64,000 bases of DNA from Modestobacter sp. VKM Ac-2986. Its GTDB lineage: Bacteria > Actinomycetota > Actinomycetes > Mycobacteriales > Geodermatophilaceae. Made by a program: the position numbers and the translations under genes. The stretch covers positions 62,001-126,000 of the forward strand of contig NZ_JAPVBH010000001.1 in the NCBI RefSeq assembly GCF_026967795.1. The letters run 5' to 3'. Below the pieces are notes generated by a model. That model was not told the DNA's origin and made no database searches. It was given only the letters and a program-made list of their open reading frames with translations. Every line of letters starts with the position of its first letter. Positions within the stretch are counted from its first letter, which is position 1. This document shows, piece by piece, positions 1 to 64,000 of the stretch.

Positions 1-1175
1 CCGGGGTTCGTGAAGTCGACCAGGCCCATGCCGGCCTGCCACATGTCCCACTGCCACACGCTGCCGTCGGCCCGGCGCACCAGGAAGCCCTGCGCGGCGG
101 CCTCGGCGAACAACGGTGAGGCCTGGGCGATGTAGGGGTTGATCCACACGCAGACCCGCAGGCCACGCGCCTTGAGCCGGGCCAGCATCTCCTCGGGCTC
201 GGGGAAGACCTCCGGGTCCCACTCGAAGTCGCACCAGCGGAACTCGCGCATCCAGAAGCAGTCGAAGTGGAAGACGCTCAGCGGGATGTCCCGCTCGGCC
301 ATCCCCTCGATGAACGAGGTCACGGTGGCCTCGTCGTAGTCGGTGGTGAACGACGTCGACAGCCACAGCCCGTAGGACCAGGCCGGCACCTGCGGCGGCC
401 GCCCGGTGAGCGCGGTGTAGCGGCGGAGGACGTCCTTCGGCGTCGGGCCGTTGACGACGTAGTACTCCAGCGTCTGCCCCGGCACGCTGAACTGGGTGCG
501 GGACACGACCTCGGAGGCGACCTCGAACGAGACGTGCTCCGGGTGGGCGACGAAGACCCCGTAGCCGCGGTCGGAGAGGTAGAACGGCACGTTCTTGTAG
601 GCCTGCTCGCTGGACGTGCCGCCGTCGGCGTTCCAGACGTCGACCACCTGGCCGTTGCGCACGAACGGGGTGAACCGCTCCCCCAGCCCGTAGACGTGCT
701 CGTCGACGGCCAGTGCGAGCTGCTCGTGCACGTGGTGCTCACCGGCGTCGGTGGTCACGATGCCGACGGACTTCGACCCGCTGGAGGTGAGCACCCGGCC
801 GTCGGCGACGAACTCGGCCAGCCAGCCCGGCCCGCGCGGCACCCGCACCGACAGCCCGCCGGAGGTCAGCACGCCTGCCTCGGCGTCCACCTCGACCTTG
901 ACGTGCTGGGACGGGTCCTCGGCGACCGCGAACTCCGGACGCCGCGGGACGCCGCCGGCCCAGTGCTCGATACGCACCCGGATCACGTCCGGGGCCGGCG
1001 AGCTGTAGGTGATCGTGACGGCCGGCTGGTTGAGCGTGTTGCCGCGCTCGCGGATCACCGCGGTCGGGGCCAGCACGGTCATCGAGTCGGCCGCGGCGGT
1101 GATCGCCCGGACGTCGCGGGGGCGGAGCACGGAGAAGCCCGCACGGTCCTGCCAGTAGCCGTCGGTGAACTTCAT
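1..1175 (-). CDS. yicI: Alpha-xylosidase, glycoside hydrolase family 31 (YicI type), 3' end cut by window
   Basis: The ATG lies at 1175 and the frame stays open to base 1, so 391 codons are visible and the C-terminal half lies outside. The protein begins MKFTDGYWQDRAG and carries the GH31 block HFDCFWMREFRWCDFEWDP with Asp about residue 305, followed by the ICVWINPYI-like strand (here VCVWINPYI) and WQWDMWQ. This matches E. coli YicI closely in sequence and numbering, so it should release alpha-xylosyl residues from xyloglucan-type oligosaccharides such as isoprimeverose. The catalytic nucleophile and acid/base fall beyond the window. It is divergent from a LacI regulator, with an operator-like palindrome 33 bases upstream of its start. 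GH31 membership is seen directly; exact substrate is inference. Confidence 0.9.
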   Translation of the reverse strand, partial: MKFTDGYWQDRAGFSVLRPRDVRAITAAADSMTVLAPTAVIRERGNTLNQPAVTITYSSPAPDVIRVRIEHWAGGVPRRPEFAVAEDPSQHVKVEVDAEAGVLTSGGLSVRVPRGPGWLAEFVADGRVLTSSGSKSVGIVTTDAGEHHVHEQLALAVDEHVYGLGERFTPFVRNGQVVDVWNADGGTSSEQAYKNVPFYLSDRGYGVFVAHPEHVSFEVASEVVSRTQFSVPGQTLEYYVVNGPTPKDVLRRYTALTGRPPQVPAWSYGLWLSTSFTTDYDEATVTSFIEGMAERDIPLSVFHFDCFWMREFRWCDFEWDPEVFPEPEEMLARLKARGLRVCVWINPYIAQASPLFAEAAAQGFLVRRADGSVWQWDMWQAGMGLVDFTNP

Positions 1176-1207
1176 GCGTGTGCGTCCGCCTCGTCGTCGA
1201 GTGGCCC

Positions 1208-1223
1208 GTCGATACGCTTCGAC
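1208..1223. promoter_or_regulatory. LacI-type operator candidate 1
   Basis: GTCGATACGCTTCGAC lies just upstream of the GH31 gene. It is one of three near-identical 16-base imperfect palindromes (others at 1362 and 2478), each placed before a transcription unit of the same sugar locus. Such sites are typical targets of the LacI-family protein encoded between them. Confidence 0.75.
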
Positions 1224-1361
1224 GGCTGCTGCGGAGGGACGGTAGGGCACCGCCCCGCGCCTCGGCAAGCCGTCGCCCGCGAGAGCTCCCAGGTCAGCCG
1301 ATCGTCGTGGAAAGAGGGTCTTGCGCTGCCGAGCGTGACGTTGCTAACGTCCGGTTCCGCA

Positions 1362-1377
1362 GTCGATCCGTATCGAT
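1362..1377. promoter_or_regulatory. LacI-type operator candidate 2
   Basis: GTCGATCCGTATCGAT sits 21 bases upstream of the lacI-family start and suggests autoregulation. Read on the other strand it shows the same ATCGATACG half as the other two sites. It is the least symmetric copy of the three. Confidence 0.65.
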
Positions 1378-1397
1378 GATGATCGGAGGGGGTGGTG

Positions 1398-2420
1398 ATG
1401 GCCGCGTTCACCAGCCGGGACGTCGCCCGCCTCGCGGGCGTCTCGCAGAGCACCGTCTCCTACGTCATGAGCGGCCGCCGGCCCATCTCGGCCGACACGC
1501 GCAAGCGGGTCCAGGCGGCGATCGACCAGCTGACCTACCAGCCCAACGCCGGCGCCCGGGCCCTGGCGAGCCAGCGCACCCAGGTCGTCGGCCTGGTCGT
1601 CCCCTTCGGGACGGCCGGGGACACCACCGCGCTGCTGCCCTTCATCGAGACGATCGCCGGGTGCGCGCGAGCGGAGGACCACGACGTCCTGCTGGTCACC
1701 GACAACGAGGGCACCGCGGCGCTGACCCGGCTGGCCGGTCGGTCGCTGTGCGACGCGATCGTGCTGATGAACATCGCCGCCGCCGACGCCCGGCTGCCGG
1801 TGGCGGCCGCCAGCCGGGTCCCGGTCATCCTGATCGGCATCCCGGACGACCCCCAGGGCCTGCCCTGCGTCGACCTGGACTACCCGGAGGCCGCGCGGCT
1901 GTCGGTGGCCGAGGTCGTCGCTGCCGGCCACGACCGCGTCGTCGTCCTGGGCTGGTCCGCCGAGGAGATCGCCCGGGGGGCCAACTACGTCGGGCGCTTC
2001 GAGCGGGCGGCGGTGGAGGCGGCCGCCGCCGCCGGGGTCGAGCACCTGGCGGTGAGCCCGGTCGAGGTCTCCCGCGAGGGAGCCCGGGCGGCCGTCGCCG
2101 AGGCGCTGCGGATCGGCGGCCCGCGGCCGGCCCTGCTGGTCCCCGCCTCCTCCGCGGTGCCGTGGGTCGTCCAGGCGCTGACCGAGCGGGGCGTGCTCCC
2201 CGGCCGGGACGTCACGGTCGTCGGCCTGTGCACCGACGCGGTGGCCATGACCACCGTCCCCCCGGTGACCAACGTGTCCACCGAGCCGCGGGACGTCTCG
2301 GCCCGCGCCATGCAGATCCTGTTCCGGCACCTCGAGCGCGGCCGCGAGGGCCCCGCCGGCGGGGTGGAGCTGGTGGCCCCGCGGCTGACCCGGCGGGAGA
2401 CCACCCTCGCCGCCCCCTGA
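1398..2420 (+). CDS. LacI-family transcriptional regulator
   Basis: A 340-residue LacI/GalR-family repressor. The N-terminal helix-turn-helix (about residues 4-25, SRDVARLAGVSQSTVSYVMS) is followed by the hinge helix ALASQRTQVVGLVVP and a periplasmic-binding-protein-like sugar sensor domain. ATG 1398 is preferred over GTG 1392 because the GGAGGG at 1385-1390 is 7 bases away from it. It lies between the divergent GH31 gene and the downstream sugar ABC importer, all of which have matching 16-base palindromes. It is therefore the likely local repressor, released by the transported sugar. Family assignment is certain; ligand unknown. Confidence 0.93.
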   Translation: MAAFTSRDVARLAGVSQSTVSYVMSGRRPISADTRKRVQAAIDQLTYQPNAGARALASQRTQVVGLVVPFGTAGDTTALLPFIETIAGCARAEDHDVLLVTDNEGTAALTRLAGRSLCDAIVLMNIAAADARLPVAAASRVPVILIGIPDDPQGLPCVDLDYPEAARLSVAEVVAAGHDRVVVLGWSAEEIARGANYVGRFERAAVEAAAAAGVEHLAVSPVEVSREGARAAVAEALRIGGPRPALLVPASSAVPWVVQALTERGVLPGRDVTVVGLCTDAVAMTTVPPVTNVSTEPRDVSARAMQILFRHLERGREGPAGGVELVAPRLTRRETTLAAP

Positions 2421-2477
2421 CTCCGGCGGCCGCACGGCCGCCCGATGCAGGCCCACCCGGGCCTGAGCTCGACCGGC

Positions 2478-2493
2478 GTCGATACGCATCGAC
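2478..2493. promoter_or_regulatory. LacI-type operator candidate 3
   Basis: GTCGATACGCATCGAC is the most symmetric copy of the locus palindrome. It lies about 80 bases upstream of the solute-binding protein start, where it could control the five-gene importer operon. Confidence 0.75.
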
Positions 2494-2575
2494 GTCGTTC
2501 CGCACCACTGTGGCGACGCCGTCGCCACAGCCCGTGTGACCGGCGAGGCTGCCGGCACTCCCGGAAGGACCGGCA

Positions 2576-3823
2576 ATGGCTCAACGTGGAGCGAAGAACC
2601 GCACCGTCGGCGCGGCAGTACTGGCACTGACCGCACCCCTGGCCCTCGCGGCCTGCGGCGGGAGCGACTCCGACGCCGCCGCCGGCGGCGGCGCGGGCGG
2701 TGAGGTGACCAGCCTGACCGTGCAGGACACCTTCGTCACCGACCCCGGCGCGACCTACTACGGCGAGCTGCTCGACAGCTGCGGCCAGGCCAACGGCGTC
2801 ACCATCGAGCGCAACTCGGTGCCCGGCGGCGACATCATCGCCCGGACCCTGCAGCAGGCGTCGTCCCAGACGCTGCCGGACATCCTCAGCATCGACAACC
2901 CCGACGTCGGCCAGCTGGCCGCGGCCGGGGCCCTGGCGCCGCTGGGCGAGCTGGGCGTCACCGCCGAGGGCATCAGCCAGGGCGTCGTGGACGCCAACAC
3001 CTTCGAGGACGAGCTGTACGGCCTGCAGCCCACGACGCAGAGCCTGGCGCTGTTCTACAACGAGGACATCCTCACCGAGGCCGGCATCCAGCCCCCCACC
3101 ACGTGGGACGAGCTGAAGACGGCGGCCGCGGCGCTGACCGAGGGCAACCGCTACGGCATCGCGTTCTCCGCGCCGCCGACCTACGAGGGCACCTGGCAGT
3201 TCCTGCCCTTCATGTGGTCCAACGGCGGCGACGAGACCGACATCGCCACCCCCGAGACCGCCGAGGCGCTGCAGCTGTGGGTCGACCTGCTCTCCAGCGG
3301 GTCGGCGTCGGAGTCGGTGCTCAACTGGGGCCAGGAGGACGTCAACGACCAGTTCATCGCCGGCAACGCGGCGATGATGATCAACGGTCCGTGGCAGTTC
3401 CCGGTGCTGGCCGAGAACCCCGAGGTCAAGTACCAGGTCGTGCCGCTGCCGGCCCCCGAGGCCGGCGGCACCGTCGTCGCCCCGCTGGGCGGCGCCACCT
3501 GGACCGTGCCCGAGACCGGTGACGACGCCCGCAAGGCGAAGGCCGCAGCCGTGGTCCAGTGCGTCAACTCCGACGAGAACATGGTCGACAACGCCCTGAC
3601 CAACAGCTCGGTGCCCACCAAGGCCGAGCTCGGCGAGCAGGTCGTGGCCCAGGACGAGCGCATGCAGGCCTTCGTCGACGTCGTCCCGGACCTGCGCTCG
3701 CGCACCGCGAAGCTCCAGGACGAGTGGCCGACGGCCGCCACCGCGATCTACACCGCGGTGCAGACCGCCCTCACCGGCGGCGCCTCGCCGGAGGAGGCGC
3801 TCCAGCAGGCACAGAATGGCTGA
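2576..3823 (+). CDS. Sugar ABC transporter solute-binding lipoprotein (family 1)
   Basis: A 415-residue extracellular binding protein. A positively charged n-region and hydrophobic core end in the lipobox LAAC at about residues 22-25, giving a lipid-anchored mature protein starting CGGSDSD. The body shows family-1 features (FYNEDILTEAGIQPPTTWDEL, AAMMINGPWQF) typical of oligosaccharide importers. GGAAGGA at 2563-2569 serves ATG 2576. It is first in an operon with two MalF/MalG-type permeases, a ThuA-like protein and an oxidoreductase, beside a YicI-like xylosidase, so an alpha-xyloside or related glycoside is the probable ligand. No ATPase gene is present, so a shared MsiK-type ATPase is likely, as known for actinobacterial sugar importers. 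Confidence 0.92.
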   Translation: MAQRGAKNRTVGAAVLALTAPLALAACGGSDSDAAAGGGAGGEVTSLTVQDTFVTDPGATYYGELLDSCGQANGVTIERNSVPGGDIIARTLQQASSQTLPDILSIDNPDVGQLAAAGALAPLGELGVTAEGISQGVVDANTFEDELYGLQPTTQSLALFYNEDILTEAGIQPPTTWDELKTAAAALTEGNRYGIAFSAPPTYEGTWQFLPFMWSNGGDETDIATPETAEALQLWVDLLSSGSASESVLNWGQEDVNDQFIAGNAAMMINGPWQFPVLAENPEVKYQVVPLPAPEAGGTVVAPLGGATWTVPETGDDARKAKAAAVVQCVNSDENMVDNALTNSSVPTKAELGEQVVAQDERMQAFVDVVPDLRSRTAKLQDEWPTAATAIYTAVQTALTGGASPEEALQQAQNG

Positions 3824-4793
3824 CACCCAGCAGCGGGCGGGCGGCGCGACCAGCGCCGCCCGCCCGGCGGGGCCCGAGGTCGAGGAGCCGCGTCCGCGCC
3901 GGACCTCGACCCGGTCGCGGGAGCGGCTGCTGCAGATCGGCTTCCTCGTCCCGGCCGTCGTCTACATGCTGCTGTTCTTCGGCTACCCCGTGGTGCAGAA
4001 CGCCCTGATGGGCTTCCAGCGCTACACGACCCGCACCTTCGTCACCGGCGAGGCGCCGTGGGTCGGCCTGGACAACTACCGCGAGGTCATCGGCTCCTCG
4101 GTGTTCACCAAGGCCGCGGTCAACACGGTGCTGTTCACCGTCGGCTCGATCGCCGGCCAGTTCGTCATCGGCCTGGCCATCGCGCTGTTCTTCCGCAAGC
4201 GCTTCCCGCTGTCCGGGCTGCTGCGCTCGCTGCTGCTCCTCCCCTGGCTGATCCCGCTCATCGCGGCCAGTGCGGTGTGGCGCTGGATCCTGGACAAGGA
4301 CACCGGCGTGCTCAACCAGGTGCTCGGCGGCCTGGGCGTCACCGACGCCAACCCGGGCTGGCTGACCAGCACCTCGCTGGCGCTGATCACCGTGGTCGCG
4401 ATCAACATCTGGATCGGGATCCCGTTCAACACGACGATCCTCTACGGCGGGCTGCAGGACATCCCCGAGGAGCTCTACGAGGCCGCGGCCCTGGACGGCG
4501 CCACCCGCTGGCGGGCCTTCCGGCACGTCACCTGGCCGCTGCTGCGCCCGGTCGTCACCGTCGTGCTGGTGCTCGGCGTCGTCTACACGCTCAAGGCGCT
4601 GGACATCATCCTGGGCCTGACCCAGGGCGGGCCGGCCAACTCGACCCAGACCATCGCCACGCAGTCCTACAACCTGAGCTTCCAGGAGTTCGACTTCGGC
4701 CAGGGTGCTGCTGCCGGCAACATCCTCATCGTCGTCTCGCTGGTGTTCGCGGTCCTCTACCTGCGCGCCAACCGCCGCGCCCTGGACGAGTGA
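3816..4793 (+). CDS. Sugar ABC transporter permease, MalF type
   Basis: A 325-residue inner-membrane permease. A charged cytoplasmic N-terminus is followed by about six transmembrane segments, the first near LLQIGFLVPAVVYMLLFFGY. The EAA loop ELYEAAALDGATRWRAFRHV contacts the ATPase in this family. ATG 3816 overlaps the end of the binding-protein gene by 8 bases, indicating translational coupling. It pairs with the MalG-type permease directly downstream. Confidence 0.93.
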   Translation: MADTQQRAGGATSAARPAGPEVEEPRPRRTSTRSRERLLQIGFLVPAVVYMLLFFGYPVVQNALMGFQRYTTRTFVTGEAPWVGLDNYREVIGSSVFTKAAVNTVLFTVGSIAGQFVIGLAIALFFRKRFPLSGLLRSLLLLPWLIPLIAASAVWRWILDKDTGVLNQVLGGLGVTDANPGWLTSTSLALITVVAINIWIGIPFNTTILYGGLQDIPEELYEAAALDGATRWRAFRHVTWPLLRPVVTVVLVLGVVYTLKALDIILGLTQGGPANSTQTIATQSYNLSFQEFDFGQGAAAGNILIVVSLVFAVLYLRANRRALDE

Positions 4794-4800
4794 GGTCCCC

Positions 4801-5679
4801 GTGTCGCTGAGCACCGCCCTCCCCCTGCCCGACACCGCCCCCGCGCAGAAGAAGTCCGGGCGGCGGACCGCCGGCGCCCGCGGTCCGTGGGGCTACACCG
4901 TCGCCGGCATCGCGATCCTGGCCGTCCTGCTCTTCCCGCTCTACTGGATGCTCAACGTCTCGCTGCAGCCCTCGGGCTCGGCGGCGCAGACCTCGTGGTT
5001 CCCCTTCTCGCTGAGCTTCGAGGGGTACGCGACCGCGTTCAGCGACCAGGGCGCCAACCTGATGACCAGCCTGGTCATCTCGGTGGGCAGCGTCGTGGTC
5101 AGCCTGCTCATCGCCGCCCCGGCCGCCTACGCGCTGGCCACCTTCAAGGTGCCCGGGGCCGGGATCGTGCTGTTCGGCATCCTGATCAGCCAGATGATCC
5201 CCGGGATCGTCGTGGCCAACGCCCTGTACAGCGCCTACAACGACCTGGGGCTGCTCAACTCGATCCCCGGGCTGATCCTGGCCAACTCCAGCGCCGGCAT
5301 CCCGTTCGGCATCCTCATCATGCGGTCGTTCATGGCCAGCATCCCGCCCTCGCTCACCGAGGCGGCCCGGATGGACGGCGCCGGCCCGATCCGCGCCTTC
5401 TTCTCCATCATCCTGCCGATCAGCCGGAACGCCCTGATCACCGCCGGGATGTTCACGTTCCTCTTCACCTGGGGCGACTTCCTCTTCGCCCTGACGCTGA
5501 CGACGAACGCCGACGTCCGCCCGATCACCCTCGGGCTGTACCAGTACATCGGGACCTACGTCAGCGACTGGAGCACCGTCATGGCCGCCGCCGTGCTGTC
5601 CTCCGTGCCGGCCGTCGTCCTGCTCGTCCTCGCCCAGCGGTACATCGCCGCGGGCGTCACCGGAGGTGCCGTCAAGTGA
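4801..5679 (+). CDS. Sugar ABC transporter permease, MalG type
   Basis: A 292-residue permease with six predicted membrane segments and the EAA loop [23 protein letters not shown] 4801 is chosen because GAGG follows the preceding stop at the right spacing and gives the normal MalG length; the frame is open further upstream but that part would overlap the MalF gene. It completes the heterodimeric channel for the family-1 binding protein. Confidence 0.92.
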
Positions 5680-6446
5680 CCGTCCCCGCCCAGCCCCTGC
5701 GCGTGACCGTGTGGGGCGAGAACGTGCACGAGCAGCGCGAGCCCGAGGTGGCCGCCCGCTACCCCACCGGCATGCACGGTGCCATCGCCGAGGGCATCGA
5801 GGCCAACCTCGGCGAGCGGGTCGTGGTGCGCACCGCGACCCTCGGCGACCCCGAGCACGGTCTCACGGAGGAGGTGTTGGCCGGCACCGACGTCCTCACC
5901 TGGTGGGGCCACGCGGCGCACGCCGACGTCTCCGACGAGGTCGTCGAGCGGGTGCACCGGCACGTGCTGTCGGGGATGGGCCTGGTCGTGCTGCACTCCG
6001 GCCACTGGTCCAAGATCTTCACCAAGCTCATGGGGACGACGTGCACGCTGCGCTGGCGCAGCGCGCACGACCGCGAGCTGGTGTGGACGGTCGACCCGAC
6101 GCACCCCATCGCGCGCGGCGTCCCGCACCCGATGGTCATCGACGAGGACGAGATGTACGGGGAGTTCTTCGACATCCCCGCCCCCGACGAGCTGGTGTTC
6201 CTGTCGACCTTCTCCGGCGGCGAGGTGTTCCGCTCCGGCTGCACCTTCCGGCGCGGGCACGGGAAGATCTTCTACTTCCGCCCCGGCGACCAGGACTACC
6301 CCGTCTACTTCCACGAGGGCGTGCGCCGGGTCATCTCCAACGCCGTCGAGTGGGCCCGGACCGACCGCCCGGAGCGGGCGTACCCGACCCTGTTGCGCTA
6401 CGACACCGAGGACTTCTTCACCGGCCACGGGTACGGCGGAGCGTGA
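5676..6446 (+). CDS. ThuA-like domain protein
   Basis: A 256-residue protein of the ThuA family (trehalose utilization type, glutamine-amidotransferase-like fold). It starts [18 protein letters not shown] and contains [26 protein letters not shown] and [16 protein letters not shown], all characteristic. GTG 5676 overlaps the permease stop as GTGA and has GGAGG 9 bases upstream. In rhizobia ThuA acts with an oxidoreductase (ThuB) on disaccharides through 3-keto intermediates. The same pair occurs here, so a role in glycoside breakdown is likely. The actual reaction in this organism is not shown by the sequence. Confidence 0.88.
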
Positions 6447-7564
6447 CCCACCGCCGGATCGACTGCGGGGAGCACGCACCCCTGCCGGTGGTCGCCGTCG
6501 GCGCCGGCGCGATGGGCCGGGCGTGGCTGCGCACGCTCGAGGCCTCGGCCGAGGTGGAGCTGGTCGGCATCGTCGACCTGGACACCGCCGCCGCCGGCCG
6601 GGCCGCCGCCGAGCTGGGCCGGCCCGAGCTGCCGATCGGCACCGACGCGGTCGCCCTGGCCGCGCAGACCGGTGCGGCCGCGGTGGTCGACGTGACCGTG
6701 CCGGTCGCCCACCACCCGGTCACCACCGCGGCGCTGCTGGCCGGCCTGCCGGTGCTGGGCGAGAAGCCCGCCGCGGACACGCTGTCCCGGGCGCTGTCGC
6801 TGGCCGCGGCGGCCGAGGTCAGCGGCGAGCTGTTCATGGTCAGCCAGTCGCGGCGGTGGAACCCGCGGGTCGCGGCACTGCACGGCCTGGTGCAGGACCT
6901 GGGCGCGGTCGGCACGCTGACCACGGAGTTCTTCAAGGCGCCGCACTTCGGCGGGTTCCGGGACGCGATGGACCAGCCGCTGCTGGTGGACATGGCCATC
7001 CACGCCTTCGACACCGCGCGGTACCTGCTGGGCGCCGAGCCGGTGTCGGCGTCCTGTTCCACGTGGAACCCGCCGTGGAGCTGGTACGCCGGGGACGCCA
7101 ACGCCACGGCACTGTTCACGATGGCCGACGGCTCGCGGTACTCCTACACCGGCTCGTGGTGCGCCCCCGGCGCGGAGACGTCCTGGAACGGCAGCTGGCG
7201 GGTCAGCGCCGAGCGCGGCACCGCCCTGTGGGACGGCGAGACCGAGCCGGTGCTGGACGCCGACGGGCTGGTCGCCACCGACCGGCCGCGCTCGCCGCAC
7301 AGCGACATCGCCGGCGCCCTCGAGGTGTTCTGCGCCGCGCTGCGCACCGGGGAGACCCCGATGGGCGAGGTGCACGAGAACGTGATGAGCCTGGCCATGG
7401 TCGAGGCGGCGGTCGAGTCGGCTGCCACCGGTGCGCCGGTGGAGCTGGACGACGTGCTGGCCCGGGCGCACGCGCAGGCGCTGGCGGAGGAGGCCCACCC
7501 CGCGGTCCGCGAGACGCTCGCCGGCTGGCCGTCGGTGCGCGAGGCGCTGACCGCCGCCGGGTAG
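6443..7564 (+). CDS. Gfo/Idh/MocA-family NAD(P)-dependent oxidoreductase
   Basis: A 373-residue sugar oxidoreductase. The N-terminal Rossmann domain has [17 protein letters not shown] with the dinucleotide-binding glycine motif, followed by the family motif GEKPAA around residue 107, whose Lys is catalytic in relatives. A C-terminal alpha/beta domain includes [12 protein letters not shown] and [18 protein letters not shown] 6443 overlaps the ThuA-like stop as GTGA. As the last gene of the importer operon it probably oxidizes or reduces the imported glycoside or its product. A parS-like palindrome lies inside the gene (7056-7069). Confidence 0.9.
7056..7069. other. parS-like ParB-binding site 1
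   Basis: GTTCCACGTGGAAC is a perfect 14-base palindrome inside the oxidoreductase gene, read there as codons for CSTWN. Identical copies occur at 37431 and 61261. It differs from the common actinobacterial parS GTTTCACGTGAAAC only at one symmetric position pair. Confidence 0.7.
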
Positions 7565-7661
7565 TCCGGCCACCCGGACCTCCCCTGGCCGCTCGACCGC
7601 CGGTCGGTCGTGCGTCACCTACTGTTCGACCATGCACGGAGCACGTCACGGAGGCCCCCCG

Positions 7662-9929
7662 GTGCCGAGCGAGGAGCAGGCCGGGGGCCCTTCCGCAGGT
7701 CCGGTCGACCCGCGCCGGGACCGGCTGACCGCCGCCCAGCGCGACGCCCGGGCGGACGTGCTGGCCCAGGCCACCTCGGCCGCCGCCACCGGGCCCGGGG
7801 ACGCGGGGACGCTGCCCGCCGTCCTGGGCGGGTCCGTGGTCGCCGTGCTGCTGGTCGACCGGCGCGACGGGACGGTGACCTTCGCGAACCGGGCCGCGAT
7901 CGCCCTGGCCGGTGACATCGGGCTGCCCGTCGGCCTCGACGCCTGGGCGGCCGCGGCCGGCCTGACCGACGCCTCCGGCGGCGCCCTGGACGGCGCCGAC
8001 GCCCCGCTGTCGCGCATCACCCGGGGGCTGCCGGTCGACGGCGAACCGGTGCGGCTGCCCGGCGTGCACCCGGCCGCGGGCGCCGATCCGGAGCTGCTGT
8101 CGATCACCGGCCTGCCGCTGGACCGCGACCCGGCGCCACCCGGCGCCGACCAGCACGCCCACCGGGACCTCTCGCTGGTGGTGCTGCTCCCGCTCGACGG
8201 CGGCGGGCCCGCCGGGGCACCGGTGGCGCGGGACACCGACGAGGAGCTGCGCCGGCTGCAGGAGCAGGCGATCCAGGCCACCGAGGTCTGCTTCACCATC
8301 GCCGACGCCCGCCGCCCCGACAACCCGCTCGTCTGGGTCAACCCGGCGTTCACCGCGGTGACCGGCTACCCCGCGGACCGGGCGATCGGCTTCAACTGCC
8401 GCTTCCTGCAGGGCCCGGACACCGACCCGGACGCGGTGACCGCCGTCCGCGAGGCGGTCGCGGCCGGGCGTCAGGAGACGGTGACGCTGCTGAACTACCG
8501 GGCCGACGGGTCCACGTTCTGGAACCAGCTGACCCTGACGCCGATCTTCGACGGCGCCGGCGAGCTGGCCAGTTTCGTCGGGGTGCAGCACGACGTGAGC
8601 ACCCAGGTCCGGCTGGAGCACCAGCGTGAGGCCGCGCTGCAGGCGGAGCGGCAGGCCCGGCAGACCGCCGAGACCGCCCGCCGGCGGCTGCAGCTGATGA
8701 GCGAGGCGTCGGCGACGCTGACCGGCACGCTGGACGTCGACGACCTCATGCAGCGCATCGCCGAGCTGTGCGTGCCCACCCTGGCCGACTCGGTGTTCAT
8801 CGCCCGGCTGGGCAGCGACGACGTCGTCACCTCCACCGTGCTCCGGCACCGGGACGGCCTGGACGACGAGCTCTCCCGGCTGGGCAGGAGGGTCACCGGC
8901 CGCCCGCTGACACCGCACTCCCCCGCGGCCGACTCGCTGCGCAGCGGGGGCGCCACCGTGGTCCCGGACGTGTCCGCGGCCGACGCCCGGGCGCGCTACC
9001 CCGACTCCGCCGTCCACCAGCTCATCGACCAGCTCGCCATCGGGTCCCTCGTCGCCCTGCCCCTGCAGGCGCGGGACGCCACCCTGGGGGTGCTGGTGCT
9101 CACCAGCGCCCGCACCGGCGCCTTCGACCGCGACGCCGTGGAGCTGCTCAGCGACCTGGCCGGCCGGGCCGGGCTGGCCCTGGACAACGCCCGGCTCTAC
9201 CAGGGGCAGCGTTCGGTCGCCGAGGCCCTGCAGCGCGCGCTGCTGCCCACCCTCCCCGACCTGCCCGACGTCCAGGCCGCGGCCCGGTACGAGTCGGCGT
9301 CCGCCGCCGCGGCCGTGGGCGGGGACTTCTACGACCTGCTGCCCCTGCCCGACGGCAGCATCGGGATCAGCATCGGCGACGTCGCCGGCCACGACGTCGA
9401 CGCGGCGGCCACCATGGGCCAGCTCCGCGGCCTGCTGCGGGCCAGCGCCCACGACGCCACCCGCCCCGACCCCGCCGACGTGCTGGCCCGCGTCGACGAG
9501 CTGATGGACGTGCTCTCGGTCCCGGGGCTGGCCACCCTGACGCACGTGCACGCCCACCGGCCCACGGGCGGGAAGGACCGGTGGCGGCTGGAGGTCGCCA
9601 ACGCCGGGCACCCGCCGCTGGTCCTGCGCCACCCCGACGGCACCGTCCACCTGCTGGACGACGTCCACGGGCTGATCCTCGGCGTCGACGCGACCACGAC
9701 CCGCGCCTCGGCCACGGTCTGGGCACCGCGCGGGAGCACGCTGGTCGCCTACACCGACGGCCTCATCGAACGCCACGACCAGTACCTCGACCAGGGGATC
9801 GACCGGCTCCTGGCCACCCTCACCGCACAGCCGGACGACGCCGACCCCGCGGACCTGTGCGACGTGCTCATGCGGCTGGCCGACACGCCCTCCGACGACG
9901 TCGCCGTCATCTGCGTGCGACTGCACTGA
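7662..9929 (+). CDS. Blue-light-type LOV photoreceptor phosphatase (PAS-LOV-GAF-PP2C)
   Basis: A 755-residue soluble signalling protein. Domains in order: a PAS-like region (about 50-190), a LOV domain (about 205-320), a coiled coil, a GAF domain (about 355-510) and a SpoIIE/RsbU-type PP2C phosphatase (about 520-750). The LOV domain has the photoactive motif GFNCRFLQG with Cys246, the FMN contacts NYRADGSTFWNQL, and the flipping Gln in FVGVQHDVS, so it should form the flavin-cysteinyl adduct. The phosphatase has GGDFYDLL, GDVAGHD, NAGHPPLVL, YTDGLIE and SDDVAVI, including metal-binding Asp residues. GTG 7662 is chosen because GGAGG lies 7 bases upstream; ATG 7632 is an alternative without such a site. 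It likely dephosphorylates a STAS anti-anti-sigma factor under blue light. Confidence 0.9.
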   Translation: MPSEEQAGGPSAGPVDPRRDRLTAAQRDARADVLAQATSAAATGPGDAGTLPAVLGGSVVAVLLVDRRDGTVTFANRAAIALAGDIGLPVGLDAWAAAAGLTDASGGALDGADAPLSRITRGLPVDGEPVRLPGVHPAAGADPELLSITGLPLDRDPAPPGADQHAHRDLSLVVLLPLDGGGPAGAPVARDTDEELRRLQEQAIQATEVCFTIADARRPDNPLVWVNPAFTAVTGYPADRAIGFNCRFLQGPDTDPDAVTAVREAVAAGRQETVTLLNYRADGSTFWNQLTLTPIFDGAGELASFVGVQHDVSTQVRLEHQREAALQAERQARQTAETARRRLQLMSEASATLTGTLDVDDLMQRIAELCVPTLADSVFIARLGSDDVVTSTVLRHRDGLDDELSRLGRRVTGRPLTPHSPAADSLRSGGATVVPDVSAADARARYPDSAVHQLIDQLAIGSLVALPLQARDATLGVLVLTSARTGAFDRDAVELLSDLAGRAGLALDNARLYQGQRSVAEALQRALLPTLPDLPDVQAAARYESASAAAAVGGDFYDLLPLPDGSIGISIGDVAGHDVDAAATMGQLRGLLRASAHDATRPDPADVLARVDELMDVLSVPGLATLTHVHAHRPTGGKDRWRLEVANAGHPPLVLRHPDGTVHLLDDVHGLILGVDATTTRASATVWAPRGSTLVAYTDGLIERHDQYLDQGIDRLLATLTAQPDDADPADLCDVLMRLADTPSDDVAVICVRLH

Positions 9930-10016
9930 CCCCGGCGCCCGGTCACGCCTCGGCGGGGGGCGACCGCTCCCGGCCGGCCCGGTTGCGCAGCCGCCGATCC
10001 GGGCAGAGGGCTGATC

Positions 10017-10220
10017 ATGTGGCTCTTCCTCACCCGCCGGTTCCGCACCTGGGTCCTGCTCACCTTCATCGTCCCGATCGCCAGCGGCCTGCTCCGCAAG
10101 CTCGGCCAGACCCTCGAGCGGCGCAACGGGCCCACCTCGGTGAGCAAGGGGCTGCTCAAGGCGGGCGCCCTCGGTGACCGCACGCGCGACCGGCTGCGCG
10201 GCGGCCGCAAGCGCCGTTGA
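10017..10220 (+). CDS. Small basic membrane protein, unknown function
   Basis: A 67-residue protein with one hydrophobic segment (about residues 10-25, TWVLLTFIVPIASGLL) and an arginine/lysine-rich C-terminus ending RGGRKRR. GAGGG about 8 bases upstream serves ATG 10017. Its third-position GC content looks coding. It ends two bases before the hydrolase start, suggesting a shared transcript. I do not recognise a function. Confidence 0.65.
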   Translation: MWLFLTRRFRTWVLLTFIVPIASGLLRKLGQTLERRNGPTSVSKGLLKAGALGDRTRDRLRGGRKRR

Positions 10221-10221
10221 G

Positions 10222-10950
10222 GTGACGGACCCCGTCACCCCCGACGCCGACCGGCCCGCACCGCGCCGGCCCGCGCTCGAGCAGCGTGCCGCCACCGGGG
10301 AGACCCGGGGCATCGCCCTGTTCTGTCACGGCGGCACGGTCGCCAGCATCGAACCGCCCAAGGAGCGGGCGCTGTCGCTGGTGCGGATGCGCGCCATCGA
10401 GACCTACGTGCACGCGGCCACCGCCGAGCGCGGCATCGCCACCGCCCTGCTCCGCTACCGCGTGGCCGGGTGGAACGGTGAGGCCGCCGACGCGCACGCC
10501 GACGTCCGCTGGGCGATCGGGCAGCTGCGTGAGCAGCACGGCACCGACGTCCCGATCGTGCTGGTCGGGCACTCGATGGGCGGCCGGGCCGCGCTGCGCG
10601 CCGGCGGCGAGCCATCGGTCACCGCGGTCTGCGCCCTGGCCCCCTGGACGCCGCCCGGTGAGCCGGTGATGCACCTGCGCGACCAGACGGTGGCCATCCT
10701 GCACGGCCGGGGCGACCGCTGGGTGCCCGCCCGGCTGTCGGCCGAGTTCGCCGTGCGCGCCCGCCGCGCCGGCGCCCGGGTCGCCCGGTTCACCGTCGTC
10801 GGCGGGCACGGCATGGTCCGCCGCTCCGGTGCCTGGCACGCCTTCGTCCGGGACGTCGTCCTGGCCGGCACCGGCCTGGAGCCGATGCGGCCCTCGATCG
10901 CCGAGGCGCTGCGCCAGCCGAGTCCGGAGGGTCTCGCCGTCCCGCTGTGA
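10222..10950 (+). CDS. Alpha/beta-fold hydrolase
   Basis: A 242-residue serine hydrolase. It shows the oxyanion-side strand IALFCHGG, the nucleophile elbow GHSMGG, an acidic residue in LHGRGDRWVP and a catalytic His in VVGGHGMVRR. GTG 10222 directly follows the small membrane protein; a GTG at 10174 would overlap that gene and is less likely. The substrate cannot be told from sequence. It converges on the ACC deaminase gene across a short hairpin. Confidence 0.8.
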   Translation: MTDPVTPDADRPAPRRPALEQRAATGETRGIALFCHGGTVASIEPPKERALSLVRMRAIETYVHAATAERGIATALLRYRVAGWNGEAADAHADVRWAIGQLREQHGTDVPIVLVGHSMGGRAALRAGGEPSVTAVCALAPWTPPGEPVMHLRDQTVAILHGRGDRWVPARLSAEFAVRARRAGARVARFTVVGGHGMVRRSGAWHAFVRDVVLAGTGLEPMRPSIAEALRQPSPEGLAVPL

Positions 10951-10956
10951 GGAGGG

Positions 10957-10986
10957 GCGCTGCCCAGCCGAGTGGCCGGGCAACGC
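10957..10986. terminator. Hairpin between convergent genes
   Basis: GCGCTGCCC at 10957-10965 pairs with GGGCAACGC at 10978-10986, with one mismatch, between the convergent hydrolase and ACC deaminase genes. There is no T-run. Confidence 0.4.
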
Positions 10987-10990
10987 TCAC

Positions 10991-12034
10991 TCAGGAGAAG
11001 AGCGCGCTGTAGCCGTTGAGGGCCGGCTGGCCGCCGAGGTGGGCGTAGAGCACGGTGGACGAGCGGTCGATCTCGCCGCGGCCGACCAGGTCGATCGTCG
11101 CGGCCATCGACTTCCCCTCGTAGACCGGGTCGGTGACCATGCCCTCGGTGCGCGCGGCCAGCTCCATCGCCGCGATCGTCGTCGCGTCCGGGATGCCGTA
11201 GATCCCGGCGTGGTACCGCTCGTCGAGCTCGACGTCGTCGAGGGTGAGCTCTCGTTCCACGCCGATCGCGGCCGCCGTCCGTTGCGCGATCCGCAGCACC
11301 TGGTCGCGGGTCTCGGTCGGCTTGGCGGAGGCGTCGATGCCCAGCACCCGGCGCGGCCGGGCACCGGCCTCCTCGAGCTGGGCGAAGCCGGCGACCATGC
11401 CGGCCTGGGTCGAGCCGGTCACCGAGCAGACGACGACGGTGTCGAAGAAGACGCCGAGCTCGGCCTCCTGCGCGGCGACCTCGTGCGCCCAGTTGGCGAA
11501 GCCGTGCCCGCCCAGCGGGTGGTCCGAGGCGCCGGCCGGGATCGGGTAGGGCTTGCCCCCGCGGTCGGTGATCTCGGCGAGCGCGGTCTCCCAGCTCTCC
11601 TTGAACCCGATGCCGAAGCCCGCCTTCACCAGCCGGACGTCGGCGCCGGCCAGCCGGGAGATGAGGATGTTGCCGACCTTGTCGTAGACGGCGTCGGGCC
11701 AGTCGACCCAGCTCTCCTGCACGAGCACGCACTTCAGCCCGACGTGCGCGGCGACGGCGGCGACCTGCCGGGTGTGGTTGCTCTGCACCCCGCCGATCGA
11801 GACGAGGGTGTCGCAGCCCTGGGCCAGGGCGTCGGCGACCAGGTACTCCAGCTTGCGGGTCTTGTTGCCGCCGTAGGCGATCCCGGAGTTCACGTCCTCG
11901 CGCTTGGCCCACACCGCGGCACCACCCAGGTGCGCGGTCAGCCGGTCGAGACGGTGCACCGGTGAGGGTCCGAACAGCAGCGGGTGGCGGGGGAAGTCCC
12001 CCAGGGAGGGCCGGGCGGGGTCAGGAACGCTCAT
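10991..12034 (-). CDS. acdS: 1-aminocyclopropane-1-carboxylate (ACC) deaminase
   Basis: A 347-residue PLP enzyme that splits ACC into 2-oxobutyrate and ammonia. It aligns almost end to end with Pseudomonas Acd[35 protein letters not shown] (PLP lysine in GGNKTRK), [19 protein letters not shown] and [11 protein letters not shown]. The Glu in YEGKS and the Leu in PALNGYS are the residues that distinguish true ACC deaminases from D-cysteine desulfhydrases. The gene overlaps its upstream GntR regulator by 14 bases, so the two are co-transcribed. This suggests plant association, where the enzyme lowers ethylene, or use of ACC as a nitrogen source. Confidence 0.93.
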
Positions 12035-12689
12035 CGGGGGTCTCCTCCAGCTCGGACAGCAGGGCGGTCCAGATCTCGGTCGTGGTGGACACGGCGGCGG
12101 CGACGTCGCCGTTCGCGCAGGCGCTGATCAGTCGCTCGTGCAGGACGACGGACCCGTGGCCGTGCGCCGCCGCGAAGCGCTGCCGCTCCAGCCGCCGGAC
12201 GGCGGGGGTGAAGCGGTCGATCGTGGCCCGCACGGCGCCGTTGCCGCAGCGGGCCAGCAGGACCTCGTGCAGCTCGTCGTCGGCGGCCAGCGCGGTGTCG
12301 AGGTCACCGGTGGCCACGGCGACGGCGAACCGCCGGTTGGCCGCCCGCATCGCGGTGACGTCCGCGGCGGTCACCGCGGGAGCCGCCTCGGCGACGGCGA
12401 GCTCGTGCATCGCCCGGACCACCACCGCGGCGTCGCGCACCTGCCGCAGGACCAGCGGGGTGACCCGGGTGTGGCTCTGCGGCTTGCTCTCCACCAGGCC
12501 CTCGTCGGCCAGCCGGGCCAGGGCCGTGCGCACCGGGGCGACCGAGAGGCCCAGCCGGCCGGCCAGCGCGCTGTCCTTGACCACCGAGCCGGGCGGCAGC
12601 TCACCGCTGAGGATCGCCGACCGGATGAGGGTCACCGCCTGGTCGCGCAGCAGCACGCGGGAGACGGGTTCGATCGGCACAACTGACAT
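12021..12689 (-). CDS. GntR-family (FadR/FCD type) transcriptional regulator
   Basis: A 222-residue regulator. A winged helix at about residues 10-75 ([29 protein letters not shown]) is followed by an all-helical FCD ligand domain rich in His/Asp residues. It is first in a two-gene operon with acdS. The palindrome CTGACATGTCAG touches its ATG, which fits autoregulation. GntR-type regulators have been reported next to acdS in actinobacteria, unlike the Lrp-type AcdR of proteobacteria. Ligand is inferred to be ACC or a product. Confidence 0.88.
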
Positions 12690-12701
12690 CTGACATGTCA
12701 G
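12690..12701. promoter_or_regulatory. GntR operator candidate at the acd operon
   Basis: CTGACATGTCAG, a perfect 12-base palindrome with TGTCA half-sites, begins directly upstream of the GntR start codon. The same palindrome, two bases longer, recurs at 16252-16265. Confidence 0.65.
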
Positions 12702-12727
12702 TTGGCCGTCGTGTCAAGGCCACGCAC

Positions 12728-12767
12728 GACAGCAGGGGCGGGGACCGCGGTCCCCACCCCTGCTGTC
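12728..12767. terminator. Strong hairpin downstream of the cytosine permease gene
   Basis: Bases 12728-12746 pair with 12749-12767 (11 pairs, one C-A mismatch, 7 pairs). The hairpin lies between the codB-like stop and the GntR promoter on the minus strand and probably ends the cytosine operon transcript. No T-run is present. Confidence 0.7.
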
Positions 12768-12787
12768 CGTCCCGTGCCGCAGTCGGC

Positions 12788-14083
12788 TCAGCCGACGGGA
12801 GCCGGGCGCCGTCCGCGCTGCACCAGGAGCACCCCGGCGACCGCCACCAGCACGCCGATCACCGGCGGGATGCCCCACTCGGCCTCGTTGCTCGCCCAGG
12901 CGGCGAGCGAGGCGACGACGTAGACGCCGACGTTGCGCCACTCGACGCCGGGCAGCAGCGCGGTGTCACCGGACATGCCACCGCGCCACCGGGCCAGGAA
13001 GTCGCCGATCACCACGCCGCCGAGCGGCGGGATCAGGATGCCCAGCCACACCAGGTAGTCGATGAGGTTGTCGTAGATGCCGGTGACGGCCAGCAGCGTG
13101 CCCAGGACGACGCCGCCCACGACGAAGGGCTTCTTCGACCGGGAGTCGGCGATCTCAGCGCCGGCCACGCCGAAGTTGTAGGCCGTGTTGTCGTTCGTCG
13201 TCCAGAGGTTGGCGACCAGGAAGACCAGCCCCCACCCGACCAGCCCGAGCTGGTAGAGCACCAGCACGAAGTCGCCCTCGCCGAAGGCCAGCGCGCCGAT
13301 CGAGCCGAAGCCCAGCATCAGCAGCTCACCGAGGAAGAAGGCCACCAGGCAGGCCCAGAGACCGGCCGACGGGGTGCGCGCGAAGCGGGTCCAGTTCGGG
13401 ACCTGCGTGCCGCCGGAGGCGAAGGTGCCGACGACGATCGTCACCGCGACCGCCACGGTCATCGACTCGGTCGGCACGATGGCCGCCAACCCGCTCCAGC
13501 CGCCCACCTCCTGCAGCGACCGCCAGGTGACCCACCCGGCGAGCACCAGCAGCAGTGGGACCGAGACCAGCGACAGCGCGTACATGCCGCGGTAGCCGAA
13601 GTACGCGGTCGCGCCCATCACCGCGCCGCCGACCACCATCAGCGCGACCTCCGGCCCGCGGCCCTCCCAGCCCAGGGCGCTGGCGGTGAGCTGGGCGAGG
13701 GTGGCGACGGTGACGCCGTACCAGCCGATCTGGGTGCCGCCCAGCAGCAGCGAGGCGAGCTTCGAGCCACGGGTGCCGAGGGTGTAACGGCACATCATCA
13801 CGGTGGTCAGCCCGGTCCGGGCGCCGATGCCCCCGATCACGGCGACGTAGACGCCCAGGACCGCGCTGCCCAGGAGCAGCACCCAGACCAGGCTGCCGGC
13901 GGTGAAGGCCGCCCCGATCTGCGCGCCGGCCAGCATCGTCGGGGTGAAGAAGGTGAAGCCCAGCAGCACCACGGACAGGGAGAACAGTGACTGCCGCGCG
14001 GACGCGGGCACCGGGTCGATGGGGTAGTCCGGGTCGACGGCACCGGCCGGGGCCCCGGCCTGGTTGCTCGTGCTGGTGCTCAT
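12788..14083 (-). CDS. codB: Cytosine/purine permease, NCS1 family (CodB type)
   Basis: A 431-residue membrane transporter with about 12 hydrophobic segments and a proline-rich cytoplasmic N-terminus. Typical NCS1 stretches include FTFFTPTMLAGAQIGAAF, CRYTLGTRGSKLASLLLG and TTNDNTAYNFGVAGAEI. The start at 14083 has GGAGG 8 bases upstream and overlaps the deaminase stop as ATGA. Import of cytosine coupled to the deaminase encoded just upstream is the obvious role; other nucleobases remain possible. Confidence 0.88.
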   Translation of the reverse strand: MSTSTSNQAGAPAGAVDPDYPIDPVPASARQSLFSLSVVLLGFTFFTPTMLAGAQIGAAFTAGSLVWVLLLGSAVLGVYVAVIGGIGARTGLTTVMMCRYTLGTRGSKLASLLLGGTQIGWYGVTVATLAQLTASALGWEGRGPEVALMVVGGAVMGATAYFGYRGMYALSLVSVPLLLVLAGWVTWRSLQEVGGWSGLAAIVPTESMTVAVAVTIVVGTFASGGTQVPNWTRFARTPSAGLWACLVAFFLGELLMLGFGSIGALAFGEGDFVLVLYQLGLVGWGLVFLVANLWTTNDNTAYNFGVAGAEIADSRSKKPFVVGGVVLGTLLAVTGIYDNLIDYLVWLGILIPPLGGVVIGDFLARWRGGMSGDTALLPGVEWRNVGVYVVASLAAWASNEAEWGIPPVIGVLVAVAGVLLVQRGRRPAPVG

Positions 14084-14568
14084 CGGCCGGCCTCCGACGG
14101 GACGACGTCCTCGCCGATGTCCTCGTTCCACACCGCGGGCTCGGCGGCGATGAACTCGGTCATCAGCTCGGTGCAGGCCGGGTCGTCGAGGACGACGACC
14201 TCCACCCCGTGCTCGGCGAGCCAGTCGTGCCCGCCGGAGAAGCTCTGCGCCTCACCGATCACCAGCCGGGTGATGCCGAACTGGCGCACCAGCCCGCTGC
14301 AGTACCAGCAGGGCGACAGCGTGGTCACCATCGTGGCGCCGCGGTAGGAGGGGCGGCGCCCGGCCGCGCGGAACGCCGCCGTCTCGGCGTGCACGGACGG
14401 GTCGCCGTCCTGCACGCGCCGGTTGTGGCCGCGGCCCCAGACGGTGCCGTCCGGGCCGATCAGCGCGGCACCGATGGGCACGCCGCCGGTGGCGAGCCCG
14501 GCCCGGGCCTCCGCCAGGGCCACCTCCAGCCACGCGCGGTCCTGGTCCTGCTGCCGGGGGTCGGTCAT
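14080..14568 (-). CDS. Cytosine deaminase, yeast Fcy1-like CDA fold
   Basis: A 162-residue zinc deaminase converting cytosine to uracil and ammonia. Zinc and catalytic residues are seen in HAETAAF and SPCWYCSGLV. The C-terminus AVWNEDIGED matches the distinctive end of yeast Fcy1 rather than the amidohydrolase-type E. coli CodA. ATG 14568 has GAGGAGG upstream. It forms an operon with a CodB-type permease and is divergent from a PucR regulator, so it serves nucleobase salvage or nitrogen supply. Guanine deaminase is a less likely alternative. Confidence 0.85.
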   Translation of the reverse strand: MTDPRQQDQDRAWLEVALAEARAGLATGGVPIGAALIGPDGTVWGRGHNRRVQDGDPSVHAETAAFRAAGRRPSYRGATMVTTLSPCWYCSGLVRQFGITRLVIGEAQSFSGGHDWLAEHGVEVVVLDDPACTELMTEFIAAEPAVWNEDIGEDVVPSEAGR

Positions 14569-14715
14569 GGGTGCCTCCTCGGGTGCTGCACACCTCCGCG
14601 GGTGCGGGTTGCGCCTGAGGGGAGCGTTGCTGAACAGCAGGGGGTGGGCAATGAGCACCCCGTCAGGGATCATCGCCCCGGTCCAGGACGTCCTGTCCGG
14701 CCGGGAGGGGACGTC
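14569..14715. promoter_or_regulatory. Divergent promoter region, cytosine operon / PucR gene
   Basis: 147 bases separate the divergent deaminase and PucR genes. They contain the inverted repeat TGCTGAACAGCA (14628-14639), followed by GGGTGGGCAATGAGCACCC. These are candidate binding sites for the adjacent PucR regulator. No promoter hexamers can be assigned with confidence. Confidence 0.4.
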
Positions 14716-16248
14716 GTGGCGCTGACGCTGGCCGAGTTCCTGCTGCTCCCCTCGGTCCGGCAGGCCCGGCCCGAGGTCGCCGTCGCACCGGCCCAGCTCG
14801 GCACCGCCGTCCGCTGGGTGCACTCCAGCGAGATCTACGAGATCGGCCCGCTGCTGTCGGCCGGGGACCTGCTGCTCACCACCGGACTCGGCCTGGCCGG
14901 GGTGGACGCCGGGGCACGACGGCACTGGGTCCGCGAGCTGGCGGCCCGGCGGGTGGCCGCGGTGGCGATGGAGCTGGGCCGGTCGCTGACCGACCTGCCG
15001 GACGAGATCCTCGACGAGGCCACCCGGCACGGCCTGCCGCTGTACGTGCTGCGCCAGGTCGTGCCCTTCATCCGCATCTCCGAGGAGGCCAACGGCGCGA
15101 TCCTGCACGCGGAGGCGCCCCGGCTGCGGATGGCCGACCACGTGGTCCACCAGGTGCACCAGGCGCTCGCGGCCGGCGGGGGGACCCCCGCCGTGGTGTC
15201 CTGCGCCGCGGCCGCGACCGGCGGCCCGGCCGCGCTGGTCACCCGGTCGGGCCAGGTGGTCGCCGCTGCCGGGCTGGGCGACCAGCGGGCCACCGAGCGG
15301 CTGCTCCGCCGGCCCGCAGCGAGTTCCCCGGTGCGGATCTGGGACGTCGACTGGGGGCAGGTCCTCCTCGGCCCCGGCCCGGCCACCGACCTGCCCGGGC
15401 TCCGGGTGCTGGCCGCGCGGCTGGCCAGCGTCGCGGCGGTGGCGGTCGGCCAGTCGGGGACGGGGTCGCCGGGGGACCTCGCGGCGCCCCTGCTGGCCGA
15501 CCTCCTCGCCGACGCCGTGCCCGGGGCCCGGGAGCTGCTGGTCCGCGCCGGCCTGGCGCGCTTCCACCCCTCGCCGGACGCGCGGGTGCTGGGCATCGCC
15601 GCCTCGGCCCCCGATCCCCGGCAGGTGCTGGCGACCTGGGCCCACCTGGCGCAGACCCACGGCCTGGAGCTGCTCGCCGACCGGGTCCGCGGCGAGGCCG
15701 TCGGGCTGGTCGCCGTCCCGCCGGCGCCGGACCGCCCGGACCCGGCCGGGTGGCTGGCGGCGGTGCTCCCCTCCGCCGGGGCGGTCACCACGGTCGGTCC
15801 CGAGGTCCCGGTGGCCGACGCCGGCAGGTCGCTGCGGGAGGCGCACGACGCGCTGCCGGTGGCCACGCTGCTCGGACGCGGGACCGCGGCCACCCGCGAC
15901 CTGACGCTGCTGCGGCTGCTGGGCCGGCTGGACGACGGCGCGCTGGCCGTCCTGGTGGACGACGCACTGGCGCCGCTGCTGGCCTGGGACGCAGCGCACG
16001 GCAGCGACCTGGTGCAGACGCTCGCCGTCCACCTCCGGCACGGCGGGAGCAGGACCCGGACCGCCGAGGCGCTGCACGTGCAACGCCAGTCGCTCTACCA
16101 GCGGCTGGCCCGCATCGAGTCGCTCCTGGGGCGCCCGGTCGACGACCCGACGTCCCACGAGCACCTGGTGGTGGCCACCAGTGCCCGTGCCCTGCTCGAC
16201 GCCCGAGCCGCCCAGCAGCGCCCCCGGCGCCGCCGGCCGGGCGGCTGA
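14716..16248 (+). CDS. PucR-family transcriptional regulator
   Basis: A 510-residue regulator. The N-terminal PucR purine-catabolism domain (about residues 5-125, TLAEFLLLPSVRQARPEVAV and GDLLLTTGLGL) is followed by a GGDEF-like middle region. A C-terminal helix-turn-helix of the PucR/CdaR type (about 430-490, TRTAEALHVQRQSLYQRLARI) completes it. GTG 14716 is chosen for its GGGAGGGG 6 bases upstream; the open frame further upstream lies in the divergent promoter region. It is divergent from the cytosine deaminase/permease operon and probably senses a nucleobase. Confidence 0.88.
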   Translation: MALTLAEFLLLPSVRQARPEVAVAPAQLGTAVRWVHSSEIYEIGPLLSAGDLLLTTGLGLAGVDAGARRHWVRELAARRVAAVAMELGRSLTDLPDEILDEATRHGLPLYVLRQVVPFIRISEEANGAILHAEAPRLRMADHVVHQVHQALAAGGGTPAVVSCAAAATGGPAALVTRSGQVVAAAGLGDQRATERLLRRPAASSPVRIWDVDWGQVLLGPGPATDLPGLRVLAARLASVAAVAVGQSGTGSPGDLAAPLLADLLADAVPGARELLVRAGLARFHPSPDARVLGIAASAPDPRQVLATWAHLAQTHGLELLADRVRGEAVGLVAVPPAPDRPDPAGWLAAVLPSAGAVTTVGPEVPVADAGRSLREAHDALPVATLLGRGTAATRDLTLLRLLGRLDDGALAVLVDDALAPLLAWDAAHGSDLVQTLAVHLRHGGSRTRTAEALHVQRQSLYQRLARIESLLGRPVDDPTSHEHLVVATSARALLDARAAQQRPRRRRPGG

Positions 16249-16251
16249 CGT

Positions 16252-16265
16252 ACTGACATGTCAGT
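16252..16265. promoter_or_regulatory. Second TGACATGTCA palindrome, upstream of the rhodanese gene
   Basis: ACTGACATGTCAGT is a perfect 14-base palindrome between the PucR stop and the rhodanese gene. It contains the full 12-base palindrome at the acd operon regulator start, so the same GntR protein may bind both. Confidence 0.6.
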
Positions 16266-16350
16266 CGGCGTCGCGCCCTGGCCGTTTCCTTGCGGAGGAC
16301 GGCGGTCGGGAGCCTCGCCACGACTCCGGGCAGCTCGCACGATGGGCGGC

Positions 16351-16797
16351 ATGAGCCTGGACTGGACGACCCTGCCCGCCGTCGCCGCCGCCCACTTCGC
16401 CCGTCGGCTGGCGGTGGAGACCGACGTCTCCGACGTCTCCGCGGCGCTCGAGTCCGGTGCGCCGGGCTTCGTGCTGCTGGACAGCCGCAGCGCGGAGTCC
16501 TGGGCGCAGGGGTACGTCCCCGGCGCGGTCCACCTGCCCGGCCGGGAGATCGGCGCACGGGCGGCGGCCGAGCTCGACCCCGCCGTCCCGGTGGTCACCT
16601 ACTGCTGGGGGCCGGGCTGCAACGGCGCGACCCGGGCGGCGCTGGCGCTCGCGCACCTCGGCTACCGGGTGCGGGAGATGATCGGCGGCTTCGAGTACTG
16701 GGCCCGCGAGGGCCTCGCCGTGGAGACCGCGGACGGCGTCGAGCACTCCCCCGTCGACCCGCTGACCGCACCGGCCGCGGTGAGCTGCGGCTGCTGA
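16351..16797 (+). CDS. Rhodanese-like domain protein
   Basis: A 148-residue single-domain rhodanese. It shows VLLDSRSAESWAQGYVPGAVHLPG, the start of the fold, and an active-site loop TYCWGPGCNGATRAA with two Cys, then GGFEYWAREG. This loop differs from the classical CRxGxR/T and defines a common actinobacterial subfamily. The C-terminus ends SCGC. ATG 16351 is preferred; an ATG at 16342 adds three residues. A sulfur-relay or detoxification role is likely, but the sulfur acceptor is unknown. Confidence 0.85.
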   Translation: MSLDWTTLPAVAAAHFARRLAVETDVSDVSAALESGAPGFVLLDSRSAESWAQGYVPGAVHLPGREIGARAAAELDPAVPVVTYCWGPGCNGATRAALALAHLGYRVREMIGGFEYWAREGLAVETADGVEHSPVDPLTAPAAVSCGC

Positions 16798-16809
16798 CCT
16801 GTCAGCAGC
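16790..16809. terminator. Hairpin spanning two convergent stop codons
   Basis: GCTGCTGAC pairs with GTCAGCAGC around a two-base centre. The stem contains the end of the rhodanese gene and abuts the HxlR stop, so it may end both transcripts. Confidence 0.5.
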
Positions 16810-17188
16810 GGCCGGTGCACTCCTGCTCGGGGAGGCTGGTGCGGGCCCAGGTGGCGAGCTGCTCGAGGACCGGTGACAGCGACTGCCCGGCCTCGGTGAG
16901 CTGGTAGCCGACCGACACCGGCGGGCCGTCGTCGACGGTGCGCTGCACGAGCCCGGCCCGGGTGAGCTCGGTCAGCCGGTCGGACAGGACCGAGTCGCTG
17001 ATCCCGCCCACGGCCCGCCGCAGCCCGGAGAAGGTCGCGGGACCGCCGGCCAGCACGCCGATGATCAGCCCGTTCCAGCGCTTGCCCAGGAAGCCGAAGG
17101 CCCGCACCAGGGCGCCGTCGCACGCGGTCGGCGTGTGCAGCAGCTCCTCGGTCACCCCGCCATCGTACGGCGTGGCGACCCCGTGCAC
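16802..17188 (-). CDS. HxlR/DUF24-family redox-responsive regulator (YodB-like)
   Basis: A winged-helix protein of up to 128 residues. ACDGALVRAFGFLGKRWNGL matches the N-terminal region of B. subtilis YodB, including the conserved Cys (Cys23 here). Two more Cys lie at the C-terminus (PEQECTGRC), as in YodB, where N- and C-terminal Cys form intersubunit disulfides under quinone stress. GTG 17188 gives the longest form; GTG 17155 is an equally possible start. It is divergent from an azoreductase-like gene across a CTAGC-rich operator region, the same arrangement of partners as YodB-AzoR1. Confidence 0.85.
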   Translation of the reverse strand: MHGVATPYDGGVTEELLHTPTACDGALVRAFGFLGKRWNGLIIGVLAGGPATFSGLRRAVGGISDSVLSDRLTELTRAGLVQRTVDDGPPVSVGYQLTEAGQSLSPVLEQLATWARTSLPEQECTGRC

Positions 17189-17200
17189 TTCGCTTCTCGT

Positions 17201-17244
17201 AGTGCTAGCTTTCCCGAAGTACTAGCAAACGGCTAGCGACTAGC
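17201..17244. promoter_or_regulatory. CTAGC-repeat operator region between HxlR and azoreductase genes
   Basis: CTAGC occurs four times, starting at 17205, 17222, 17233 and 17240, two of them in the palindrome GCTAGC. The stretch is far more AT-rich than its surroundings and holds AGTACTAGC-type arms. It is the likely binding site of the divergent HxlR regulator and overlaps the promoters. Confidence 0.6.
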
Positions 17245-17260
17245 AATCGGGGAGTCAGTC

Positions 17261-17914
17261 ATGTCTCTGTTCCGTCTGGACGGCAGCATCCGGGTCGAGG
17301 GGTCGGCCAGCCGCGCGATCGCGGACATCGTCGAGCGCGAGTGGCGGGCCGGGAACCCCGACGCCCCGGTCACCCGCCGGCACGTCGGCACCGAGCCCCT
17401 CCCGGCCACCGCCTGGGCCGACGCCGTCAGCGGGTCCTACCTGACCGCCGACCAGCGCACCCCGGCCCAGAGCGAGGCCGCCGCCCTGGCCGCCACGCTC
17501 GCCGACGAGCTGGCCGATGCCGAGGCGCTGCTGTTCGCCGTCCCGCTGTACAACTTCGGCGTCTCGCAGCACGTGAAGACCTACGTCGACATGGTCATCA
17601 CCGACCCGCGGTTCGGCCCGCGCGCCGAGGCCCCGACGATCGGCAAGCCCGCGGTGCTGGTCACCGTGCGCGGCGGCAACTACAGCGCCGGCACCCCGCG
17701 CGAGGGCTGGGACCACGCCACCAGCTGGATGCGCCGCATCCTCGAGGACGTCTGGGGCATGGACCTGCGCGTCGTCGAGCGGGACTTCACCCTGGTCGGG
17801 GTCAACCCGGCGCTGGACTCCTTCACCGAGATGGCCGCCGAGCTCAAGGAGACGGCCGAGCGGGAGGCCGCCGAGCACGGCCGCCTGCTCACCAGCGCCC
17901 GCGCCGCCGCCTGA
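17261..17914 (+). CDS. FMN-dependent NADH azoreductase / quinone reductase
   Basis: A 217-residue flavodoxin-like fold enzyme. The FMN/quinone site motif FAVPLYNFGVSQHVKTYVD is typical of AzoR. VTVRGGNYS and a C-terminal region with the conserved VERDFTLVGVNPA follow. GGGGAG at 17249-17254 serves ATG 17261. It probably performs two-electron reduction of quinones and azo dyes, protecting against electrophiles sensed by the divergent HxlR protein. Confidence 0.85.
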   Translation: MSLFRLDGSIRVEGSASRAIADIVEREWRAGNPDAPVTRRHVGTEPLPATAWADAVSGSYLTADQRTPAQSEAAALAATLADELADAEALLFAVPLYNFGVSQHVKTYVDMVITDPRFGPRAEAPTIGKPAVLVTVRGGNYSAGTPREGWDHATSWMRRILEDVWGMDLRVVERDFTLVGVNPALDSFTEMAAELKETAEREAAEHGRLLTSARAAA

Positions 17915-17950
17915 CGGAGGACCCTGCTGCCCCCCGCCCTGCAGCGGGGC
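17915..17950 (+). repeat. Stop-codon-adjacent repeat, copy 1 (core deleted)
   Basis: Directly after the TGA at 17912 comes CGGAGGACCCTGCTGCCCCC, then CTGCAGCGGGGCC. It matches both ends of the copies at 22979 and 59927 but lacks their middle part. Confidence 0.6.
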
Positions 17951-17952
17951 CG

Positions 17953-17994
17953 ATGGAGTCCCAGCGCTCACTTCCTGACGCGCTGGGACTCCAT
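17953..17994. terminator. Perfect 15-bp hairpin between convergent genes
   Basis: ATGGAGTCCCAGCGC (17953-17967) pairs perfectly with 17980-17994 across a 12-base loop. It sits between the azoreductase gene and the convergent DasR-like gene and has no T-run. A bidirectional terminator is the best reading. Confidence 0.7.
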
Positions 17995-18002
17995 GAGCGG
18001 GG

Positions 18003-18740
18003 TCAGCCGTCGCCGAGCCCCACGGTCATCTGCACCTCGTAGCGGTCGCCGCGGTAGGTCGTCTCGGCGTGCTCGACCGGGCGGTCGCCGCTGTAGGAGA
18101 CCCGGTCGAAGACCAGCACCGGCCGGCCGGTGGACATCCCCAGCAGCGCCGCGCGCTCCCGGTCGGCGTCGGTGGCCCGCACCGTCTGCTCGGCCCGGTC
18201 GATCGTGCAGCCGTAGGTCTCGGCCAGCAGGGTGTACAGCGAACCGGTGAGGTCCTGCCGGTCCAGGTCGGGCAACCTCTGCGCGTCGTACCAGCCGTCG
18301 TCGATCGACATCGGCTGCTCGTCGGCCAGCCGCAGCCGGCGCACGTGCCAGGCCTGGGCACCGGCCGGCAGCTGCAGCGCGCGCCGGGTCGCCGGCGGCG
18401 GGGCGAGCCGGGCGACGTCGAGGACGACGGTGCCCGGGCGCAACCCCAGCCGGCGCATGTCCTGGGTGAAGGACGCCAGGTGCAGCTGCGAGCGGGCGGC
18501 CCGCTCGGCGACGAAGGTCCCCTTGCCGCGCACCCGCACCAGCACGCCCTCGCTGACCAGCTGCCCGATCGCCTCGCGGACGGTGATCCGGCTGACCCCG
18601 TGCTCCACGCACAGCTGGCGCTCCCCCGGCAGCGGCGACCCGGCGGGCAGCCGGGCGGCCAGCTCGGTCAGCCGGCCCCGCAGCTGCTCGTGCTTGGGCA
18701 CCACCCCGTCGACGATGAGGGGCTCGGACACGGCCGTCAT
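18003..18740 (-). CDS. GntR/HutC-family regulator, DasR/NagR-like
   Basis: A 245-residue regulator. The N-terminal winged helix (about residues 12-75, GERQLCVEHGVSRITVREAI) and wing VRVRGKGTFVAE precede a UTRA effector domain (about 90-240, IDDGWYDAQRLPDL). ATG 18740 is favoured over the longer frame start. As last gene of the nagE-nagA-nagB cluster it is the likely DasR equivalent, sensing glucosamine-6-phosphate and binding the dre-like palindrome at 22144. Confidence 0.88.
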   Translation of the reverse strand: MTAVSEPLIVDGVVPKHEQLRGRLTELAARLPAGSPLPGERQLCVEHGVSRITVREAIGQLVSEGVLVRVRGKGTFVAERAARSQLHLASFTQDMRRLGLRPGTVVLDVARLAPPPATRRALQLPAGAQAWHVRRLRLADEQPMSIDDGWYDAQRLPDLDRQDLTGSLYTLLAETYGCTIDRAEQTVRATDADRERAALLGMSTGRPVLVFDRVSYSGDRPVEHAETTYRGDRYEVQMTVGLGDG

Positions 18741-18775
18741 CGTGCCAGTGCGGCCGGGTCCCCACGCCGCCGCGC

Positions 18776-19573
18776 TCACCACCCCTGGGAGGCCAGCTTG
18801 TGGGCGAGCACGTAGCGGTGGTGGTCGGCGCGGACCAGCCGGCTGCCGGCCGCCTCGTCGACCACGAGGGTCACGTGCGGGTGCAGCTGCAGGACCGACC
18901 CCGGGCAGGACGCGGTCAGCGGCCCCTCCACGGCGGCGGCGACCGCCTCGGCCTTGCCCTCCCCGGTCGCCACCAGCACCAGGTGCTGCGCGCCCAGGAT
19001 CGTGCCCAGCCCCTGGGTGATCACGTGCCGGGGCACGGCGTCGACGTCCCCGCCGAAGAACCGCGCGTTGTCGGTGCGGGTCTGCTCGGTCAGCGTCTTG
19101 ACCCGGGTGCGGCTGGCCAGCGAGGAGCCGGGCTCGTTGAAGCCCACGTGCCCGTTGCTGCCGATGCCCAGCACCTGGACGACGACCGGGCCGGCGGCCA
19201 GCAGCTGCGCCTCATAGTCCCGGGCGGCCTGCAGCGGGTCGGCCGCGGCGCCGTCCGGGCCGTGCACCACCGCCGGGTCCAGCCCCAGGGCGTCGGTGAG
19301 CTCGCGGCGGATGACCTCGCGGTAGGACTCCGGGTGTCCGGCGGGCAGGCCGACGTACTCGTCGAGCAGGAACGCCTGCACGCCGGTGAGCGACAGCCCC
19401 TCGTCGCGGTGCCGGCGCAACAGCTCCTGGTAGGCCAGCAGCGGCGAGGACCCGGTGGCCAGGCCGAGCACGACCGGCCCGCTCCGGGCCAGTGCGGGCA
19501 GCACCGAGCCGACGACGGCGTCGGCGACCACCCGCCCGCAGTCCTCGGGCGTGGGCAGCAGGACGACCTCCAC
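18776..19573 (-). CDS. nagB: Glucosamine-6-phosphate deaminase
   Basis: A 265-residue cytosolic enzyme converting glucosamine-6-P to fructose-6-P and ammonia. Family motifs present are LGLATGSSPL, FLLDEYVGL, GIGSNGHVGFNEPGSS and HVITQGLGTIL. GTG 19573 is chosen because GAGGAGAG lies 7 bases upstream; this leaves a two-base gap to nagA. It is the second step of GlcNAc catabolism in this operon. Confidence 0.95.
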   Translation of the reverse strand: MEVVLLPTPEDCGRVVADAVVGSVLPALARSGPVVLGLATGSSPLLAYQELLRRHRDEGLSLTGVQAFLLDEYVGLPAGHPESYREVIRRELTDALGLDPAVVHGPDGAAADPLQAARDYEAQLLAAGPVVVQVLGIGSNGHVGFNEPGSSLASRTRVKTLTEQTRTDNARFFGGDVDAVPRHVITQGLGTILGAQHLVLVATGEGKAEAVAAAVEGPLTASCPGSVLQLHPHVTLVVDEAAGSRLVRADHHRYVLAHKLASQGW

Positions 19574-19575
19574 GG

Positions 19576-20751
19576 TCAGCTCTCCTCTCGGGGCACCCAC
19601 GCACCGGCCCGGAGGACGGCGGTGGGGATCAGGTCGGGGTCGGTGACCAGCACGTCGGCGCGGGCACCGGGGACGAGGCGGCCGACGTCGTCGCGGCCCA
19701 GCAGCCCGGCGGGCGTGCCGGTCGCGGCGAGGACGGCGTCGGCCAGCGGCACACCGGCGGCCACGGCGCAGCGGACGACGTCGACCAGCCGCGCCGTCCC
19801 GCCGGCGATGGCGCCGGGGCCCTCGCCACCGGACAGCCGGGCCACTCCCCCGCTGACCTCGACCGACAGCGCCCCCAGCCGGTAGGCGCCGTCGGGCATG
19901 CCGGCGGCCGCCATCGCGTCGCTGACCAGCGCGACCTGTCCGGGACCGACCAGGTCGAACACGGCGGCCACCGTCTCCGGGGCCAGGTGCACGCCGTCGG
20001 CGATCAGCTCGACGACCAGCTCACCGCGGGCCGCGGCGGCCAGGCAGGCCGCGACCGGGCCGGGGGCGCGGGACAGCATCGGGGGCATCCCGTTGAACAG
20101 GTGGGTGGCCGACAGCGGGCCGGTCGCGGATGCGGCCCGGACCGCTGCGGTGGTCACCCCGGCGGTGGCGTCGGTGTGCCCGAAGCTGGGCAGCGCACCG
20201 TGCTCCCGCAGGACGGCGACCAGCTCGGCGGCGTGCGCGGTCTCCGGCGCCAGCGTCGTCGAGACGACCACCCCGGTGGCCAGCAGCGACCGCAGCAGCT
20301 CCGGGTCGCCGGGCACCAGTGCGGCCGGGTCCTGTGCGCCGCAGCGGGCCAGGGAGAGGAACGGCCCCTCCAGGTGCACCCCGGCCAGCTCACCGGCGTG
20401 CACCAGCGGGGCGAGCAGCGCCAGCCGCTCGTGCAGCACCGCGGCGGGGGCGGAGACCAGGCTGGCGACCAGCGTCGTCGTCCCGTGCGCGCGGTGGTGG
20501 GCGGCGGCGGTCCGCACCCCGTCGACGTCGTCGTCGGGGAACCCGGCACCGGCCGCGCCGTGGCAGTGCAGGTCGACCAGGCCCGGCAGCAGCAGCCGGT
20601 CCGGGGCAGGCGGGGGCAGCTCGCCGTCCCAGTCCGCCGCCGACCCGGCCCAGGAGACCCGGTCACCGACGACGGCGACGATGCCGTCGTCGGTGACCGA
20701 GCCGCCGGTGACCAGCCGGCCCCGCAGCACGGGGGCGGGCCGGTCGGTCAG
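19576..20751 (-). CDS. nagA: N-acetylglucosamine-6-phosphate deacetylase
   Basis: An amidohydrolase of about 391 residues. Metal and catalytic motifs are LVDLHCHG, GVHLEGPFLS, SFGHTDA, ATHLFNGM and LVSDAMAAAG. The first standard start, GTG 20730, has no ribosome-binding site. CTG 20751 overlaps the nagE stop as CTGA and has AGGA 7 bases upstream, mirroring the GTGA couplings elsewhere in the window, so I use it tentatively. The gene lies between nagE and nagB and yields glucosamine-6-P for NagB. Confidence 0.93.
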   Translation of the reverse strand: MTDRPAPVLRGRLVTGGSVTDDGIVAVVGDRVSWAGSAADWDGELPPPAPDRLLLPGLVDLHCHGAAGAGFPDDDVDGVRTAAAHHRAHGTTTLVASLVSAPAAVLHERLALLAPLVHAGELAGVHLEGPFLSLARCGAQDPAALVPGDPELLRSLLATGVVVSTTLAPETAHAAELVAVLREHGALPSFGHTDATAGVTTAAVRAASATGPLSATHLFNGMPPMLSRAPGPVAACLAAAARGELVVELIADGVHLAPETVAAVFDLVGPGQVALVSDAMAAAGMPDGAYRLGALSVEVSGGVARLSGGEGPGAIAGGTARLVDVVRCAVAAGVPLADAVLAATGTPAGLLGRDDVGRLVPGARADVLVTDPDLIPTAVLRAGAWVPREES

Positions 20752-22049
20752 GACTGCGTCCTGGGCTCGGTGGTGCTGCTCGGCGCGACCGTCTCCGGCG
20801 TCGCGGCCGGGGCGGCCCCGTCGTCGGTGCTGCTCACGACGGCCTCGGCGTCGGTCTCGCGGCCCGGCGTCTTGAGGTTCCACTTCCGGATCACGAAGCG
20901 GAACACCACGTAGTAGATCGCCGCGTAGCCCAGCCCGATCGGGATGAGCAGCAGCGGCTTGGTGGCGATGCCGAAGTTGAGCAGGTAGTCGATCGCGCCG
21001 GCGGAGAAGCTGAAGCCGTCGTGGATGCCGAGGGCGTTGGTCAGCGCCAGCGAGGTGCCGGTGAGCAGCGCGTGCACCAGGTACAGCGGCCAGGCCACGA
21101 AGAGGAAGGAGAACTCCAGCGGCTCGGTGATGCCGGTGAGGAAGGCGGTGAGCGCGGTCGACAGCATGATGCCGCCGACGATCTTCTTCTGCTCCGGCCG
21201 GGCCTCGTGCCAGATGGCGATGGCGGCCGCGGGCAGGGCGAACATCATGATCGGGAAGAAGCCGGTGGTGAACGTCCCGGCGTCCGGGTCGCCGTTGAGG
21301 AACCGGGGGATGTCGCCGCTGAACGTCTCGGTGCCGACGGTGAAGTCACCCAGGGAGAACCACACGACGGTGTTGACGATGTGGTGCAGCCCCAGCGGGA
21401 TGAGCAGGCGGTTGACCGTGCCGAAGATGCCGCCGCCGACGACGGTGTTGCCGTCCACGGCCTCGCCGAGGCTGGTCAGCGCGCTGTCGAAGGGCTTGTA
21501 GAGGAACGACATGACCACCGCGAGCAGCATGATCACGATCGCGGTGATGATCGGGACGAACCGCCGGCCACCGAAGAAGCCCAGGTAGGTGGGCAGCTTG
21601 ATCCGGTAGTAGCGCTGCCACAGCGTGGCGGTGATGATGCCGACCAGGATGCCGCCGAGCACCCCGAAGTTGATCAGCTCCTGGTCCTCGCCCTCGGCCG
21701 CGGCGCCCAGGACGACCGGGCTCATCGCCTCGAAGACGTTGGACAGCACCAGGTAGCCGACGACCGCGGCGAGCGCGGTCGAGCCGTCGGCCTTCTTCGC
21801 CCAGCCGATCGCGATGCCCACGGCGAAGATCAGCGGCAGGTTGCCGAACAGGGCGTTGCCGGCGGCGGCCATCACCGCGGCGACGGTCTCCAGGGACTCC
21901 CAGCGGCCGATCATGTCGTCCTGCCCCAGGCGCAGCAGCAGGCCGGCGGCGGGCAGCGCGGCGATGGGCAGCATCAGGCTGCGGCCCAGGCGCTGGAGGC
22001 CGGCGAGGCCTCGACGCTCCTTCGGTGGTGCGGCGGTCAGGCTGGCCAT
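20748..22049 (-). CDS. nagE: PTS N-acetylglucosamine transporter, EIIC component
   Basis: A 433-residue membrane protein with about ten hydrophobic segments and the EIIC motif GITEPLEFSFLFVAWPLYLVH. It has no EIIB or EIIA domain; those are encoded separately by the divergent genes at 22284 and 22511, as in Streptomyces NagE2. The start at 22049 has GAGGAGAG upstream. The hydrophilic C-terminal tail is Ala/Thr/Pro-rich. GlcNAc specificity is inferred from the nagA and nagB neighbours. Confidence 0.92.
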   Translation of the reverse strand: MASLTAAPPKERRGLAGLQRLGRSLMLPIAALPAAGLLLRLGQDDMIGRWESLETVAAVMAAAGNALFGNLPLIFAVGIAIGWAKKADGSTALAAVVGYLVLSNVFEAMSPVVLGAAAEGEDQELINFGVLGGILVGIITATLWQRYYRIKLPTYLGFFGGRRFVPIITAIVIMLLAVVMSFLYKPFDSALTSLGEAVDGNTVVGGGIFGTVNRLLIPLGLHHIVNTVVWFSLGDFTVGTETFSGDIPRFLNGDPDAGTFTTGFFPIMMFALPAAAIAIWHEARPEQKKIVGGIMLSTALTAFLTGITEPLEFSFLFVAWPLYLVHALLTGTSLALTNALGIHDGFSFSAGAIDYLLNFGIATKPLLLIPIGLGYAAIYYVVFRFVIRKWNLKTPGRETDAEAVVSSTDDGAAPAATPETVAPSSTTEPRTQS

Positions 22050-22143
22050 GGGGCTCTCCTCGGGTGGGTGCGCGGGACGGGACGACACGAACTGCCGAGC
22101 TGTTCGCCGGCCATTCCCTCGGACGTCGACCAACCGGTACCGT

Positions 22144-22157
22144 CCGGTCATGACCAG
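22144..22157. promoter_or_regulatory. dre-like DasR operator candidate
   Basis: CCGGTCATGACCAG, with the perfect core GGTCATGACC, lies in the 234-base region between the divergent nagE and EIIB genes. It resembles the dre consensus, which carries GGTCTAGACC. Confidence 0.65.
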
Positions 22158-22283
22158 TTGATCCGGGAGGATGGTGGGCGCGCCCACCGCCTGTCAACAC
22201 CCTGGACGCCGCCGGTCGGATGCCGTTACCTGTACGACTCCACGACGTGATCGCGGCCCCCGGGCCGCCGGGAGGAGAGCTCC

Positions 22284-22514
22284 ATGGGCAAGGCCGAGCA
22301 GATCGTCGCCGGACTGGGTGGCGCCGCCAACATCGACGACGTCGAGGGCTGCATCACCCGGCTGCGCACCGAGGTCAAGGACCCGTCCCTGGTCGACCAG
22401 GTCGCGCTGAAGCAGGCCGGCGCCCACGGCGTGCTGGTCGCCGGGCGGATCGTCCAGGTCGTCGTCGGACCCGAGGCGGACTCGCTGGCCGACGACGTCA
22501 ACGACCTGCTGTGA
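22284..22514 (+). CDS. PTS glucose/GlcNAc-type EIIB component
   Basis: A 76-residue stand-alone EIIB. The phosphorylated cysteine lies in DDVEGCITRLRTEV (Cys23), the signature of the glucose family. GGAGGAGAG upstream serves ATG 22284. It passes phosphate from the downstream EIIA to sugar entering through the divergent EIIC. Equivalent to Streptomyces NagF/PtsB. Confidence 0.9.
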   Translation: MGKAEQIVAGLGGAANIDDVEGCITRLRTEVKDPSLVDQVALKQAGAHGVLVAGRIVQVVVGPEADSLADDVNDLL

Positions 22515-22978
22515 GCCTGCTCGTCACCGCCCCGCTGCCGGGGACCGTGCTGCCGATCACCGACGTGCCCGACCCGGTGTTCGCCGCCTCGATGGTGGGC
22601 GCCGGCGTGGGCATCGACCCGGCCGCGGACGCCGGGCTGGTCGACGTCGTGGCCCCGGTGGGCGGGCGGCTGCTCAAGGTGCACCCGCACGCGTTCATCG
22701 TGCTGACCCCGGAGGGCCGCGGCGTGCTGGTGCACGTCGGCATCGACACGGTGCGGCTGGACGGCGCCCCGTTCACGCTGCACGTGACCGAGGGCGACGA
22801 CGTCGCCGCCGGCGACCGGGTGGTCACCGTGGACGTGGCGGCGGTGCGCGCCGCGGGCATGTCGCCGGTCAGCCCGGTCGTGGTGATGGACGCCGCCGCC
22901 GACTCGATGCCGCCGGTGACCGCGGGCGCCTCGGTGGCCGCCGGCGACGAGCTCTTCCGCTGGCCCGCCGGAGCCTGA
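22511..22978 (+). CDS. crr: PTS glucose-type EIIA component
   Basis: A 155-residue EIIA-Glc-like protein. His75 in GVLVHVGIDTVRL is the phosphorylation site and His60 in HPHAFIVL is its conserved partner, 15 residues earlier as in E. coli. GTG 22511 overlaps the EIIB stop as GTGA. General PTS proteins HPr and EI are not in the window. Confidence 0.92.
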   Translation: MSLLVTAPLPGTVLPITDVPDPVFAASMVGAGVGIDPAADAGLVDVVAPVGGRLLKVHPHAFIVLTPEGRGVLVHVGIDTVRLDGAPFTLHVTEGDDVAAGDRVVTVDVAAVRAAGMSPVSPVVVMDAAADSMPPVTAGASVAAGDELFRWPAGA

Positions 22979-23036
22979 CGAAGCACCCCCCGCCCCCGCC
23001 ACTCGCACGCTCGCGGCGGGCCCTGCAGCGGGGCCG
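22979..23036 (+). repeat. Stop-codon-adjacent repeat, copy 2
   Basis: The stop TGA at 22976 is followed at once by CGAAGCACCCCCCGCCCC, then CACGCTCGCGGCGGGCCC and CAGCGGGGCC. It aligns along its whole length with the copy at 59927 and can fold on itself. Confidence 0.65.
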
Positions 23037-23052
23037 GGATACGGTCCGCCGG

Positions 23053-23550
23053 GTGAGCAGTGAACCGATGCGCGAACGGACCTACTCCTGGGGCGATCCG
23101 AGGGCCTCGGTCGCCGCCGCCCGCACGTCCTCGGGGATCGAGGTGCTGCGGGCGATGGCGGCCGGCGAGCTGCCCGCCCCGCCGGTGATCGCCACCCTGG
23201 GCTTCGAGCTCGAGTCGGTCGAGGAGGGCCGGATCGTCTTCGCCCTGGAGCCCGCGGAGTTCCACTACAACCCGATCGGCTCGGTGCACGGCGGCGTCTA
23301 CGCCACCCTGCTGGACTCCGCGACCGGCTGCGCCGTGCACTCGAGGCTGCCCGCCGGCGTGGGCTACACCAGCCTGGACCTGACGGTGAAGTTCCTCCGC
23401 CCGATCACCGTCGACACCGGCCGGGTGCGCTGCACCGGCACCGTCACCCACCTGGGCAGCCGGACGGCGCTGGCCGAGGCGCGCCTGGTCGACGCCGCCG
23501 ACCGGCTGCTCGCCACCGCCGTCAGCAGCATCCTGCTCCTCCGCCCCTGA
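23053..23550 (+). CDS. PaaI-family hotdog thioesterase
   Basis: A 165-residue hotdog-fold protein. The family block FHYNPIGSVHGGVYATLLDSATGCAVHS carries the HGG motif that starts the central helix. VGYTSLDLTVKFLRPI follows. It probably hydrolyses aryl- or acyl-CoA thioesters. GTG 23053 gives the full-length protein but has only a weak ribosome-binding site. No pathway partner is adjacent. Confidence 0.85.
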   Translation: MSSEPMRERTYSWGDPRASVAAARTSSGIEVLRAMAAGELPAPPVIATLGFELESVEEGRIVFALEPAEFHYNPIGSVHGGVYATLLDSATGCAVHSRLPAGVGYTSLDLTVKFLRPITVDTGRVRCTGTVTHLGSRTALAEARLVDAADRLLATAVSSILLLRP

Positions 23551-23568
23551 CCCACGGACGGCGTCCGT

Positions 23569-23625
23569 CGAGATCTGCGCTCTCGGGGCTTCCCCGCCAG
23601 AGAGACCACGAGAACGCAGATCTCG
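23569..23625. terminator. Hairpin between convergent thioesterase and VOC genes
   Basis: CGAGATCTGCG (23569-23579) pairs perfectly with 23615-23625; after one mismatch TCTCG/CGAGA extends the stem to 16 pairs. The loop holds its own GGGGCTTCCCC hairpin. Likely bidirectional terminator. Confidence 0.65.
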
Positions 23626-23660
23626 GCCGGGTGGCAGGTCGCGCCGCCCGGCGCGCCGCC

Positions 23661-24173
23661 TCAGGCGGGGACGCTGACCCCGATGCCGCCGCGGGTGTCG
23701 GCGCCGTAGCGGGCGATCTCCCCGGCCAGGTCCAGCGCGCGGGTGGTGGCCCCCAGCGCCTCGATCTCAGGGGTGATGAGGTCGGCCGGCAGCAGCCAGG
23801 AGACCTCGAACTCGATGCCGTCGGGGTCCTGGGCGTAGAGCGCCTTGGTGGTGGCGTGGTCGGAGGCGCCGGTCAGGGCACCGGCCTCGGCCAGCGCGCC
23901 GCGGATGCGGGCCAGCTCGCCGAGGGTGTCGACCTCCCAGGCCAGGTGATAGAGCCCGACGGTGCTGCGCCCGGCGCCGGACGGGCCGGCCTGCTCCCCC
24001 ACCGCGAACAGGCCCAGGTCGTGGTCGTTGGTCGACCCCTCGGCCTGCAGGAACACCGCCCGGCCGGGCATCTCGACCTTGACGCGGAAGCCGAGGACGT
24101 CGCGGTAGAAGGTGGCACTGCGGTCGACGTCGCGGACGAAGAGGACGGCGTGGTTGAGGCGCTGGACGGGCAT
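23661..24173 (-). CDS. VOC-superfamily (glyoxalase/extradiol dioxygenase-like) protein
   Basis: A 170-residue protein with paired beta-alpha-beta modules. Putative metal ligands are His8 (LNHAVLFVRDV), His in GLYHLAWEVDT and Glu in PDGIEFEVSW. This set fits an Fe- or Mn-dependent catechol-2,3-dioxygenase-like or glyoxalase-like enzyme. AGGAG 9 bases upstream serves ATG 24173. The substrate is unknown and no aromatic pathway genes are nearby. Confidence 0.82.
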   Translation of the reverse strand: MPVQRLNHAVLFVRDVDRSATFYRDVLGFRVKVEMPGRAVFLQAEGSTNDHDLGLFAVGEQAGPSGAGRSTVGLYHLAWEVDTLGELARIRGALAEAGALTGASDHATTKALYAQDPDGIEFEVSWLLPADLITPEIEALGATTRALDLAGEIARYGADTRGGIGVSVPA

Positions 24174-24281
24174 CGTGAGGCTCCTGCGGGTCGATGGGAC
24201 CCCAGTGTGCGCGCAGGTGATTGAGACTTCAAGTACCTGCCGGGCGGGGTGTCATCGACCCGACGTGGGTAGCGCGCCCGC

Positions 24282-25742
24282 ATGGACCACTCACGCGTAC
24301 CGGTGATCGAGTCGCTGCAGGCCTTCCGCGAGCGGGGCGACCTCGTGTTCGGGCCGCCCGGCCACAAGCAGGGCCGTGGTGCCGACCCGCGGGTGGTCGA
24401 GGTGGTCGGCGAGGGGGTGTTCGCCTCCGACGTCCTCACGCTCAACGGGCTCGACGACCGGCGGGAGTCCCAGGGGGTGGTCAGCCAGGCCGAGGACCTG
24501 ATGGCCGACGCCGTGGACGCCGACACCACCTTCTTCTCCACCTGTGGCAGCTCGCTGTCGGTCAAGACCGCGATCATGTCGGTGGCCGGGCCGGGCGAGG
24601 AGCTGCTGATCAGCCGGAACGCGCACAAGTCGGTGATGGCCGGGGTGATCGTCAGCGGCATCGTGCCGGTGTGGGTGCACCCGCACTTCGACACCGACCT
24701 GGCGATCGCCCACCCGCCGGAGCCCGACGACGTCCGCGCCGCCCTCGAGGCGCACCCCGACGCGAAGGGGATGCTGTTGATCACCCCGACCGACTGGGGC
24801 AGCTGCGCCGACATCGCGGGCGTCGCTGCGGTCTGTCACGAGTTCGACGTCCCGCTGATCGTCGACGAGGCATGGGGCGCCCACCTGCCCTTCCACCCCG
24901 ACCTGCCGGCGTGGGGCATGGACGCGGGCGCGGACCTGGTGGTCACCAGCGTGCACAAGATGGGCGCGGCGATCGAGCAGAGCTCGGTCTTCCACCTCAA
25001 GGGCGACCGGGTCGACCCCTCGGTGCTCAAGCAGCGCGAGGACCTGCTGGGCACGACCAGCTCCTCCTCGCTGGTCTACCTGACCCTGGACGGCTGGCGG
25101 CGGCAGATGGTCGAGCAGGGCGAGGAGCTGCTCGGCGCCGCCCTGCAGCGCGCGGCCCGGCTCCGGACGGCGGTCGAGGGGATCGAGGGGCTGTCGCTGA
25201 TGGGCCGCGAGGTGGTGCGCCCCGGCGGCGCGTTCGACCTCGACCCGCTGGTGTTCACCATCGACGTCCGGCCGCTGGGCATCTCCGGCTACCAGGCCGG
25301 TGACTGGCTGCGCGCGGAGTGCCAGGTCGACGTGGGGTCCGCGGACGCCTGCCGGTTCAGCGCCCGGCTCACCCACGCCGACGACGACACCATGGTCGAC
25401 CGGCTGGTCGAGTCGCTGCAGCAGCTGGTCGCGGCCGCGCCGTCGATGGAGCAGCAGGCGCCGGTCGTGCTGCCGCCGGCGCGCTCGCTGGAGCTGGAGA
25501 GCGTGATGCGACCGCGCGACGCGTTCTTCGCCCCGGTCGAGCAGGTGCCGGTCGACCAGGCCGTCGGCCGGGTGGCCGCCGAGATGATCAGCCCCTACCC
25601 GCCCGGCGTCCCGGTGCTGTGCCCCGGCGAGCGGATCAGCCAGGAGGCCGTCGACTACCTGACCAGCGGGGTGGTCGCCGGGATGCTGGTCCCCGACGCC
25701 GCCGACCCGTCGCTGCAGACGCTGCGGGTGGTCAGGCGGTGA
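24282..25742 (+). CDS. Orn/Lys/Arg-type PLP decarboxylase
   Basis: A 486-residue fold-type I PLP enzyme. It shows FGPPGHKQGRGAD at the N-terminus, FFSTCGSSLSVKTAIM, IVDEAWGAHLPFHP (PLP-ring Asp) and TSVHKMGAAIEQSS with the Schiff-base Lys. The C-terminal domain has ISPYPPGVPVLCPGE. It is the short form without an N-terminal receiver-like wing domain. It likely makes a polyamine or agmatine from lysine, ornithine or arginine; which one cannot be read from the sequence. The 3' end overlaps the convergent crtY by 11 bases. Confidence 0.88.
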   Translation: MDHSRVPVIESLQAFRERGDLVFGPPGHKQGRGADPRVVEVVGEGVFASDVLTLNGLDDRRESQGVVSQAEDLMADAVDADTTFFSTCGSSLSVKTAIMSVAGPGEELLISRNAHKSVMAGVIVSGIVPVWVHPHFDTDLAIAHPPEPDDVRAALEAHPDAKGMLLITPTDWGSCADIAGVAAVCHEFDVPLIVDEAWGAHLPFHPDLPAWGMDAGADLVVTSVHKMGAAIEQSSVFHLKGDRVDPSVLKQREDLLGTTSSSSLVYLTLDGWRRQMVEQGEELLGAALQRAARLRTAVEGIEGLSLMGREVVRPGGAFDLDPLVFTIDVRPLGISGYQAGDWLRAECQVDVGSADACRFSARLTHADDDTMVDRLVESLQQLVAAAPSMEQQAPVVLPPARSLELESVMRPRDAFFAPVEQVPVDQAVGRVAAEMISPYPPGVPVLCPGERISQEAVDYLTSGVVAGMLVPDAADPSLQTLRVVRR

Positions 25743-26928
25743 CGGCCCGGCTGCGGGGCCGGACCGCCCGGGCGACGCCGGTGGCCAGGGAGCGGCGGCC
25801 CGCCGGCGGCAGCGCCCGGGCGACCCGCCACATCGTGGCCGCGACGTCCGCCGGAGAGGACCCGGTGTCGAGGTAGGCGTTCCAGGCCGACGGGGGCAGC
25901 GTGAAGAAGGTCGAGAAGAAGGTGTCGGTCTGCTCCTCGTCCAGGCCGAGCAGCACCTCCCGGCCCAGCGCGAACAGCCCGAGGGTCGCCCGCCGGCGGG
26001 CACTGCGCACCAGCGCCCGCACGGCGTCGGCGTCGGCCCCGGCCAGCACCGCGTCGGCGACGGCGGCCCCCGTGCGCAGCGAGGTGGCCACGCTGTAGCC
26101 GGTCGCCGGGTGCACCAGGCCGGCCGCGGCCCCGACCGGGACGCCGGCGCCGCGCCGGACCGCGGCGTCCAGCGGGATCGCCACCTTCTCCGGTTCCTCG
26201 GCGGTGCGCAGGCCGGCCTCGGCCATCAGCCGGTGCAGCCTGTCGCGCAGGTGTGGCAGCGGCACCGGCGGGCGGGCGGCCAGCGACGTGGCCTCCAGCA
26301 GGGTGGTGCCGTCGTCCAGGGCCATCCCGTAGAGGAAGACCGGCGGCTGCGGCACCGCCGCTTCCCGCAGCGTGACCCAGTCCATGAACAGGGCGCTGCC
26401 GGGCGGGACGAGGTCGCCGACGTCGCCGGTGACCCGCTCGCCCCAGGCCCGCTGCTGGGCGCTGCCCGGTCCACCGCCCCGGGCATCGACGACCAGCCCG
26501 GCGGTGAGGGTCGTCCCGTCGGCCAGCGTCACCTGGCGGCCGTCGTCCTGGACGCCGGTCACCGTGCCCGGCACGGTCACCCCGCCGCCGGTGGCGAACT
26601 GGTCGAGCAGCAGGCCGTGGACGACGTCGTTGTGCAGCCGGGCGTAGCCGCGGCCGAGGTCCCGCTGCCCGGTGCTGGTGCGCACGACGGTGGCCGGGTA
26701 GCGGGCGCCGAGGGCGGGTCCGCCCGCGGGACCGGCCAGGGCCGTGGTCGCCGCGTCGAGCTCGTCGGCCCACAGGCAGTAGGTCTGGTGCCAGGGCCGC
26801 AGGTGCGGGGCGACCAGCGCCACCCGCAGCCCGCGGACCGCGCACGCCGCGGCGACCGCGAGCCCGGCCGGCCCGGCACCGGCGACGACGACGTCCCAGC
26901 GCCCGCGGGAGCTCGGGGGCGGTGTCAT
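25732..26928 (-). CDS. crtY: Lycopene beta-cyclase (CrtY type)
   Basis: A 398-residue flavoprotein. The N-terminal dinucleotide motif VVVAGAGPAGLAVAAAC is followed by CLWADEL, the lycopene cyclase block GGGPGSAQQRAWG, FLYGMALDDGTTLLEATSLA and HPATGYSVATSLR. ATG 26928 has AGGAG directly in front of it, an unusually tight spacing. It would form beta-ionone rings in carotenoids. No crtE, crtB or crtI gene is adjacent, so the pathway must be completed elsewhere. Confidence 0.9.
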   Translation of the reverse strand: MTPPPSSRGRWDVVVAGAGPAGLAVAAACAVRGLRVALVAPHLRPWHQTYCLWADELDAATTALAGPAGGPALGARYPATVVRTSTGQRDLGRGYARLHNDVVHGLLLDQFATGGGVTVPGTVTGVQDDGRQVTLADGTTLTAGLVVDARGGGPGSAQQRAWGERVTGDVGDLVPPGSALFMDWVTLREAAVPQPPVFLYGMALDDGTTLLEATSLAARPPVPLPHLRDRLHRLMAEAGLRTAEEPEKVAIPLDAAVRRGAGVPVGAAAGLVHPATGYSVATSLRTGAAVADAVLAGADADAVRALVRSARRRATLGLFALGREVLLGLDEEQTDTFFSTFFTLPPSAWNAYLDTGSSPADVAATMWRVARALPPAGRRSLATGVARAVRPRSRAVTA

Positions 26929-26963
26929 CTCCTGCCCAGGAGACCACACGCCGCCGGTGGGCG

Positions 26964-28307
26964 TCAGCCGATCGCCCGCAGGCTGCTCGGCCCCGCCTCG
27001 GCCGGGCGGGCCCGGTCCTCGGGGTGGCAGCGCACCGCGAGCAGGGCGATGTCGTCCTCGCGGCCGTCGCCGTTGCGGTCCACGACGGTGTCCAGCAGCT
27101 GGTCCAGCGGCAGGTGGTGGTGCTCGGTGAGCGTGCGGCGCAGCGCGGCGATGCCGAGGTCGATGTCGGCGCCCCAGTCGCGGTGCTCGATCAGGCCGTC
27201 GGTGTAGAGCACGACGGTGTCCCCGGGCGCGAGCTCGACGGTCCAGTCGTGCCGGCGCCGGCCGGCGTCGACCCCCACCAGCACGTCGGGGCGCCGGTCC
27301 AGCAGCGTGGTCGTGCCGTCGGGGTGCAGCAGCACCGGCGGCGGGTGGCCGGCGTTGGACCAGCGCAGCAGCCACGCGCCCTCGGCGCGGGCCCCGGCGT
27401 CCTGCTCGATGCGGGCCAGCAGCACGGTGGCGAGGCCCGCGACGTCCAGCCCGGTCATCGCCCGGTCCAGCCGGCTCAGCGTCTGGGAGGGCTCCTCGCC
27501 GCGGTCGTAGGCGAAGGCGCGCAGCAGGGTGCGCAGCTGGCCCATCGTGCCCGCGGCCCGGATGTCGTGGCCGGTCACGTCACCGATGGCGAGCACCGTG
27601 GCCCGCTCGGCGGTGAGGAAGGCGTCGTACCAGTCGCCGCCCACCTGGTCGCCCGCGTGCGAGGGCACGTACCGGGCGCGGATCTCCAGGTGGTCGGGCT
27701 CGGGCAGGTGGGTGAGCATCGCCTGCTGCAGCGTCTCGGCGACCGTGCGCCGGTCGGCCAGCGACACCTCCGCCCGCGCCTGGGCACGGGCCGCCCGCAG
27801 CGCGGCCTCGGTGGCCCGGGCGCGCAGTGTGCGCAGCTGCAGCTCCGAGCTGCAGGCGTCGGCGAGGTCCTGCAGGACCGCGACCTCGGTGCCGGTCCAG
27901 TCCCGGGGCCGGTCGTCGATCGCGCACAGCGACCCGACGACGTCGCCCTCGGCACCCACCAGCGGGACGCCCAGGTAGGCGATCACGGACAGGTCGCGGA
28001 TGGCGAGGTTCTCCCACACCAGCGGGTCGAGGCGCGCGTCGGTGACCACCAGCGGCGCGCGGGTGCGCACCACGTGCTGACAGAAGCTGTGCGACAGCGG
28101 CGTCCGGCGGGTGCCCTGCCAGGGCTCGGGGAGCCTCAGCGCGCCGGGGAAGACCTGCTCGTCGGCGGTCACGAAGGAGACCAGGGCCACCGGCACGCCC
28201 AGCGTCTGCCGGGCCAGGCGGGCGAACCGCTCGAACGCCGGGTCCGAGGCCGCCCTGACCGTCTCCGGCAGGACCACCGGGAGCGCACCCACCACCACGT
28301 CGTCCAC
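26964..28307 (-). CDS. GAF-domain PP2C (SpoIIE/RsbU-type) phosphatase
   Basis: A 447-residue soluble protein. The N-terminal GAF domain (about 15-165) has HSFCQHVVRTRAPLVVTDAR and YLGVPLVGAEGDVVGSLCAID, the GAF type found in many bacterial sensors. A helical linker (about 165-205) leads to a PP2C domain (about 215-440) with QVGGDWYDAFL, GDVTGHDIRAAGTMGQLR, SNAGHPPPVLL, YTDGLIEHR and EDDIALLAV. The start is GTG 28307. It likely dephosphorylates STAS-domain proteins in response to an unknown GAF signal. Confidence 0.9.
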   Translation of the reverse strand: MDDVVVGALPVVLPETVRAASDPAFERFARLARQTLGVPVALVSFVTADEQVFPGALRLPEPWQGTRRTPLSHSFCQHVVRTRAPLVVTDARLDPLVWENLAIRDLSVIAYLGVPLVGAEGDVVGSLCAIDDRPRDWTGTEVAVLQDLADACSSELQLRTLRARATEAALRAARAQARAEVSLADRRTVAETLQQAMLTHLPEPDHLEIRARYVPSHAGDQVGGDWYDAFLTAERATVLAIGDVTGHDIRAAGTMGQLRTLLRAFAYDRGEEPSQTLSRLDRAMTGLDVAGLATVLLARIEQDAGARAEGAWLLRWSNAGHPPPVLLHPDGTTTLLDRRPDVLVGVDAGRRRHDWTVELAPGDTVVLYTDGLIEHRDWGADIDLGIAALRRTLTEHHHLPLDQLLDTVVDRNGDGREDDIALLAVRCHPEDRARPAEAGPSSLRAIG

Positions 28308-28425
28308 GGTCGTGCCCCCTGCTCCCGGTCGATCAACCCCGGCGCACGCTACCCGCGCCGTGTGTCAGCGGCGGTCCTCCCGCGTGCGGCGGCTGGACCG
28401 CCCCGCACGTGGTCTCATCGGGGGC

Positions 28426-29034
28426 GTGAGCACTCCCCCCGTCGTCCGGCTCGCCACCCGCGCCGACGTCCCCCGCATGGCCGCCACGCTGTCGCAGGCC
28501 TACCCCGACTACCGGTGGACCGGCTGGGCGCTGCCGGAGGACGGCCGCACCCAGCGACTGTCCCGCTGGTGCGAGCTGTGGGGCGGGCTGGTCCCGGTCC
28601 TGGCCGGGACGGCGTGGGTGACCGACGACGTGAGCGCGGTCGCCGCCTGGGTCGCCCCGGACGCCGGGGAGCCGGCCGCGGACCTGCAGGCGGTCATCGA
28701 CCGGGACCTGCCGCGGGTGTTCGGTGCCCGCCAGCCGGTGGTGCTGGCCAGCCAGCGGCTGGGCGCGCTGGGCCGGCCGGACGAGCCGCACTGGTGGCTG
28801 CACGCGGTCGGCACCCGGCCCTCGGCCCGGCACGCGGGACTCGGCGCGGCGGTGCTGCAGCCGGTGCTCGACCGCTGCGACGCCGAGGGGGTGCCGGCCG
28901 CGGCGACGGTCTACACCTCCACCGTCGTCCGCTGGCTGCAGCGCTCGGGCTTCGCCGTCACGCACGCCACCCGCACGGCGGTCGACCACGAGCTGCCGAT
29001 CTGGACCCTGGTCCGCCAGCCGAATCGAGGCTGA
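28426..29034 (+). CDS. GNAT-family N-acetyltransferase
   Basis: A 202-residue acetyltransferase. The acetyl-CoA strand-loop is HWWLHAVGTRPSARHAGLGAAVLQPV, followed by the C-terminal LQRSGFAVTH. GTG 28426 is the sensible start; the frame runs further upstream into the divergent phosphatase gene. Substrate is unknown. Confidence 0.82.
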   Translation: MSTPPVVRLATRADVPRMAATLSQAYPDYRWTGWALPEDGRTQRLSRWCELWGGLVPVLAGTAWVTDDVSAVAAWVAPDAGEPAADLQAVIDRDLPRVFGARQPVVLASQRLGALGRPDEPHWWLHAVGTRPSARHAGLGAAVLQPVLDRCDAEGVPAAATVYTSTVVRWLQRSGFAVTHATRTAVDHELPIWTLVRQPNRG

Positions 29035-29117
29035 CCCCGGGGGGCCACCGGACGGCACGGGGAGGACGGTCCGGGCGGGGATGACCGAGGTGTCCGGTTC
29101 CGACCCGAGGAGACCTC

Positions 29118-29744
29118 GTGCCCGAGTACACCCTGCCCGACCTGCCCTACGACTACTCCGCCCTCGAGCCGCACATCAGCGGCCGGATCATGGAGCTGCA
29201 CCACGACAAGCACCACGCCACCTACGTGGCCGGGGCCAACACCGCGCTGGAGAAGCTCGCCGACGCCCGCTCGACCGGCGACTTCGCCACGGTGAACCTG
29301 CACGAGAAGAACCTGGCCTTCAACCTGGCCGGGCACGTCAACCACTCGGTGTTCTGGCCGAACATGACCCCGGACGGCGCCGGCCGCCCCGACGGTGAGA
29401 TCGCCGCCGCCATCGACGACCAGTTCGGCGGCTTCGACGGCTTCCAGGGCCACTTCACCGCCACCGCGATGGGCGTGCAGGGCTCCGGCTGGGCCGCGCT
29501 GACCTGGGACTCGGTCGGCCAGAAGCTGCTGATCAACCAGCTCTACGACCACCAGGGCAACCTCGCGGCCGGCCTCGTGCCGCTGCTGCTGCTCGACATG
29601 TGGGAGCACTCGTTCTACCTGGACTACCAGAACGTGAAGGCCGACTACGTGAAGGCCTGGTGGAACGTCGTGAACTGGGCCGACGTGCAGCAGCGCCTCA
29701 CCACCGCCCGGACGGCGACCAGCGGTCTCATCGTCCCGGCCTGA
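29118..29744 (+). CDS. sodA: Superoxide dismutase (Fe/Mn family)
   Basis: A 208-residue enzyme. Metal ligands are His28 in [12 protein letters not shown], His in GHVNHSVFW, and Asp and His in [27 protein letters not shown] places Gln in the outer-sphere region as in mycobacterial Mn-type enzymes. The start is GTG 29118 with GAGGAG upstream. It lies directly before mntH, whose product imports Mn(II), which supports manganese use. Confidence 0.96.
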
Positions 29745-29750
29745 CCGCCA

Positions 29751-29786
29751 CGGGGCACGGGCGGGCAGCGATCCGTCCGTGCCCCG
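29751..29786. terminator. Hairpin downstream of sodA
   Basis: CGGGGCACGG pairs with CCGTGCCCCG, extended inward by four pairs with one G-U, around an 8-base loop. It starts 6 bases after the sodA stop, and probably ends or attenuates the transcript before mntH. Confidence 0.6.
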
Positions 29787-29895
29787 GCCAGGTGAGCCTG
29801 GCCTGACCCCCGGGGGCCACAGGTCGGCCCCGATGGCCCTCCCGCGCCGGGCAGGACAGGAGGGACGACCCCGCACCCCAGCCCCGGGAGGGCAC

Positions 29896-31182
29896 GTGTA
29901 CCTGTCGAAGACCGAGGCCGCCGTCCTCCCCAGCACGCTGCCCCGCGGCCCCCGCCCCGCCCCGCAGGCGAAGCGGCGGATGTGGCCGCTGCTCGGACCC
30001 GCGTTCGTCGCCGCCGTCGCGTACGTCGACCCCGGCAACTTCGCCACCAACTTCTCCGGCGGCGCCTCGTTCGGCTACACGCTGCTGTGGGTCATCGTCG
30101 TGGCGAACCTGATGGCGATGCTCATCCAGACGCTGACCGCCAAGCTGGGGCTGGCGACCGGGCGCGACCTGGCCACCTGCTGCCGCGAGCGCTTCCCCCG
30201 GCCGGTCACCTGGGGGCTGTGGGCGCAGGCCGAGGCGGTGGCCATCGCCACCGACCTGGCCGAGATCGTCGGTGGGGCGGTCGCGCTCAACCTGCTCTTC
30301 GGGGTGCCGCTGTGGATCGGCGGGATCATCACCGCGGTCGTCGCCTTCGTCCTGCTCGCCGCCCAGTCGCGCGGCTTCCGGCCCTTCGAGCGGGTGATCA
30401 CCGGGCTGCTGCTGGTCATCGGCGGTGGTCTCGGCTACACGCTGGTGGGCGCCGGGGTCGACCCGAGCGGCGCGGCGTCCGGCCTGGTGCCCAGCTTCGC
30501 CGGCACCGACAGCCTGCTGCTGGCCACCGGCATCCTGGGCGCGACGGTCATGCCGCACGTCATCTACGTGCACTCCGCGCTGACGCCGGGCCGGTACGGC
30601 GACACGGTCACCGCCGGGAAGACGCACTCCGGACGGCGCGGGCTGCTCCGGGCCCAGCGCCTCGACGTGGTCCTCGCCATGGGCCTGGCCGGGCTGGTCA
30701 ACGCCGCGATGCTGGTGATCGCCGCCCAGCTGTTCACCCCCGGCGACGGCATCGAGTCACTGGAGAGCGTCCACGCCGGGCTCGGCGACCGGCTCGGCAA
30801 CGGCGCGGCGCTGGCCTTCGCCGTCGCCCTGCTGGCCGCCGGGTTCGCCAGCTCCTCGGTCGGCACGCACGCCGGGCAGGTGGTGATGGCCGGCTTCCTG
30901 CGCAAGCACATCCCGGTGCTGGTCCGTCGGCTGATCACGCTGGCCCCCGCGCTGCTGGTGCTGGGCCTCGGCGTCGACCCGACCAAGGCGCTGGTCTGGT
31001 CTCAGGTCGTGCTGTGCTTCGGCATCCCGTTCGCCCTGGTGCCCCTGCTGTGGCTCACCTCGCGCAAGGACCTGATGGGCGGCTGGGTCAACCGCCGGGT
31101 CACCACGGTCGCCGGGTCGGTCGTCGCGGCGCTGATCATCGCGCTCAACGGCTACCTGCTGGTCAGCACGTTCCTCGGCTGA
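29896..31182 (+). CDS. mntH: Nramp-family Mn2+/Fe2+ transporter
   Basis: A 428-residue membrane protein with about 11 helices. The metal-binding motifs are YVDPGNFATN in helix 1 and GATVMPHVIYVHSAL in helix 6. GTG 29896 is preferred for its GGAGG 4 bases upstream; an upstream start at 29779 would add a non-homologous leader. It follows sodA and likely supplies its metal by proton-coupled uptake. Confidence 0.92.
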   Translation: MYLSKTEAAVLPSTLPRGPRPAPQAKRRMWPLLGPAFVAAVAYVDPGNFATNFSGGASFGYTLLWVIVVANLMAMLIQTLTAKLGLATGRDLATCCRERFPRPVTWGLWAQAEAVAIATDLAEIVGGAVALNLLFGVPLWIGGIITAVVAFVLLAAQSRGFRPFERVITGLLLVIGGGLGYTLVGAGVDPSGAASGLVPSFAGTDSLLLATGILGATVMPHVIYVHSALTPGRYGDTVTAGKTHSGRRGLLRAQRLDVVLAMGLAGLVNAAMLVIAAQLFTPGDGIESLESVHAGLGDRLGNGAALAFAVALLAAGFASSSVGTHAGQVVMAGFLRKHIPVLVRRLITLAPALLVLGLGVDPTKALVWSQVVLCFGIPFALVPLLWLTSRKDLMGGWVNRRVTTVAGSVVAALIIALNGYLLVSTFLG

Positions 31183-31194
31183 CCAGCCCGCTCT

Positions 31195-31254
31195 TGCGGT
31201 CTTCCCCCCGCTCCTGCGCTGCTGCAGGACCGCAGGAGCGGGGGGAAGACCGCA
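31195..31254. terminator. Perfect 24-bp hairpin between convergent genes
   Basis: Bases 31195-31218 pair without mismatch with 31231-31254 around a 12-base loop; after one mismatch three more pairs follow. It lies between mntH and the convergent iron ABC operon. No T-run is present. It is the longest perfect stem seen in the window. Confidence 0.75.
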
Positions 31255-31352
31255 CGAGGCACGAACGGGACAGCGGCGGAGCGGGACAGCGCCCTGGGGT
31301 CCGCGCCTCGGGGGCCCCTCGGCGGCCGACGCCTCGACGGCGCGAGCCAGGG

Positions 31353-32132
31353 TCAGGAGGTGGCGTCGGGGGCGCCGGGCTCGAACAGGACGCTGAGCCG
31401 GCCGCGCTCGTCGGTGCCCACCAGCGCGCGCACGCCGTAGACCCGCGCGATGAGCTCGGCGGTGAGCACCTCGCGCGGTGGGCCTCCGGCCACGGCCCGC
31501 CCGCGCTCGAGCACGACGACCTCGTCGCAGAACAGCGCCGCCAGGTTCAGGTCGTGCAGGGCGATGACGCTGGTGACCGGCAGCCGGGCGACCAGGGCGA
31601 GCAGCTCGAGCTGGTGGCGGATGTCCAGGTGGTTGGTCGGCTCGTCCAGCAGCAGCTCCCGCGGCTCCTGGGCCAGCGCCCGGGCGATCTGCACGCGCTG
31701 GCGCTCGCCCCCGGAGAGCGTGTGCCAGAGCCGGTCGGCCTTGTCGGTGAGGCCGGTGTGCGCGAGTGCGGCGGCCACCGCCCCCTCGTCCCCGGCGCCG
31801 GCCGACCCGAGGAACCCCCGGTGCGGGATCCGGCCCAGGCGGACGACGTCCCGCACCCGGATGTCGGTGTCGGTGTCGGCGTGCTGGCTGACCACCGCGA
31901 CCGCGCGGGCGACCTCCCGGCGGGGCAGCGAGCCGAGCGCGGCGCCGTCCAGGGTGACCACGCCCGCGTCGGGCCGGGCGGTGCCGCTCAGCAGCCGCAG
32001 CAGCGAGGACTTCCCCGAGCCGTTGGGCCCCAGCAGCCCGACCGTGCTGCCCGGGGCCGGGGTCAGGGTCACCCCGTCGACGACCAGCGCCCCGCCCCGG
32101 TGCCAGCGGACCCCGCGCGCCTCGAGCGTCAC
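31353..32132 (-). CDS. Iron-siderophore ABC transporter ATPase (FecE/FepC type)
   Basis: A 259-residue ATPase. Walker A is GPNGSGKSS, the Q-loop VVSQHAD, the signature LSGGERQRVQIARALAQ and Walker B LLLDEPTNHLD, followed by ALHDLNLA. GTG 32132 overlaps the permease stop as GTGA. It powers ferric-siderophore (or heme/cobalamin-type) uptake with the two upstream genes. Confidence 0.93.
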   Translation of the reverse strand: MTLEARGVRWHRGGALVVDGVTLTPAPGSTVGLLGPNGSGKSSLLRLLSGTARPDAGVVTLDGAALGSLPRREVARAVAVVSQHADTDTDIRVRDVVRLGRIPHRGFLGSAGAGDEGAVAAALAHTGLTDKADRLWHTLSGGERQRVQIARALAQEPRELLLDEPTNHLDIRHQLELLALVARLPVTSVIALHDLNLAALFCDEVVVLERGRAVAGGPPREVLTAELIARVYGVRALVGTDERGRLSVLFEPGAPDATS

Positions 32133-33208
32133 CGCGCCCGCCGGCGCCGCAGCAGGATCAGCACGAACGCCGGCACCCCGACCAGCGCCGTCCCGACGCC
32201 GACCGGCAGCGGGGTGGGCTGGAAGGCCACCCGCGACACCGCGTCGACCCAGACCATGAAAACGGCGCCGATCAGCGCCGTGGCCGGCATCAGCCGGGCG
32301 TGCCGGGGGCCGACGAGGAAGCGCGCGGCGTGCGGCAGGACCAGCCCGACGAAGCCCACGGCGCCCGCGACGCTGACCAGCGCCGCGGTGAGCACGGCGG
32401 TGAGCACGAGCAGCAGCATCCGCGCCCGGGTCACGTGCACGCCTAGGGAGGCGGCGACGTCGTCGCCGAAGGAGAAGGCGTCGAGGGTGTGCGCCGAGCC
32501 CAGGCACAGCGCCAGGCCCAGGACGACGACGGCGCCGCAGAGCGCGACGTCGTCCCAGCGCACCCCCTCCAGCGAGCCCAGCAGCCAGAACATGACGCCG
32601 CGGGTCTCGTCGGAGTCGGCGAAGGCGAACACCACGAAGGAGGTCAGCGCGGAGAACAGCTGGGTGCCCGCCACCCCGGCGAGGATGACGCGGTCGGTGC
32701 CGCCGCCGGAGAGCTGGGCGAGCAGGACGACGAGACCAAAGGCGAGCACCGCCCCGAGGAAGGCGCCGCCGGACAGCCCGATCGCCGTGCCGCCGAGGCC
32801 GAGCACCCCGACCAGCACGGCACCGGTGGAGGCGCCGGAGGAGATGCCGAGCAGGAACGGGTCGGCCAGCGGGTTGTGCAGCAGCGACTGCAGGACCGCC
32901 CCGCAGATGCCCAACCCGGCACCCACCGCGGCCGCGGTCAGGGCGCGGGGCAGCCGCTCCTCCCAGACGATCGCGTCCTTCGCCGCCCGGACCGGGACCT
33001 CGGCCAGGCCCAGGTGGTTGAGCAGCACGTCGCGGACGTTGACCAGCGAGACGTCGGCCGGGCCGAGGGTGATCGCGGCCGCGACGGACAGCACCACCGC
33101 GACGAGCCCGACGGCGACCAGCGCCGTCCCGAGCGCGCGGCGCGGTCGCCCGCCGGCCGCCGGCGTCGTGGCCCCGTCGGTGGTGAGGACGGCGGGACCG
33201 GTGCTCAG
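32129..33208 (-). CDS. Iron-siderophore ABC transporter permease (FecCD family)
   Basis: A FecCD permease with nine to ten helices; typical blocks are RLPRALTAAAVGAGLGICGAVLQ, NPLADPFLLGISSGAS, and GFVGLVLPHAAR. The first standard start, GTG 33097, would give 322 residues but would cut the first transmembrane helix in half. No ATG, GTG or TTG occurs upstream in frame. CTG 33208 overlaps the binding-protein stop as CTGA and restores RRALGTALVAVGLVAVVLSV, giving 359 residues, a normal family length. I therefore use CTG 33208, with moderate certainty about the start only. Confidence 0.88.
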   Translation of the reverse strand: MSTGPAVLTTDGATTPAAGGRPRRALGTALVAVGLVAVVLSVAAAITLGPADVSLVNVRDVLLNHLGLAEVPVRAAKDAIVWEERLPRALTAAAVGAGLGICGAVLQSLLHNPLADPFLLGISSGASTGAVLVGVLGLGGTAIGLSGGAFLGAVLAFGLVVLLAQLSGGGTDRVILAGVAGTQLFSALTSFVVFAFADSDETRGVMFWLLGSLEGVRWDDVALCGAVVVLGLALCLGSAHTLDAFSFGDDVAASLGVHVTRARMLLLVLTAVLTAALVSVAGAVGFVGLVLPHAARFLVGPRHARLMPATALIGAVFMVWVDAVSRVAFQPTPLPVGVGTALVGVPAFVLILLRRRRAR

Positions 33209-34254
33209 GACGTCGTCCCGAGCCGTGCCAGCCCGTCGGCGATCTTCTCCAGTCCGTCGACGAACCGGATGGAGGGGTTCATCTCGGCCCCGTGCAGGGC
33301 GATGTAGCGCTCCTCCTGCACCGCCGGCATCGTGCTGGTCAGCGGGTCGGCCGCCAGGAAGGACTCCTTGTCGGCCAGCCGGTCACCGGGGAACCGGTCG
33401 CGCAGCAGGTCGCCGAGGACGAGGACCTGCGGGTCGCGCTCGACCACGGTCTCCCAGCCCACGGCGGGCCAGTCCTCGGCCAGGTCGCCGAACACGTTGG
33501 TCGCGCCCACGGTGCTGGCCAGCAGGTCGGCCGAGGCGAAGCCACCGGCGACGTAGGGGCTCTTGGTGTCGGCGAACCAGAACGCCATCGTCACGTCGGA
33601 CTGCTCGATCCGGGCGGTCGCGGCGGCGGCGCGCTCCTGCAGCCGGGTGACCAGCGCCTCGCCGCGGGCCGGGACGTCGAAGACGGCGGCCAGCTCGCGG
33701 ATCTCCTGGTACAGGGCGTCGACCGTGAGCGGGCGGGTGCGCGTGCCGCCGCCGTTGATGCTCCGCCCGTCCTCGCAGTCGGTGGGCGAGAGGTAGGAGT
33801 CGATGCCGGTCTCGGCGAAGCGCGCGCGCTCGGCGACCCCGCCGGTGAGGTAGTGCCGGCCGAAGGAGGCGGTGACGAAGTCCGGGTCGGCCCCGAGGAC
33901 GACCTCGTAGCTCGGCGCGTTGTCGGCCAGCCGGGGCACCGAGGCGTTGGCGTCGGCGAGCTCGGGCAGCACCGGGTCGGTCCAGGAGGCGGTGCCGACG
34001 ACCCGGTCGCCCAGGTCGAGGGAGAGCAAGATCTCCGTGGCGCCCTGGTCGAGGGAGACGACGCGCTGCGGCGGGGCCTCGACCGTCACCTGCTGCCCGC
34101 AGTTGTCCAGCACCAGCGGGTAGGTGGTGCCGCCCTCGCCGGCCTGCGCGGCGCTCGCCTGCGGGACCGGCTCGGAGGCACCGCAGGCGGTGAGCGCGCA
34201 GACGGCGGCGAGGGCGGTGGCGAGGAGGCCGGACCGGCCGATGGGCGTGCTCAT
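33205..34254 (-). CDS. Iron-siderophore ABC transporter binding lipoprotein
   Basis: A 349-residue class III binding protein. A signal peptide ends in the lipobox LTAC (mature CGASEPVPQ). QRVVSLDQGATEILLSLDLGDRVVG begins the first lobe and VGATNVFGDL and EERYIALHGAEMNPSI lie in the second. AGGAG 8 bases upstream serves ATG 34254. An IdeR-like iron box lies about 85 bases upstream, so iron repression of the three-gene operon is likely. Confidence 0.92.
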   Translation of the reverse strand: MSTPIGRSGLLATALAAVCALTACGASEPVPQASAAQAGEGGTTYPLVLDNCGQQVTVEAPPQRVVSLDQGATEILLSLDLGDRVVGTASWTDPVLPELADANASVPRLADNAPSYEVVLGADPDFVTASFGRHYLTGGVAERARFAETGIDSYLSPTDCEDGRSINGGGTRTRPLTVDALYQEIRELAAVFDVPARGEALVTRLQERAAAATARIEQSDVTMAFWFADTKSPYVAGGFASADLLASTVGATNVFGDLAEDWPAVGWETVVERDPQVLVLGDLLRDRFPGDRLADKESFLAADPLTSTMPAVQEERYIALHGAEMNPSIRFVDGLEKIADGLARLGTTS

Positions 34255-34338
34255 GCGGGTGCTCCTGGTGCTCGGTACGGGCGTGCGCCCACCTGCGGGA
34301 CGCCCAGCGGGTCGACACGGCGGACGCCGGCTGCTGGG

Positions 34339-34357
34339 TGAGTGTTGCCTAACCTAA
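34339..34357 (-). promoter_or_regulatory. IdeR/DtxR-type iron box
   Basis: Read on the minus strand, TTAGGTTAGGCAACACTCA matches the known IdeR/DtxR 19-base consensus at 15 positions, with the first 11 bases perfect. It lies upstream of the iron importer operon. Confidence 0.8.
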
Positions 34358-34516
34358 CGCACGCCACCCCGGTCCCCGACCGCCGCTGCGTGATCCGGGC
34401 GACCACCGCCGCGGTGCTGTCCTGACGGGCGGACCGATGAGAAACTGCGCCGTCCGACGTCTGGACGGGTGACGTGACCGGCGCCGGCCGGTCCTGACGC
34501 TGAGGAGCCACCGCAC

Positions 34517-35071
34517 ATGGGCGCGATCAAGGTCCACGAGTTCACCACCGTCGACGGCGTGGTCGACGTCCCGATGTGGACGATGGACTTCGGCTTCCCC
34601 GACGACCTCGCCGCCTCGATCGGCGTGCTGACCGGGTCCTCGACCGGCATCCTGCTGGGTCGCACGACCTTCGAGATGTTCGCCCCGGCCTGGTCGACGC
34701 GCACCGTCGAGGACGACCCGGGCGCGCCGTTCTTCAACGACACCCGCAAGCACGTCGTGAGCTCGACGCTGACCGACGCCGAGTCGGTCTGGCGGAACTC
34801 GACCGTGGTCGGCGGCTACGACGCCAACCGCATCCGGGCGCTCAAGGACGAGGCGGACGGCGACCTGTACGTCAGCGGCAGCGCCACCCTGGTGCGCGCG
34901 CTGCTCGCCGACGGCCTGGTCGACGAGCTGCACCTCTACGTCTACCCGGTGGCCGTGGGCACCGGGATCCGGCTCTTCCCCGAGGGGACGGCGCAGACGC
35001 TGGCGTTGCTGGGCGTGGAGTCGCTGAGCAACGGCGTGGCGCACCTGACCTACGGCCCCGCCGCCGGCTGA
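34517..35071 (+). CDS. RibD C-terminal-domain / dihydrofolate reductase-like protein
   Basis: A 184-residue protein of the YyaP/YwjB group. KVHEFTTVDGVVDVP, GILLGRTTFEMFAPAW, KHVVSSTL, and YVSGSATLVRALLADGLVDELHLYV are typical of the DHFR-like fold with NADPH-binding GRxTFE. GAGGAG lies upstream of ATG 34517. These stand-alone proteins are widespread and mostly uncharacterised; a true riboflavin or folate role is not implied. Confidence 0.85.
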   Translation: MGAIKVHEFTTVDGVVDVPMWTMDFGFPDDLAASIGVLTGSSTGILLGRTTFEMFAPAWSTRTVEDDPGAPFFNDTRKHVVSSTLTDAESVWRNSTVVGGYDANRIRALKDEADGDLYVSGSATLVRALLADGLVDELHLYVYPVAVGTGIRLFPEGTAQTLALLGVESLSNGVAHLTYGPAAG

Positions 35072-35077
35072 CGGCGT

Positions 35078-35109
35078 CCGCCGGGCTCCTGCGCGCAGGG
35101 GCCCGGCGG
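35078..35109. terminator. Hairpin between convergent reductase and argG
   Basis: Bases 35078-35092 pair with 35095-35109 (15 pairs, one G-U), a nearly continuous palindrome. It ends 5 bases before the argG stop, likely a bidirectional terminator. Confidence 0.65.
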
Positions 35110-35114
35110 GTCGC

Positions 35115-36575
<1,461 letters not shown>

Positions 36576-36584
36576 TCACACGAC

Positions 36585-36598
36585 TGCATGATCATGCA
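36585..36598. promoter_or_regulatory. ARG-box-like palindrome upstream of argG
   Basis: TGCATGATCATGCA is a perfect 14-base palindrome. On the minus strand it is followed by TGTGAATAATG, which resembles half of an ArgR box. Two such boxes in tandem upstream of an arg gene are usual for ArgR. Confidence 0.55.
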
Positions 36599-36647
36599 AA
36601 GCGGTGGGGTGTGACCTGCCGGACGACATACGCCCCGGCACGGGGGC

Positions 36648-37139
36648 TCAGGGAGCGGGCGCCTCGCCGGCCTCGGCGACCAGCGGGAAGGCGGCCCGGA
36701 CGCCGGCCTGCTCGAGCGCTGCACCGGCACCGCCGGCGGCCTCGGCGGCGGGCGGGGCGACCAGGACGTCGATGCCGTCACCCTCAGGGCGCTCCCGGGC
36801 GCTGGTGACCAGCCCGGGGTGCTCGGCCAGCAGCCGCCCGGCCTCGGCCCGCAGGTCGGCGGGGCGGAACTCGGTGCGCGCGACGGTCAGCTCGAAGCCC
36901 TCGGCGCTGTCCAGCACCCGCTGCACGGCCGCCGGCGGCTCGCCGAACCAGCGGACGGTGAGCCGCTTGCGGTCCAGGCTGATCCCCGGCGTGCCGTACT
37001 CGGGGGCGTCGGCGGCCGCCTCGGACAGCCGCTCCAGCAGGTCGTAGATCGCTGTCGGCCCACCGGGGTAGGCGACGAACTCGCCGTGCCCGACCGAGCC
37101 GGACGGCGCCTGCTTCCCCGACCCCTTGCGCGCTGCCAT
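36648..37139 (-). CDS. Protein of unknown function
   Basis: A 163-residue soluble protein with no motif I recognise. It begins with a basic, Gly-rich stretch (MAARKGSGKQAPSGS), then GEFVAYPGGPTAIYDLLERL and RKRLTVRWFGEPPAAVQRVL, and ends in an Ala/Glu-rich tail. ATG 37139 has GGAGG 9 bases upstream; codon usage is clearly coding. It is divergent from the SDR gene with only 25 bases between starts. Confidence 0.75.
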   Translation of the reverse strand: MAARKGSGKQAPSGSVGHGEFVAYPGGPTAIYDLLERLSEAAADAPEYGTPGISLDRKRLTVRWFGEPPAAVQRVLDSAEGFELTVARTEFRPADLRAEAGRLLAEHPGLVTSARERPEGDGIDVLVAPPAAEAAGGAGAALEQAGVRAAFPLVAEAGEAPAP

Positions 37140-37164
37140 GCCCGCCATCCTCCACGCTGTGCCC

Positions 37165-37944
37165 ATGGAGCTGTCCGGAGCACGCATCTGGGTCACCGGC
37201 GCCTCGACCGGCATCGGCGCCGCGCTGGCCCGCGAGCTGGCCGACCGCGGCGCCCGGATGGCGATCAGCGCCCGCAGCGCCGACCAGCTGGCCGAGGTGG
37301 CGGCGGGCCGGATGGCCGTCGTCCCGGTCGACGTCACCGACCGGGCGGCCACCGTCGCCGCCGGGCAGGCGGTGCGTGAGGCGCTGGGCGGGCTGGACGT
37401 CGCGGTGCTCAACGCCGGCACCTGGTCGTCGTTCCACGTGGAACCGTGGGACTCCCAGCTGTTCGCCGACCACCTGCAGGTCAACGTGATGGGCGCCGTG
37501 CACACGATGGAGGCCGTCGTCCCGCAGATGATCGCCGCCGGGTCCGGGCGGGTCGTGGGCGTGGCCTCGGTCGCCGGGTACCGCGGCATGCCCGGCTCGG
37601 AGGCCTACAGCGCGGGCAAGGCGGCGCTGATCAACCTGCTGGAGAGCCTCCGCGGGTCGCTGGCCCCGCGCGGGGTCGTCGTCCAGACGGTGAACCCCGG
37701 CTTCGTCGCCACCCGGATGACCGACCGCAACCGCTTCCCCATGCCGTTCAAGGTCAGCGCCGAGGCCGCCGCGCGCACCATCGCCGACGGCATCGCCCGC
37801 GACCGCGCCGAGATCGTCTTCCCGCTGCCGATGGCGGTGCTGATGAAGGTCGTCCGGGTGCTACCGGTCAACGTCTGGACGGCGCTGACGGCGGCGATGG
37901 CCCGACGGGGGCTGCACGGCGGGCCGGAGCGTCGGCAGGGCTGA
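37165..37944 (+). CDS. Short-chain dehydrogenase/reductase (classical SDR)
   Basis: A 259-residue NAD(P)-dependent oxidoreductase. The cofactor motif is WVTGASTGIGAALA, then DVAVLNAG, active-site Ser in VGVASVAGY, and YSAGKAAL with catalytic Tyr and Lys. The C-terminus has a hydrophobic LPMAVLMKVVRVLPVNV, suggesting membrane association. ATG 37165 is chosen by homology; no clear ribosome-binding site is seen. A parS-like site lies inside the gene. Confidence 0.88.
   Translation: MELSGARIWVTGASTGIGAALARELADRGARMAISARSADQLAEVAAGRMAVVPVDVTDRAATVAAGQAVREALGGLDVAVLNAGTWSSFHVEPWDSQLFADHLQVNVMGAVHTMEAVVPQMIAAGSGRVVGVASVAGYRGMPGSEAYSAGKAALINLLESLRGSLAPRGVVVQTVNPGFVATRMTDRNRFPMPFKVSAEAAARTIADGIARDRAEIVFPLPMAVLMKVVRVLPVNVWTALTAAMARRGLHGGPERRQG
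37431..37444. other. parS-like ParB-binding site 2
   Basis: GTTCCACGTGGAAC lies within the SDR gene, read there as part of SFHVEP, a different reading frame from copy 1. The DNA word rather than the protein is therefore conserved. Confidence 0.7.
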
Positions 37945-38051
37945 GCCACCCCGCCGACCGGTGGGCCGCCCCGGGGCGCGGTGAACCGGTCGGTCAGGGA
38001 GCTCGACCCGCGCGGTCGGGCGCCGTCGGTCTAGGCTCCGGCCACACACAC

Positions 38052-38131
38052 GACAGGGGAGCGCCTTGGCGCTGAGAGTGCGGGAGACCGCAGACCCTCG
38101 AACCTGATCCGGGTCATGCCGGCGCAGGGAG
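38052..38131 (+). ncRNA. TPP riboswitch (THI element) before the thiamine importer
   Basis: GGGGAGCGCC, CGCTGAGAGTGCGGGAGACC, ACCCTCGAACCTGATCCGGG and TCATGCCGGCGCAGGGA are the conserved parts of the TPP aptamer in the right order. The ribosome-binding site GGAGGA (38135-38140) of the next gene follows directly, which favours translational control. A TAGGCT at 38032 could be the -10 element. Confidence 0.95.
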
Positions 38132-38145
38132 TCTGGAGGAGCACC

Positions 38146-38754
38146 ATGGCCGAGAAGGCCGTCCGACCGATCGACGCTGCCCCCGGGACGTCCTCGTGGC
38201 GCACCGTCGACATCATCGTCACCGCCGTGCTGGGCGTGGCCTTCGGCCTCGTCTTCTGGCTGTGGGCCCTGGTCTTCGCGGCCACGGGTCCCGCGTTCGC
38301 CGGCTTCCCGCCCGCCCAGGCGGTGCTCTACGGCGTCTTCCTGCTGCCCGCGGTGGTCGCACCGCTCGTCGTCCGCAAGCCGGGCGCGGCGGTGTTCGCC
38401 GAGCTGGTCGGCGCCGTCGTCGAGGCGCTGCTCGGCTCGCACTTCGGCAGCACCGTCATCCTCTACGGCCTGCTCCAGGGCCTGGCCGCCGAGCTGGGCT
38501 TCGCCGCGTTCCGCTACCGCCGCTTCGGCTGGCTGCAGGCGCTGCTGGCCGCGGCGCTGGCCGGGCTGGCCGCCACGTTCCTGGACTTCGGCTACTACTA
38601 CCCGGACTGGACCGTGGGCTGGAAGACGGTCTACCTGCTGCTGGTCGTCAGCAGCACCGTGGTGATCGCCGGCATCGGCGGCATGGCGCTGACCCGCGCG
38701 CTGCGCGCCAGCGGCGCGCTGTCCTCCTTCACCTCCGGCCGCACTCGCGCATGA
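38146..38754 (+). CDS. ykoE: ECF transporter S component, thiamine/HMP type (YkoE)
   Basis: A 202-residue membrane protein with five to six helices, beginning with a short polar tail and WRTVDIIVTAVLGVAFGLVFWLW. AVFAELVGAVVEALLGSHFG and YYYPDWTVGWKTVY match the YkoE family, whose members bind thiamine or hydroxymethylpyrimidine. It sits right behind a TPP riboswitch and begins a three-gene ykoE-ykoD-ykoC operon. ATG 38146 follows GGAGGA. Confidence 0.92.
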   Translation: MAEKAVRPIDAAPGTSSWRTVDIIVTAVLGVAFGLVFWLWALVFAATGPAFAGFPPAQAVLYGVFLLPAVVAPLVVRKPGAAVFAELVGAVVEALLGSHFGSTVILYGLLQGLAAELGFAAFRYRRFGWLQALLAAALAGLAATFLDFGYYYPDWTVGWKTVYLLLVVSSTVVIAGIGGMALTRALRASGALSSFTSGRTRA

Positions 38755-40139
38755 CGGCGCCGGCCGCACTGCGGCTGGCCGGCTGGGGGTTCCGCCACGC
38801 GACCCGCGAGGCGTGGGCGGTGCGGGACGTCGACCTGACGGTGGCCCCCGGTGAGCGCGTGCTGCTCACCGGGGCCTCCGGCTCGGGCAAGTCGACCCTG
38901 CTGCGGGCCCTCGGTGGCCTGCTGGACCCCGAGGCCGGCGACCCCATCGGTGAGCTGACCGTCGACGGCGCCGTGCCCGACCGGCGGCGGCAGCGGGTCG
39001 GCATGGTCTTCCAGGACCCGGACTCCCAGCTGGTGATGACCCGGGCCGGGGACGACGTGGCCTTCGGGCTGGAGAACACCGGCACCCCACCGGCGCTGAT
39101 CTGGCCGGCGGTGGACGCCGCGCTGGACGCCGTCGGCTTCGACCTCGGCCGCGACCGGGCCACCGGCGCGCTGTCCGGCGGGCAGAAGCAGCGGCTGGTG
39201 CTGGCCGGTGCCCTGGCCGCCCGGCCGGGGCTGCTGCTGCTCGACGAGCCGACCGCCCAGCTCGACCCGGACGGTGCGGCCCAGGTGCGCACCGCGGTGC
39301 TGCGGGCCGTCGACGCCCGGGACGCCACGCTGGTCGTGGTCGACCACGACGTCGAGTCGTGGCTGCCGCTGGTCGACCGGGTGGTGGAGCTGCTGCCCGG
39401 CGGCGGCACCGTCGAGCACGGCCGGGACTGGCGGCCGGCGCCCCCGCGGCTGCCCGCGCGGCAGCAGCACCCCCCCGGCGAGCAGCTGCTGGCCACCGAG
39501 GGAGCCGGGTACACCCACCGCGGCAGCGACGCCCCCGGGCTGCTGCCCACCGACGTCGTCCTGCGCGCGGGCCGGACGCTGGCCGTCACCGGCCCGAACG
39601 GCACCGGCAAGTCCACGCTGGCGCTGCTGCTGGCCGGCCTGCGGGCGCCGACCACCGGCCGGGTGACCGCCGGCCCGGCGCTCACCACGGGGCTGCGCCG
39701 CCCGGAGCGGCCGCCGCACCGGTGGCGGGCGGGTGAGCTGGTGCAGCGGATCGGCACGGTGTTCCAGCAGCCCGAGCACCAGTTCCTCACCGGCCGGGTC
39801 CGCGACGAGCTGTCCCTGGGCGCCGGTGACACCGCGCGTGCCGAGGAGCTGATGGAGCGGCTCGGGCTGGCCGCGCTCGCCGAGGCCAACCCGTTCACCC
39901 TCTCCGGCGGCCAGCAGCGGCGGCTGTCGGTGGCGACCGCGCTGGCCACCGACCCGCGGGTGCTGGTGCTCGACGAGCCCACCTTCGGCCAGGACCGGGA
40001 GACCTGGGCGGAGCTGGTGGCGCTGCTGGCCGAGCAGCAGGACGGCGACCGGGCGCTGTGCCTGGTCACCCACGACGCCGGCGTGGTCACCGCGCTCGCC
40101 GACGACGTGCTGGCGCTGGGCGCGGCGGTGGCCGCGTGA
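38751..40139 (+). CDS. ykoD: ECF transporter, fused double ATPase (YkoD)
   Basis: A 462-residue protein with two ABC ATPase halves. Half one: Walker A GASGSGKST, signature LSGGQKQRLVLAGAL, Walker B LLLLDEPTAQLD. Half two: GPNGTGKST, LSGGQQRRLSVATAL, VLVLDEPTFGQD. ATG 38751 overlaps ykoE as ATGA. Such a fusion replaces separate EcfA and EcfA' subunits. Confidence 0.93.
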   Translation: MTAPAALRLAGWGFRHATREAWAVRDVDLTVAPGERVLLTGASGSGKSTLLRALGGLLDPEAGDPIGELTVDGAVPDRRRQRVGMVFQDPDSQLVMTRAGDDVAFGLENTGTPPALIWPAVDAALDAVGFDLGRDRATGALSGGQKQRLVLAGALAARPGLLLLDEPTAQLDPDGAAQVRTAVLRAVDARDATLVVVDHDVESWLPLVDRVVELLPGGGTVEHGRDWRPAPPRLPARQQHPPGEQLLATEGAGYTHRGSDAPGLLPTDVVLRAGRTLAVTGPNGTGKSTLALLLAGLRAPTTGRVTAGPALTTGLRRPERPPHRWRAGELVQRIGTVFQQPEHQFLTGRVRDELSLGAGDTARAEELMERLGLAALAEANPFTLSGGQQRRLSVATALATDPRVLVLDEPTFGQDRETWAELVALLAEQQDGDRALCLVTHDAGVVTALADDVLALGAAVAA

Positions 40140-40903
40140 GCCTGCCCCTGGCGCTCGGCCCGGCCCGGCCGGTGCCGCTGTCGGCGGTCAACCCGGTCGC
40201 GCAGCTGACCGCGATCGTGGTGGTCACCGTCGTGCTGCTGGTGAGCGGTGACCTGGTCACCCCGGCGGTGCTGCTGGCCGCGGAGCTCGCGCTGCTGCCG
40301 GCGGCCGGCCTGACCCGCCCCGGCGACGTCCTGCGGCGCACCTGGCCGCTGCTGCTCAGCGCGGTCGGGGTCGCCTGGGTCAACGTGGCGTTCGGGTCGC
40401 TGTCCGGCGCGGACGCGTGGGTGAGCGGCGCGACCTGGGGGCTGCGGGTCGTCGCCCTGTCGCTGCCGGGCATCCTGCTGGTGGCCTCGACCGACCCGGT
40501 GCGGCTTGCCGACGCGCTGACCCTGCACTGGCGGGTGCCGACCCGGTTCGCCTACGGCGCGCTGGCCGCGCTGCGGCTGGTACCGCTGCTGGCCGCGGAG
40601 TTCGAGACGATCCGGCTGGCCCGCCGCGCCCGCGGGGTGGACGCCGGCGCGAGCCCGGTCGCCCACGCCCGGCTGCTGGCGAGCACGTCGTTCGCGCTGC
40701 TGGTCGGGGCGATCCGGCGGGGCACCCGGCTGGCCACGGCGATGGACGCCCGCGGCTTCGACTCCGGCACCGTCCGCACCAACGCCCGCGGCTCACAGCT
40801 GCGCCCGCAGGACACCGCCTTCGTCGTCGCCGTGGTGCTCGTCTGCGCCGCCGCGCTCACCGCGAGCGTGCTCACCGGCCACTGGGACGCCGCCCTCGGC
40901 TGA
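40136..40903 (+). CDS. ykoC: ECF transporter T component (YkoC)
   Basis: A 255-residue membrane protein with about five helices. Two Ala-Arg-Gly coupling motifs that contact the ATPases are visible in RLARRARGVDA and TAMDARGFDSG. GTG 40136 overlaps ykoD as GTGA. With YkoE and YkoD it completes the thiamine-precursor importer. Confidence 0.92.
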   Translation: MSLPLALGPARPVPLSAVNPVAQLTAIVVVTVVLLVSGDLVTPAVLLAAELALLPAAGLTRPGDVLRRTWPLLLSAVGVAWVNVAFGSLSGADAWVSGATWGLRVVALSLPGILLVASTDPVRLADALTLHWRVPTRFAYGALAALRLVPLLAAEFETIRLARRARGVDAGASPVAHARLLASTSFALLVGAIRRGTRLATAMDARGFDSGTVRTNARGSQLRPQDTAFVVAVVLVCAAALTASVLTGHWDAALG

Positions 40904-40928
40904 CCGCCGTCCACGGTCCCGGGGAGGT

Positions 40929-40992
40929 CGACCCGCCCGGTGCAGGGTCCAGCCGCTTGCGCCGGCGGCTGGACCCTGTCTGCGGCGGGTCG
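40929..40992. terminator. Two-part hairpin between convergent operons
   Basis: An inner 14-bp stem (40943-40956 with 40965-40978, 8-base loop) and an outer 9-bp stem (40929-40937 with 40984-40992) are separated by symmetric 5-base bulges. It lies between ykoC and the convergent membrane-protein gene. Confidence 0.7.
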
Positions 40993-41009
40993 AGCCGGGC
41001 CGGGTCCCG

Positions 41010-42560
41010 TCAGTCGGGCTGCCCGGAGGTGAGGACGGCGAACGCGGCCAGCGCCGCCGACCAGCCGAGCTGGACGGCCACCAGCCACCACGGCACCGCG
41101 CCGAGCAGCAGGGCCAGCCCGACCGGCACGGTGCCCAGCACCCCGACGTCCGGGCCGCGCACCAGGGTCGCGCCGACCCCGGTCGGCAGCGCGCCCATCG
41201 GTGAGGACACCACCGGGCCCGACCAGTCCAGGTCGGGGCGGTAGCCGGCGCGCACCGCCGCGCCGGCCCAGGCCGGGGCGGCCGCGACCCCCAGGGCCAG
41301 CCAGGCCACCGGCGAGCCCGCGCCCTGCCCGACCAGCAGCGCCGAGACCCCGAGGACGACGGCGAGGACGGCGACCGGCACCACCGCCCGGCAGCGGACG
41401 ACGACCTCGGCGGCCAGCGGCAGCGACCGGTCGGCACCGGGTGCGGACGACGCCCGGCGGCTGGGCTCCCCCACCGCCGTCGCCGCGGTCCACCAGCCGA
41501 GCACCACGGCCACCGCCACCAGCGCCGGCAGCTCGCCGAGCCCCTGGGTGCGGGCGGCGAGCACGGGCAGCGCCGCCCCCACGGCCAGCTGCCCCCAGCG
41601 CCACGGCGAGCGGGCCAGCACTGCGAGGTCACCGGCGACGACGGCGTGCTCGGCCCGGCGCACCCACCGCCCGTGCAGCGCCCGGCGCGGACGGCGCACC
41701 GGGCTGCGCAGTGCGCGGCCGATCTCCCGGGTGTCCAGGGAGAACACCGAGGCGGTCGCGTACTGCACGGTCTCCCCCGACGCCCGCAGCGCAGCGGCGG
41801 ACAGCTGTTCCAGCCGGCGGTCGGCGCGCACGACCGCCAGCACGGCGCCGGCGCCCAGCACCAGCAGCAGCGCCGCTGCCGCCCCCCACGGCAGCGCCGG
41901 CCCGGCCGGCCAGGCCACCCGGGCACCCGCCGCCGCGGCCAGGCAGCCGACCACCGGCGGGAGGACCAGCGTGGCCGCCACCACGCCCCCGGCGGCGGCA
42001 GGCACCCAGCGGGTGCCGCTCCCGGCCTGCCGGACGACGAGCGCGCCGACCGCGACCACCGCGAGCAGCCCGCCGGCGACCAGCCCGGTGAGCACCCCGC
42101 CGAGCGTCCGGGTCGCGGTGAGCGCCACCGGCAGCGCGACGCCGACCGCCACGGCGGCGGCCAGCCCCAGTCCCCGGCGCAGCTCCCCGCGCAGCAGCGC
42201 GCGGCGGCCGGCCGGCAGCGGCAGCCACCAGGCGGCCACGCCCGGGGTCGCGCTGACCGGCCCGAGCCGGGCGAACAGGGCGACCAGCCCGGCCGCCACC
42301 GCCACGGCGACCGCGGTCGCGGTCAGCCCGCCCGGCAGCACCGCCGCGGGGACCGGCGGCCGGGCGGCGATCTGCTCCTGGAGCCCGGAGACCAGCCCAC
42401 CGCCCACCGCGACCGCGATCGCGGCCGAGGTCAGCCCGGAGGTCAGGTCACCGAGCCGGGTCCACCAGCGGGTGTCGGCGCGGGCCGCGGTGGCCCGCCG
42501 GGTGAACCGGCGGACGGCGGCGCCGTCCCACTCCTCCGCCGTCCGCGCCAGGACCGCCAT
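41010..42560 (-). CDS. Large polytopic membrane protein, DUF6297-like (ABC exporter partner)
   Basis: A 516-residue membrane protein with roughly ten to twelve hydrophobic segments in an Ala/Val/Leu-rich background. The N-terminus is cytoplasmic and charged (WDGAAVRRFTRRATAARADTRWW), and a mid-protein soluble loop contains RALRSPVRRPRRALHGRWVRRAE. ATG 42560 shares one base with the ATPase stop. Coupling to an ABC ATPase suggests an export or regulatory channel. I place it with actinobacterial DUF6297 proteins from memory; substrate unknown. Confidence 0.8.
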   Translation of the reverse strand: MAVLARTAEEWDGAAVRRFTRRATAARADTRWWTRLGDLTSGLTSAAIAVAVGGGLVSGLQEQIAARPPVPAAVLPGGLTATAVAVAVAAGLVALFARLGPVSATPGVAAWWLPLPAGRRALLRGELRRGLGLAAAVAVGVALPVALTATRTLGGVLTGLVAGGLLAVVAVGALVVRQAGSGTRWVPAAAGGVVAATLVLPPVVGCLAAAAGARVAWPAGPALPWGAAAALLLVLGAGAVLAVVRADRRLEQLSAAALRASGETVQYATASVFSLDTREIGRALRSPVRRPRRALHGRWVRRAEHAVVAGDLAVLARSPWRWGQLAVGAALPVLAARTQGLGELPALVAVAVVLGWWTAATAVGEPSRRASSAPGADRSLPLAAEVVVRCRAVVPVAVLAVVLGVSALLVGQGAGSPVAWLALGVAAAPAWAGAAVRAGYRPDLDWSGPVVSSPMGALPTGVGATLVRGPDVGVLGTVPVGLALLLGAVPWWLVAVQLGWSAALAAFAVLTSGQPD

Positions 42561-43246
42561 CAGTCCTCGCGCAGCTCGGCGACCGCGTCCGCGGGCTCGA
42601 CCAGCCGGCACTCGTCGTCGCCGACCACCAGCACCGCGTCGGCGAGCGTGTCCAGGAAGGCCGGGTCGTGCGAGGCGAACAGCACGGTGGCGCCCGCGGC
42701 CACCAGGGCCGCCAGCCGGTCGGCCAGCGCGCGGCGCATGACGGTGTCCAGCCGGCGCTCGGGCTCGTCGAGCACCAGCAGCCGGGCCGGGCGCACGAGC
42801 GCCCCGGCCAGCGCCAGCCGCCGCCGCTGCCCCGAGGACAGCGCCGAGGGCAGCGCACCGGCCCGCTCGGTGAGCCCGAAGGCGGCCAGCTCGTCGGCCA
42901 CGACCTGTTCCGCGTCGACGACGCCGTGCGCCCGCGCGGTGAGCAGCAGGTGCTCCGCGCCGGTGAGCGAGGGGAAGAACGCGTCGTCGTCCAGCACGCC
43001 GGCGACGGCGCGGCGGAAGTCGGCGGATCGCTCGTCGACCGGCTGCCCGGCGAAGGTGACCGTGCCGGCCAGCGCGGGCAGCAGGCCGACCATCGTCTGC
43101 AGAACGGTGGACTTGCCGGCCCCGTTCGGGCCGACCAGCCCCACGGCGGTGCCCGGCAGCATGGCCAGCGAGACCGGCGCGCAGACCGGCTCCCCGCCGT
43201 AGCCGACCGACAGCCCGTCGGTGGCCACCAGCGGCTCGTCGGTCAC
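42560..43246 (-). CDS. ABC transporter ATPase, exporter type
   Basis: A 228-residue ATPase. Walker A is GPNGAGKST, the signature is degenerate (LSSGQRRRLALAGAL instead of LSGGQ), Walker B is LLVLDEPERRLD and the switch His is in FASHDPAF. GTG 43246 is the start. Its partner is the large membrane protein downstream. It is divergent from the thiO riboswitch leader, but nothing shows a thiamine role. Confidence 0.88.
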   Translation of the reverse strand: MTDEPLVATDGLSVGYGGEPVCAPVSLAMLPGTAVGLVGPNGAGKSTVLQTMVGLLPALAGTVTFAGQPVDERSADFRRAVAGVLDDDAFFPSLTGAEHLLLTARAHGVVDAEQVVADELAAFGLTERAGALPSALSSGQRRRLALAGALVRPARLLVLDEPERRLDTVMRRALADRLAALVAAGATVLFASHDPAFLDTLADAVLVVGDDECRLVEPADAVAELRED

Positions 43247-43326
43247 CGGACGGTCCCGTCCTGTAAGGGCACGGAGAGCACCCTACGGACCGGGCTATGG
43301 TGGCCGGGCACGGCTCGCGGCCGTGT

Positions 43327-43410
43327 GCGGGAGCTCGGCGGGACCGGGCTGAGAGGGTGGCTGACGCGCCGCCGACCGCCTGGACCTGCCGGGTAATGCC
43401 GGCGTTGGGA
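43327..43410 (+). ncRNA. TPP riboswitch before thiO
   Basis: GCGGGAGCTCGG, GGGCTGAGAGGGTGG, GACCGCCTGGACCTGCCGGG and TAATGCCGGCGTTGGGA are the ordered TPP aptamer segments. The last GGGAGC also acts as ribosome-binding site for GTG 43418, so ligand binding would directly hide it. Confidence 0.95.
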
Positions 43411-43417
43411 GCAGCCC

Positions 43418-44560
43418 GTGGCATCCACCGACGTCGTGGTCGCCGGCGGCGGGCTGATCGGGCTGTCGGTCGCCTGGCGCGCGGCGCAGCGCGGCCTGTC
43501 GGTCACCGTCGTCGACGAGTCCCCCGGCGCGGGCGCCTCCCAGGCGGCGGCCGGCATGCTCGCCCCGGTCACCGAGGCCGCCTACGGCGAGACCGACCTG
43601 CTCCGGCTCTGCCTGACCTCCCTGCGCCGCTACCCGGACTTCGCCGCCGAGGTGGAGGCCGCCGGCGGGCGCCCGGTCGGGCTGCGCACCGTGGGCACCC
43701 TGGTCGTCGGGTTCGACGAGGACGACGTGCGCGAGCTCGACGCGCTGCACGGCTACCAGCGCGAGCTGGGCCTGGCCGCCGAGCGGCTCACCCCGCGCGA
43801 GACCCGCCGCCGGGAGCCCTCGCTGACCCCGCGGGTGCGCGGCGGGCTGGCCGTCGACGGCGACCACTCGGTCGACGGCCGGGCGCTGCACGCCGGCCTG
43901 CTCGCCGCGGCCGAGGCCGGCGGCGTCGAGGTGCTGCGCGCCCGGGTGCGCGAGCTGCGGGTCTCCGGCGGCCGGGCCACCGGGGTGGTCCTGGACGGCG
44001 GCCGGGAGCTGCCGGCCGGCCAGGTGGTCCTGGCCCTGGGCGCGCACAGCGGCGGGCTGCCCGGTGTCCCGCCGCTGCCGGTGCGGCCGGTCAAGGGGCA
44101 GATCCTGCGGCTGGCCGGCGCCGAGGGGCTGCTCGAGGGCACGGTGCGGGCGCTGGTGCGCGGCCGGCACGTCTACCTGGTGCCCTACGCCGGCGACGGG
44201 CTGATCATCGGTGCCACCACCGAGGACCGCGGCTTCGACGCCACCGTCACCGCCGGCGGCGTGCACGACCTGCTGCACGACGCGATCGAGGTCGTGCCCG
44301 GGGTGACCGAGCTGGAGCTGGTCGAGACGCTGGCCCGCTGGCGGCCCGGCACCGCCGACAACGCCCCGCTGCTGGGCCCCTCCGGCCTGCCCGGGCTGGT
44401 GCTCGCCACCGGTCACCACCGCAACGGGGTCCTGCTCACCCCGGTGACCGGGGACGTCGTCGCCGAGCACCTGGCCACCGGCGAGGTCCCGGAGCTGGCC
44501 GCCCCCTTCACCGTCGACCGCTTCGCGCGCGCCGACCCGCTCGAGAGGACCTCGCCGTGA
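43418..44560 (+). CDS. thiO: Glycine oxidase (thiazole synthesis)
   Basis: A 380-residue FAD-dependent amine oxidase of the DAAO fold that makes iminoglycine for the thiazole ring. The FAD motif is VVVAGGGLIGLSVAWRAAQ with GASQAAAGMLAP after it; PVKGQILRL and ATGHHRNGVLLTPVTG close the active site region. It leads the thiO-thiS-thiG-thiE operon behind the second TPP riboswitch. Confidence 0.94.
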   Translation: MASTDVVVAGGGLIGLSVAWRAAQRGLSVTVVDESPGAGASQAAAGMLAPVTEAAYGETDLLRLCLTSLRRYPDFAAEVEAAGGRPVGLRTVGTLVVGFDEDDVRELDALHGYQRELGLAAERLTPRETRRREPSLTPRVRGGLAVDGDHSVDGRALHAGLLAAAEAGGVEVLRARVRELRVSGGRATGVVLDGGRELPAGQVVLALGAHSGGLPGVPPLPVRPVKGQILRLAGAEGLLEGTVRALVRGRHVYLVPYAGDGLIIGATTEDRGFDATVTAGGVHDLLHDAIEVVPGVTELELVETLARWRPGTADNAPLLGPSGLPGLVLATGHHRNGVLLTPVTGDVVAEHLATGEVPELAAPFTVDRFARADPLERTSP

Positions 44561-44757
44561 ACGTCACCGTCAACGGCTCCCCCGTCGACCTGGCCGAGGA
44601 CGCCACCGTGGCCGACCTCGTCGCCCAGCGCAGCTCCGGCCACGACCGGGTCGCGGTGGCCTGCAACGGCGACGTCGTCCCGCGCAGCACCTGGGCCGCC
44701 ACCCGGCTGTCCCCCGGCGACGCCGTCGAGGTGCTCGCCCCCACCGCAGGAGGCTGA
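44557..44757 (+). CDS. thiS: Sulfur carrier protein ThiS
   Basis: A 66-residue ubiquitin-like protein (VNVTVNGSPVDLAEDATVADL) ending in the diagnostic Gly-Gly that is thiocarboxylated. GTG 44557 overlaps thiO as GTGA, with GAGAGGA upstream. It donates sulfur to ThiG. Confidence 0.94.
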   Translation: MNVTVNGSPVDLAEDATVADLVAQRSSGHDRVAVACNGDVVPRSTWAATRLSPGDAVEVLAPTAGG

Positions 44758-46157
<1,400 letters not shown>

Positions 46158-46344
46158 GCTGCTGCGGAGGACCGCGGTGCTCTACGGTGCCCGCAGGACG
46201 TCCGTCGGCCCCGACCCTGCCGCGCCCAGGACGGTCGCACCATGAGTCGCAGATCACAGGCGTGTCGTGGTTTGGGCTGCCGCCGTGGAGACAAGACAGG
46301 GGTTCGCCGTTGAGCACACAGCGGCCAGAGCGCAAGGAGACCGA

Positions 46345-46785
46345 GTGACGGGCGAGTCGGCCGGCCTCGCGTGGCCGTCGTCCCCCCCGCCACCGGGCGA
46401 GGACGGGTGGTCGTGGGAGCTCGCGCACGTCGCTGAGCTGCCCCGGGTCCGCTCGGAACTGCGGCGCGGTCTGGCCGCCCAGTCCGCCGGTGACCAGGAG
46501 GCCACCGACCTCGACGAGGCCGTCGTCCTGGCCTTCGACGAGATGGCCTCCAACGCCCTGCGGCACGGCGGCGGGGGCGTGCAGGCCCGGGTCCGTCGCA
46601 CCCCCGACGCCTGGCTCATCGAGGTGCGTGACGCCAACGCGCAGCAGCCGCCGCAGCCCGCGGTCGGGCGCGACCCGAGCCAGGGCGGCCTCGGCCTCTA
46701 CCTGATCGCCGAGATGGCCGACGCGCACGGCTGGCACAGCGCCGACGGGCACAAGAGCGTCTGGGCGCTGCTCCCCCGCCGGTGA
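46345..46785 (+). CDS. RsbW/SpoIIAB-like ATP-binding anti-sigma/kinase protein 1
   Basis: A 146-residue HATPase_c protein. The N-box is FDEMASNALRHGGGGV and the glycine lid GGLGLYLIAEMADAHGW. GTG 46345 follows AGGAG by 5 bases. It is a paralogue of the gene at 58234 (shared SNALRHGGG, PPQPAV and WALLP/WAMLP). It converges with the PP2C phosphatase gene, 10 bases away, so it may act in a partner-switching module. Target sigma factor is unknown. Confidence 0.88.
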   Translation: MTGESAGLAWPSSPPPPGEDGWSWELAHVAELPRVRSELRRGLAAQSAGDQEATDLDEAVVLAFDEMASNALRHGGGGVQARVRRTPDAWLIEVRDANAQQPPQPAVGRDPSQGGLGLYLIAEMADAHGWHSADGHKSVWALLPRR

Positions 46786-46795
46786 GCCCGTCCGT

Positions 46796-49342
46796 TCACG
46801 GGGTGGGCGGCACGACCTCCGGGCCGGCGGCCTGCGGGCGGGGGCGGTCCTCGCGGTGCAGCCGCACCGCCACCAGGGCGACGTCGTCCTCCGAGCCGCC
46901 CGGCCGCATCCGCTGCAGCAGCTGGTCGCAGAGCTGGTCCAGCGGCAGCTCCCCCAGCTCGCCGAGCAGCTGCCGCAGCCGGGACACCCCGTCGTCCAGG
47001 GGCAGGTCGGGGCCCTCGACGAGCCCGTCGGTGTAGAGCACCACCGTCGCCCCACGTCGCAGCACCTGCACCTGCTCCCGGCGGGGGCGTTCAGGCGCCA
47101 CGCCCAGCAGGAGGTCGGCCCGCTCGGTCGCCAGTTCCTCCACCCGGCCGTCGGGGTGCAGCACCAGCAGCGGCGGGTGGCCGGCACTGGACCAGCGCAG
47201 CCGGGTCAGGCCCTGCGCGCGCTCCTCGGCCGTCTGCTCGAGCCGGGCCACCGCCGCGGTGGCCAGGGTGCGCACCTGCAGGCCAGCCATCGCCCGGTCG
47301 AGGTCGGACAGGACGGCGGCCGGGCCACCGCCGCTGCTGTAGGCGATGCCCCGCAGCAGGCTGCGCAGCTGGCCCATCGCGGCCGCCGCGACCGTGTCGT
47401 GCCCGACGACGTCACCGATCGCCAGCACGGTGGCGCCACCGGGCTGCAGGAAGGCGTCGTACCAGTCGCCGCCCACCTGGGCGGCCTGGACGGCGGGGAC
47501 GTAACGCACCACGATCTCGGAGTGGTCCGGCTCCGGCGGGGCGGTGAGCAGGCTGCGCTGCAGCTCCTCGGCCATCCGGCGCTGCTGCTCGTGCAGCGCG
47601 GCACTGTCCAGCGCCAGCGCGACCCGGTCGGCGACCTCCTTCAGCAGGGCCTGCTCGGCGGCGTCCATCGGCGCGCGGTCCCGCGACCGGTAGACGCTCA
47701 TCGCCCCGAGCACGCGGCCGCGGGCGATCAGCGCGACCGCGACGGCCGTCGCGGGGTCCAACGTCCAGTAGGCCTCGGAGACGGCACCGGGAGGCAGACC
47801 GTTCCCGACGGCGGCGGCCACGTCCGGTACGACCGTCAGCTCACCGGTCGCCAGGGCGGCCACGATCGGGGCGGTCGACCGCAGGGCACCCAGGCGCAGC
47901 TCGGCGTACCGGTCCACCACCGGACGCAGCTCGGGGTCGCGGTGCCAGCCGCCGACGTCCCGCAGTCGGCCGTCGTCCTCCACCAGGCTGCCGATCACCC
48001 AGTCGCCCAGCCCGGGGACCACGGCCTGCATCAGCTGCGCCAGCGCCCCCCGGCCACCGCGGCGGGAGATCAGTGCGTCGGACAGCGAGTCGGTGACCCG
48101 GGCGAGCAGCGCCAGCCGCTCGGTCTCCTGGCGCGCGGTCTCCTCGGCCCGGTGCCGCTGCGTCACGTCCAGGAAGTAGACCGACAGCCCGTCGGCGCTG
48201 GGCCAGGCCCGGACCTCGTACCAGGCGTCCAGCGGCGCGGGGTGGTACGCCTGGAAGACCGCCAGTTCGCCGGTGTCCATCGCCCCGCGGTAGTGCACCT
48301 CGAAGTCGCTGTCGACCGCAGACGGGAAGAGCTCCCAGATGTCCCCGCCGATCAGTTCCTCCCGGGTGCGACCCAGCAGGCGCTCGGCCTCCGCGTTGAC
48401 GTAGCTGAACCGCCAGTCCCGGGCCAGGGAGAAGAAGGCCGCCGGCATCGACTCCAGCACCCGTGCCACTGCCGCCTCGCCGTGGCGCTGCCGGGTCACG
48501 TCCTGGACAGCGCCCAGCAGCCGCGTCACCGCCCCGGTGCCGTCGCGCAGCGCCCGCCCGCGACTCGCCATCCAGCGCTCCTCGCCGGAGGGCAGCAGGG
48601 CGCGGTACTCCAGCTCGAACGGCCCTCCCGCGGCGACGGCGGCGTCGATCACCGACCTGACCCGGTCGACCTCGTCGGGGTGGAGCCGGTCGAGGAGGGC
48701 GCGGATGGTGCCCGGGAACCCCTCGCGGTCGTAGTCCAGCAGCCGCAGCATCTGCTCGTCCCAGTCGAGCCGGTCGGCTGCCAGGTCCCAGTCGAAGATG
48801 CCGATGCCGGCCGCCTCGATGGCCAGGTCGCCGCGCAGCCGGCTGCGCTCCAGCTCAGCGGTCATCGCGGTCAGCTCGAGCTCGGAGACGACCGGCCCGG
48901 CGAGCTGGACCAGCATCGCCACGTCGGCGTCGGTCCAGGTCCGCGGCTCCGGCCCGAAGGCCGCCAGGACGCCGACCACGTGCTCGCCGGTCGCCTCGAA
49001 CAGCGGGACGCCGAGATAGCCGACCACGTCGCCGGCCCGCACGGCCGGGAGGTCGGCGACCCGGGGGTCGGCACGCGCGTCGGCGTAGGCCCGCGGCGCC
49101 CGCGCGGCGACGACGGTCCTGCCGAGGGTGTCGCTCAGCCGACGCTGCACGCCGACCTGCCAGACCGGCCGGCCCGACGTGCCGACGACGGTCTGCACCT
49201 CACCGACGAGCGCCACCCCGACCGAGGGCGCGGCCAGCAGGGCGGCGGCGAGGTCCAGCAGGCGCTGGAGCCCCGGCCCGCTGGTCGACGCGACCGCCAT
49301 GCGACCGCCGGCCGCGATCCGGTCGCGGTCCTGCAGCGACAT
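46796..49342 (-). CDS. Multi-sensor PP2C phosphatase (GAF-PAS-PAS-GAF-SpoIIE)
   Basis: An 848-residue cytosolic protein. An N-terminal GAF domain (about 25-155, GYLGVPLFEATGEHVVGVLAAF) is followed by a PAS_3-like domain (about 165-290, GIFDWDLAADRLDWDEQMLRLL) and a PAS domain (about 290-395, FSYVNAEAERLLGRTREEL). A second GAF-like domain (about 420-580) and the phosphatase (about 600-840) complete it. The phosphatase carries QVGGDWYDAFL, GDVVGHD, SSAGHPPLLVL, YTDGLVEG and EDDVALVAV. It lacks the LOV Cys motif, so the PAS ligands are unknown. Confidence 0.9.
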   Translation of the reverse strand: MSLQDRDRIAAGGRMAVASTSGPGLQRLLDLAAALLAAPSVGVALVGEVQTVVGTSGRPVWQVGVQRRLSDTLGRTVVAARAPRAYADARADPRVADLPAVRAGDVVGYLGVPLFEATGEHVVGVLAAFGPEPRTWTDADVAMLVQLAGPVVSELELTAMTAELERSRLRGDLAIEAAGIGIFDWDLAADRLDWDEQMLRLLDYDREGFPGTIRALLDRLHPDEVDRVRSVIDAAVAAGGPFELEYRALLPSGEERWMASRGRALRDGTGAVTRLLGAVQDVTRQRHGEAAVARVLESMPAAFFSLARDWRFSYVNAEAERLLGRTREELIGGDIWELFPSAVDSDFEVHYRGAMDTGELAVFQAYHPAPLDAWYEVRAWPSADGLSVYFLDVTQRHRAEETARQETERLALLARVTDSLSDALISRRGGRGALAQLMQAVVPGLGDWVIGSLVEDDGRLRDVGGWHRDPELRPVVDRYAELRLGALRSTAPIVAALATGELTVVPDVAAAVGNGLPPGAVSEAYWTLDPATAVAVALIARGRVLGAMSVYRSRDRAPMDAAEQALLKEVADRVALALDSAALHEQQRRMAEELQRSLLTAPPEPDHSEIVVRYVPAVQAAQVGGDWYDAFLQPGGATVLAIGDVVGHDTVAAAAMGQLRSLLRGIAYSSGGGPAAVLSDLDRAMAGLQVRTLATAAVARLEQTAEERAQGLTRLRWSSAGHPPLLVLHPDGRVEELATERADLLLGVAPERPRREQVQVLRRGATVVLYTDGLVEGPDLPLDDGVSRLRQLLGELGELPLDQLCDQLLQRMRPGGSEDDVALVAVRLHREDRPRPQAAGPEVVPPTP

Positions 49343-49477
49343 CGCTCGACCCCCGCTCCAGCCTCACACCGCGGCACCGTGGCACCGGCGGCGTCCTGCG
49401 CGCCCGTGCCCGGGCCGATCATGCCGGAGTGCCCCGGCACCCCCCGGCGCGGCCCGCCGGGGAGCCGAGGTCGCTGC

Positions 49478-51298
49478 TCAGCGGCCGACCGCGTACCCCT
49501 GCATGCCGCGCGGGTTGGCGCCGGCCCGCAGCACGCCGGTCTCGTGGTCGATCGACACCGCCGACATCCGGCCGAGCGACCAGGCGTCGGAGACGCTGAC
49601 CTGGTGGCCGCGGCGGCGCAGCTCGGCGATCGTGTCCTCGCCGAGCCGGGACTCCACGACCAGCTCCCCGGGCGTCATCTCCCGCGGGTAGAACGAGGAC
49701 GGGAAGCTGGTCGTGTGCCAGGCCGGCGCGTCGATCGCGGCCTGCAGGTCCAGCCCGCCGAGGGTGTGGGCCAGCCAGAAGCACAGCTGCCACTGCTCCT
49801 GCTGGTCACCACCCGGCGTGCCGAAGGCCATCGTCGGCACACCGCCGCGCAGCGCCAGCGACGGCGTGAGCGTGGTGCGGGGCCGCTTGCCGGGCGCCAG
49901 GGAGTTGGGCAGACCCGGCTCCAGCCAGAACATCTGCGCCCGGGTGCCCAGCGGGAAGCCCAGCGACGGGATCGTCGGCGAGCTCTGCAGCCAGCCGCCC
50001 GAGGGGGTGGCGGAGACGATGTTGCCCCAGCGGTCGACGACGTCGACGTGCACGGTGTCGCCGCGGGTGGTGCCGCGGGTGTCGACGGTGGGCTCGCCGA
50101 CCCCGGCGACCGCTGCCGCCGACGGCCGCTCCCGGCCCGAGGTCTCGGTGACGAACCGGGGCAGCCGCGGCGGGCGCCCCCCGGGCGAGCCGGGCCGCAG
50201 CTCGGTGCTGGCCCGGTCGCCGATCAGCGCCCGCCGCTGTGCGGTGTAGTCGGTGGACAGCAGGTCGTCCACCGGTGCCTCTGCCGTGTCGCCGTACCAG
50301 GCCTCGCGGTCGGCCATCGCCAGCTTGACCGCCTCCGCGCCGGCGTGGACCAGGTCGGCATCGGCGGTGCCCGATGCGTACCCGGCCCCGGGACCCGCCG
50401 CCGGGACGCCGTCCAGCATCGCGAGCGCCTGGAGCAGCGCCGGGCCCTGGGACCACGGCCCGGCCTTCGCGAGCGTCCACCCACGCCAGTCCAGGGTGAC
50501 CGGCGGCTCGTACGTCGGGCGCCAGCCGGCGAGGTCTGCTCCGGTGAGGAAGCCGCTGTGGGCACGACCGGAGTCGTCCATCACAGCGGACCGGGAGAAC
50601 TCGTCGATCGCCTCGGCGACGAACCCCTGGTACCAGGCCGCCAGTGCCGCGTCGATCTGCGCCTCTCGGGAGGGTCCGCGCGCTGCGTCGAGCAGTCGGC
50701 GGTAGGTCGAGGCGAGGACCGGGTTGCGGAACAGGCGGCCGGCGGTGGGGAGAGCTCCGTCGGGGGCGAGCCAGGTGGCGGCCGAGGTCGGCCAGTGGGA
50801 ACGGAAGTGCGCGGAGACCGAGGCGACGGTCGCGGCGACCCGCGGGAGGAGCGGGTGGCCGTGCTCGGCGTACTCGAGGGCGAAGCGGAGGACGGCGTCC
50901 AGCGGCAGGGTGCCGTGGTCGCGCAGGAGGGTCAGCCAGGCGCCCATGGCGCCGGGCACGGTCGCGGCGAGGAGGCCGGTGCCGGGGACCAGGTCGAGAC
51001 CCAGCTGGCTGTAGGCCTCGATCGTGGCGCCGGCGGGGGCGGTCCCCTGTCCGGACAGGACGACGGGCTCCCCCGCGCCGGAGGCTGCCCGCGGGCCCCG
51101 GGCGAAGAGGACCGGGACCTCGCCCCCCGGCCCGTTGAGGTGCGGCTCGACCACCTGCAGGGTGAGTCCCGCAGCGACCGCGGCATCGAACGCGTTGCCA
51201 CCGGCCTCGAGGGTCGCCATGCCCGCGGCGCTGGCGAGCCAGTGCGTGGAGGCGACCATCCCGAACGTGCCGGCGAGCTCCGGCCGAGTCGTGAACAT
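49478..51298 (-). CDS. Gamma-glutamyltransferase family protein
   Basis: A 606-residue Ntn-hydrolase. The self-cleavage nucleophile Thr lies in RGDTVHVDVVDRWGNIVS, followed by PSGGWLQSSPTIPSLGF. The N-terminal domain starts GMVASTHWLASAAGMATLEAG and has HLNGPGGEVPVLF. No signal peptide is visible, so it belongs to the YwrD-like cytoplasmic group rather than secreted glutathione hydrolases. Its first 367 bases are overlapped by an open frame of the upstream gene on the same strand. Confidence 0.9.
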   Translation of the reverse strand: MFTTRPELAGTFGMVASTHWLASAAGMATLEAGGNAFDAAVAAGLTLQVVEPHLNGPGGEVPVLFARGPRAASGAGEPVVLSGQGTAPAGATIEAYSQLGLDLVPGTGLLAATVPGAMGAWLTLLRDHGTLPLDAVLRFALEYAEHGHPLLPRVAATVASVSAHFRSHWPTSAATWLAPDGALPTAGRLFRNPVLASTYRRLLDAARGPSREAQIDAALAAWYQGFVAEAIDEFSRSAVMDDSGRAHSGFLTGADLAGWRPTYEPPVTLDWRGWTLAKAGPWSQGPALLQALAMLDGVPAAGPGAGYASGTADADLVHAGAEAVKLAMADREAWYGDTAEAPVDDLLSTDYTAQRRALIGDRASTELRPGSPGGRPPRLPRFVTETSGRERPSAAAVAGVGEPTVDTRGTTRGDTVHVDVVDRWGNIVSATPSGGWLQSSPTIPSLGFPLGTRAQMFWLEPGLPNSLAPGKRPRTTLTPSLALRGGVPTMAFGTPGGDQQEQWQLCFWLAHTLGGLDLQAAIDAPAWHTTSFPSSFYPREMTPGELVVESRLGEDTIAELRRRGHQVSVSDAWSLGRMSAVSIDHETGVLRAGANPRGMQGYAVGR

Positions 51299-52461
51299 GC
51301 CGCCACCCTAGAGAGCGGCGACCGGACGCCGCCGGTCCACGCGGAGCGCTGCGGTGGGGCCGGGCGCGTGGGGGTGCCGGGCTGCTCGCGCAGCGGCACG
51401 GGCTCGTCGCCGTCCGGTGCGCGGTGCCGCAGGTCGGCCGGGAGGGGCCGGGGCGCGGCGGGGCCGGCCGGCGACTGCTCGGGGGCGAGGGTCAGCCGGT
51501 GCACCGGGGGCAGCACGGGCCGGTCCCAGGCCAGGTGGGCGCCGGCGGGTCCGGCGCCCCAGCCGGCGGCGGCACGGGTCAGCCGGCGCAGCCGGGCGAG
51601 GACCCCGCGGACCGGGGCGGTGAGCCGGAAGGGCCGGGGGGCGAGCCGGGCGCGGGTGGTGAGCAGGTCGGTGTCGAAGTCGGTGGCGAAGGCGATCGCC
51701 TCCTCCAGTTCGGCGTCGAGGACGGCCGTCCGGGCGACGTCGGACCGGACCGGGACGACGGCACAGGGCGGGACGGCGGCACGGGGCGGGGCGGCGGCCA
51801 CCGGCCGCACAGGGGCGGCCGCGGTGGGCAGGAGCCGGTCGGCGCCCTCGGTGAGCCGGTGGACCCGGGGGGCGGGGCCCCACGCCAGGTGGGCGCCTCC
51901 GGGGCCGGCGCCCCAGTGGGAGGCGCGGGTGGTGATCGTCCTGCGCCGGGTCGCGACGACCACGGGCACGGGGGACCCGGCGGTTCCGGCCGGAACGGTC
52001 GACGGCGCGCAGGCCGTCGGGGTGGGGGCGGTGGCGCCGGGCGCCGTGACCGCACGGGGCGCGCCAGCCGGCGTGGCCGCACCGGACCCACTGGTCGCCG
52101 TGTCGGTGCCACACGCCTCGGCGGTGCCCGACGCCGTGGCGGCCAGCTCGGCGGCGAGCCAGGCGGCCGCGAGGTGCCCGGCGGCCAGGAGCTCGAGCGG
52201 GTCGACCGCGGGGCCGGCGGGCGCCGTGCTGCCGTCGACACGGCGGCGGACGGTCCCGCTCGGGTCCGGGACGGTGCGGACCGGCGCGGTCCGGGCGTCC
52301 GCCTCGCGCTGGGCGAGCGTGCGGCGCGGAGCCGGGCGGGCGGCCAGCTCTCGTCGCCGTGCCGCCTCACGCTGGGCGGCGCTGCCGCGCACCGCGTGGT
52401 CGCGCACCAGCACGCGGACGGCGACGGGCGAGTCGCCGGGAACCGGTCGGACCTCGTCCAT
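50932..52461 (-). CDS. Unknown Ala/Pro/Arg-rich protein with internal duplication; 3' part doubtful
   Basis: ATG 52461 has GGGAGG 8 bases upstream and coding-like third-position GC down to about 51300. After that the frame runs through the gamma-glutamyltransferase gene to a stop at 50932, giving a low-complexity Ser/Pro/Arg tail. Two repeats are seen, HWGAGPGGAHLAWGPAPRVH and GWGAGPAGAHLAWDRP with PVHRLT. A TAG lies at about 51308-51310 one frame off, just before the next gene. A frameshift or sequencing error near the 3' end is a better explanation than a 367-base overlap. Function unknown. Confidence 0.55.
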   Translation of the reverse strand: MDEVRPVPGDSPVAVRVLVRDHAVRGSAAQREAARRRELAARPAPRRTLAQREADARTAPVRTVPDPSGTVRRRVDGSTAPAGPAVDPLELLAAGHLAAAWLAAELAATASGTAEACGTDTATSGSGAATPAGAPRAVTAPGATAPTPTACAPSTVPAGTAGSPVPVVVATRRRTITTRASHWGAGPGGAHLAWGPAPRVHRLTEGADRLLPTAAAPVRPVAAAPPRAAVPPCAVVPVRSDVARTAVLDAELEEAIAFATDFDTDLLTTRARLAPRPFRLTAPVRGVLARLRRLTRAAAGWGAGPAGAHLAWDRPVLPPVHRLTLAPEQSPAGPAAPRPLPADLRHRAPDGDEPVPLREQPGTPTRPAPPQRSAWTGGVRSPLSRVAACSRLGRSSPARSGWSPPRTGSPAPRAWRPSRPVATRSMPRSLRDSPCRWSSRTSTGRGARSRSSSPGARGQPPARGSPSSCPDRGPPPPAPRSRPTASWVSTWSPAPASSPRPCPAPWAPG

Positions 52462-52484
52462 CGCGTGCCTCCCTCTCGTCGTCG

Positions 52485-52508
52485 CCGCGGTCGGGGAAGG
52501 GACCGCGG
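52485..52508. other. Inverted repeat in the leader of the unknown gene
   Basis: CCGCGGTC and GACCGCGG pair across an 8-base loop, 24 bases upstream of ATG 52461. The rest of 52462-52745 holds no gene that I can support. Confidence 0.4.
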
Positions 52509-52745
52509 CTGAGGGAGAAGTTACGGACGCGGACACCTCGCAGAGCCCGTCCGGGACACCCCCGCCGGGGCGCGTGACCGAACTGTTGTGCGACCCCCGC
52601 GCAGCGGTCGACGACCCCCCTCAGGCCCGGCCACTTGTCGACAGCACGGGCGTGAAAGCCCAGGTCGAGCGCGGATTCCGGGGTCGATGACCTCGGCGGC
52701 CCGGGCGGCACACCGGCGTGTCGGCGCGTCTGGTGGGATGACCGG

Positions 52746-53696
52746 GTGCCCGACACCCCTCCCCCGCTGCCCCTGGTCGTCGACACCGACCCCGGCATCG
52801 ACGACGCCCTGGCGCTGCTGCTCGCCCTCGCCAGCCCGGAGGTCGACCTGCAGCTGGTGACCACCGTGCACGGCAACGTCGACCTGGCGCAGACCACGGA
52901 GAACGCGCTGCGGGTGCTGCACCTGGCCGGCCGCTCCGACGTCCCGGTGGCCGCGGGTGCCCGCAGCTCCCTGGTGGTGCCGCTGGCCCGGCGGGCCGGG
53001 CACGTGCACGGTGAGGCCGGGCTGGGCGGCGTCGTGCTGCCGCCCTCGGTCGCCGCGGTGGACCCCCGGCCGGCCGTGGTGGCGCTGGCCGAGCTGCTCA
53101 TGGGCAGCGACCGCCCGGTCACGGTGGCTGCGATCGGCCCGCTGACCAACATCGCGCTGCTGGTGTCGGTGTACCCCGACGCCGCCGCCCGGATCGGCCG
53201 GCTGGTGGTGATGGGCGGCTCGGCGGGCCGCGGCGGCAACGTCACCGCGGCCGCGGAGTTCAACATCTGGGCCGACCCCGAGGCCGCCGCGGTCGTGTTC
53301 GCCGCCGGGCTGCCCACCGTGCTGGTGGGGCTGGACGTCACCCTGCCCACGGTGCTCACCGAGGCCGGCATCGCCCGGTTCGCCGCCGCCGGGCCGATCG
53401 GCGCCCAGGCCGCCGCCGTCCTGCGGCAGTACCTGGACCACGCGCGCACCAGCTACGGCATCGACGGGGTGGTGGTGCACGACGCGCTGGCGCTCACCGA
53501 GGCGATCGTGCCGGGCACCCTGCGCACCGTGCCGCGGGACGTCGTGGTGGACACCAGCCCCGGCGCCGGGCGCGGGCAGACGCTGGTGGACCGCCGGTCG
53601 CCGTCCACCTCGGACACGGCGGTCGCCGTCGCGGAGGGCGTCGACAGCGACGCCGCGGTGGAGTTCCTGGTCAGCCGGCTGGCCTCGCTGGACTGA
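52746..53696 (+). CDS. Nucleoside hydrolase (IUNH family)
   Basis: A 316-residue enzyme hydrolysing N-ribosyl nucleosides to base and ribose. The calcium site is VVDTDPGIDDALALL; IGPLTNIALL, VMGGSAGRGGN, EFNIWADPEAA and VVHDALAL are family motifs. GTG 52746 is the start. Purine versus pyrimidine preference cannot be told. Confidence 0.92.
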   Translation: MPDTPPPLPLVVDTDPGIDDALALLLALASPEVDLQLVTTVHGNVDLAQTTENALRVLHLAGRSDVPVAAGARSSLVVPLARRAGHVHGEAGLGGVVLPPSVAAVDPRPAVVALAELLMGSDRPVTVAAIGPLTNIALLVSVYPDAAARIGRLVVMGGSAGRGGNVTAAAEFNIWADPEAAAVVFAAGLPTVLVGLDVTLPTVLTEAGIARFAAAGPIGAQAAAVLRQYLDHARTSYGIDGVVVHDALALTEAIVPGTLRTVPRDVVVDTSPGAGRGQTLVDRRSPSTSDTAVAVAEGVDSDAAVEFLVSRLASLD

Positions 53697-53698
53697 GC

Positions 53699-53737
53699 GG
53701 AGTGGGTCCGTCGCGGTCACCGCTACGGACCCACTCC
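53699..53737. terminator. Hairpin between convergent nucleoside hydrolase and osmoprotectant operon
   Basis: GGAGTGGGTCCGT (53699-53711) pairs perfectly with 53725-53737 around a 13-base loop, filling nearly all of the space between the two stop codons. Confidence 0.7.
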
Positions 53738-53739
53738 AC

Positions 53740-54717
53740 CTAGGAGACGAGACCGACGCTGCGCATCCACTCGTAGGCGACGTCCGCCGGGTCCTCGCCG
53801 CCGACGTCGACCCGGCCGTTGAGCCCGATCATCACCTCGTCGGTCAGCAGCGGGGTGATCTCGGCGAAGACGTCGGCGATCTCGGGGTGCTCGTCCAGCG
53901 TCTCGGTGCGCACCACCGGCGCCATGTTGTACGCCGGGAAGTACCCCTGGTCGTCCTCGAGCACGGTCAGGTCCAGGGACTCGAGCCGGCCGTCGGTGGT
54001 GAAGACCTCGCCGAAGTTGCAGTCGCCGCGGTCGGTGGCGGTGTAGACCGCACCGGTGTCCAGCACCCGCACGTTCTCCCGCGGAACGCCCTGCGGGTCA
54101 CCGAGCGGGATGCCGTAGGTCTCCAGCATCGGCTCGAAGCCGTCGCTGCGGGTGGCGAACTCCGACTCCACGCAGAACGTCCGCTGCTCGACCGGCAGCG
54201 CGGCCACGTCGGACAGCGAGGCCACCCCGCCCAGCTCGGCGATCGCCTCGCTGCGGATGCCGAAGGCGTAGGTGTTGTTCGCCTCCGCCGGCGGCAGCCA
54301 GCTGATGCCGTTGGCGGCGTCGGCGTCCCGCACCGCCGCGTACTGCTCCTGCTGGTCCGGGATGCCCTCGGGCATGGCCAGGTAGTTCAGCCACCCGGTG
54401 CCGGTGTACTCCCACTGCATGTCGATCTTGCCGCTGAGCTGACCGGCCCGGGACGGCGCCGCCCCCGGGATGCTGGTGCTGTCGGCGACGTCGAAGCCGG
54501 CGACCTGCAGCGCGATCACCGCGATCTTGCCCAGGACCAGCTGCTCGGTGAAGTTCTTGGACCCCACGGTGATCGGGTCGCCGTCCACCCCGGCGATCGG
54601 CTGGATGGCACCGGCCGAGGCCTGCGGGGTGAAGGTGCTGGCGCTCTGCAGGCCGCAGCCGGTGAGCAGGACGCCGACCAGCGGCAGGACGACGGCGCAC
54701 GTGCGACGGGTGCCCAT
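53740..54717 (-). CDS. Osmoprotectant ABC transporter binding lipoprotein (OpuCC/OsmF type)
   Basis: A 325-residue lipoprotein with lipobox LLTGC. ITVGSKNFTEQLVLGKI is the hallmark of quaternary-amine binding proteins; MQWEYTGTGWLNYL and GDCNFGEVFTTDGR follow. ATG 54717 shares one base with the permease stop. It delivers glycine betaine, choline or carnitine to the permeases encoded upstream. Confidence 0.93.
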   Translation of the reverse strand: MGTRRTCAVVLPLVGVLLTGCGLQSASTFTPQASAGAIQPIAGVDGDPITVGSKNFTEQLVLGKIAVIALQVAGFDVADSTSIPGAAPSRAGQLSGKIDMQWEYTGTGWLNYLAMPEGIPDQQEQYAAVRDADAANGISWLPPAEANNTYAFGIRSEAIAELGGVASLSDVAALPVEQRTFCVESEFATRSDGFEPMLETYGIPLGDPQGVPRENVRVLDTGAVYTATDRGDCNFGEVFTTDGRLESLDLTVLEDDQGYFPAYNMAPVVRTETLDEHPEIADVFAEITPLLTDEVMIGLNGRVDVGGEDPADVAYEWMRSVGLVS

Positions 54718-55532
54718 CACAGCCCCTTCGGTCGGGCGACGTGCTCGACCACGCGGCCGAGCCAGTCGACGGCCAGCGCCAGCAGGGCGACGAGCACGGC
54801 CCCGGAGACCAGCAGCGAGTTCAGGTTCAGCGTGATGCCGGTGTTGATCAGCACGCCCAGGCCACCGCCGTCGATGAAGGTGGCCAGCGTCGCGGTGCCC
54901 ACCAGCAGCACCAGCGCGGTGCGCACCCCGGCGAGCATGACCGGGACGGCGAGCGGCAGCTCCACCCGGAACAGCACCGCCGCGGCGCTCATCCCCATGC
55001 CCCGGCCGGCCTCGACCAGCCGGGCGTCGACCTGCTGGATGCCGACCATGGTGTTGCGCAGCACCGGCAGCGCGGCGTAGAGCACCAGGCCGATCACCGT
55101 CGTCCGGAACCCGAACCCGAGCCACATGGCCAGCAGCACGAACAGGCCGATGGCCGGTGCGGCCTGGCCGGTGTTGGCCACGGCGAGCACCAGCGGGCTG
55201 AGCCGGCGGAACGGGCCGCGGGTCAGCGCGATCCCCAGCGGGATGGCGATGACCAGCACCAGCACCGCGGCGACCAGGGTCAGCGAGAGGTGCTCGCGGA
55301 TGCTGGTCCACAGCGCGGTGGCGTTGAGCTGACGGGCCTCGGTCTCGGTCAGCGTCGCGGTGGCCCGCCACACGAGGTACGCCGCGACACCCAGCAGGAC
55401 CAGCAGCGGCTGGACGGCCAGTGCCCGCCAGCCACCACGGGCCTTCGCCGGGGCAGCGGTGTCCCGGGCGTCGGCGGCCGCGCCGGCCCCGGCGGTGTCG
55501 ACGCCGGGCCGGCCGGTGGTCGCCGCGGTCAC
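54717..55532 (-). CDS. Osmoprotectant ABC transporter permease (OpuCB/OpuCD type) 2
   Basis: A 271-residue permease with about six helices. The N-terminal 35 residues are Ala-rich and cytoplasmic. TGQAAPAIGLFVLLAMWLGF and YAALPVLRNTMVGIQQVD with VEAGRGMGMS form the typical QAT coupling region. GTG 55532 overlaps the ATPase stop as GTGA. Confidence 0.92.
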   Translation of the reverse strand: MTAATTGRPGVDTAGAGAAADARDTAAPAKARGGWRALAVQPLLVLLGVAAYLVWRATATLTETEARQLNATALWTSIREHLSLTLVAAVLVLVIAIPLGIALTRGPFRRLSPLVLAVANTGQAAPAIGLFVLLAMWLGFGFRTTVIGLVLYAALPVLRNTMVGIQQVDARLVEAGRGMGMSAAAVLFRVELPLAVPVMLAGVRTALVLLVGTATLATFIDGGGLGVLINTGITLNLNSLLVSGAVLVALLALAVDWLGRVVEHVARPKGL

Positions 55533-56713
55533 CCGGCGACCGCCGCGCGGGCCTGCCGGATGGCGGCCATGACGCTCTCGATGGTGAGCACGCCGGCCAG
55601 GCTGTCGCGGTTGCCCATCACGACCACTCCTGCCTGGCTGGCGGCCAGCATGGTGTCCAGTGCGTCGTTGAGGGTCGAGCGCAGGCCGACGACCGGCAGA
55701 CGCGCGTCGACGGTGCCCGGCACGGACGTCGTCCGGCCGAGCTCGGCGAGCGTGGGCCAGCTGACCGGACGGCCCCGCTGGTCGAGGACGACCACGAAGT
55801 CGTCGCCGGCCGCACGGGCCACGGCGACGGCAGCCGCGGAGTCGCCGCCGACGGTCGCGGTGGTGACCTGCCGGAGCTCGACGTCCTCGACCCGGGCCAG
55901 GGTCAGCTGCTTCAGCGTCGCCCCGGCGCCCACGAAGTCGGCGACGTACTGCTCGGCCGGGTCGCTGAGGACCTCCTCCGGCGTGCCGTGCTGCACGACC
56001 CGGGCCCCGACGTCGAAGACGACGATCTTGTCGCCGAGCTTCACGGCCTCGTCGAAGTCGTGGGTGACGCAGACGATGGTCTTGCCCAGCTCGTCCTGGA
56101 TGCGCAGCATCTCGTCCTGCAGGCGCTGGCGGGTGATCGGGTCGACGGCGCCGAACGGCTCGTCCATCAGCAGCACCGGCGGGTCGGCGGCCAGCCCGCG
56201 GGCGACGCCGACGCGCTGCTGCTGCCCGCCGGAGAGCTCCCGGGGGTAGCGGTCGCGGTAGACCGTGGGGTCCAGCCCGACCAGGTCCAGCAGCTCGTCG
56301 ACGCGGCCGGCGACCTTCTTCTTCTCCCAGCCGAGCATCTTCGGCACCAGGGCCACGTTGGCGCCCACGGTCATGTGCGGGAAGAGCCCGCCGGCCTGGA
56401 TGACGTAGCCGATCCGGCGGCGCAGCTGGTCGGGGTCCTGCCCGGTGACGTCCTCGTCGCCCAGGAAGATCTTGCCGCTGGTGGGCTCGATGAGCCGGTT
56501 GATCATCTTCAGCAGCGTGGTCTTCCCGCAGCCGGAGGGGCCGACGAACATCGTCGTCCTGCCGGCAGGGAGCTCCAGGGTGACGGCGTCGACGGCCGGC
56601 TTGTCCTGCCCGGGGTAGCGCTTGGTGACGCCCTCGAGCCGGATCGGCAGGCCGCTGGCCCGCCGTCCGCTCGAGGCGACGGTGGCGCCGGCCGGCGCCT
56701 TGGTGTCAGACAC
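55529..56713 (-). CDS. Osmoprotectant ABC transporter ATPase with CBS domains (OpuCA type)
   Basis: A 394-residue ATPase. Walker A GPSGCGKTT, signature ELSGGQQQRVGVARGLA, Walker B LLMDEPFGAVD and VTHDFDEAVKLGD are present. The C-terminal third (about 255-390) holds paired CBS motifs (LDTMLAASQAGVVVMGNRDSLAGVL), which sense ionic strength or nucleotides in OpuA/OpuC. GTG 56713 overlaps the upstream permease by 8 bases. Confidence 0.94.
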   Translation of the reverse strand: MSDTKAPAGATVASSGRRASGLPIRLEGVTKRYPGQDKPAVDAVTLELPAGRTTMFVGPSGCGKTTLLKMINRLIEPTSGKIFLGDEDVTGQDPDQLRRRIGYVIQAGGLFPHMTVGANVALVPKMLGWEKKKVAGRVDELLDLVGLDPTVYRDRYPRELSGGQQQRVGVARGLAADPPVLLMDEPFGAVDPITRQRLQDEMLRIQDELGKTIVCVTHDFDEAVKLGDKIVVFDVGARVVQHGTPEEVLSDPAEQYVADFVGAGATLKQLTLARVEDVELRQVTTATVGGDSAAAVAVARAAGDDFVVVLDQRGRPVSWPTLAELGRTTSVPGTVDARLPVVGLRSTLNDALDTMLAASQAGVVVMGNRDSLAGVLTIESVMAAIRQARAAVAG

Positions 56714-57347
56714 GGATCCCCCTGGGGGTGGTGAGGCGACCGGCCAGCACGAGCAGCAGGTCGAGGACGAGGGCCAGCAGGACGACGGCCATCGTCCCGG
56801 TGAGCGCGGAGTTGACGGCGTTGGCGCCACCGAGCCGGGAGAGCCCGGTGAAGATGAAGCCGCCCAGGCCCGGGCCGAGCACGTAGGCGGCGATCGCCGC
56901 GATGCCCATGACCATCTGGGTGGACGTGCGGACGCCGGCCAGGATGACCGGCCAGGCCAGCGGCACCTCCACGCGCAGCAGGGTGGCCAGCCGGCTCATG
57001 CCCATGCCGCGGGCGGACTCGACCAGCGACGGGTCGACCCCGGCCAGCCCAACGACGGCGTTGCGCAGCACCGGCAGCGCGGCGTAGAAGGTGACGGCGA
57101 TGACCGCCGGGGTGATGCCGAAGCCGAAGGGCGCCAGCAGGATGCCCAGCAGCGCGAAGGCCGGGATGGTCAGCCCGACGGCGGACACCCCGTTGGCCAG
57201 TGCGGTGGCCCGGGGGCTCCGGTAGACCGCCATCGCGACCAGCAGCGCGATCACCGTGCCCAGGAGCACGCACTGCACGACCAGGCTGAGGTGCTGCAGC
57301 GCCTGCTGGGCGATCTGGCCGCGCCGGTCCAGCACGTAGTCCCACAT
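56706..57347 (-). CDS. Osmoprotectant ABC transporter permease (OpuCB type) 1
   Basis: A 213-residue permease beginning MWDYVLDRRGQIAQQALQHL, the normal start for this family; longer frames lack homology. It shows TIPAFALLGILLAPFGFG and YAALPVLRNAVVGLAGVDPS with ESARGMGMS. It is first in the four-gene opuC-like operon. A GGAGGAGGAG stretch lies 11 bases upstream. Confidence 0.92.
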   Translation of the reverse strand: MWDYVLDRRGQIAQQALQHLSLVVQCVLLGTVIALLVAMAVYRSPRATALANGVSAVGLTIPAFALLGILLAPFGFGITPAVIAVTFYAALPVLRNAVVGLAGVDPSLVESARGMGMSRLATLLRVEVPLAWPVILAGVRTSTQMVMGIAAIAAYVLGPGLGGFIFTGLSRLGGANAVNSALTGTMAVVLLALVLDLLLVLAGRLTTPRGIRV

Positions 57348-57721
57348 CCGAGGTGGCTCCTCCTCCGCCCGGCTCGAGGGTGCCGGGACGTTCGTCGCCA
57401 CGGGGGCGCCCGGCGGTCCTCCGGCGGCACGGTGGCCGCGCCCGAGGAGCCGCACGCGGGAGGCCGTCCCCCGCGCGGGACGACGGGCCTGGGCTCGGCC
57501 CTCGTCGTCCGGGTGTGTCACGGTGTCACAGCCTGCGGGGGACCGCGAACGAGGGGACGGAACGCCACCGGAGCGGAACCCCAGGTGATCGACGGCCGGC
57601 AGGCGTGGCGCACCCCCATCGGGGTAGCGGAGCAGGGTCGCCCTCCCGCTCCACCAGCGCCGGAGCAGAGGATCACCCGGGGCACGACGTCCCGGACGGA
57701 CGAGGAGGAACCATCAACACC
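57348..57721. other. 374-base region between the osmoprotectant operon and STAS gene
   Basis: No convincing gene is present. The region contains the direct repeat GTGTCACG/GTGTCACA at 57515-57530 and GGAGGAA at 57704-57710, ribosome-binding site for the STAS gene. It should hold the two divergent promoters. Confidence 0.5.
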
Positions 57722-58135
57722 GTGAGGCCGGCAGCTGAACCAGCGTCGTTCGACGTGGCGCTGACCGACGGGCCCGAGCCCGGTCAGCTCGTCGCGCAGG
57801 TGCACGGCGAGCTCGACGCGGCCGGCAACCCGCTGCTGCAGGCCACCCTCCTCAAGGCGTTGCGCCGGGCCGCGCGGGTGCTGACCATCGACCTGTCCGG
57901 GGTCACCTTCTTCGGCTCGGCCGGCGTGACCGCGCTCGTCTGGGTCAGCCAGCACCCCGAGGCCGCCGGCAAGCACGTGCGGGTCGTGGCCACCAGCCGC
58001 ATCGTCACCGGTCCGCTGGAGCTCACCGGGCTGCTGGAACGACTGGACGTGGAGGGCATGCCCGAGACGCCCGACGGGCCCGCCGGCAGGACCCCCGGCG
58101 CCGTCGACGAGAGCCCTGCCCCGCCGTCCCGCTGA
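57722..58135 (+). CDS. STAS-domain anti-anti-sigma factor
   Basis: A 137-residue protein with one STAS domain (about 12-115). LTIDLSGVTFFGSAGVTALV holds the phosphorylatable Ser (in FFGSAGV) in the expected place after the strand. VATSRIVTGPLELTGLLERL follows. GTG 57722 is 11 bases from GGAGGAA, rather far. It lies upstream of an RsbW-like ATPase gene and would be its binding partner and a substrate for PP2C phosphatases. Confidence 0.9.
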   Translation: MRPAAEPASFDVALTDGPEPGQLVAQVHGELDAAGNPLLQATLLKALRRAARVLTIDLSGVTFFGSAGVTALVWVSQHPEAAGKHVRVVATSRIVTGPLELTGLLERLDVEGMPETPDGPAGRTPGAVDESPAPPSR

Positions 58136-58233
58136 GCGACACGACTCCCGTCGGGACCCCCCTGTGGTGCAGGAGACGTCGGCGTCGGCCACGATGGGTG
58201 CCGGAGACACCGACCCAGCGGGAGGACCGAAGA

Positions 58234-58716
58234 GTGAGTGCACTGGTCTGGCCCTCCGCACCCGTCCCCTCCGAGGAGGGCGACGTCTGGCGGTGGGAGC
58301 TGCCCACGGTGCACGACGCCTCTCGCGTCCGGATGGACCTGCGCGCCCGCCTCGCCCACCCCTCACTGGCCGCCCGGTCGACCGAGGACGCCCGTGAGGG
58401 CCTGCTGCTGACGTTCGAGGAGCTGAGTTCCAACGCCCTGCGGCACGGCGGCGGCTCGGTGGAGGCGGTGATCCACGCGCTGCCCACGGGCTGGCTGATC
58501 GTGCTCACCGACGGCAACCCCGACTCCCCGCCGCAGCCCGCGGTCGACCGCGACCCCGCCTACGGGGGCATGGGGCTGCCGATGGTCGCCCAGCTGTCGG
58601 TCGACTACGGCTGGGCCGCCGAGCCCGGCCGCAAGCACGTCTGGGCGATGCTCCCCTCCGGGATGGCCGCGGCTGCGGTCCCCCGCCCCCGCTCCTCCTC
58701 CGGCCCGGCGGCCTGA
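58234..58716 (+). CDS. RsbW/SpoIIAB-like ATP-binding anti-sigma/kinase protein 2
   Basis: A 160-residue HATPase_c protein. The N-box is FEELSSNALRHGGGSV and the lid GGMGLPMVAQLSVDYGW. GTG 58234 follows GGGAGGA by 7 bases. It lies 98 bases after the STAS gene, giving an antagonist/kinase pair. It is a paralogue of the protein at 46345. The last 112 bases overlap the convergent kinase gene. Confidence 0.88.
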   Translation: MSALVWPSAPVPSEEGDVWRWELPTVHDASRVRMDLRARLAHPSLAARSTEDAREGLLLTFEELSSNALRHGGGSVEAVIHALPTGWLIVLTDGNPDSPPQPAVDRDPAYGGMGLPMVAQLSVDYGWAAEPGRKHVWAMLPSGMAAAAVPRPRSSSGPAA

Positions 58717-59174
58717 GGAAGGACCCCCTCGCCGCCCACTGCACGGACGACCGTCACCTCGGTGAAGCCCTCGGCCGTCGTGGGGGCGACCAGCCGGCCC
58801 GCGGCAGCATGCAGCCCGACCAGGGGCACGCGAGCAGCACCCGTGCGGGCGTCGTTGCGTTCCCGGCACGTCCCCAGCGGGACGTCGAGGAACACCGCCC
58901 GCACGGGGACGCAGGCCGCTGCGGCGATCGCGATCAGCGGGGCGCGTTCGGCGACCGACGGCGAGGTGTTGTCGACGACGACGCTGCGGCCCTCGGCCAG
59001 CAGCTCCGCGACCACCCGCTGCTGCCGCGCCTCGCGGTGCCGGGCGCGCGGCCAGTGGTCCTTGCTGACCACGACGTGGGTGCCGGCCAGGTGCCCGGCC
59101 ACCCACGTCGACTTCCCCGACGCCTGCAGCCCGACCACGACCACCAGCTCCTGCGGCCGGGCCGCCGGTCTCAC
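58605..59174 (-). CDS. P-loop AAA/kinase-like protein
   Basis: A 189-residue protein resembling polynucleotide-kinase-type P-loop proteins. Walker A is VVVGLQASGKST; VVSKDHWPRARHREARQQ and VVVDNTSPSVAER follow, and the lid is near PLGTCRERNDARTG. GTG 59174 overlaps the upstream gene as GTGA. The kinase fold ends near 58760; the last ~50 residues are antisense to a stop-adjacent repeat and the end of the ATPase gene and look like an acquired tail. Substrate unknown. Confidence 0.75.
   Translation of the reverse strand: MRPAARPQELVVVVGLQASGKSTWVAGHLAGTHVVVSKDHWPRARHREARQQRVVAELLAEGRSVVVDNTSPSVAERAPLIAIAAAACVPVRAVFLDVPLGTCRERNDARTGAARVPLVGLHAAAGRLVAPTTAEGFTEVTVVRAVGGEGVLPQAAGPEEERGRGTAAAAIPEGSIAQTCLRPGSAAQP
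58717..58745 (+). repeat. Stop-codon-adjacent repeat, copy 3 (5' half)
   Basis: GGAAGGACCCCCTCGCCGCC follows the stop of the RsbW-like gene directly. It matches the first half of the copy at 59927; the second half is missing. It lies in the 3' part of the convergent kinase frame. Confidence 0.5.
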
Positions 59175-59437
59175 GCGGTGGCGCGGAGCCGGGTCACCGG
59201 CGCGTCGTCGTCCTCGGCGCCGGGGCGGGGCGCGGGGTGCTCGACCAGGGCGAGCACCCGGCCGGACATGAACCGGGCGGTGCGCACCGTCGTGCCGCCC
59301 CGGGTCACCTCGGCGACTTCCACGACCCCGCGGCCGTGCGTGGTCTCCACCCGGCGACCGGCCCGGGTCGCCTCGATGTCGTACGTGCGCACGCTGCCGC
59401 CTGCATCGACGACGACCTCCACGCGGTCACCCTTCAC
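59171..59437 (-). CDS. Small protein of unknown function
   Basis: An 88-residue protein, probably beta-rich (VEVVVDAGGSVRTYDIEATR, GVVEVAEVTRGGTTVRTARF). GAGGAGG lies upstream of GTG 59437. It overlaps the P-loop protein gene by 4 bases, so the two are co-translated. I recognise no family. Confidence 0.65.
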   Translation of the reverse strand: MKGDRVEVVVDAGGSVRTYDIEATRAGRRVETTHGRGVVEVAEVTRGGTTVRTARFMSGRVLALVEHPAPRPGAEDDDAPVTRLRATA

Positions 59438-59578
59438 GGCGTCCTCCTCGTTGCCTCGTCCACACCAGGTGGAACACCCCCAGGGGGTACCGGATTCCCA
59501 GGTCAGCGGCCTGCCAGGGGTTGATCACCGCCGGGGATGGGCACACGGGAGCAGTTGCCCGCGATCGAAGGAGACCCT

Positions 59579-59926
59579 GTGTTCCCGGCCGAGAACATCC
59601 GTGACTGGCGCACCCTCAACGTCGTCGACCCCACCGGCGCCAAGATCGGCACCCTGGAGTCGGTCTACGTCGACACGACCACCGACCAGCCGTTCTTCGC
59701 CGCCGTGGTCACCGGCTTCATCGGCCGGCACAAGCTGACCTTCGTGCCGCTGACCGACGCCACGGTCGCGCCCGACCACATCACGGTCCAGGTGAGCAAG
59801 GACCTGGCGAAGAACGCCCCGTCGATCGACACCGACGGGGAGCTGCCCGCGGAGTCCGAGCCCGAGGTGTTCAACTACTACGGCTTCGCGTACACCCCTG
59901 GCGTCCGGCGGCTCGCCCGCCGCTGA
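59579..59926 (+). CDS. PRC-barrel domain protein
   Basis: A 115-residue protein with a PRC barrel (about 8-85): ENIRDWRTLNVVDPTGAKIG, LESVYVDTTTDQPFFAAVV and KLTFVPLTDATVAPDHITV. A tail contains FNYYGFAY. GTG 59579 is chosen because AAGGAG lies 5 bases upstream; ATG 59537 would add 14 residues. PRC-barrel proteins of this size are common in stress-tolerant actinobacteria; function unknown. Confidence 0.82.
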   Translation: MFPAENIRDWRTLNVVDPTGAKIGTLESVYVDTTTDQPFFAAVVTGFIGRHKLTFVPLTDATVAPDHITVQVSKDLAKNAPSIDTDGELPAESEPEVFNYYGFAYTPGVRRLARR

Positions 59927-59989
59927 CGAAGGACCCCCTTGCCCCCCACCACGAGCGAGCTCGCGGCGGGACCCGGCAAGGGGGCCTTC
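59927..59989. repeat. Stop-codon-adjacent repeat, copy 4, full hairpin
   Basis: Right after the TGA at 59924 comes CGAAGGACCCCCTTGCC; it pairs with GGCAAGGGGGCCTTC (59975-59989), with one bulged base. The far end runs into the convergent NYN gene stop at 59988-59990. The loop includes CGAGCGAGCTCG. It likely acts as a bidirectional terminator. Confidence 0.75.
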
Positions 59990-60674
59990 AGCCGCGCCGG
60001 GCGGTGAAGGCGCTGGCGGCGTCGCGCAGGCTCTTCGTGGGCTTGAGCCAGGCACCGTCGACGGGCAGGGCGTCGAGCCGGACACGGTCCAGCGGCGCGG
60101 CGAACGCGCCGGGCACGTCCTCGATGTCGATGAAGCGCAGCAGCTCCGAGCTGATCGCGTAGCCGGCGACCTCGCTGAAGGCGACGACGACGACCTCGGT
60201 GCCCGAGCGGGCGAGGTCCTCCAACGGCTCGGCGAAGTTGCGGCCGTCACCGGAGAACACCACCAGGCGGCGCAGCTGGTGGCTGTGCGCGCGGACGCTG
60301 ATGTGGTCGAGCATCGACTGGTCGATGTCGTCGTCCTGCTGCAGCTTGGGCCGGGCGAAGACCGCGTACCCGAAGCTGCGCAGTGCCTCGACCCAGCGCT
60401 GCAGCGAGGTGGCGTGCTGCGGCGGGACGTTGGCGAAGACCGCGGCCTCCACCTCCGTCTGCGGCTCCGAGGCGCCGTCCACGAACCAGGCGGCGATCGC
60501 GTCGAAGCGCGGCCGGGACGCCGCGGTCGGCCGGGCCCCGATGACGTTGGACAGCGTCATGTCGATGTTCGGCGCGTCCCAGACCAGCAGGTCCAGCGGC
60601 GGGCGGGCGCCGTCCAGCGAGGGCTGGTCGTACCCGTCGGCCGGTCGGGTCTCTTCGACGAGGCTGTCGGTCAC
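59988..60674 (-). CDS. NYN-domain (PIN-like) protein
   Basis: A 228-residue protein. The NYN/LabA-type motifs are LLVWDAPNIDMTLSNVIG near residue 27, an acidic patch in QQDDDIDQSMLDHI, and RRLVVFSGDGRNFAEPLEDL with TEVVVVAF. The acidic residues fit a metal-dependent RNase site. GTG 60674 is the start; the frame runs further upstream without homology. RNA target unknown. Confidence 0.82.
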   Translation of the reverse strand: MTDSLVEETRPADGYDQPSLDGARPPLDLLVWDAPNIDMTLSNVIGARPTAASRPRFDAIAAWFVDGASEPQTEVEAAVFANVPPQHATSLQRWVEALRSFGYAVFARPKLQQDDDIDQSMLDHISVRAHSHQLRRLVVFSGDGRNFAEPLEDLARSGTEVVVVAFSEVAGYAISSELLRFIDIEDVPGAFAAPLDRVRLDALPVDGAWLKPTKSLRDAASAFTARRG

Positions 60675-60850
60675 CCGCCCAGTGTGCCGGTCCTCGCCCG
60701 TGGTGCGGACCGGCGGGCGGGTCGGCGCCACCGGTGTGCCCGCCGGGGCCGTCGCCCGGCGGCGGACGCGCGCGGTCACCGCTCCACCTGGGACGCGGGA
60801 CGGTGAGCTCACAGGGCGCACGGTACGAGGCCGCGGCGACGGGGCCGCAC

Positions 60851-61240
60851 TCAGGCGCGCACCAGCCCGTGCAGGGCCAGCAGCGCCACCGGGGCGTAGC
60901 CGACCACCAGGGGCAGCGGCCCGCGCACCCGCAGGCCCGTCGTCGTCCCGCCGTCCGGGCCGGGGGTGACCCAGTGCAGCAGGGTGAGCCGGGCCGGGCC
61001 GACCTGCACCGTCCACCGCCAGCGCCGGGTGGCGGTGTCGACCTCGTCGACCAGGAAGGGCACCGAGACGCCCGCCGGACCGAGCACCCGGCCGGTGACG
61101 CCCTGCGTGATCGTCGCCGCGTCGGTGTCCGCGCCGGTGATGTACGGCGACCAGCTCGACCAGCGGGCGGGGTGCAGGTAGCGGTCCCAGGCCTCCGCGG
61201 GGTCGACGGGGCCGGTGGCGTGCAGGGTCAGCGTGGTCAC
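60851..61240 (-). CDS. SRPBCC (START/polyketide cyclase-like) protein
   Basis: A 129-residue protein of the SRPBCC fold: PAEAWDRYLHPARWSSWSPY, VTGRVLGPAGVSVPFLVDEV, RRWRWTVQVGPARLTLLHWV. It has a hydrophobic C-terminal helix. The start is uncertain; GTG 61240 fits the fold, though the frame is open upstream through the parS-like site. Ligand unknown. Confidence 0.75.
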   Translation of the reverse strand: MTTLTLHATGPVDPAEAWDRYLHPARWSSWSPYITGADTDAATITQGVTGRVLGPAGVSVPFLVDEVDTATRRWRWTVQVGPARLTLLHWVTPGPDGGTTTGLRVRGPLPLVVGYAPVALLALHGLVRA

Positions 61241-61260
61241 CTCGGGCCAGTGCCCCGGTC

Positions 61261-61274
61261 GTTCCACGTGGAAC
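61261..61274. other. parS-like ParB-binding site 3
   Basis: The third exact copy of GTTCCACGTGGAAC lies between cinA and the SRPBCC gene. The three copies are about 30 kb and 24 kb apart. Confidence 0.7.
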
Positions 61275-61283
61275 CGCGGCCGG

Positions 61284-62567
61284 TCACGCCGGCGGCCCGC
61301 CCAGCAGCAGCTCGCGCAGCAGGTGCAGCACCAGGGTCGTCGTCCGCTCCCGGACGGCGTCCCGCCCACCCCGGAGGACGACGGACCGGGTGAGCACCTG
61401 CTCCGGCGCGACGACGGCGAGGTGCACGGTGCCCACCGGCTTGTCCGGCGTCCCGCCGCCCGGCCCGGCGATGCCGGTGACGCCGATCCCGACGTCGGCG
61501 CCGAACCGGTGCCGCGCCCCGTCGGCCATCGTGCGGGCGACCTCGGGGCTGACCGCGCCGTGGGCGGCGATCAGCTCGGCAGGGACGTCGAGCAGCTGCT
61601 CCTTGGCGCTGTTCGCGTACGCGGCCACGCCGCCCAGCAGCCAGGCCGAGGCGCCGGCCGGGGCGGTGAGCCGGGCGGTGACCAGGCCGGCGGTGCAGGA
61701 GTCGCCCACCGCGACCCGCAGGCCGGCGTCGGCCAGGGCGACGGTCACCAGCTCGTCGAGGGTCGGACCGTCGCTGTACAGGGTGGCGCCGAAGTCCTCC
61801 TCGACGGCCGCACGGAGCCGCGCGTGGGCCGGGGCGGCGTCCGGGCCGTAGCGGGTGACGATCTCCAGCTCGCCGTCGCGCAGGCAGGTGGTGACCTCCA
61901 GGCCGGCGAGCTGGTCGTCGACCCGGCGGAGGGTGGCGGCCAGCTCCGACTCCGGGGTGCCCCACAGCCGCAGCGTCGACTGCCGCAGCTCGGTGGCCCC
62001 GGCGAGCGCGCGGCGCACCGGCTCGGTGGCCAGCGCGGCCGGCCACATCCCCTGCAGCTCCGACGGCGGGCCGGGCAGCACCAGCACCGGCGGGCCGCTG
62101 CGCCCCTCCGCCACCGGGACGACCAGCCCGGGTGCGGTGCCGACCGGCTCGACGACCGTGGCCCCCGCGGGCACCATCGCCTGCTTCGCCGTGCCGGCCG
62201 CGGTGGCCGCCGGGTCGGTGTGCCAGCCGCGGCGGGCGCTGAGCCGGGCCACCACGTCGGCGATCCGCTGCTCGAGCTCCGGGTCCAGCACCGAGGGACG
62301 CCCCTGGTGGTCACCGACCACCGCGGCGGTGAGGTCGTCGGCGGTGGGGCCGAGGCCGCCGGTGGTGATCACCAGGTCGACCCCACTGCCGGCCAGGAAG
62401 GCCAGCGCCGCCGTGAGGTCGTCCGGCCGGTCACCGACCACCACGACCGCGCCGACGTCGACCCCGAGGCCCCGCAGCGCCTCGGCCAGCCACGGCCCGT
62501 TGCGGTCGGCCACCCGGCCGGTGAGCACCTCGGTGCCGGTCACCACGATGCCTGCGCGCGCTGTCAC
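61284..62567 (-). CDS. cinA: CinA-family protein (MoaB-like and PncC domains)
   Basis: A 427-residue two-domain protein. The N-terminal MoCF/COG1058 domain has GIVVTGTEVLTGRVADRNG and ITTGGLGPTADDLT, with LPGPPSEL. The C-terminal nicotinamide-nucleotide amidase-type domain (about 265-420) has VAVGDSCTAGLVTARLT, YANSAKEQLLDV and GVTGIAGPGGGTPDKPVGTV. It probably recycles damaged pyridine nucleotides (ADP-ribose pyrophosphatase and NMN deamidase activities). GTG 62567 is the start. Confidence 0.93.
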   Translation of the reverse strand: MTARAGIVVTGTEVLTGRVADRNGPWLAEALRGLGVDVGAVVVVGDRPDDLTAALAFLAGSGVDLVITTGGLGPTADDLTAAVVGDHQGRPSVLDPELEQRIADVVARLSARRGWHTDPAATAAGTAKQAMVPAGATVVEPVGTAPGLVVPVAEGRSGPPVLVLPGPPSELQGMWPAALATEPVRRALAGATELRQSTLRLWGTPESELAATLRRVDDQLAGLEVTTCLRDGELEIVTRYGPDAAPAHARLRAAVEEDFGATLYSDGPTLDELVTVALADAGLRVAVGDSCTAGLVTARLTAPAGASAWLLGGVAAYANSAKEQLLDVPAELIAAHGAVSPEVARTMADGARHRFGADVGIGVTGIAGPGGGTPDKPVGTVHLAVVAPEQVLTRSVVLRGGRDAVRERTTTLVLHLLRELLLGGPPA

Positions 62568-62734
62568 GCACCGACCCTAGGCGCGCGACGGCGGCCGGGC
62601 AGGGTGGCCCCGACCGGCGCGGGACGGCCTGCGGCCGACGGGCCCGCGGTTACGGTGGCTCCCGCCCTGTCCAGCTCTCCGCACCGGTGGGGACCGGGGC
62701 CGCCGGTGCGTCCGGCGCCCACCGAGGAGGTCCG

Positions 62735-63538
62735 ATGAGCCAGCCGCACCCGCCGATCCCCGAGCCCCAGCCACACACCGACGGCAGCACCGGGAGCACG
62801 GCCGCGTCCGCCGGCGACCTGCCGGGTGCCCCGCCGCCGGCGTCGGGCCCACGTACGCAGTCGATCCTGGTGCCGCCGAGCCAGCAGCAGGCCGCCGCGC
62901 CGGAGCCGTTCCGCACCGCCCAGTTCCCCGCGGTCCGCGACGAGCCGCCCGCCGGCGACCAGCACCCCGGGCCGGCAGCCGACTCCCCCGCCGCGGGGCT
63001 GCACTCCCCGCCGCCGGTGCCCGGACCGCTGACCGCCCCGGTCGCCGCCTCGGAGCCGCACCCGCAGACCGACCCGGTCACCGCGCCGGGCCACCCCGCC
63101 GGTGACGAGCCCACCGCCGGGCCCGGCGCCGCGCACCGCGCCGGCGAACGGCTGGCCGGCGTGCGGCGCGCGGCCGGTGGCCGGGGCAGCCGCGTGCTGG
63201 CCGCCCTGGGCCTGGGCGCACTGGCGCTGATCCTGCTGCAGACCGGGCTGGTGCTCGAGGACGGGACGACCTCGCTGTGGGCCGCGGTGCCGACCTGGTC
63301 GGCCTTCGCCACCCTCGCCGCACTCGTGGCCCTGGTGCCGTCGGTGGTCGGGCTGCTGGGCCGTGGCCTGCCCGTGCGCACGGCGTGGCAGGTGGGTGCC
63401 GGCGGCGTCGCGGCGCTGGGTGCCTTCTGGGTGCTGGTCGGGCTCCCGCTGGTGGTCAGTGACCGCGGCTTCTGGCTGACCGCCGCCCTCGCCGCCGCGG
63501 CAGCGGCCGTGTGGCTGGCGCCGGGGCGCACCGAGTGA
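62735..63538 (+). CDS. Proline-rich membrane protein, unknown function
   Basis: A 267-residue protein. Residues 1-145 are a disordered Pro/Ala/Gln-rich region (MSQPHPPIPEPQPHTDG). Four hydrophobic segments follow (VLAALGLGALALILLQTGLV first). GAGGAGG lies 4 bases before ATG 62735. It is coupled to the next small membrane protein. No family recognised. Confidence 0.7.
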   Translation: MSQPHPPIPEPQPHTDGSTGSTAASAGDLPGAPPPASGPRTQSILVPPSQQQAAAPEPFRTAQFPAVRDEPPAGDQHPGPAADSPAAGLHSPPPVPGPLTAPVAASEPHPQTDPVTAPGHPAGDEPTAGPGAAHRAGERLAGVRRAAGGRGSRVLAALGLGALALILLQTGLVLEDGTTSLWAAVPTWSAFATLAALVALVPSVVGLLGRGLPVRTAWQVGAGGVAALGAFWVLVGLPLVVSDRGFWLTAALAAAAAAVWLAPGRTE

Positions 63539-63861
63539 CCCCGGCGCGGGGCTGGTCGGCCGCCGCGGCGGTGCTGGCCGCCGCGGCGTTGGGGCTGCGC
63601 TGGGACGGTCCGTTGACCGGCGCCGACGTCCCCGCCCGGGTGGCGGTCGTCGCCGCCGTGGTCCTGGCCGTGGCCGGGCTGCGGAGCGGACGGGACCGGC
63701 TGCTCACCGCCGCACTGGGCGCGGTGGCCGCCGGCGTGCTGCTGGGCGGGCCCGAGGCGGGGCCGGGACAGGTCGCGCTGGCCGCGGCTGGTATCTGCCT
63801 GGTGCTGGGCGGCCGGGCCGCCGGACGCCGGGTGCTCCCGGGGCGCAGGGCCCGCGGTTGA
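63535..63861 (+). CDS. Small membrane protein, unknown function
   Basis: A 108-residue Ala/Leu/Val-rich protein with about four hydrophobic segments and a basic end (GRRVLPGRRARG). GTG 63535 overlaps the upstream gene as GTGA, so the two likely act together. Confidence 0.65.
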   Translation: MTPARGWSAAAAVLAAAALGLRWDGPLTGADVPARVAVVAAVVLAVAGLRSGRDRLLTAALGAVAAGVLLGGPEAGPGQVALAAAGICLVLGGRAAGRRVLPGRRARG

Positions 63862-63864
63862 CCG

Positions 63865-64000
63865 TCAGCCCTGGGCGCTGACCTCGCCGTCCTTCGGCTT
63901 GCCCTTGTCCTCGCCCCTGCCGTTCCCGTTCCCGTTGCCATTGCCGTTGCCGTTCCAGTTGCCCGCGTCGCCGTCCTCGTCGCCGGTGGTCGGCGCCGGG
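63865..64000 (-). CDS. C-terminus of a protein with Gly-Asn repeat tail (partial)
   Basis: The last 45 codons of a minus-strand gene are visible; the start lies outside the window. The tail reads GNWNGNGNGNGNGNG and then RGEDKGKPKDGEVSAQG. Codon third positions look coding. The stop at 63865 is 3 bases from the convergent gene. The family cannot be told. Confidence 0.55.
   Translation of the reverse strand, partial: PAPTTGDEDGDAGNWNGNGNGNGNGNGRGEDKGKPKDGEVSAQG

Follow-up and report, generated by a model that had tools for sequence, protein, structure and literature searches.

A putative parS array centred on the replication origin of Modestobacter sp. VKM Ac-2986

The locus raises the question why one 14-base palindrome, GTTCCACGTGGAAC, should recur without any change at positions 7056, 37431 and 61261 of the window, i.e. 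the whole 64-kb stretch of DNA that was analysed. The role of ParABS in chromosome segregation is established for the family, and at a probability of about 0.97 the three palindromes are parS sites of such a chromosomal ParABS system, spread around dnaA and parAB. An earlier note had located the three copies exactly where they were found here and had read them as parS, and the present analysis extends this to the whole genome and to related genera.

Three identical palindromes in the window

In the 64-kb window, no further copy of GTTCCACGTGGAAC with up to two mismatches was found, the mean of such matches in shuffled sequence being 0.19. Markov models of order 0 to 3, built on 400 kb around the origin, predict exact copies at 1.0e-4 to 1.6e-4 per 64 kb and at 0.006-0.011 for the whole genome, as compared to the 3 and 12 copies seen. 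Already a single copy is thus unexpected by chance (about 0.0001 exact copies per 64 kb), as the note had held. Also its description of the contexts holds, with two copies in genes, read in different frames (CSTWN versus SFHVE), and the third between genes (Table 1), albeit with a caution at 61261, where a minus-strand ORF (60851-61369) covers the site if an upstream start is used; the codon-usage caller, a crude one on which all gene calls for the site contexts are based, starts this ORF at 61240, and no Pfam-supported gene spans the site. The same caller starts the gene around site 7056 at 6443.

Table 1. Putative parS sites of the window and the reading frames that hold or adjoin them (C1, contig coordinate)
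Feature	Position in window	Strand	Description
Putative parS	7056..7069	.	C1:69056; in Gfo/Idh/MocA oxidoreductase gene; peptide SCSTWNP; ~119 kb from parB
Putative parS	37431..37444	.	C1:99431; in short-chain dehydrogenase gene; peptide SSFHVEP; ~88 kb from parB
Putative parS	61261..61274	.	C1:123261; intergenic, ~10 bp past cinA stop; ~65 kb from parB
Gfo/Idh/MocA oxidoreductase ORF	5666..7564	+	Pfam GFO_IDH_MocA 2.1e-10; holds site 7056
Short-chain dehydrogenase ORF	37126..37944	+	Pfam PF00106 adh_short 1.2e-44; holds site 37431
cinA ORF	61284..62567	-	Pfam CinA 1.6e-49, MoCF_biosynth 4.6e-32; 3' end adjoins site 61261

An array around dnaA and parAB

The genome of the host comprises 4.19 Mb in 15 contigs, with the circular map not closed, and its ParB shares 90% identity with that of a Modestobacter. 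All 12 exact copies of GTTCCACGTGGAAC lie within 290 kb (69-359 kb) of contig C1, the contig that carries dnaA (180-182 kb, ~6-8 kb from parB) and parB (187.8-188.4 kb), and none on the other 14 contigs; the reversed-pattern control gave no match. The chance that 12 random points fall within such an arc is ~2e-12, and the even spread around the chromosome that the note had named as the contrary outcome is not seen. The copies reach 119 kb to the left of parB and 172 kb to its right, with dnaA inside the cluster, and the three sites of the window are the left-most of them, so that the window, as had been proposed, is near oriC, on the left flank of the array and with its end 54 kb from dnaA. 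With one-mismatch sites included, there are 18 sites that span ~0.3-0.4 Mb around dnaA/parAB, and all six one-mismatch sites have the same change, C to G at position 4. Chromosomal parS sites are near-palindromes of the form tGTTnCACGTGnAACa that occur in several copies clustered around oriC; the 14-mer, exact at its three places in the window, matches this form, and the clustering is what is found here.

The genes for the partition proteins lie together, adjoining gidB and near dnaA, and a pair of sites (186398 and 186433) is found just upstream of parA, between gidB/rsmG and parA. The parA product matches Pfam AAA_31 (4.1e-54), and the parB product, the sole ParB-family match in the genome (E <= 0.001, 206 bits), has the domains ParB_N (1.1e-36), HTH_ParB (5.5e-35) and ParB_C. 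At the places of the parS-reading residues of Caulobacter ParB, as matched by alignment, the host protein has G-R-S-R, T and G, and the R and G at the two specificity-switching positions of the DNA reader, which probably correspond to Caulobacter 173 and 201, are found in 36/36 aligned ParB sequences of the family. These residues bear on the reading that the palindromes are Noc-binding sites (NBS) and thus serve nucleoid occlusion instead of segregation, in favour of which Noc is paralogous to ParB and its sites are related. But where the host protein has R and G, Noc carries Q and R, the sites with their G at position 1 and CACGTG core correspond to parS and not to the NBS consensus TATTTCCCGGGAAATA, and NBS are not known to be packed around oriC, which together make this reading extremely improbable.

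Eight of the 12 perfect sites are intergenic although 90% of the DNA is called as coding (p ~4e-6), four are inside genes, and five more are at most 20 bp from a gene 3' end. The view of the note that the site is embedded in genes is thus true of two window copies, but genic sites are the minority genome-wide. A palindromic and mostly intergenic sequence could also serve a transcription factor as operator, with the regulon lying near the origin by coincidence, and promoter control by a ParB-parS pair next to parA is itself conceivable. However, those scanned genes that hold or border sites are unrelated (PolyA_pol/HD, DBI_PRT/nitroreductase, YaaA, cinA, oxidoreductases), the genic sites and those at 3' ends are not at promoters, and the clustering at the origin is kept in another genus and the copy number in 9/12 genera. 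An operator function of the palindromes is therefore very unlikely.

For the parS reading, it can be expected that a ParB dimer would read both half-sites, and that ParB bound to parS would shut into a CTP-bound clamp, which would slide to flanking DNA and thereby build up a partition complex around the origin. ParA would move this complex, SMC would be loaded onto it, and the site pair beside parA may let ParB control its own operon. Very probably, the sites are thus an origin-centred set that is used in pulling apart the copied chromosomes, which is ordinary biology.

Conservation and the base at position 4

Among 56 genomes of the Geodermatophilaceae, host included, 47 have 6-15 copies of GTTCCACGTGGAAC and none has a copy of the control. 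The nine genomes without the palindrome are every examined member of three genera, and one genome from each of these has two copies of GTTTCACGTGAAAC beside parB instead. Orthologous sites are letter-perfect more often than their flanks predict: in three relatives, 15/17, 15/16 and 8/12 of the alignable perfect and one-mismatch sites are unchanged (1, 2 and 6 of the 18 sites could not be aligned), and 5.0, 2.0 and 1.4 would be expected from neighbouring 14-mers. Site 61261 is perfect in two of the three relatives and has no alignment across it in the third; site 359363 is imperfect in all three, and in relative G062 site 262496 is broken and site 186398 has one change. Site 7056 has no aligned counterpart in any of the three and is absent from the full-length orthologous gene (90% identical) of a further relative, G065.

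These data also bear on the possibility that the sites arise by chance or as by-products of coding. In its favour, the two genic window sites do encode peptides (CSTWN, FHVE), and site 37431, perfect at the orthologous place in 3/3 relatives, has flanks that are also 93-95% identical. But the intergenic site 172064 stays perfect with flanks that are merely 53% identical, the genic copies use two frames and are outnumbered by intergenic ones, and ~0.01 expected copies per genome stand against 12. Because of the genome-wide count and the conservation, this reading can be regarded as refuted, with a negligible residual probability, and the note was right that coding is not the cause.

The base at position 4 differs with the place of the parS sites. 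T/C sites are found beside parA in 17/20 genomes, C/C sites make up the core, and one-sided G sites form an outer ring at a median of 129 kb from parB, with 1/114 closer than 40 kb; these distance counts cover sites that share a contig with parB, in genomes in which parB was located, so that genomes lacking such a site there (G007, G015, G021, G047 and G058 being examples) and also G057, G060 and G063 do not contribute. The distances of C/C and G sites were compared in nine genomes, which had been selected for their contiguity when the site positions could already be seen. In one of these, G062, the sampling favours the graded pattern because C/C sites were taken from 400 kb only and G sites from the whole genome; for G039, the length was set to 4,300,000 (rounded), and p is 0.0008 to 0.003 over the shortest and longest fitting lengths, with G and T/G sites pooled and T/C sites left out. 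Position 4 might, tentatively, be a place code in Geodermatophilaceae, with T/C beside parA only, C/C in the core, and a ring of one-sided G sites up to 450 kb in which both the G and the orientation persist at orthologous places; the sites of such a ring could load ParB more weakly by design, and thereby widen the origin domain or tune ParB/SMC loading with distance. No published account of such variation by place was found in the literature searched.

Three other ideas about position 4 did not hold. In Modestobacter, the G half of the one-sided G sites points toward the origin in 53/62 cases, but sister species largely share these sites, and with 30/52 in other genera (p 0.33) the idea of a polarity was dropped. 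At the ParB position equivalent to Caulobacter 184, the family has K in 33/33 C-type and R in 3/3 T-type sequences, but this residue was rejected as the cause of T versus C, since over 72 loci the share of C is similar with K (0.15, n=26) and with R (0.19, n=20). G+C content is not the whole cause of C either, as Micromonospora with 72% GC has T in all 12 half-sites (L029), but its link to C is real, if modest (Spearman 0.34, p 0.003, 72 of 80 loci, the 8 loci without a full-pattern site being dropped), and it may contribute.

Comparison with known parS systems and meaning

The note had considered the word as parS with one symmetric change, and while the parS assignment is supported, the change is not unusual, being the form of most family genomes and, in the parS/ParB literature consulted (PMC3899335, PMC7022226, PMC7383237, PMC7083940, PMC4368675, PMC8743542), that of the published chromosomal consensus of M. 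xanthus (TGTTCCACGTGGAACG) and of P. aeruginosa/putida (TGTTCCACGTGGAACA). According to these papers, Myxococcus xanthus and Pseudomonas share the 14-base palindrome of the host letter for letter, and have it near oriC and parAB as well; M. xanthus ParB binds GTTCCACGTGGAAC in gel shift, and in P. aeruginosa, for which ParB binding was also shown, the perfect sites parS2/parS3 have this sequence. The spacing differs, with most of 22 sites within ~3 kb in M. xanthus, only four sites close to oriC in P. aeruginosa and 10 sites in 35 kb in C. glutamicum. Streptomyces, C. glutamicum and Mycobacterium share with the host parS near oriC and the ParB family, and in C. glutamicum 9/10 sites are intergenic, but at position 4 these actinobacteria mainly carry T (as in GTTTCACGTGAAAC of M. 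smegmatis; N in one half for C. glutamicum) where the host has C. In Streptomyces, the mean number of sites is 22.8, and the right arm is favoured. Like in the host, some of the lower-affinity sites of P. aeruginosa (parS5-parS10/half-parS) have one intact and one changed arm and lie away from the core, but their changes are of several kinds. In C. glutamicum and in P. aeruginosa, a single parS is reported to suffice for segregation, and the ParB of C. glutamicum is reported to have left distant degenerate sites, with three or more mismatches, unoccupied.

A limited literature search found no parS paper on Geodermatophilaceae, for which a parS set is now available, and three short words suffice to fix the origin side of a contig. 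Should the graded arrangement mirror a gradation in ParB affinity, a comparison of core with ring sites could address why some bacteria keep at least 12 parS sites when one suffices.

A putative parS array around the origin

The three copies of the palindrome GTTCCACGTGGAAC that the earlier note had seen at 7056, 37431 and 61261 are all exact, and no further copy with up to two mismatches was found within the window (mean in shuffles 0.19). Also the view that such copies are unexpected by chance is borne out, as Markov models of the 400 kb around the origin give about 0.0001 exact copies per window and about 0.01 per genome. In the genome-wide count relative to dnaA and parAB that the note had proposed, the 4,190,401 bases on 15 contigs hold 12 exact copies, all 12 of them on contig NZ_JAPVBH010000001.1 (C1) between 69056 and 359363, and the reversed word, which served as control, occurs nowhere in the genome. 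The chance of 12 random points falling within so short an arc is about 2e-12. The window is C1:62001-126000, so its end is 54 kb short of dnaA, and its proposed placement near oriC holds.

Coordinates of the genes and sites discussed (C1, contig NZ_JAPVBH010000001.1)
Feature	Coordinates	Remarks
Gfo/Idh/MocA gene with site 7056	window 6443-7564	adjoins ThuA-domain ORF
dnaA	C1:180266-182068	
parS pair	C1:186398 and 186433	starts 35 bp apart; between gidB/rsmG and parA, then parB
parB	C1:187821-188354	sole TIGR00180 ParB match in genome
One-sided G sites, GTTGCACGTGGAAC	C1:53886, 240952, 305586, 315931, 394229, 435995	outside window

ParB has an N-terminal, an HTH and a dimerisation domain, and its nearest named relative found, with 90% identity, is that of Modestobacter sp. 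VKM Ac-2977, likewise of the family Geodermatophilaceae. The stretch GRSRSQVTNT (reader helix) and a later AGHAR match the parS-contact positions named by Jalal et al. (PMC7383237), and at the switching positions given there the protein has R and G, whereas Noc has Q and R; its residue numbering presumably corresponds to theirs.

In the literature on other bacteria, the M. xanthus consensus is TGTTCCACGTGGAACG, and one such site suffices for ParB binding in vitro (PMC3899335). In P. aeruginosa, parS2 and parS3 are TGTTCCACGTGGAACA, imperfect sites are bound more weakly, and a single oriC-proximal site is enough (PMC4368675). C. glutamicum has ten sites over 35 kb, one of them within a gene, and its ParB is not recruited by distant degenerate sites, which differ at three or more positions (PMC7083940). 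Streptomyces has 22.8 sites on average (PMC8743542). The parS reading of the note is right: the palindromes belong to a predicted parS array of the canonical kind, serving a chromosomal ParABS system, and the mechanism beyond the DNA would be as in the ParABS family.

Genes at the sites and site turnover

One-mismatch copies in this genome number six and are of a single type, GTTGCACGTGGAAC, with C changed to G at position 4 of one half, all within C1:53886-436008. Allowing two mismatches brings the number of places to 27 (12 + 6 + 9), versus 23 for the reversed word as a total over all mismatch classes, and the nine two-mismatch places are treated as noise. The reading frames reported at the palindromes agree with those found here, but an embedding in metabolic genes applies to a minority only, as 8 of the 12 perfect sites are intergenic by a crude gene caller; by the same caller, 11 of all 18 sites are intergenic in DNA called 90% coding.

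When these 18 sites (12 perfect, 6 one-mismatch) were aligned with three same-genus genomes, 17, 16 and 12 were alignable and 15, 15 and 8 unchanged, the numbers predicted from 14-mers within 200 bp being 5.0, 2.0 and 1.4. Site 37431 is unchanged in all three, with flanks likewise conserved (93-95%), and site 61261 in both alignable genomes, in one of which the flanks are at 70%. Site 359363 is imperfect in all three, and for site 7056 no alignment was obtained in any of them. The gene of site 7056 is without a full-length DNA match in 21 of the 23 genus genomes, which is why the region looks like a piece of accessory DNA within the origin domain. Directly downstream (window 7632-9929) lies a gene of signalling type for a 765 aa PAS-GAF-SpoIIE phosphatase-type protein. 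Besides the window's own genome, which was among the 23 searched, only G065 has the site-7056 gene at full length (90% identical), with three mismatches at the place of the site; the gene lies among the 13 parS sites of G065 itself, about 109 kb from a close site pair that is taken as the parA pair. From the comparisons of 7056 and 359363 and from G065 it follows that parS sites at the margin come and go.

Position 4 and distance from parB

The pattern GTTDCACGTGGAAC has 113 sites in 20 family genomes, with G in 96, T in 17 and A in none, and 51 sites in 11 genus genomes (own included), with G in 48 and T in three, the latter within 2 kb of parB; its reversed control is absent from all 11 and all 20. 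The 17 T sites of the family genomes all lie at most 2 kb from parB, one per genome, and the three genomes without one all belong to genus g2. This T/C form stands beside parA in 17 of the 20 and nowhere else there, and it is often a member of the parA-side pair (parA upstream regions of loci L101, L102, L104-L108, L111, L112 and L116); in the window's genome the two sites of the pair are both C/C. When position 4 is left open (N) in either half, three genomes have 53 sites (31 C/C, 19 G/C, 3 T/G) and no G/G or A form among them. The three T/G sites are far from parB, so it is not T as such that is limited to parA, only T opposite C.

The one-sided GTTGCACGTGGAAC, found in 20 of 20 family genomes and in 9 of the 10 genus genomes besides the window's own, surrounds the parS core as an outer ring. 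The distance of G sites to parB has a median of 129 kb, a minimum of 39 kb and a maximum of 451 kb (25 genomes with 114 such sites sharing a contig with parB, the three T/G counted in). G sites are farther out than C/C in nine of nine genomes (one-sided p 0.0004 to 0.033; overall medians 121 kb and 43 kb), which are not nine independent tests, since sister genomes share sites. Of 15 orthologous cases that could be aligned, 14 retain the G; only at site 53886 in G062 is it lost, through disruption of the site. Three of the six G sites in the window's genome lie between genes, so the G cannot be put down to codon use alone. Outside the window's genus, the G half has no consistent direction. Among the accessible papers none was found on parS in Geodermatophilaceae, and the passages seen on degenerate or distal parS describe no such dependence on place.

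Two forms of parS in one family

Of 56 genomes of the family, counting that of the window, 47 have 6 to 15 exact copies each, and the control word is absent from all 56. In G042 and G039, which are both single contigs, sites bracket parB (in G039 across the record ends). The nine genomes without exact copies are every genome examined of three genera, and one genome of each (L114, L115, L117) has two GTTTCACGTGAAAC near parB. At 80 ParB loci in named genomes (72 with a full-pattern site, 8 without), position 4 of the half-sites lying up to some 10 kb from parB is T in 432, C in 71 and G in one. By these family and named-genome counts, C at position 4 is a habit of the lineage and no oddity. As GTTTCACGTGAAAC stands beside parB in one genome of each of three genera, one of the two forms, C or T, has taken the place of the other within Geodermatophilaceae, and this difference is a natural experiment in parS turnover.
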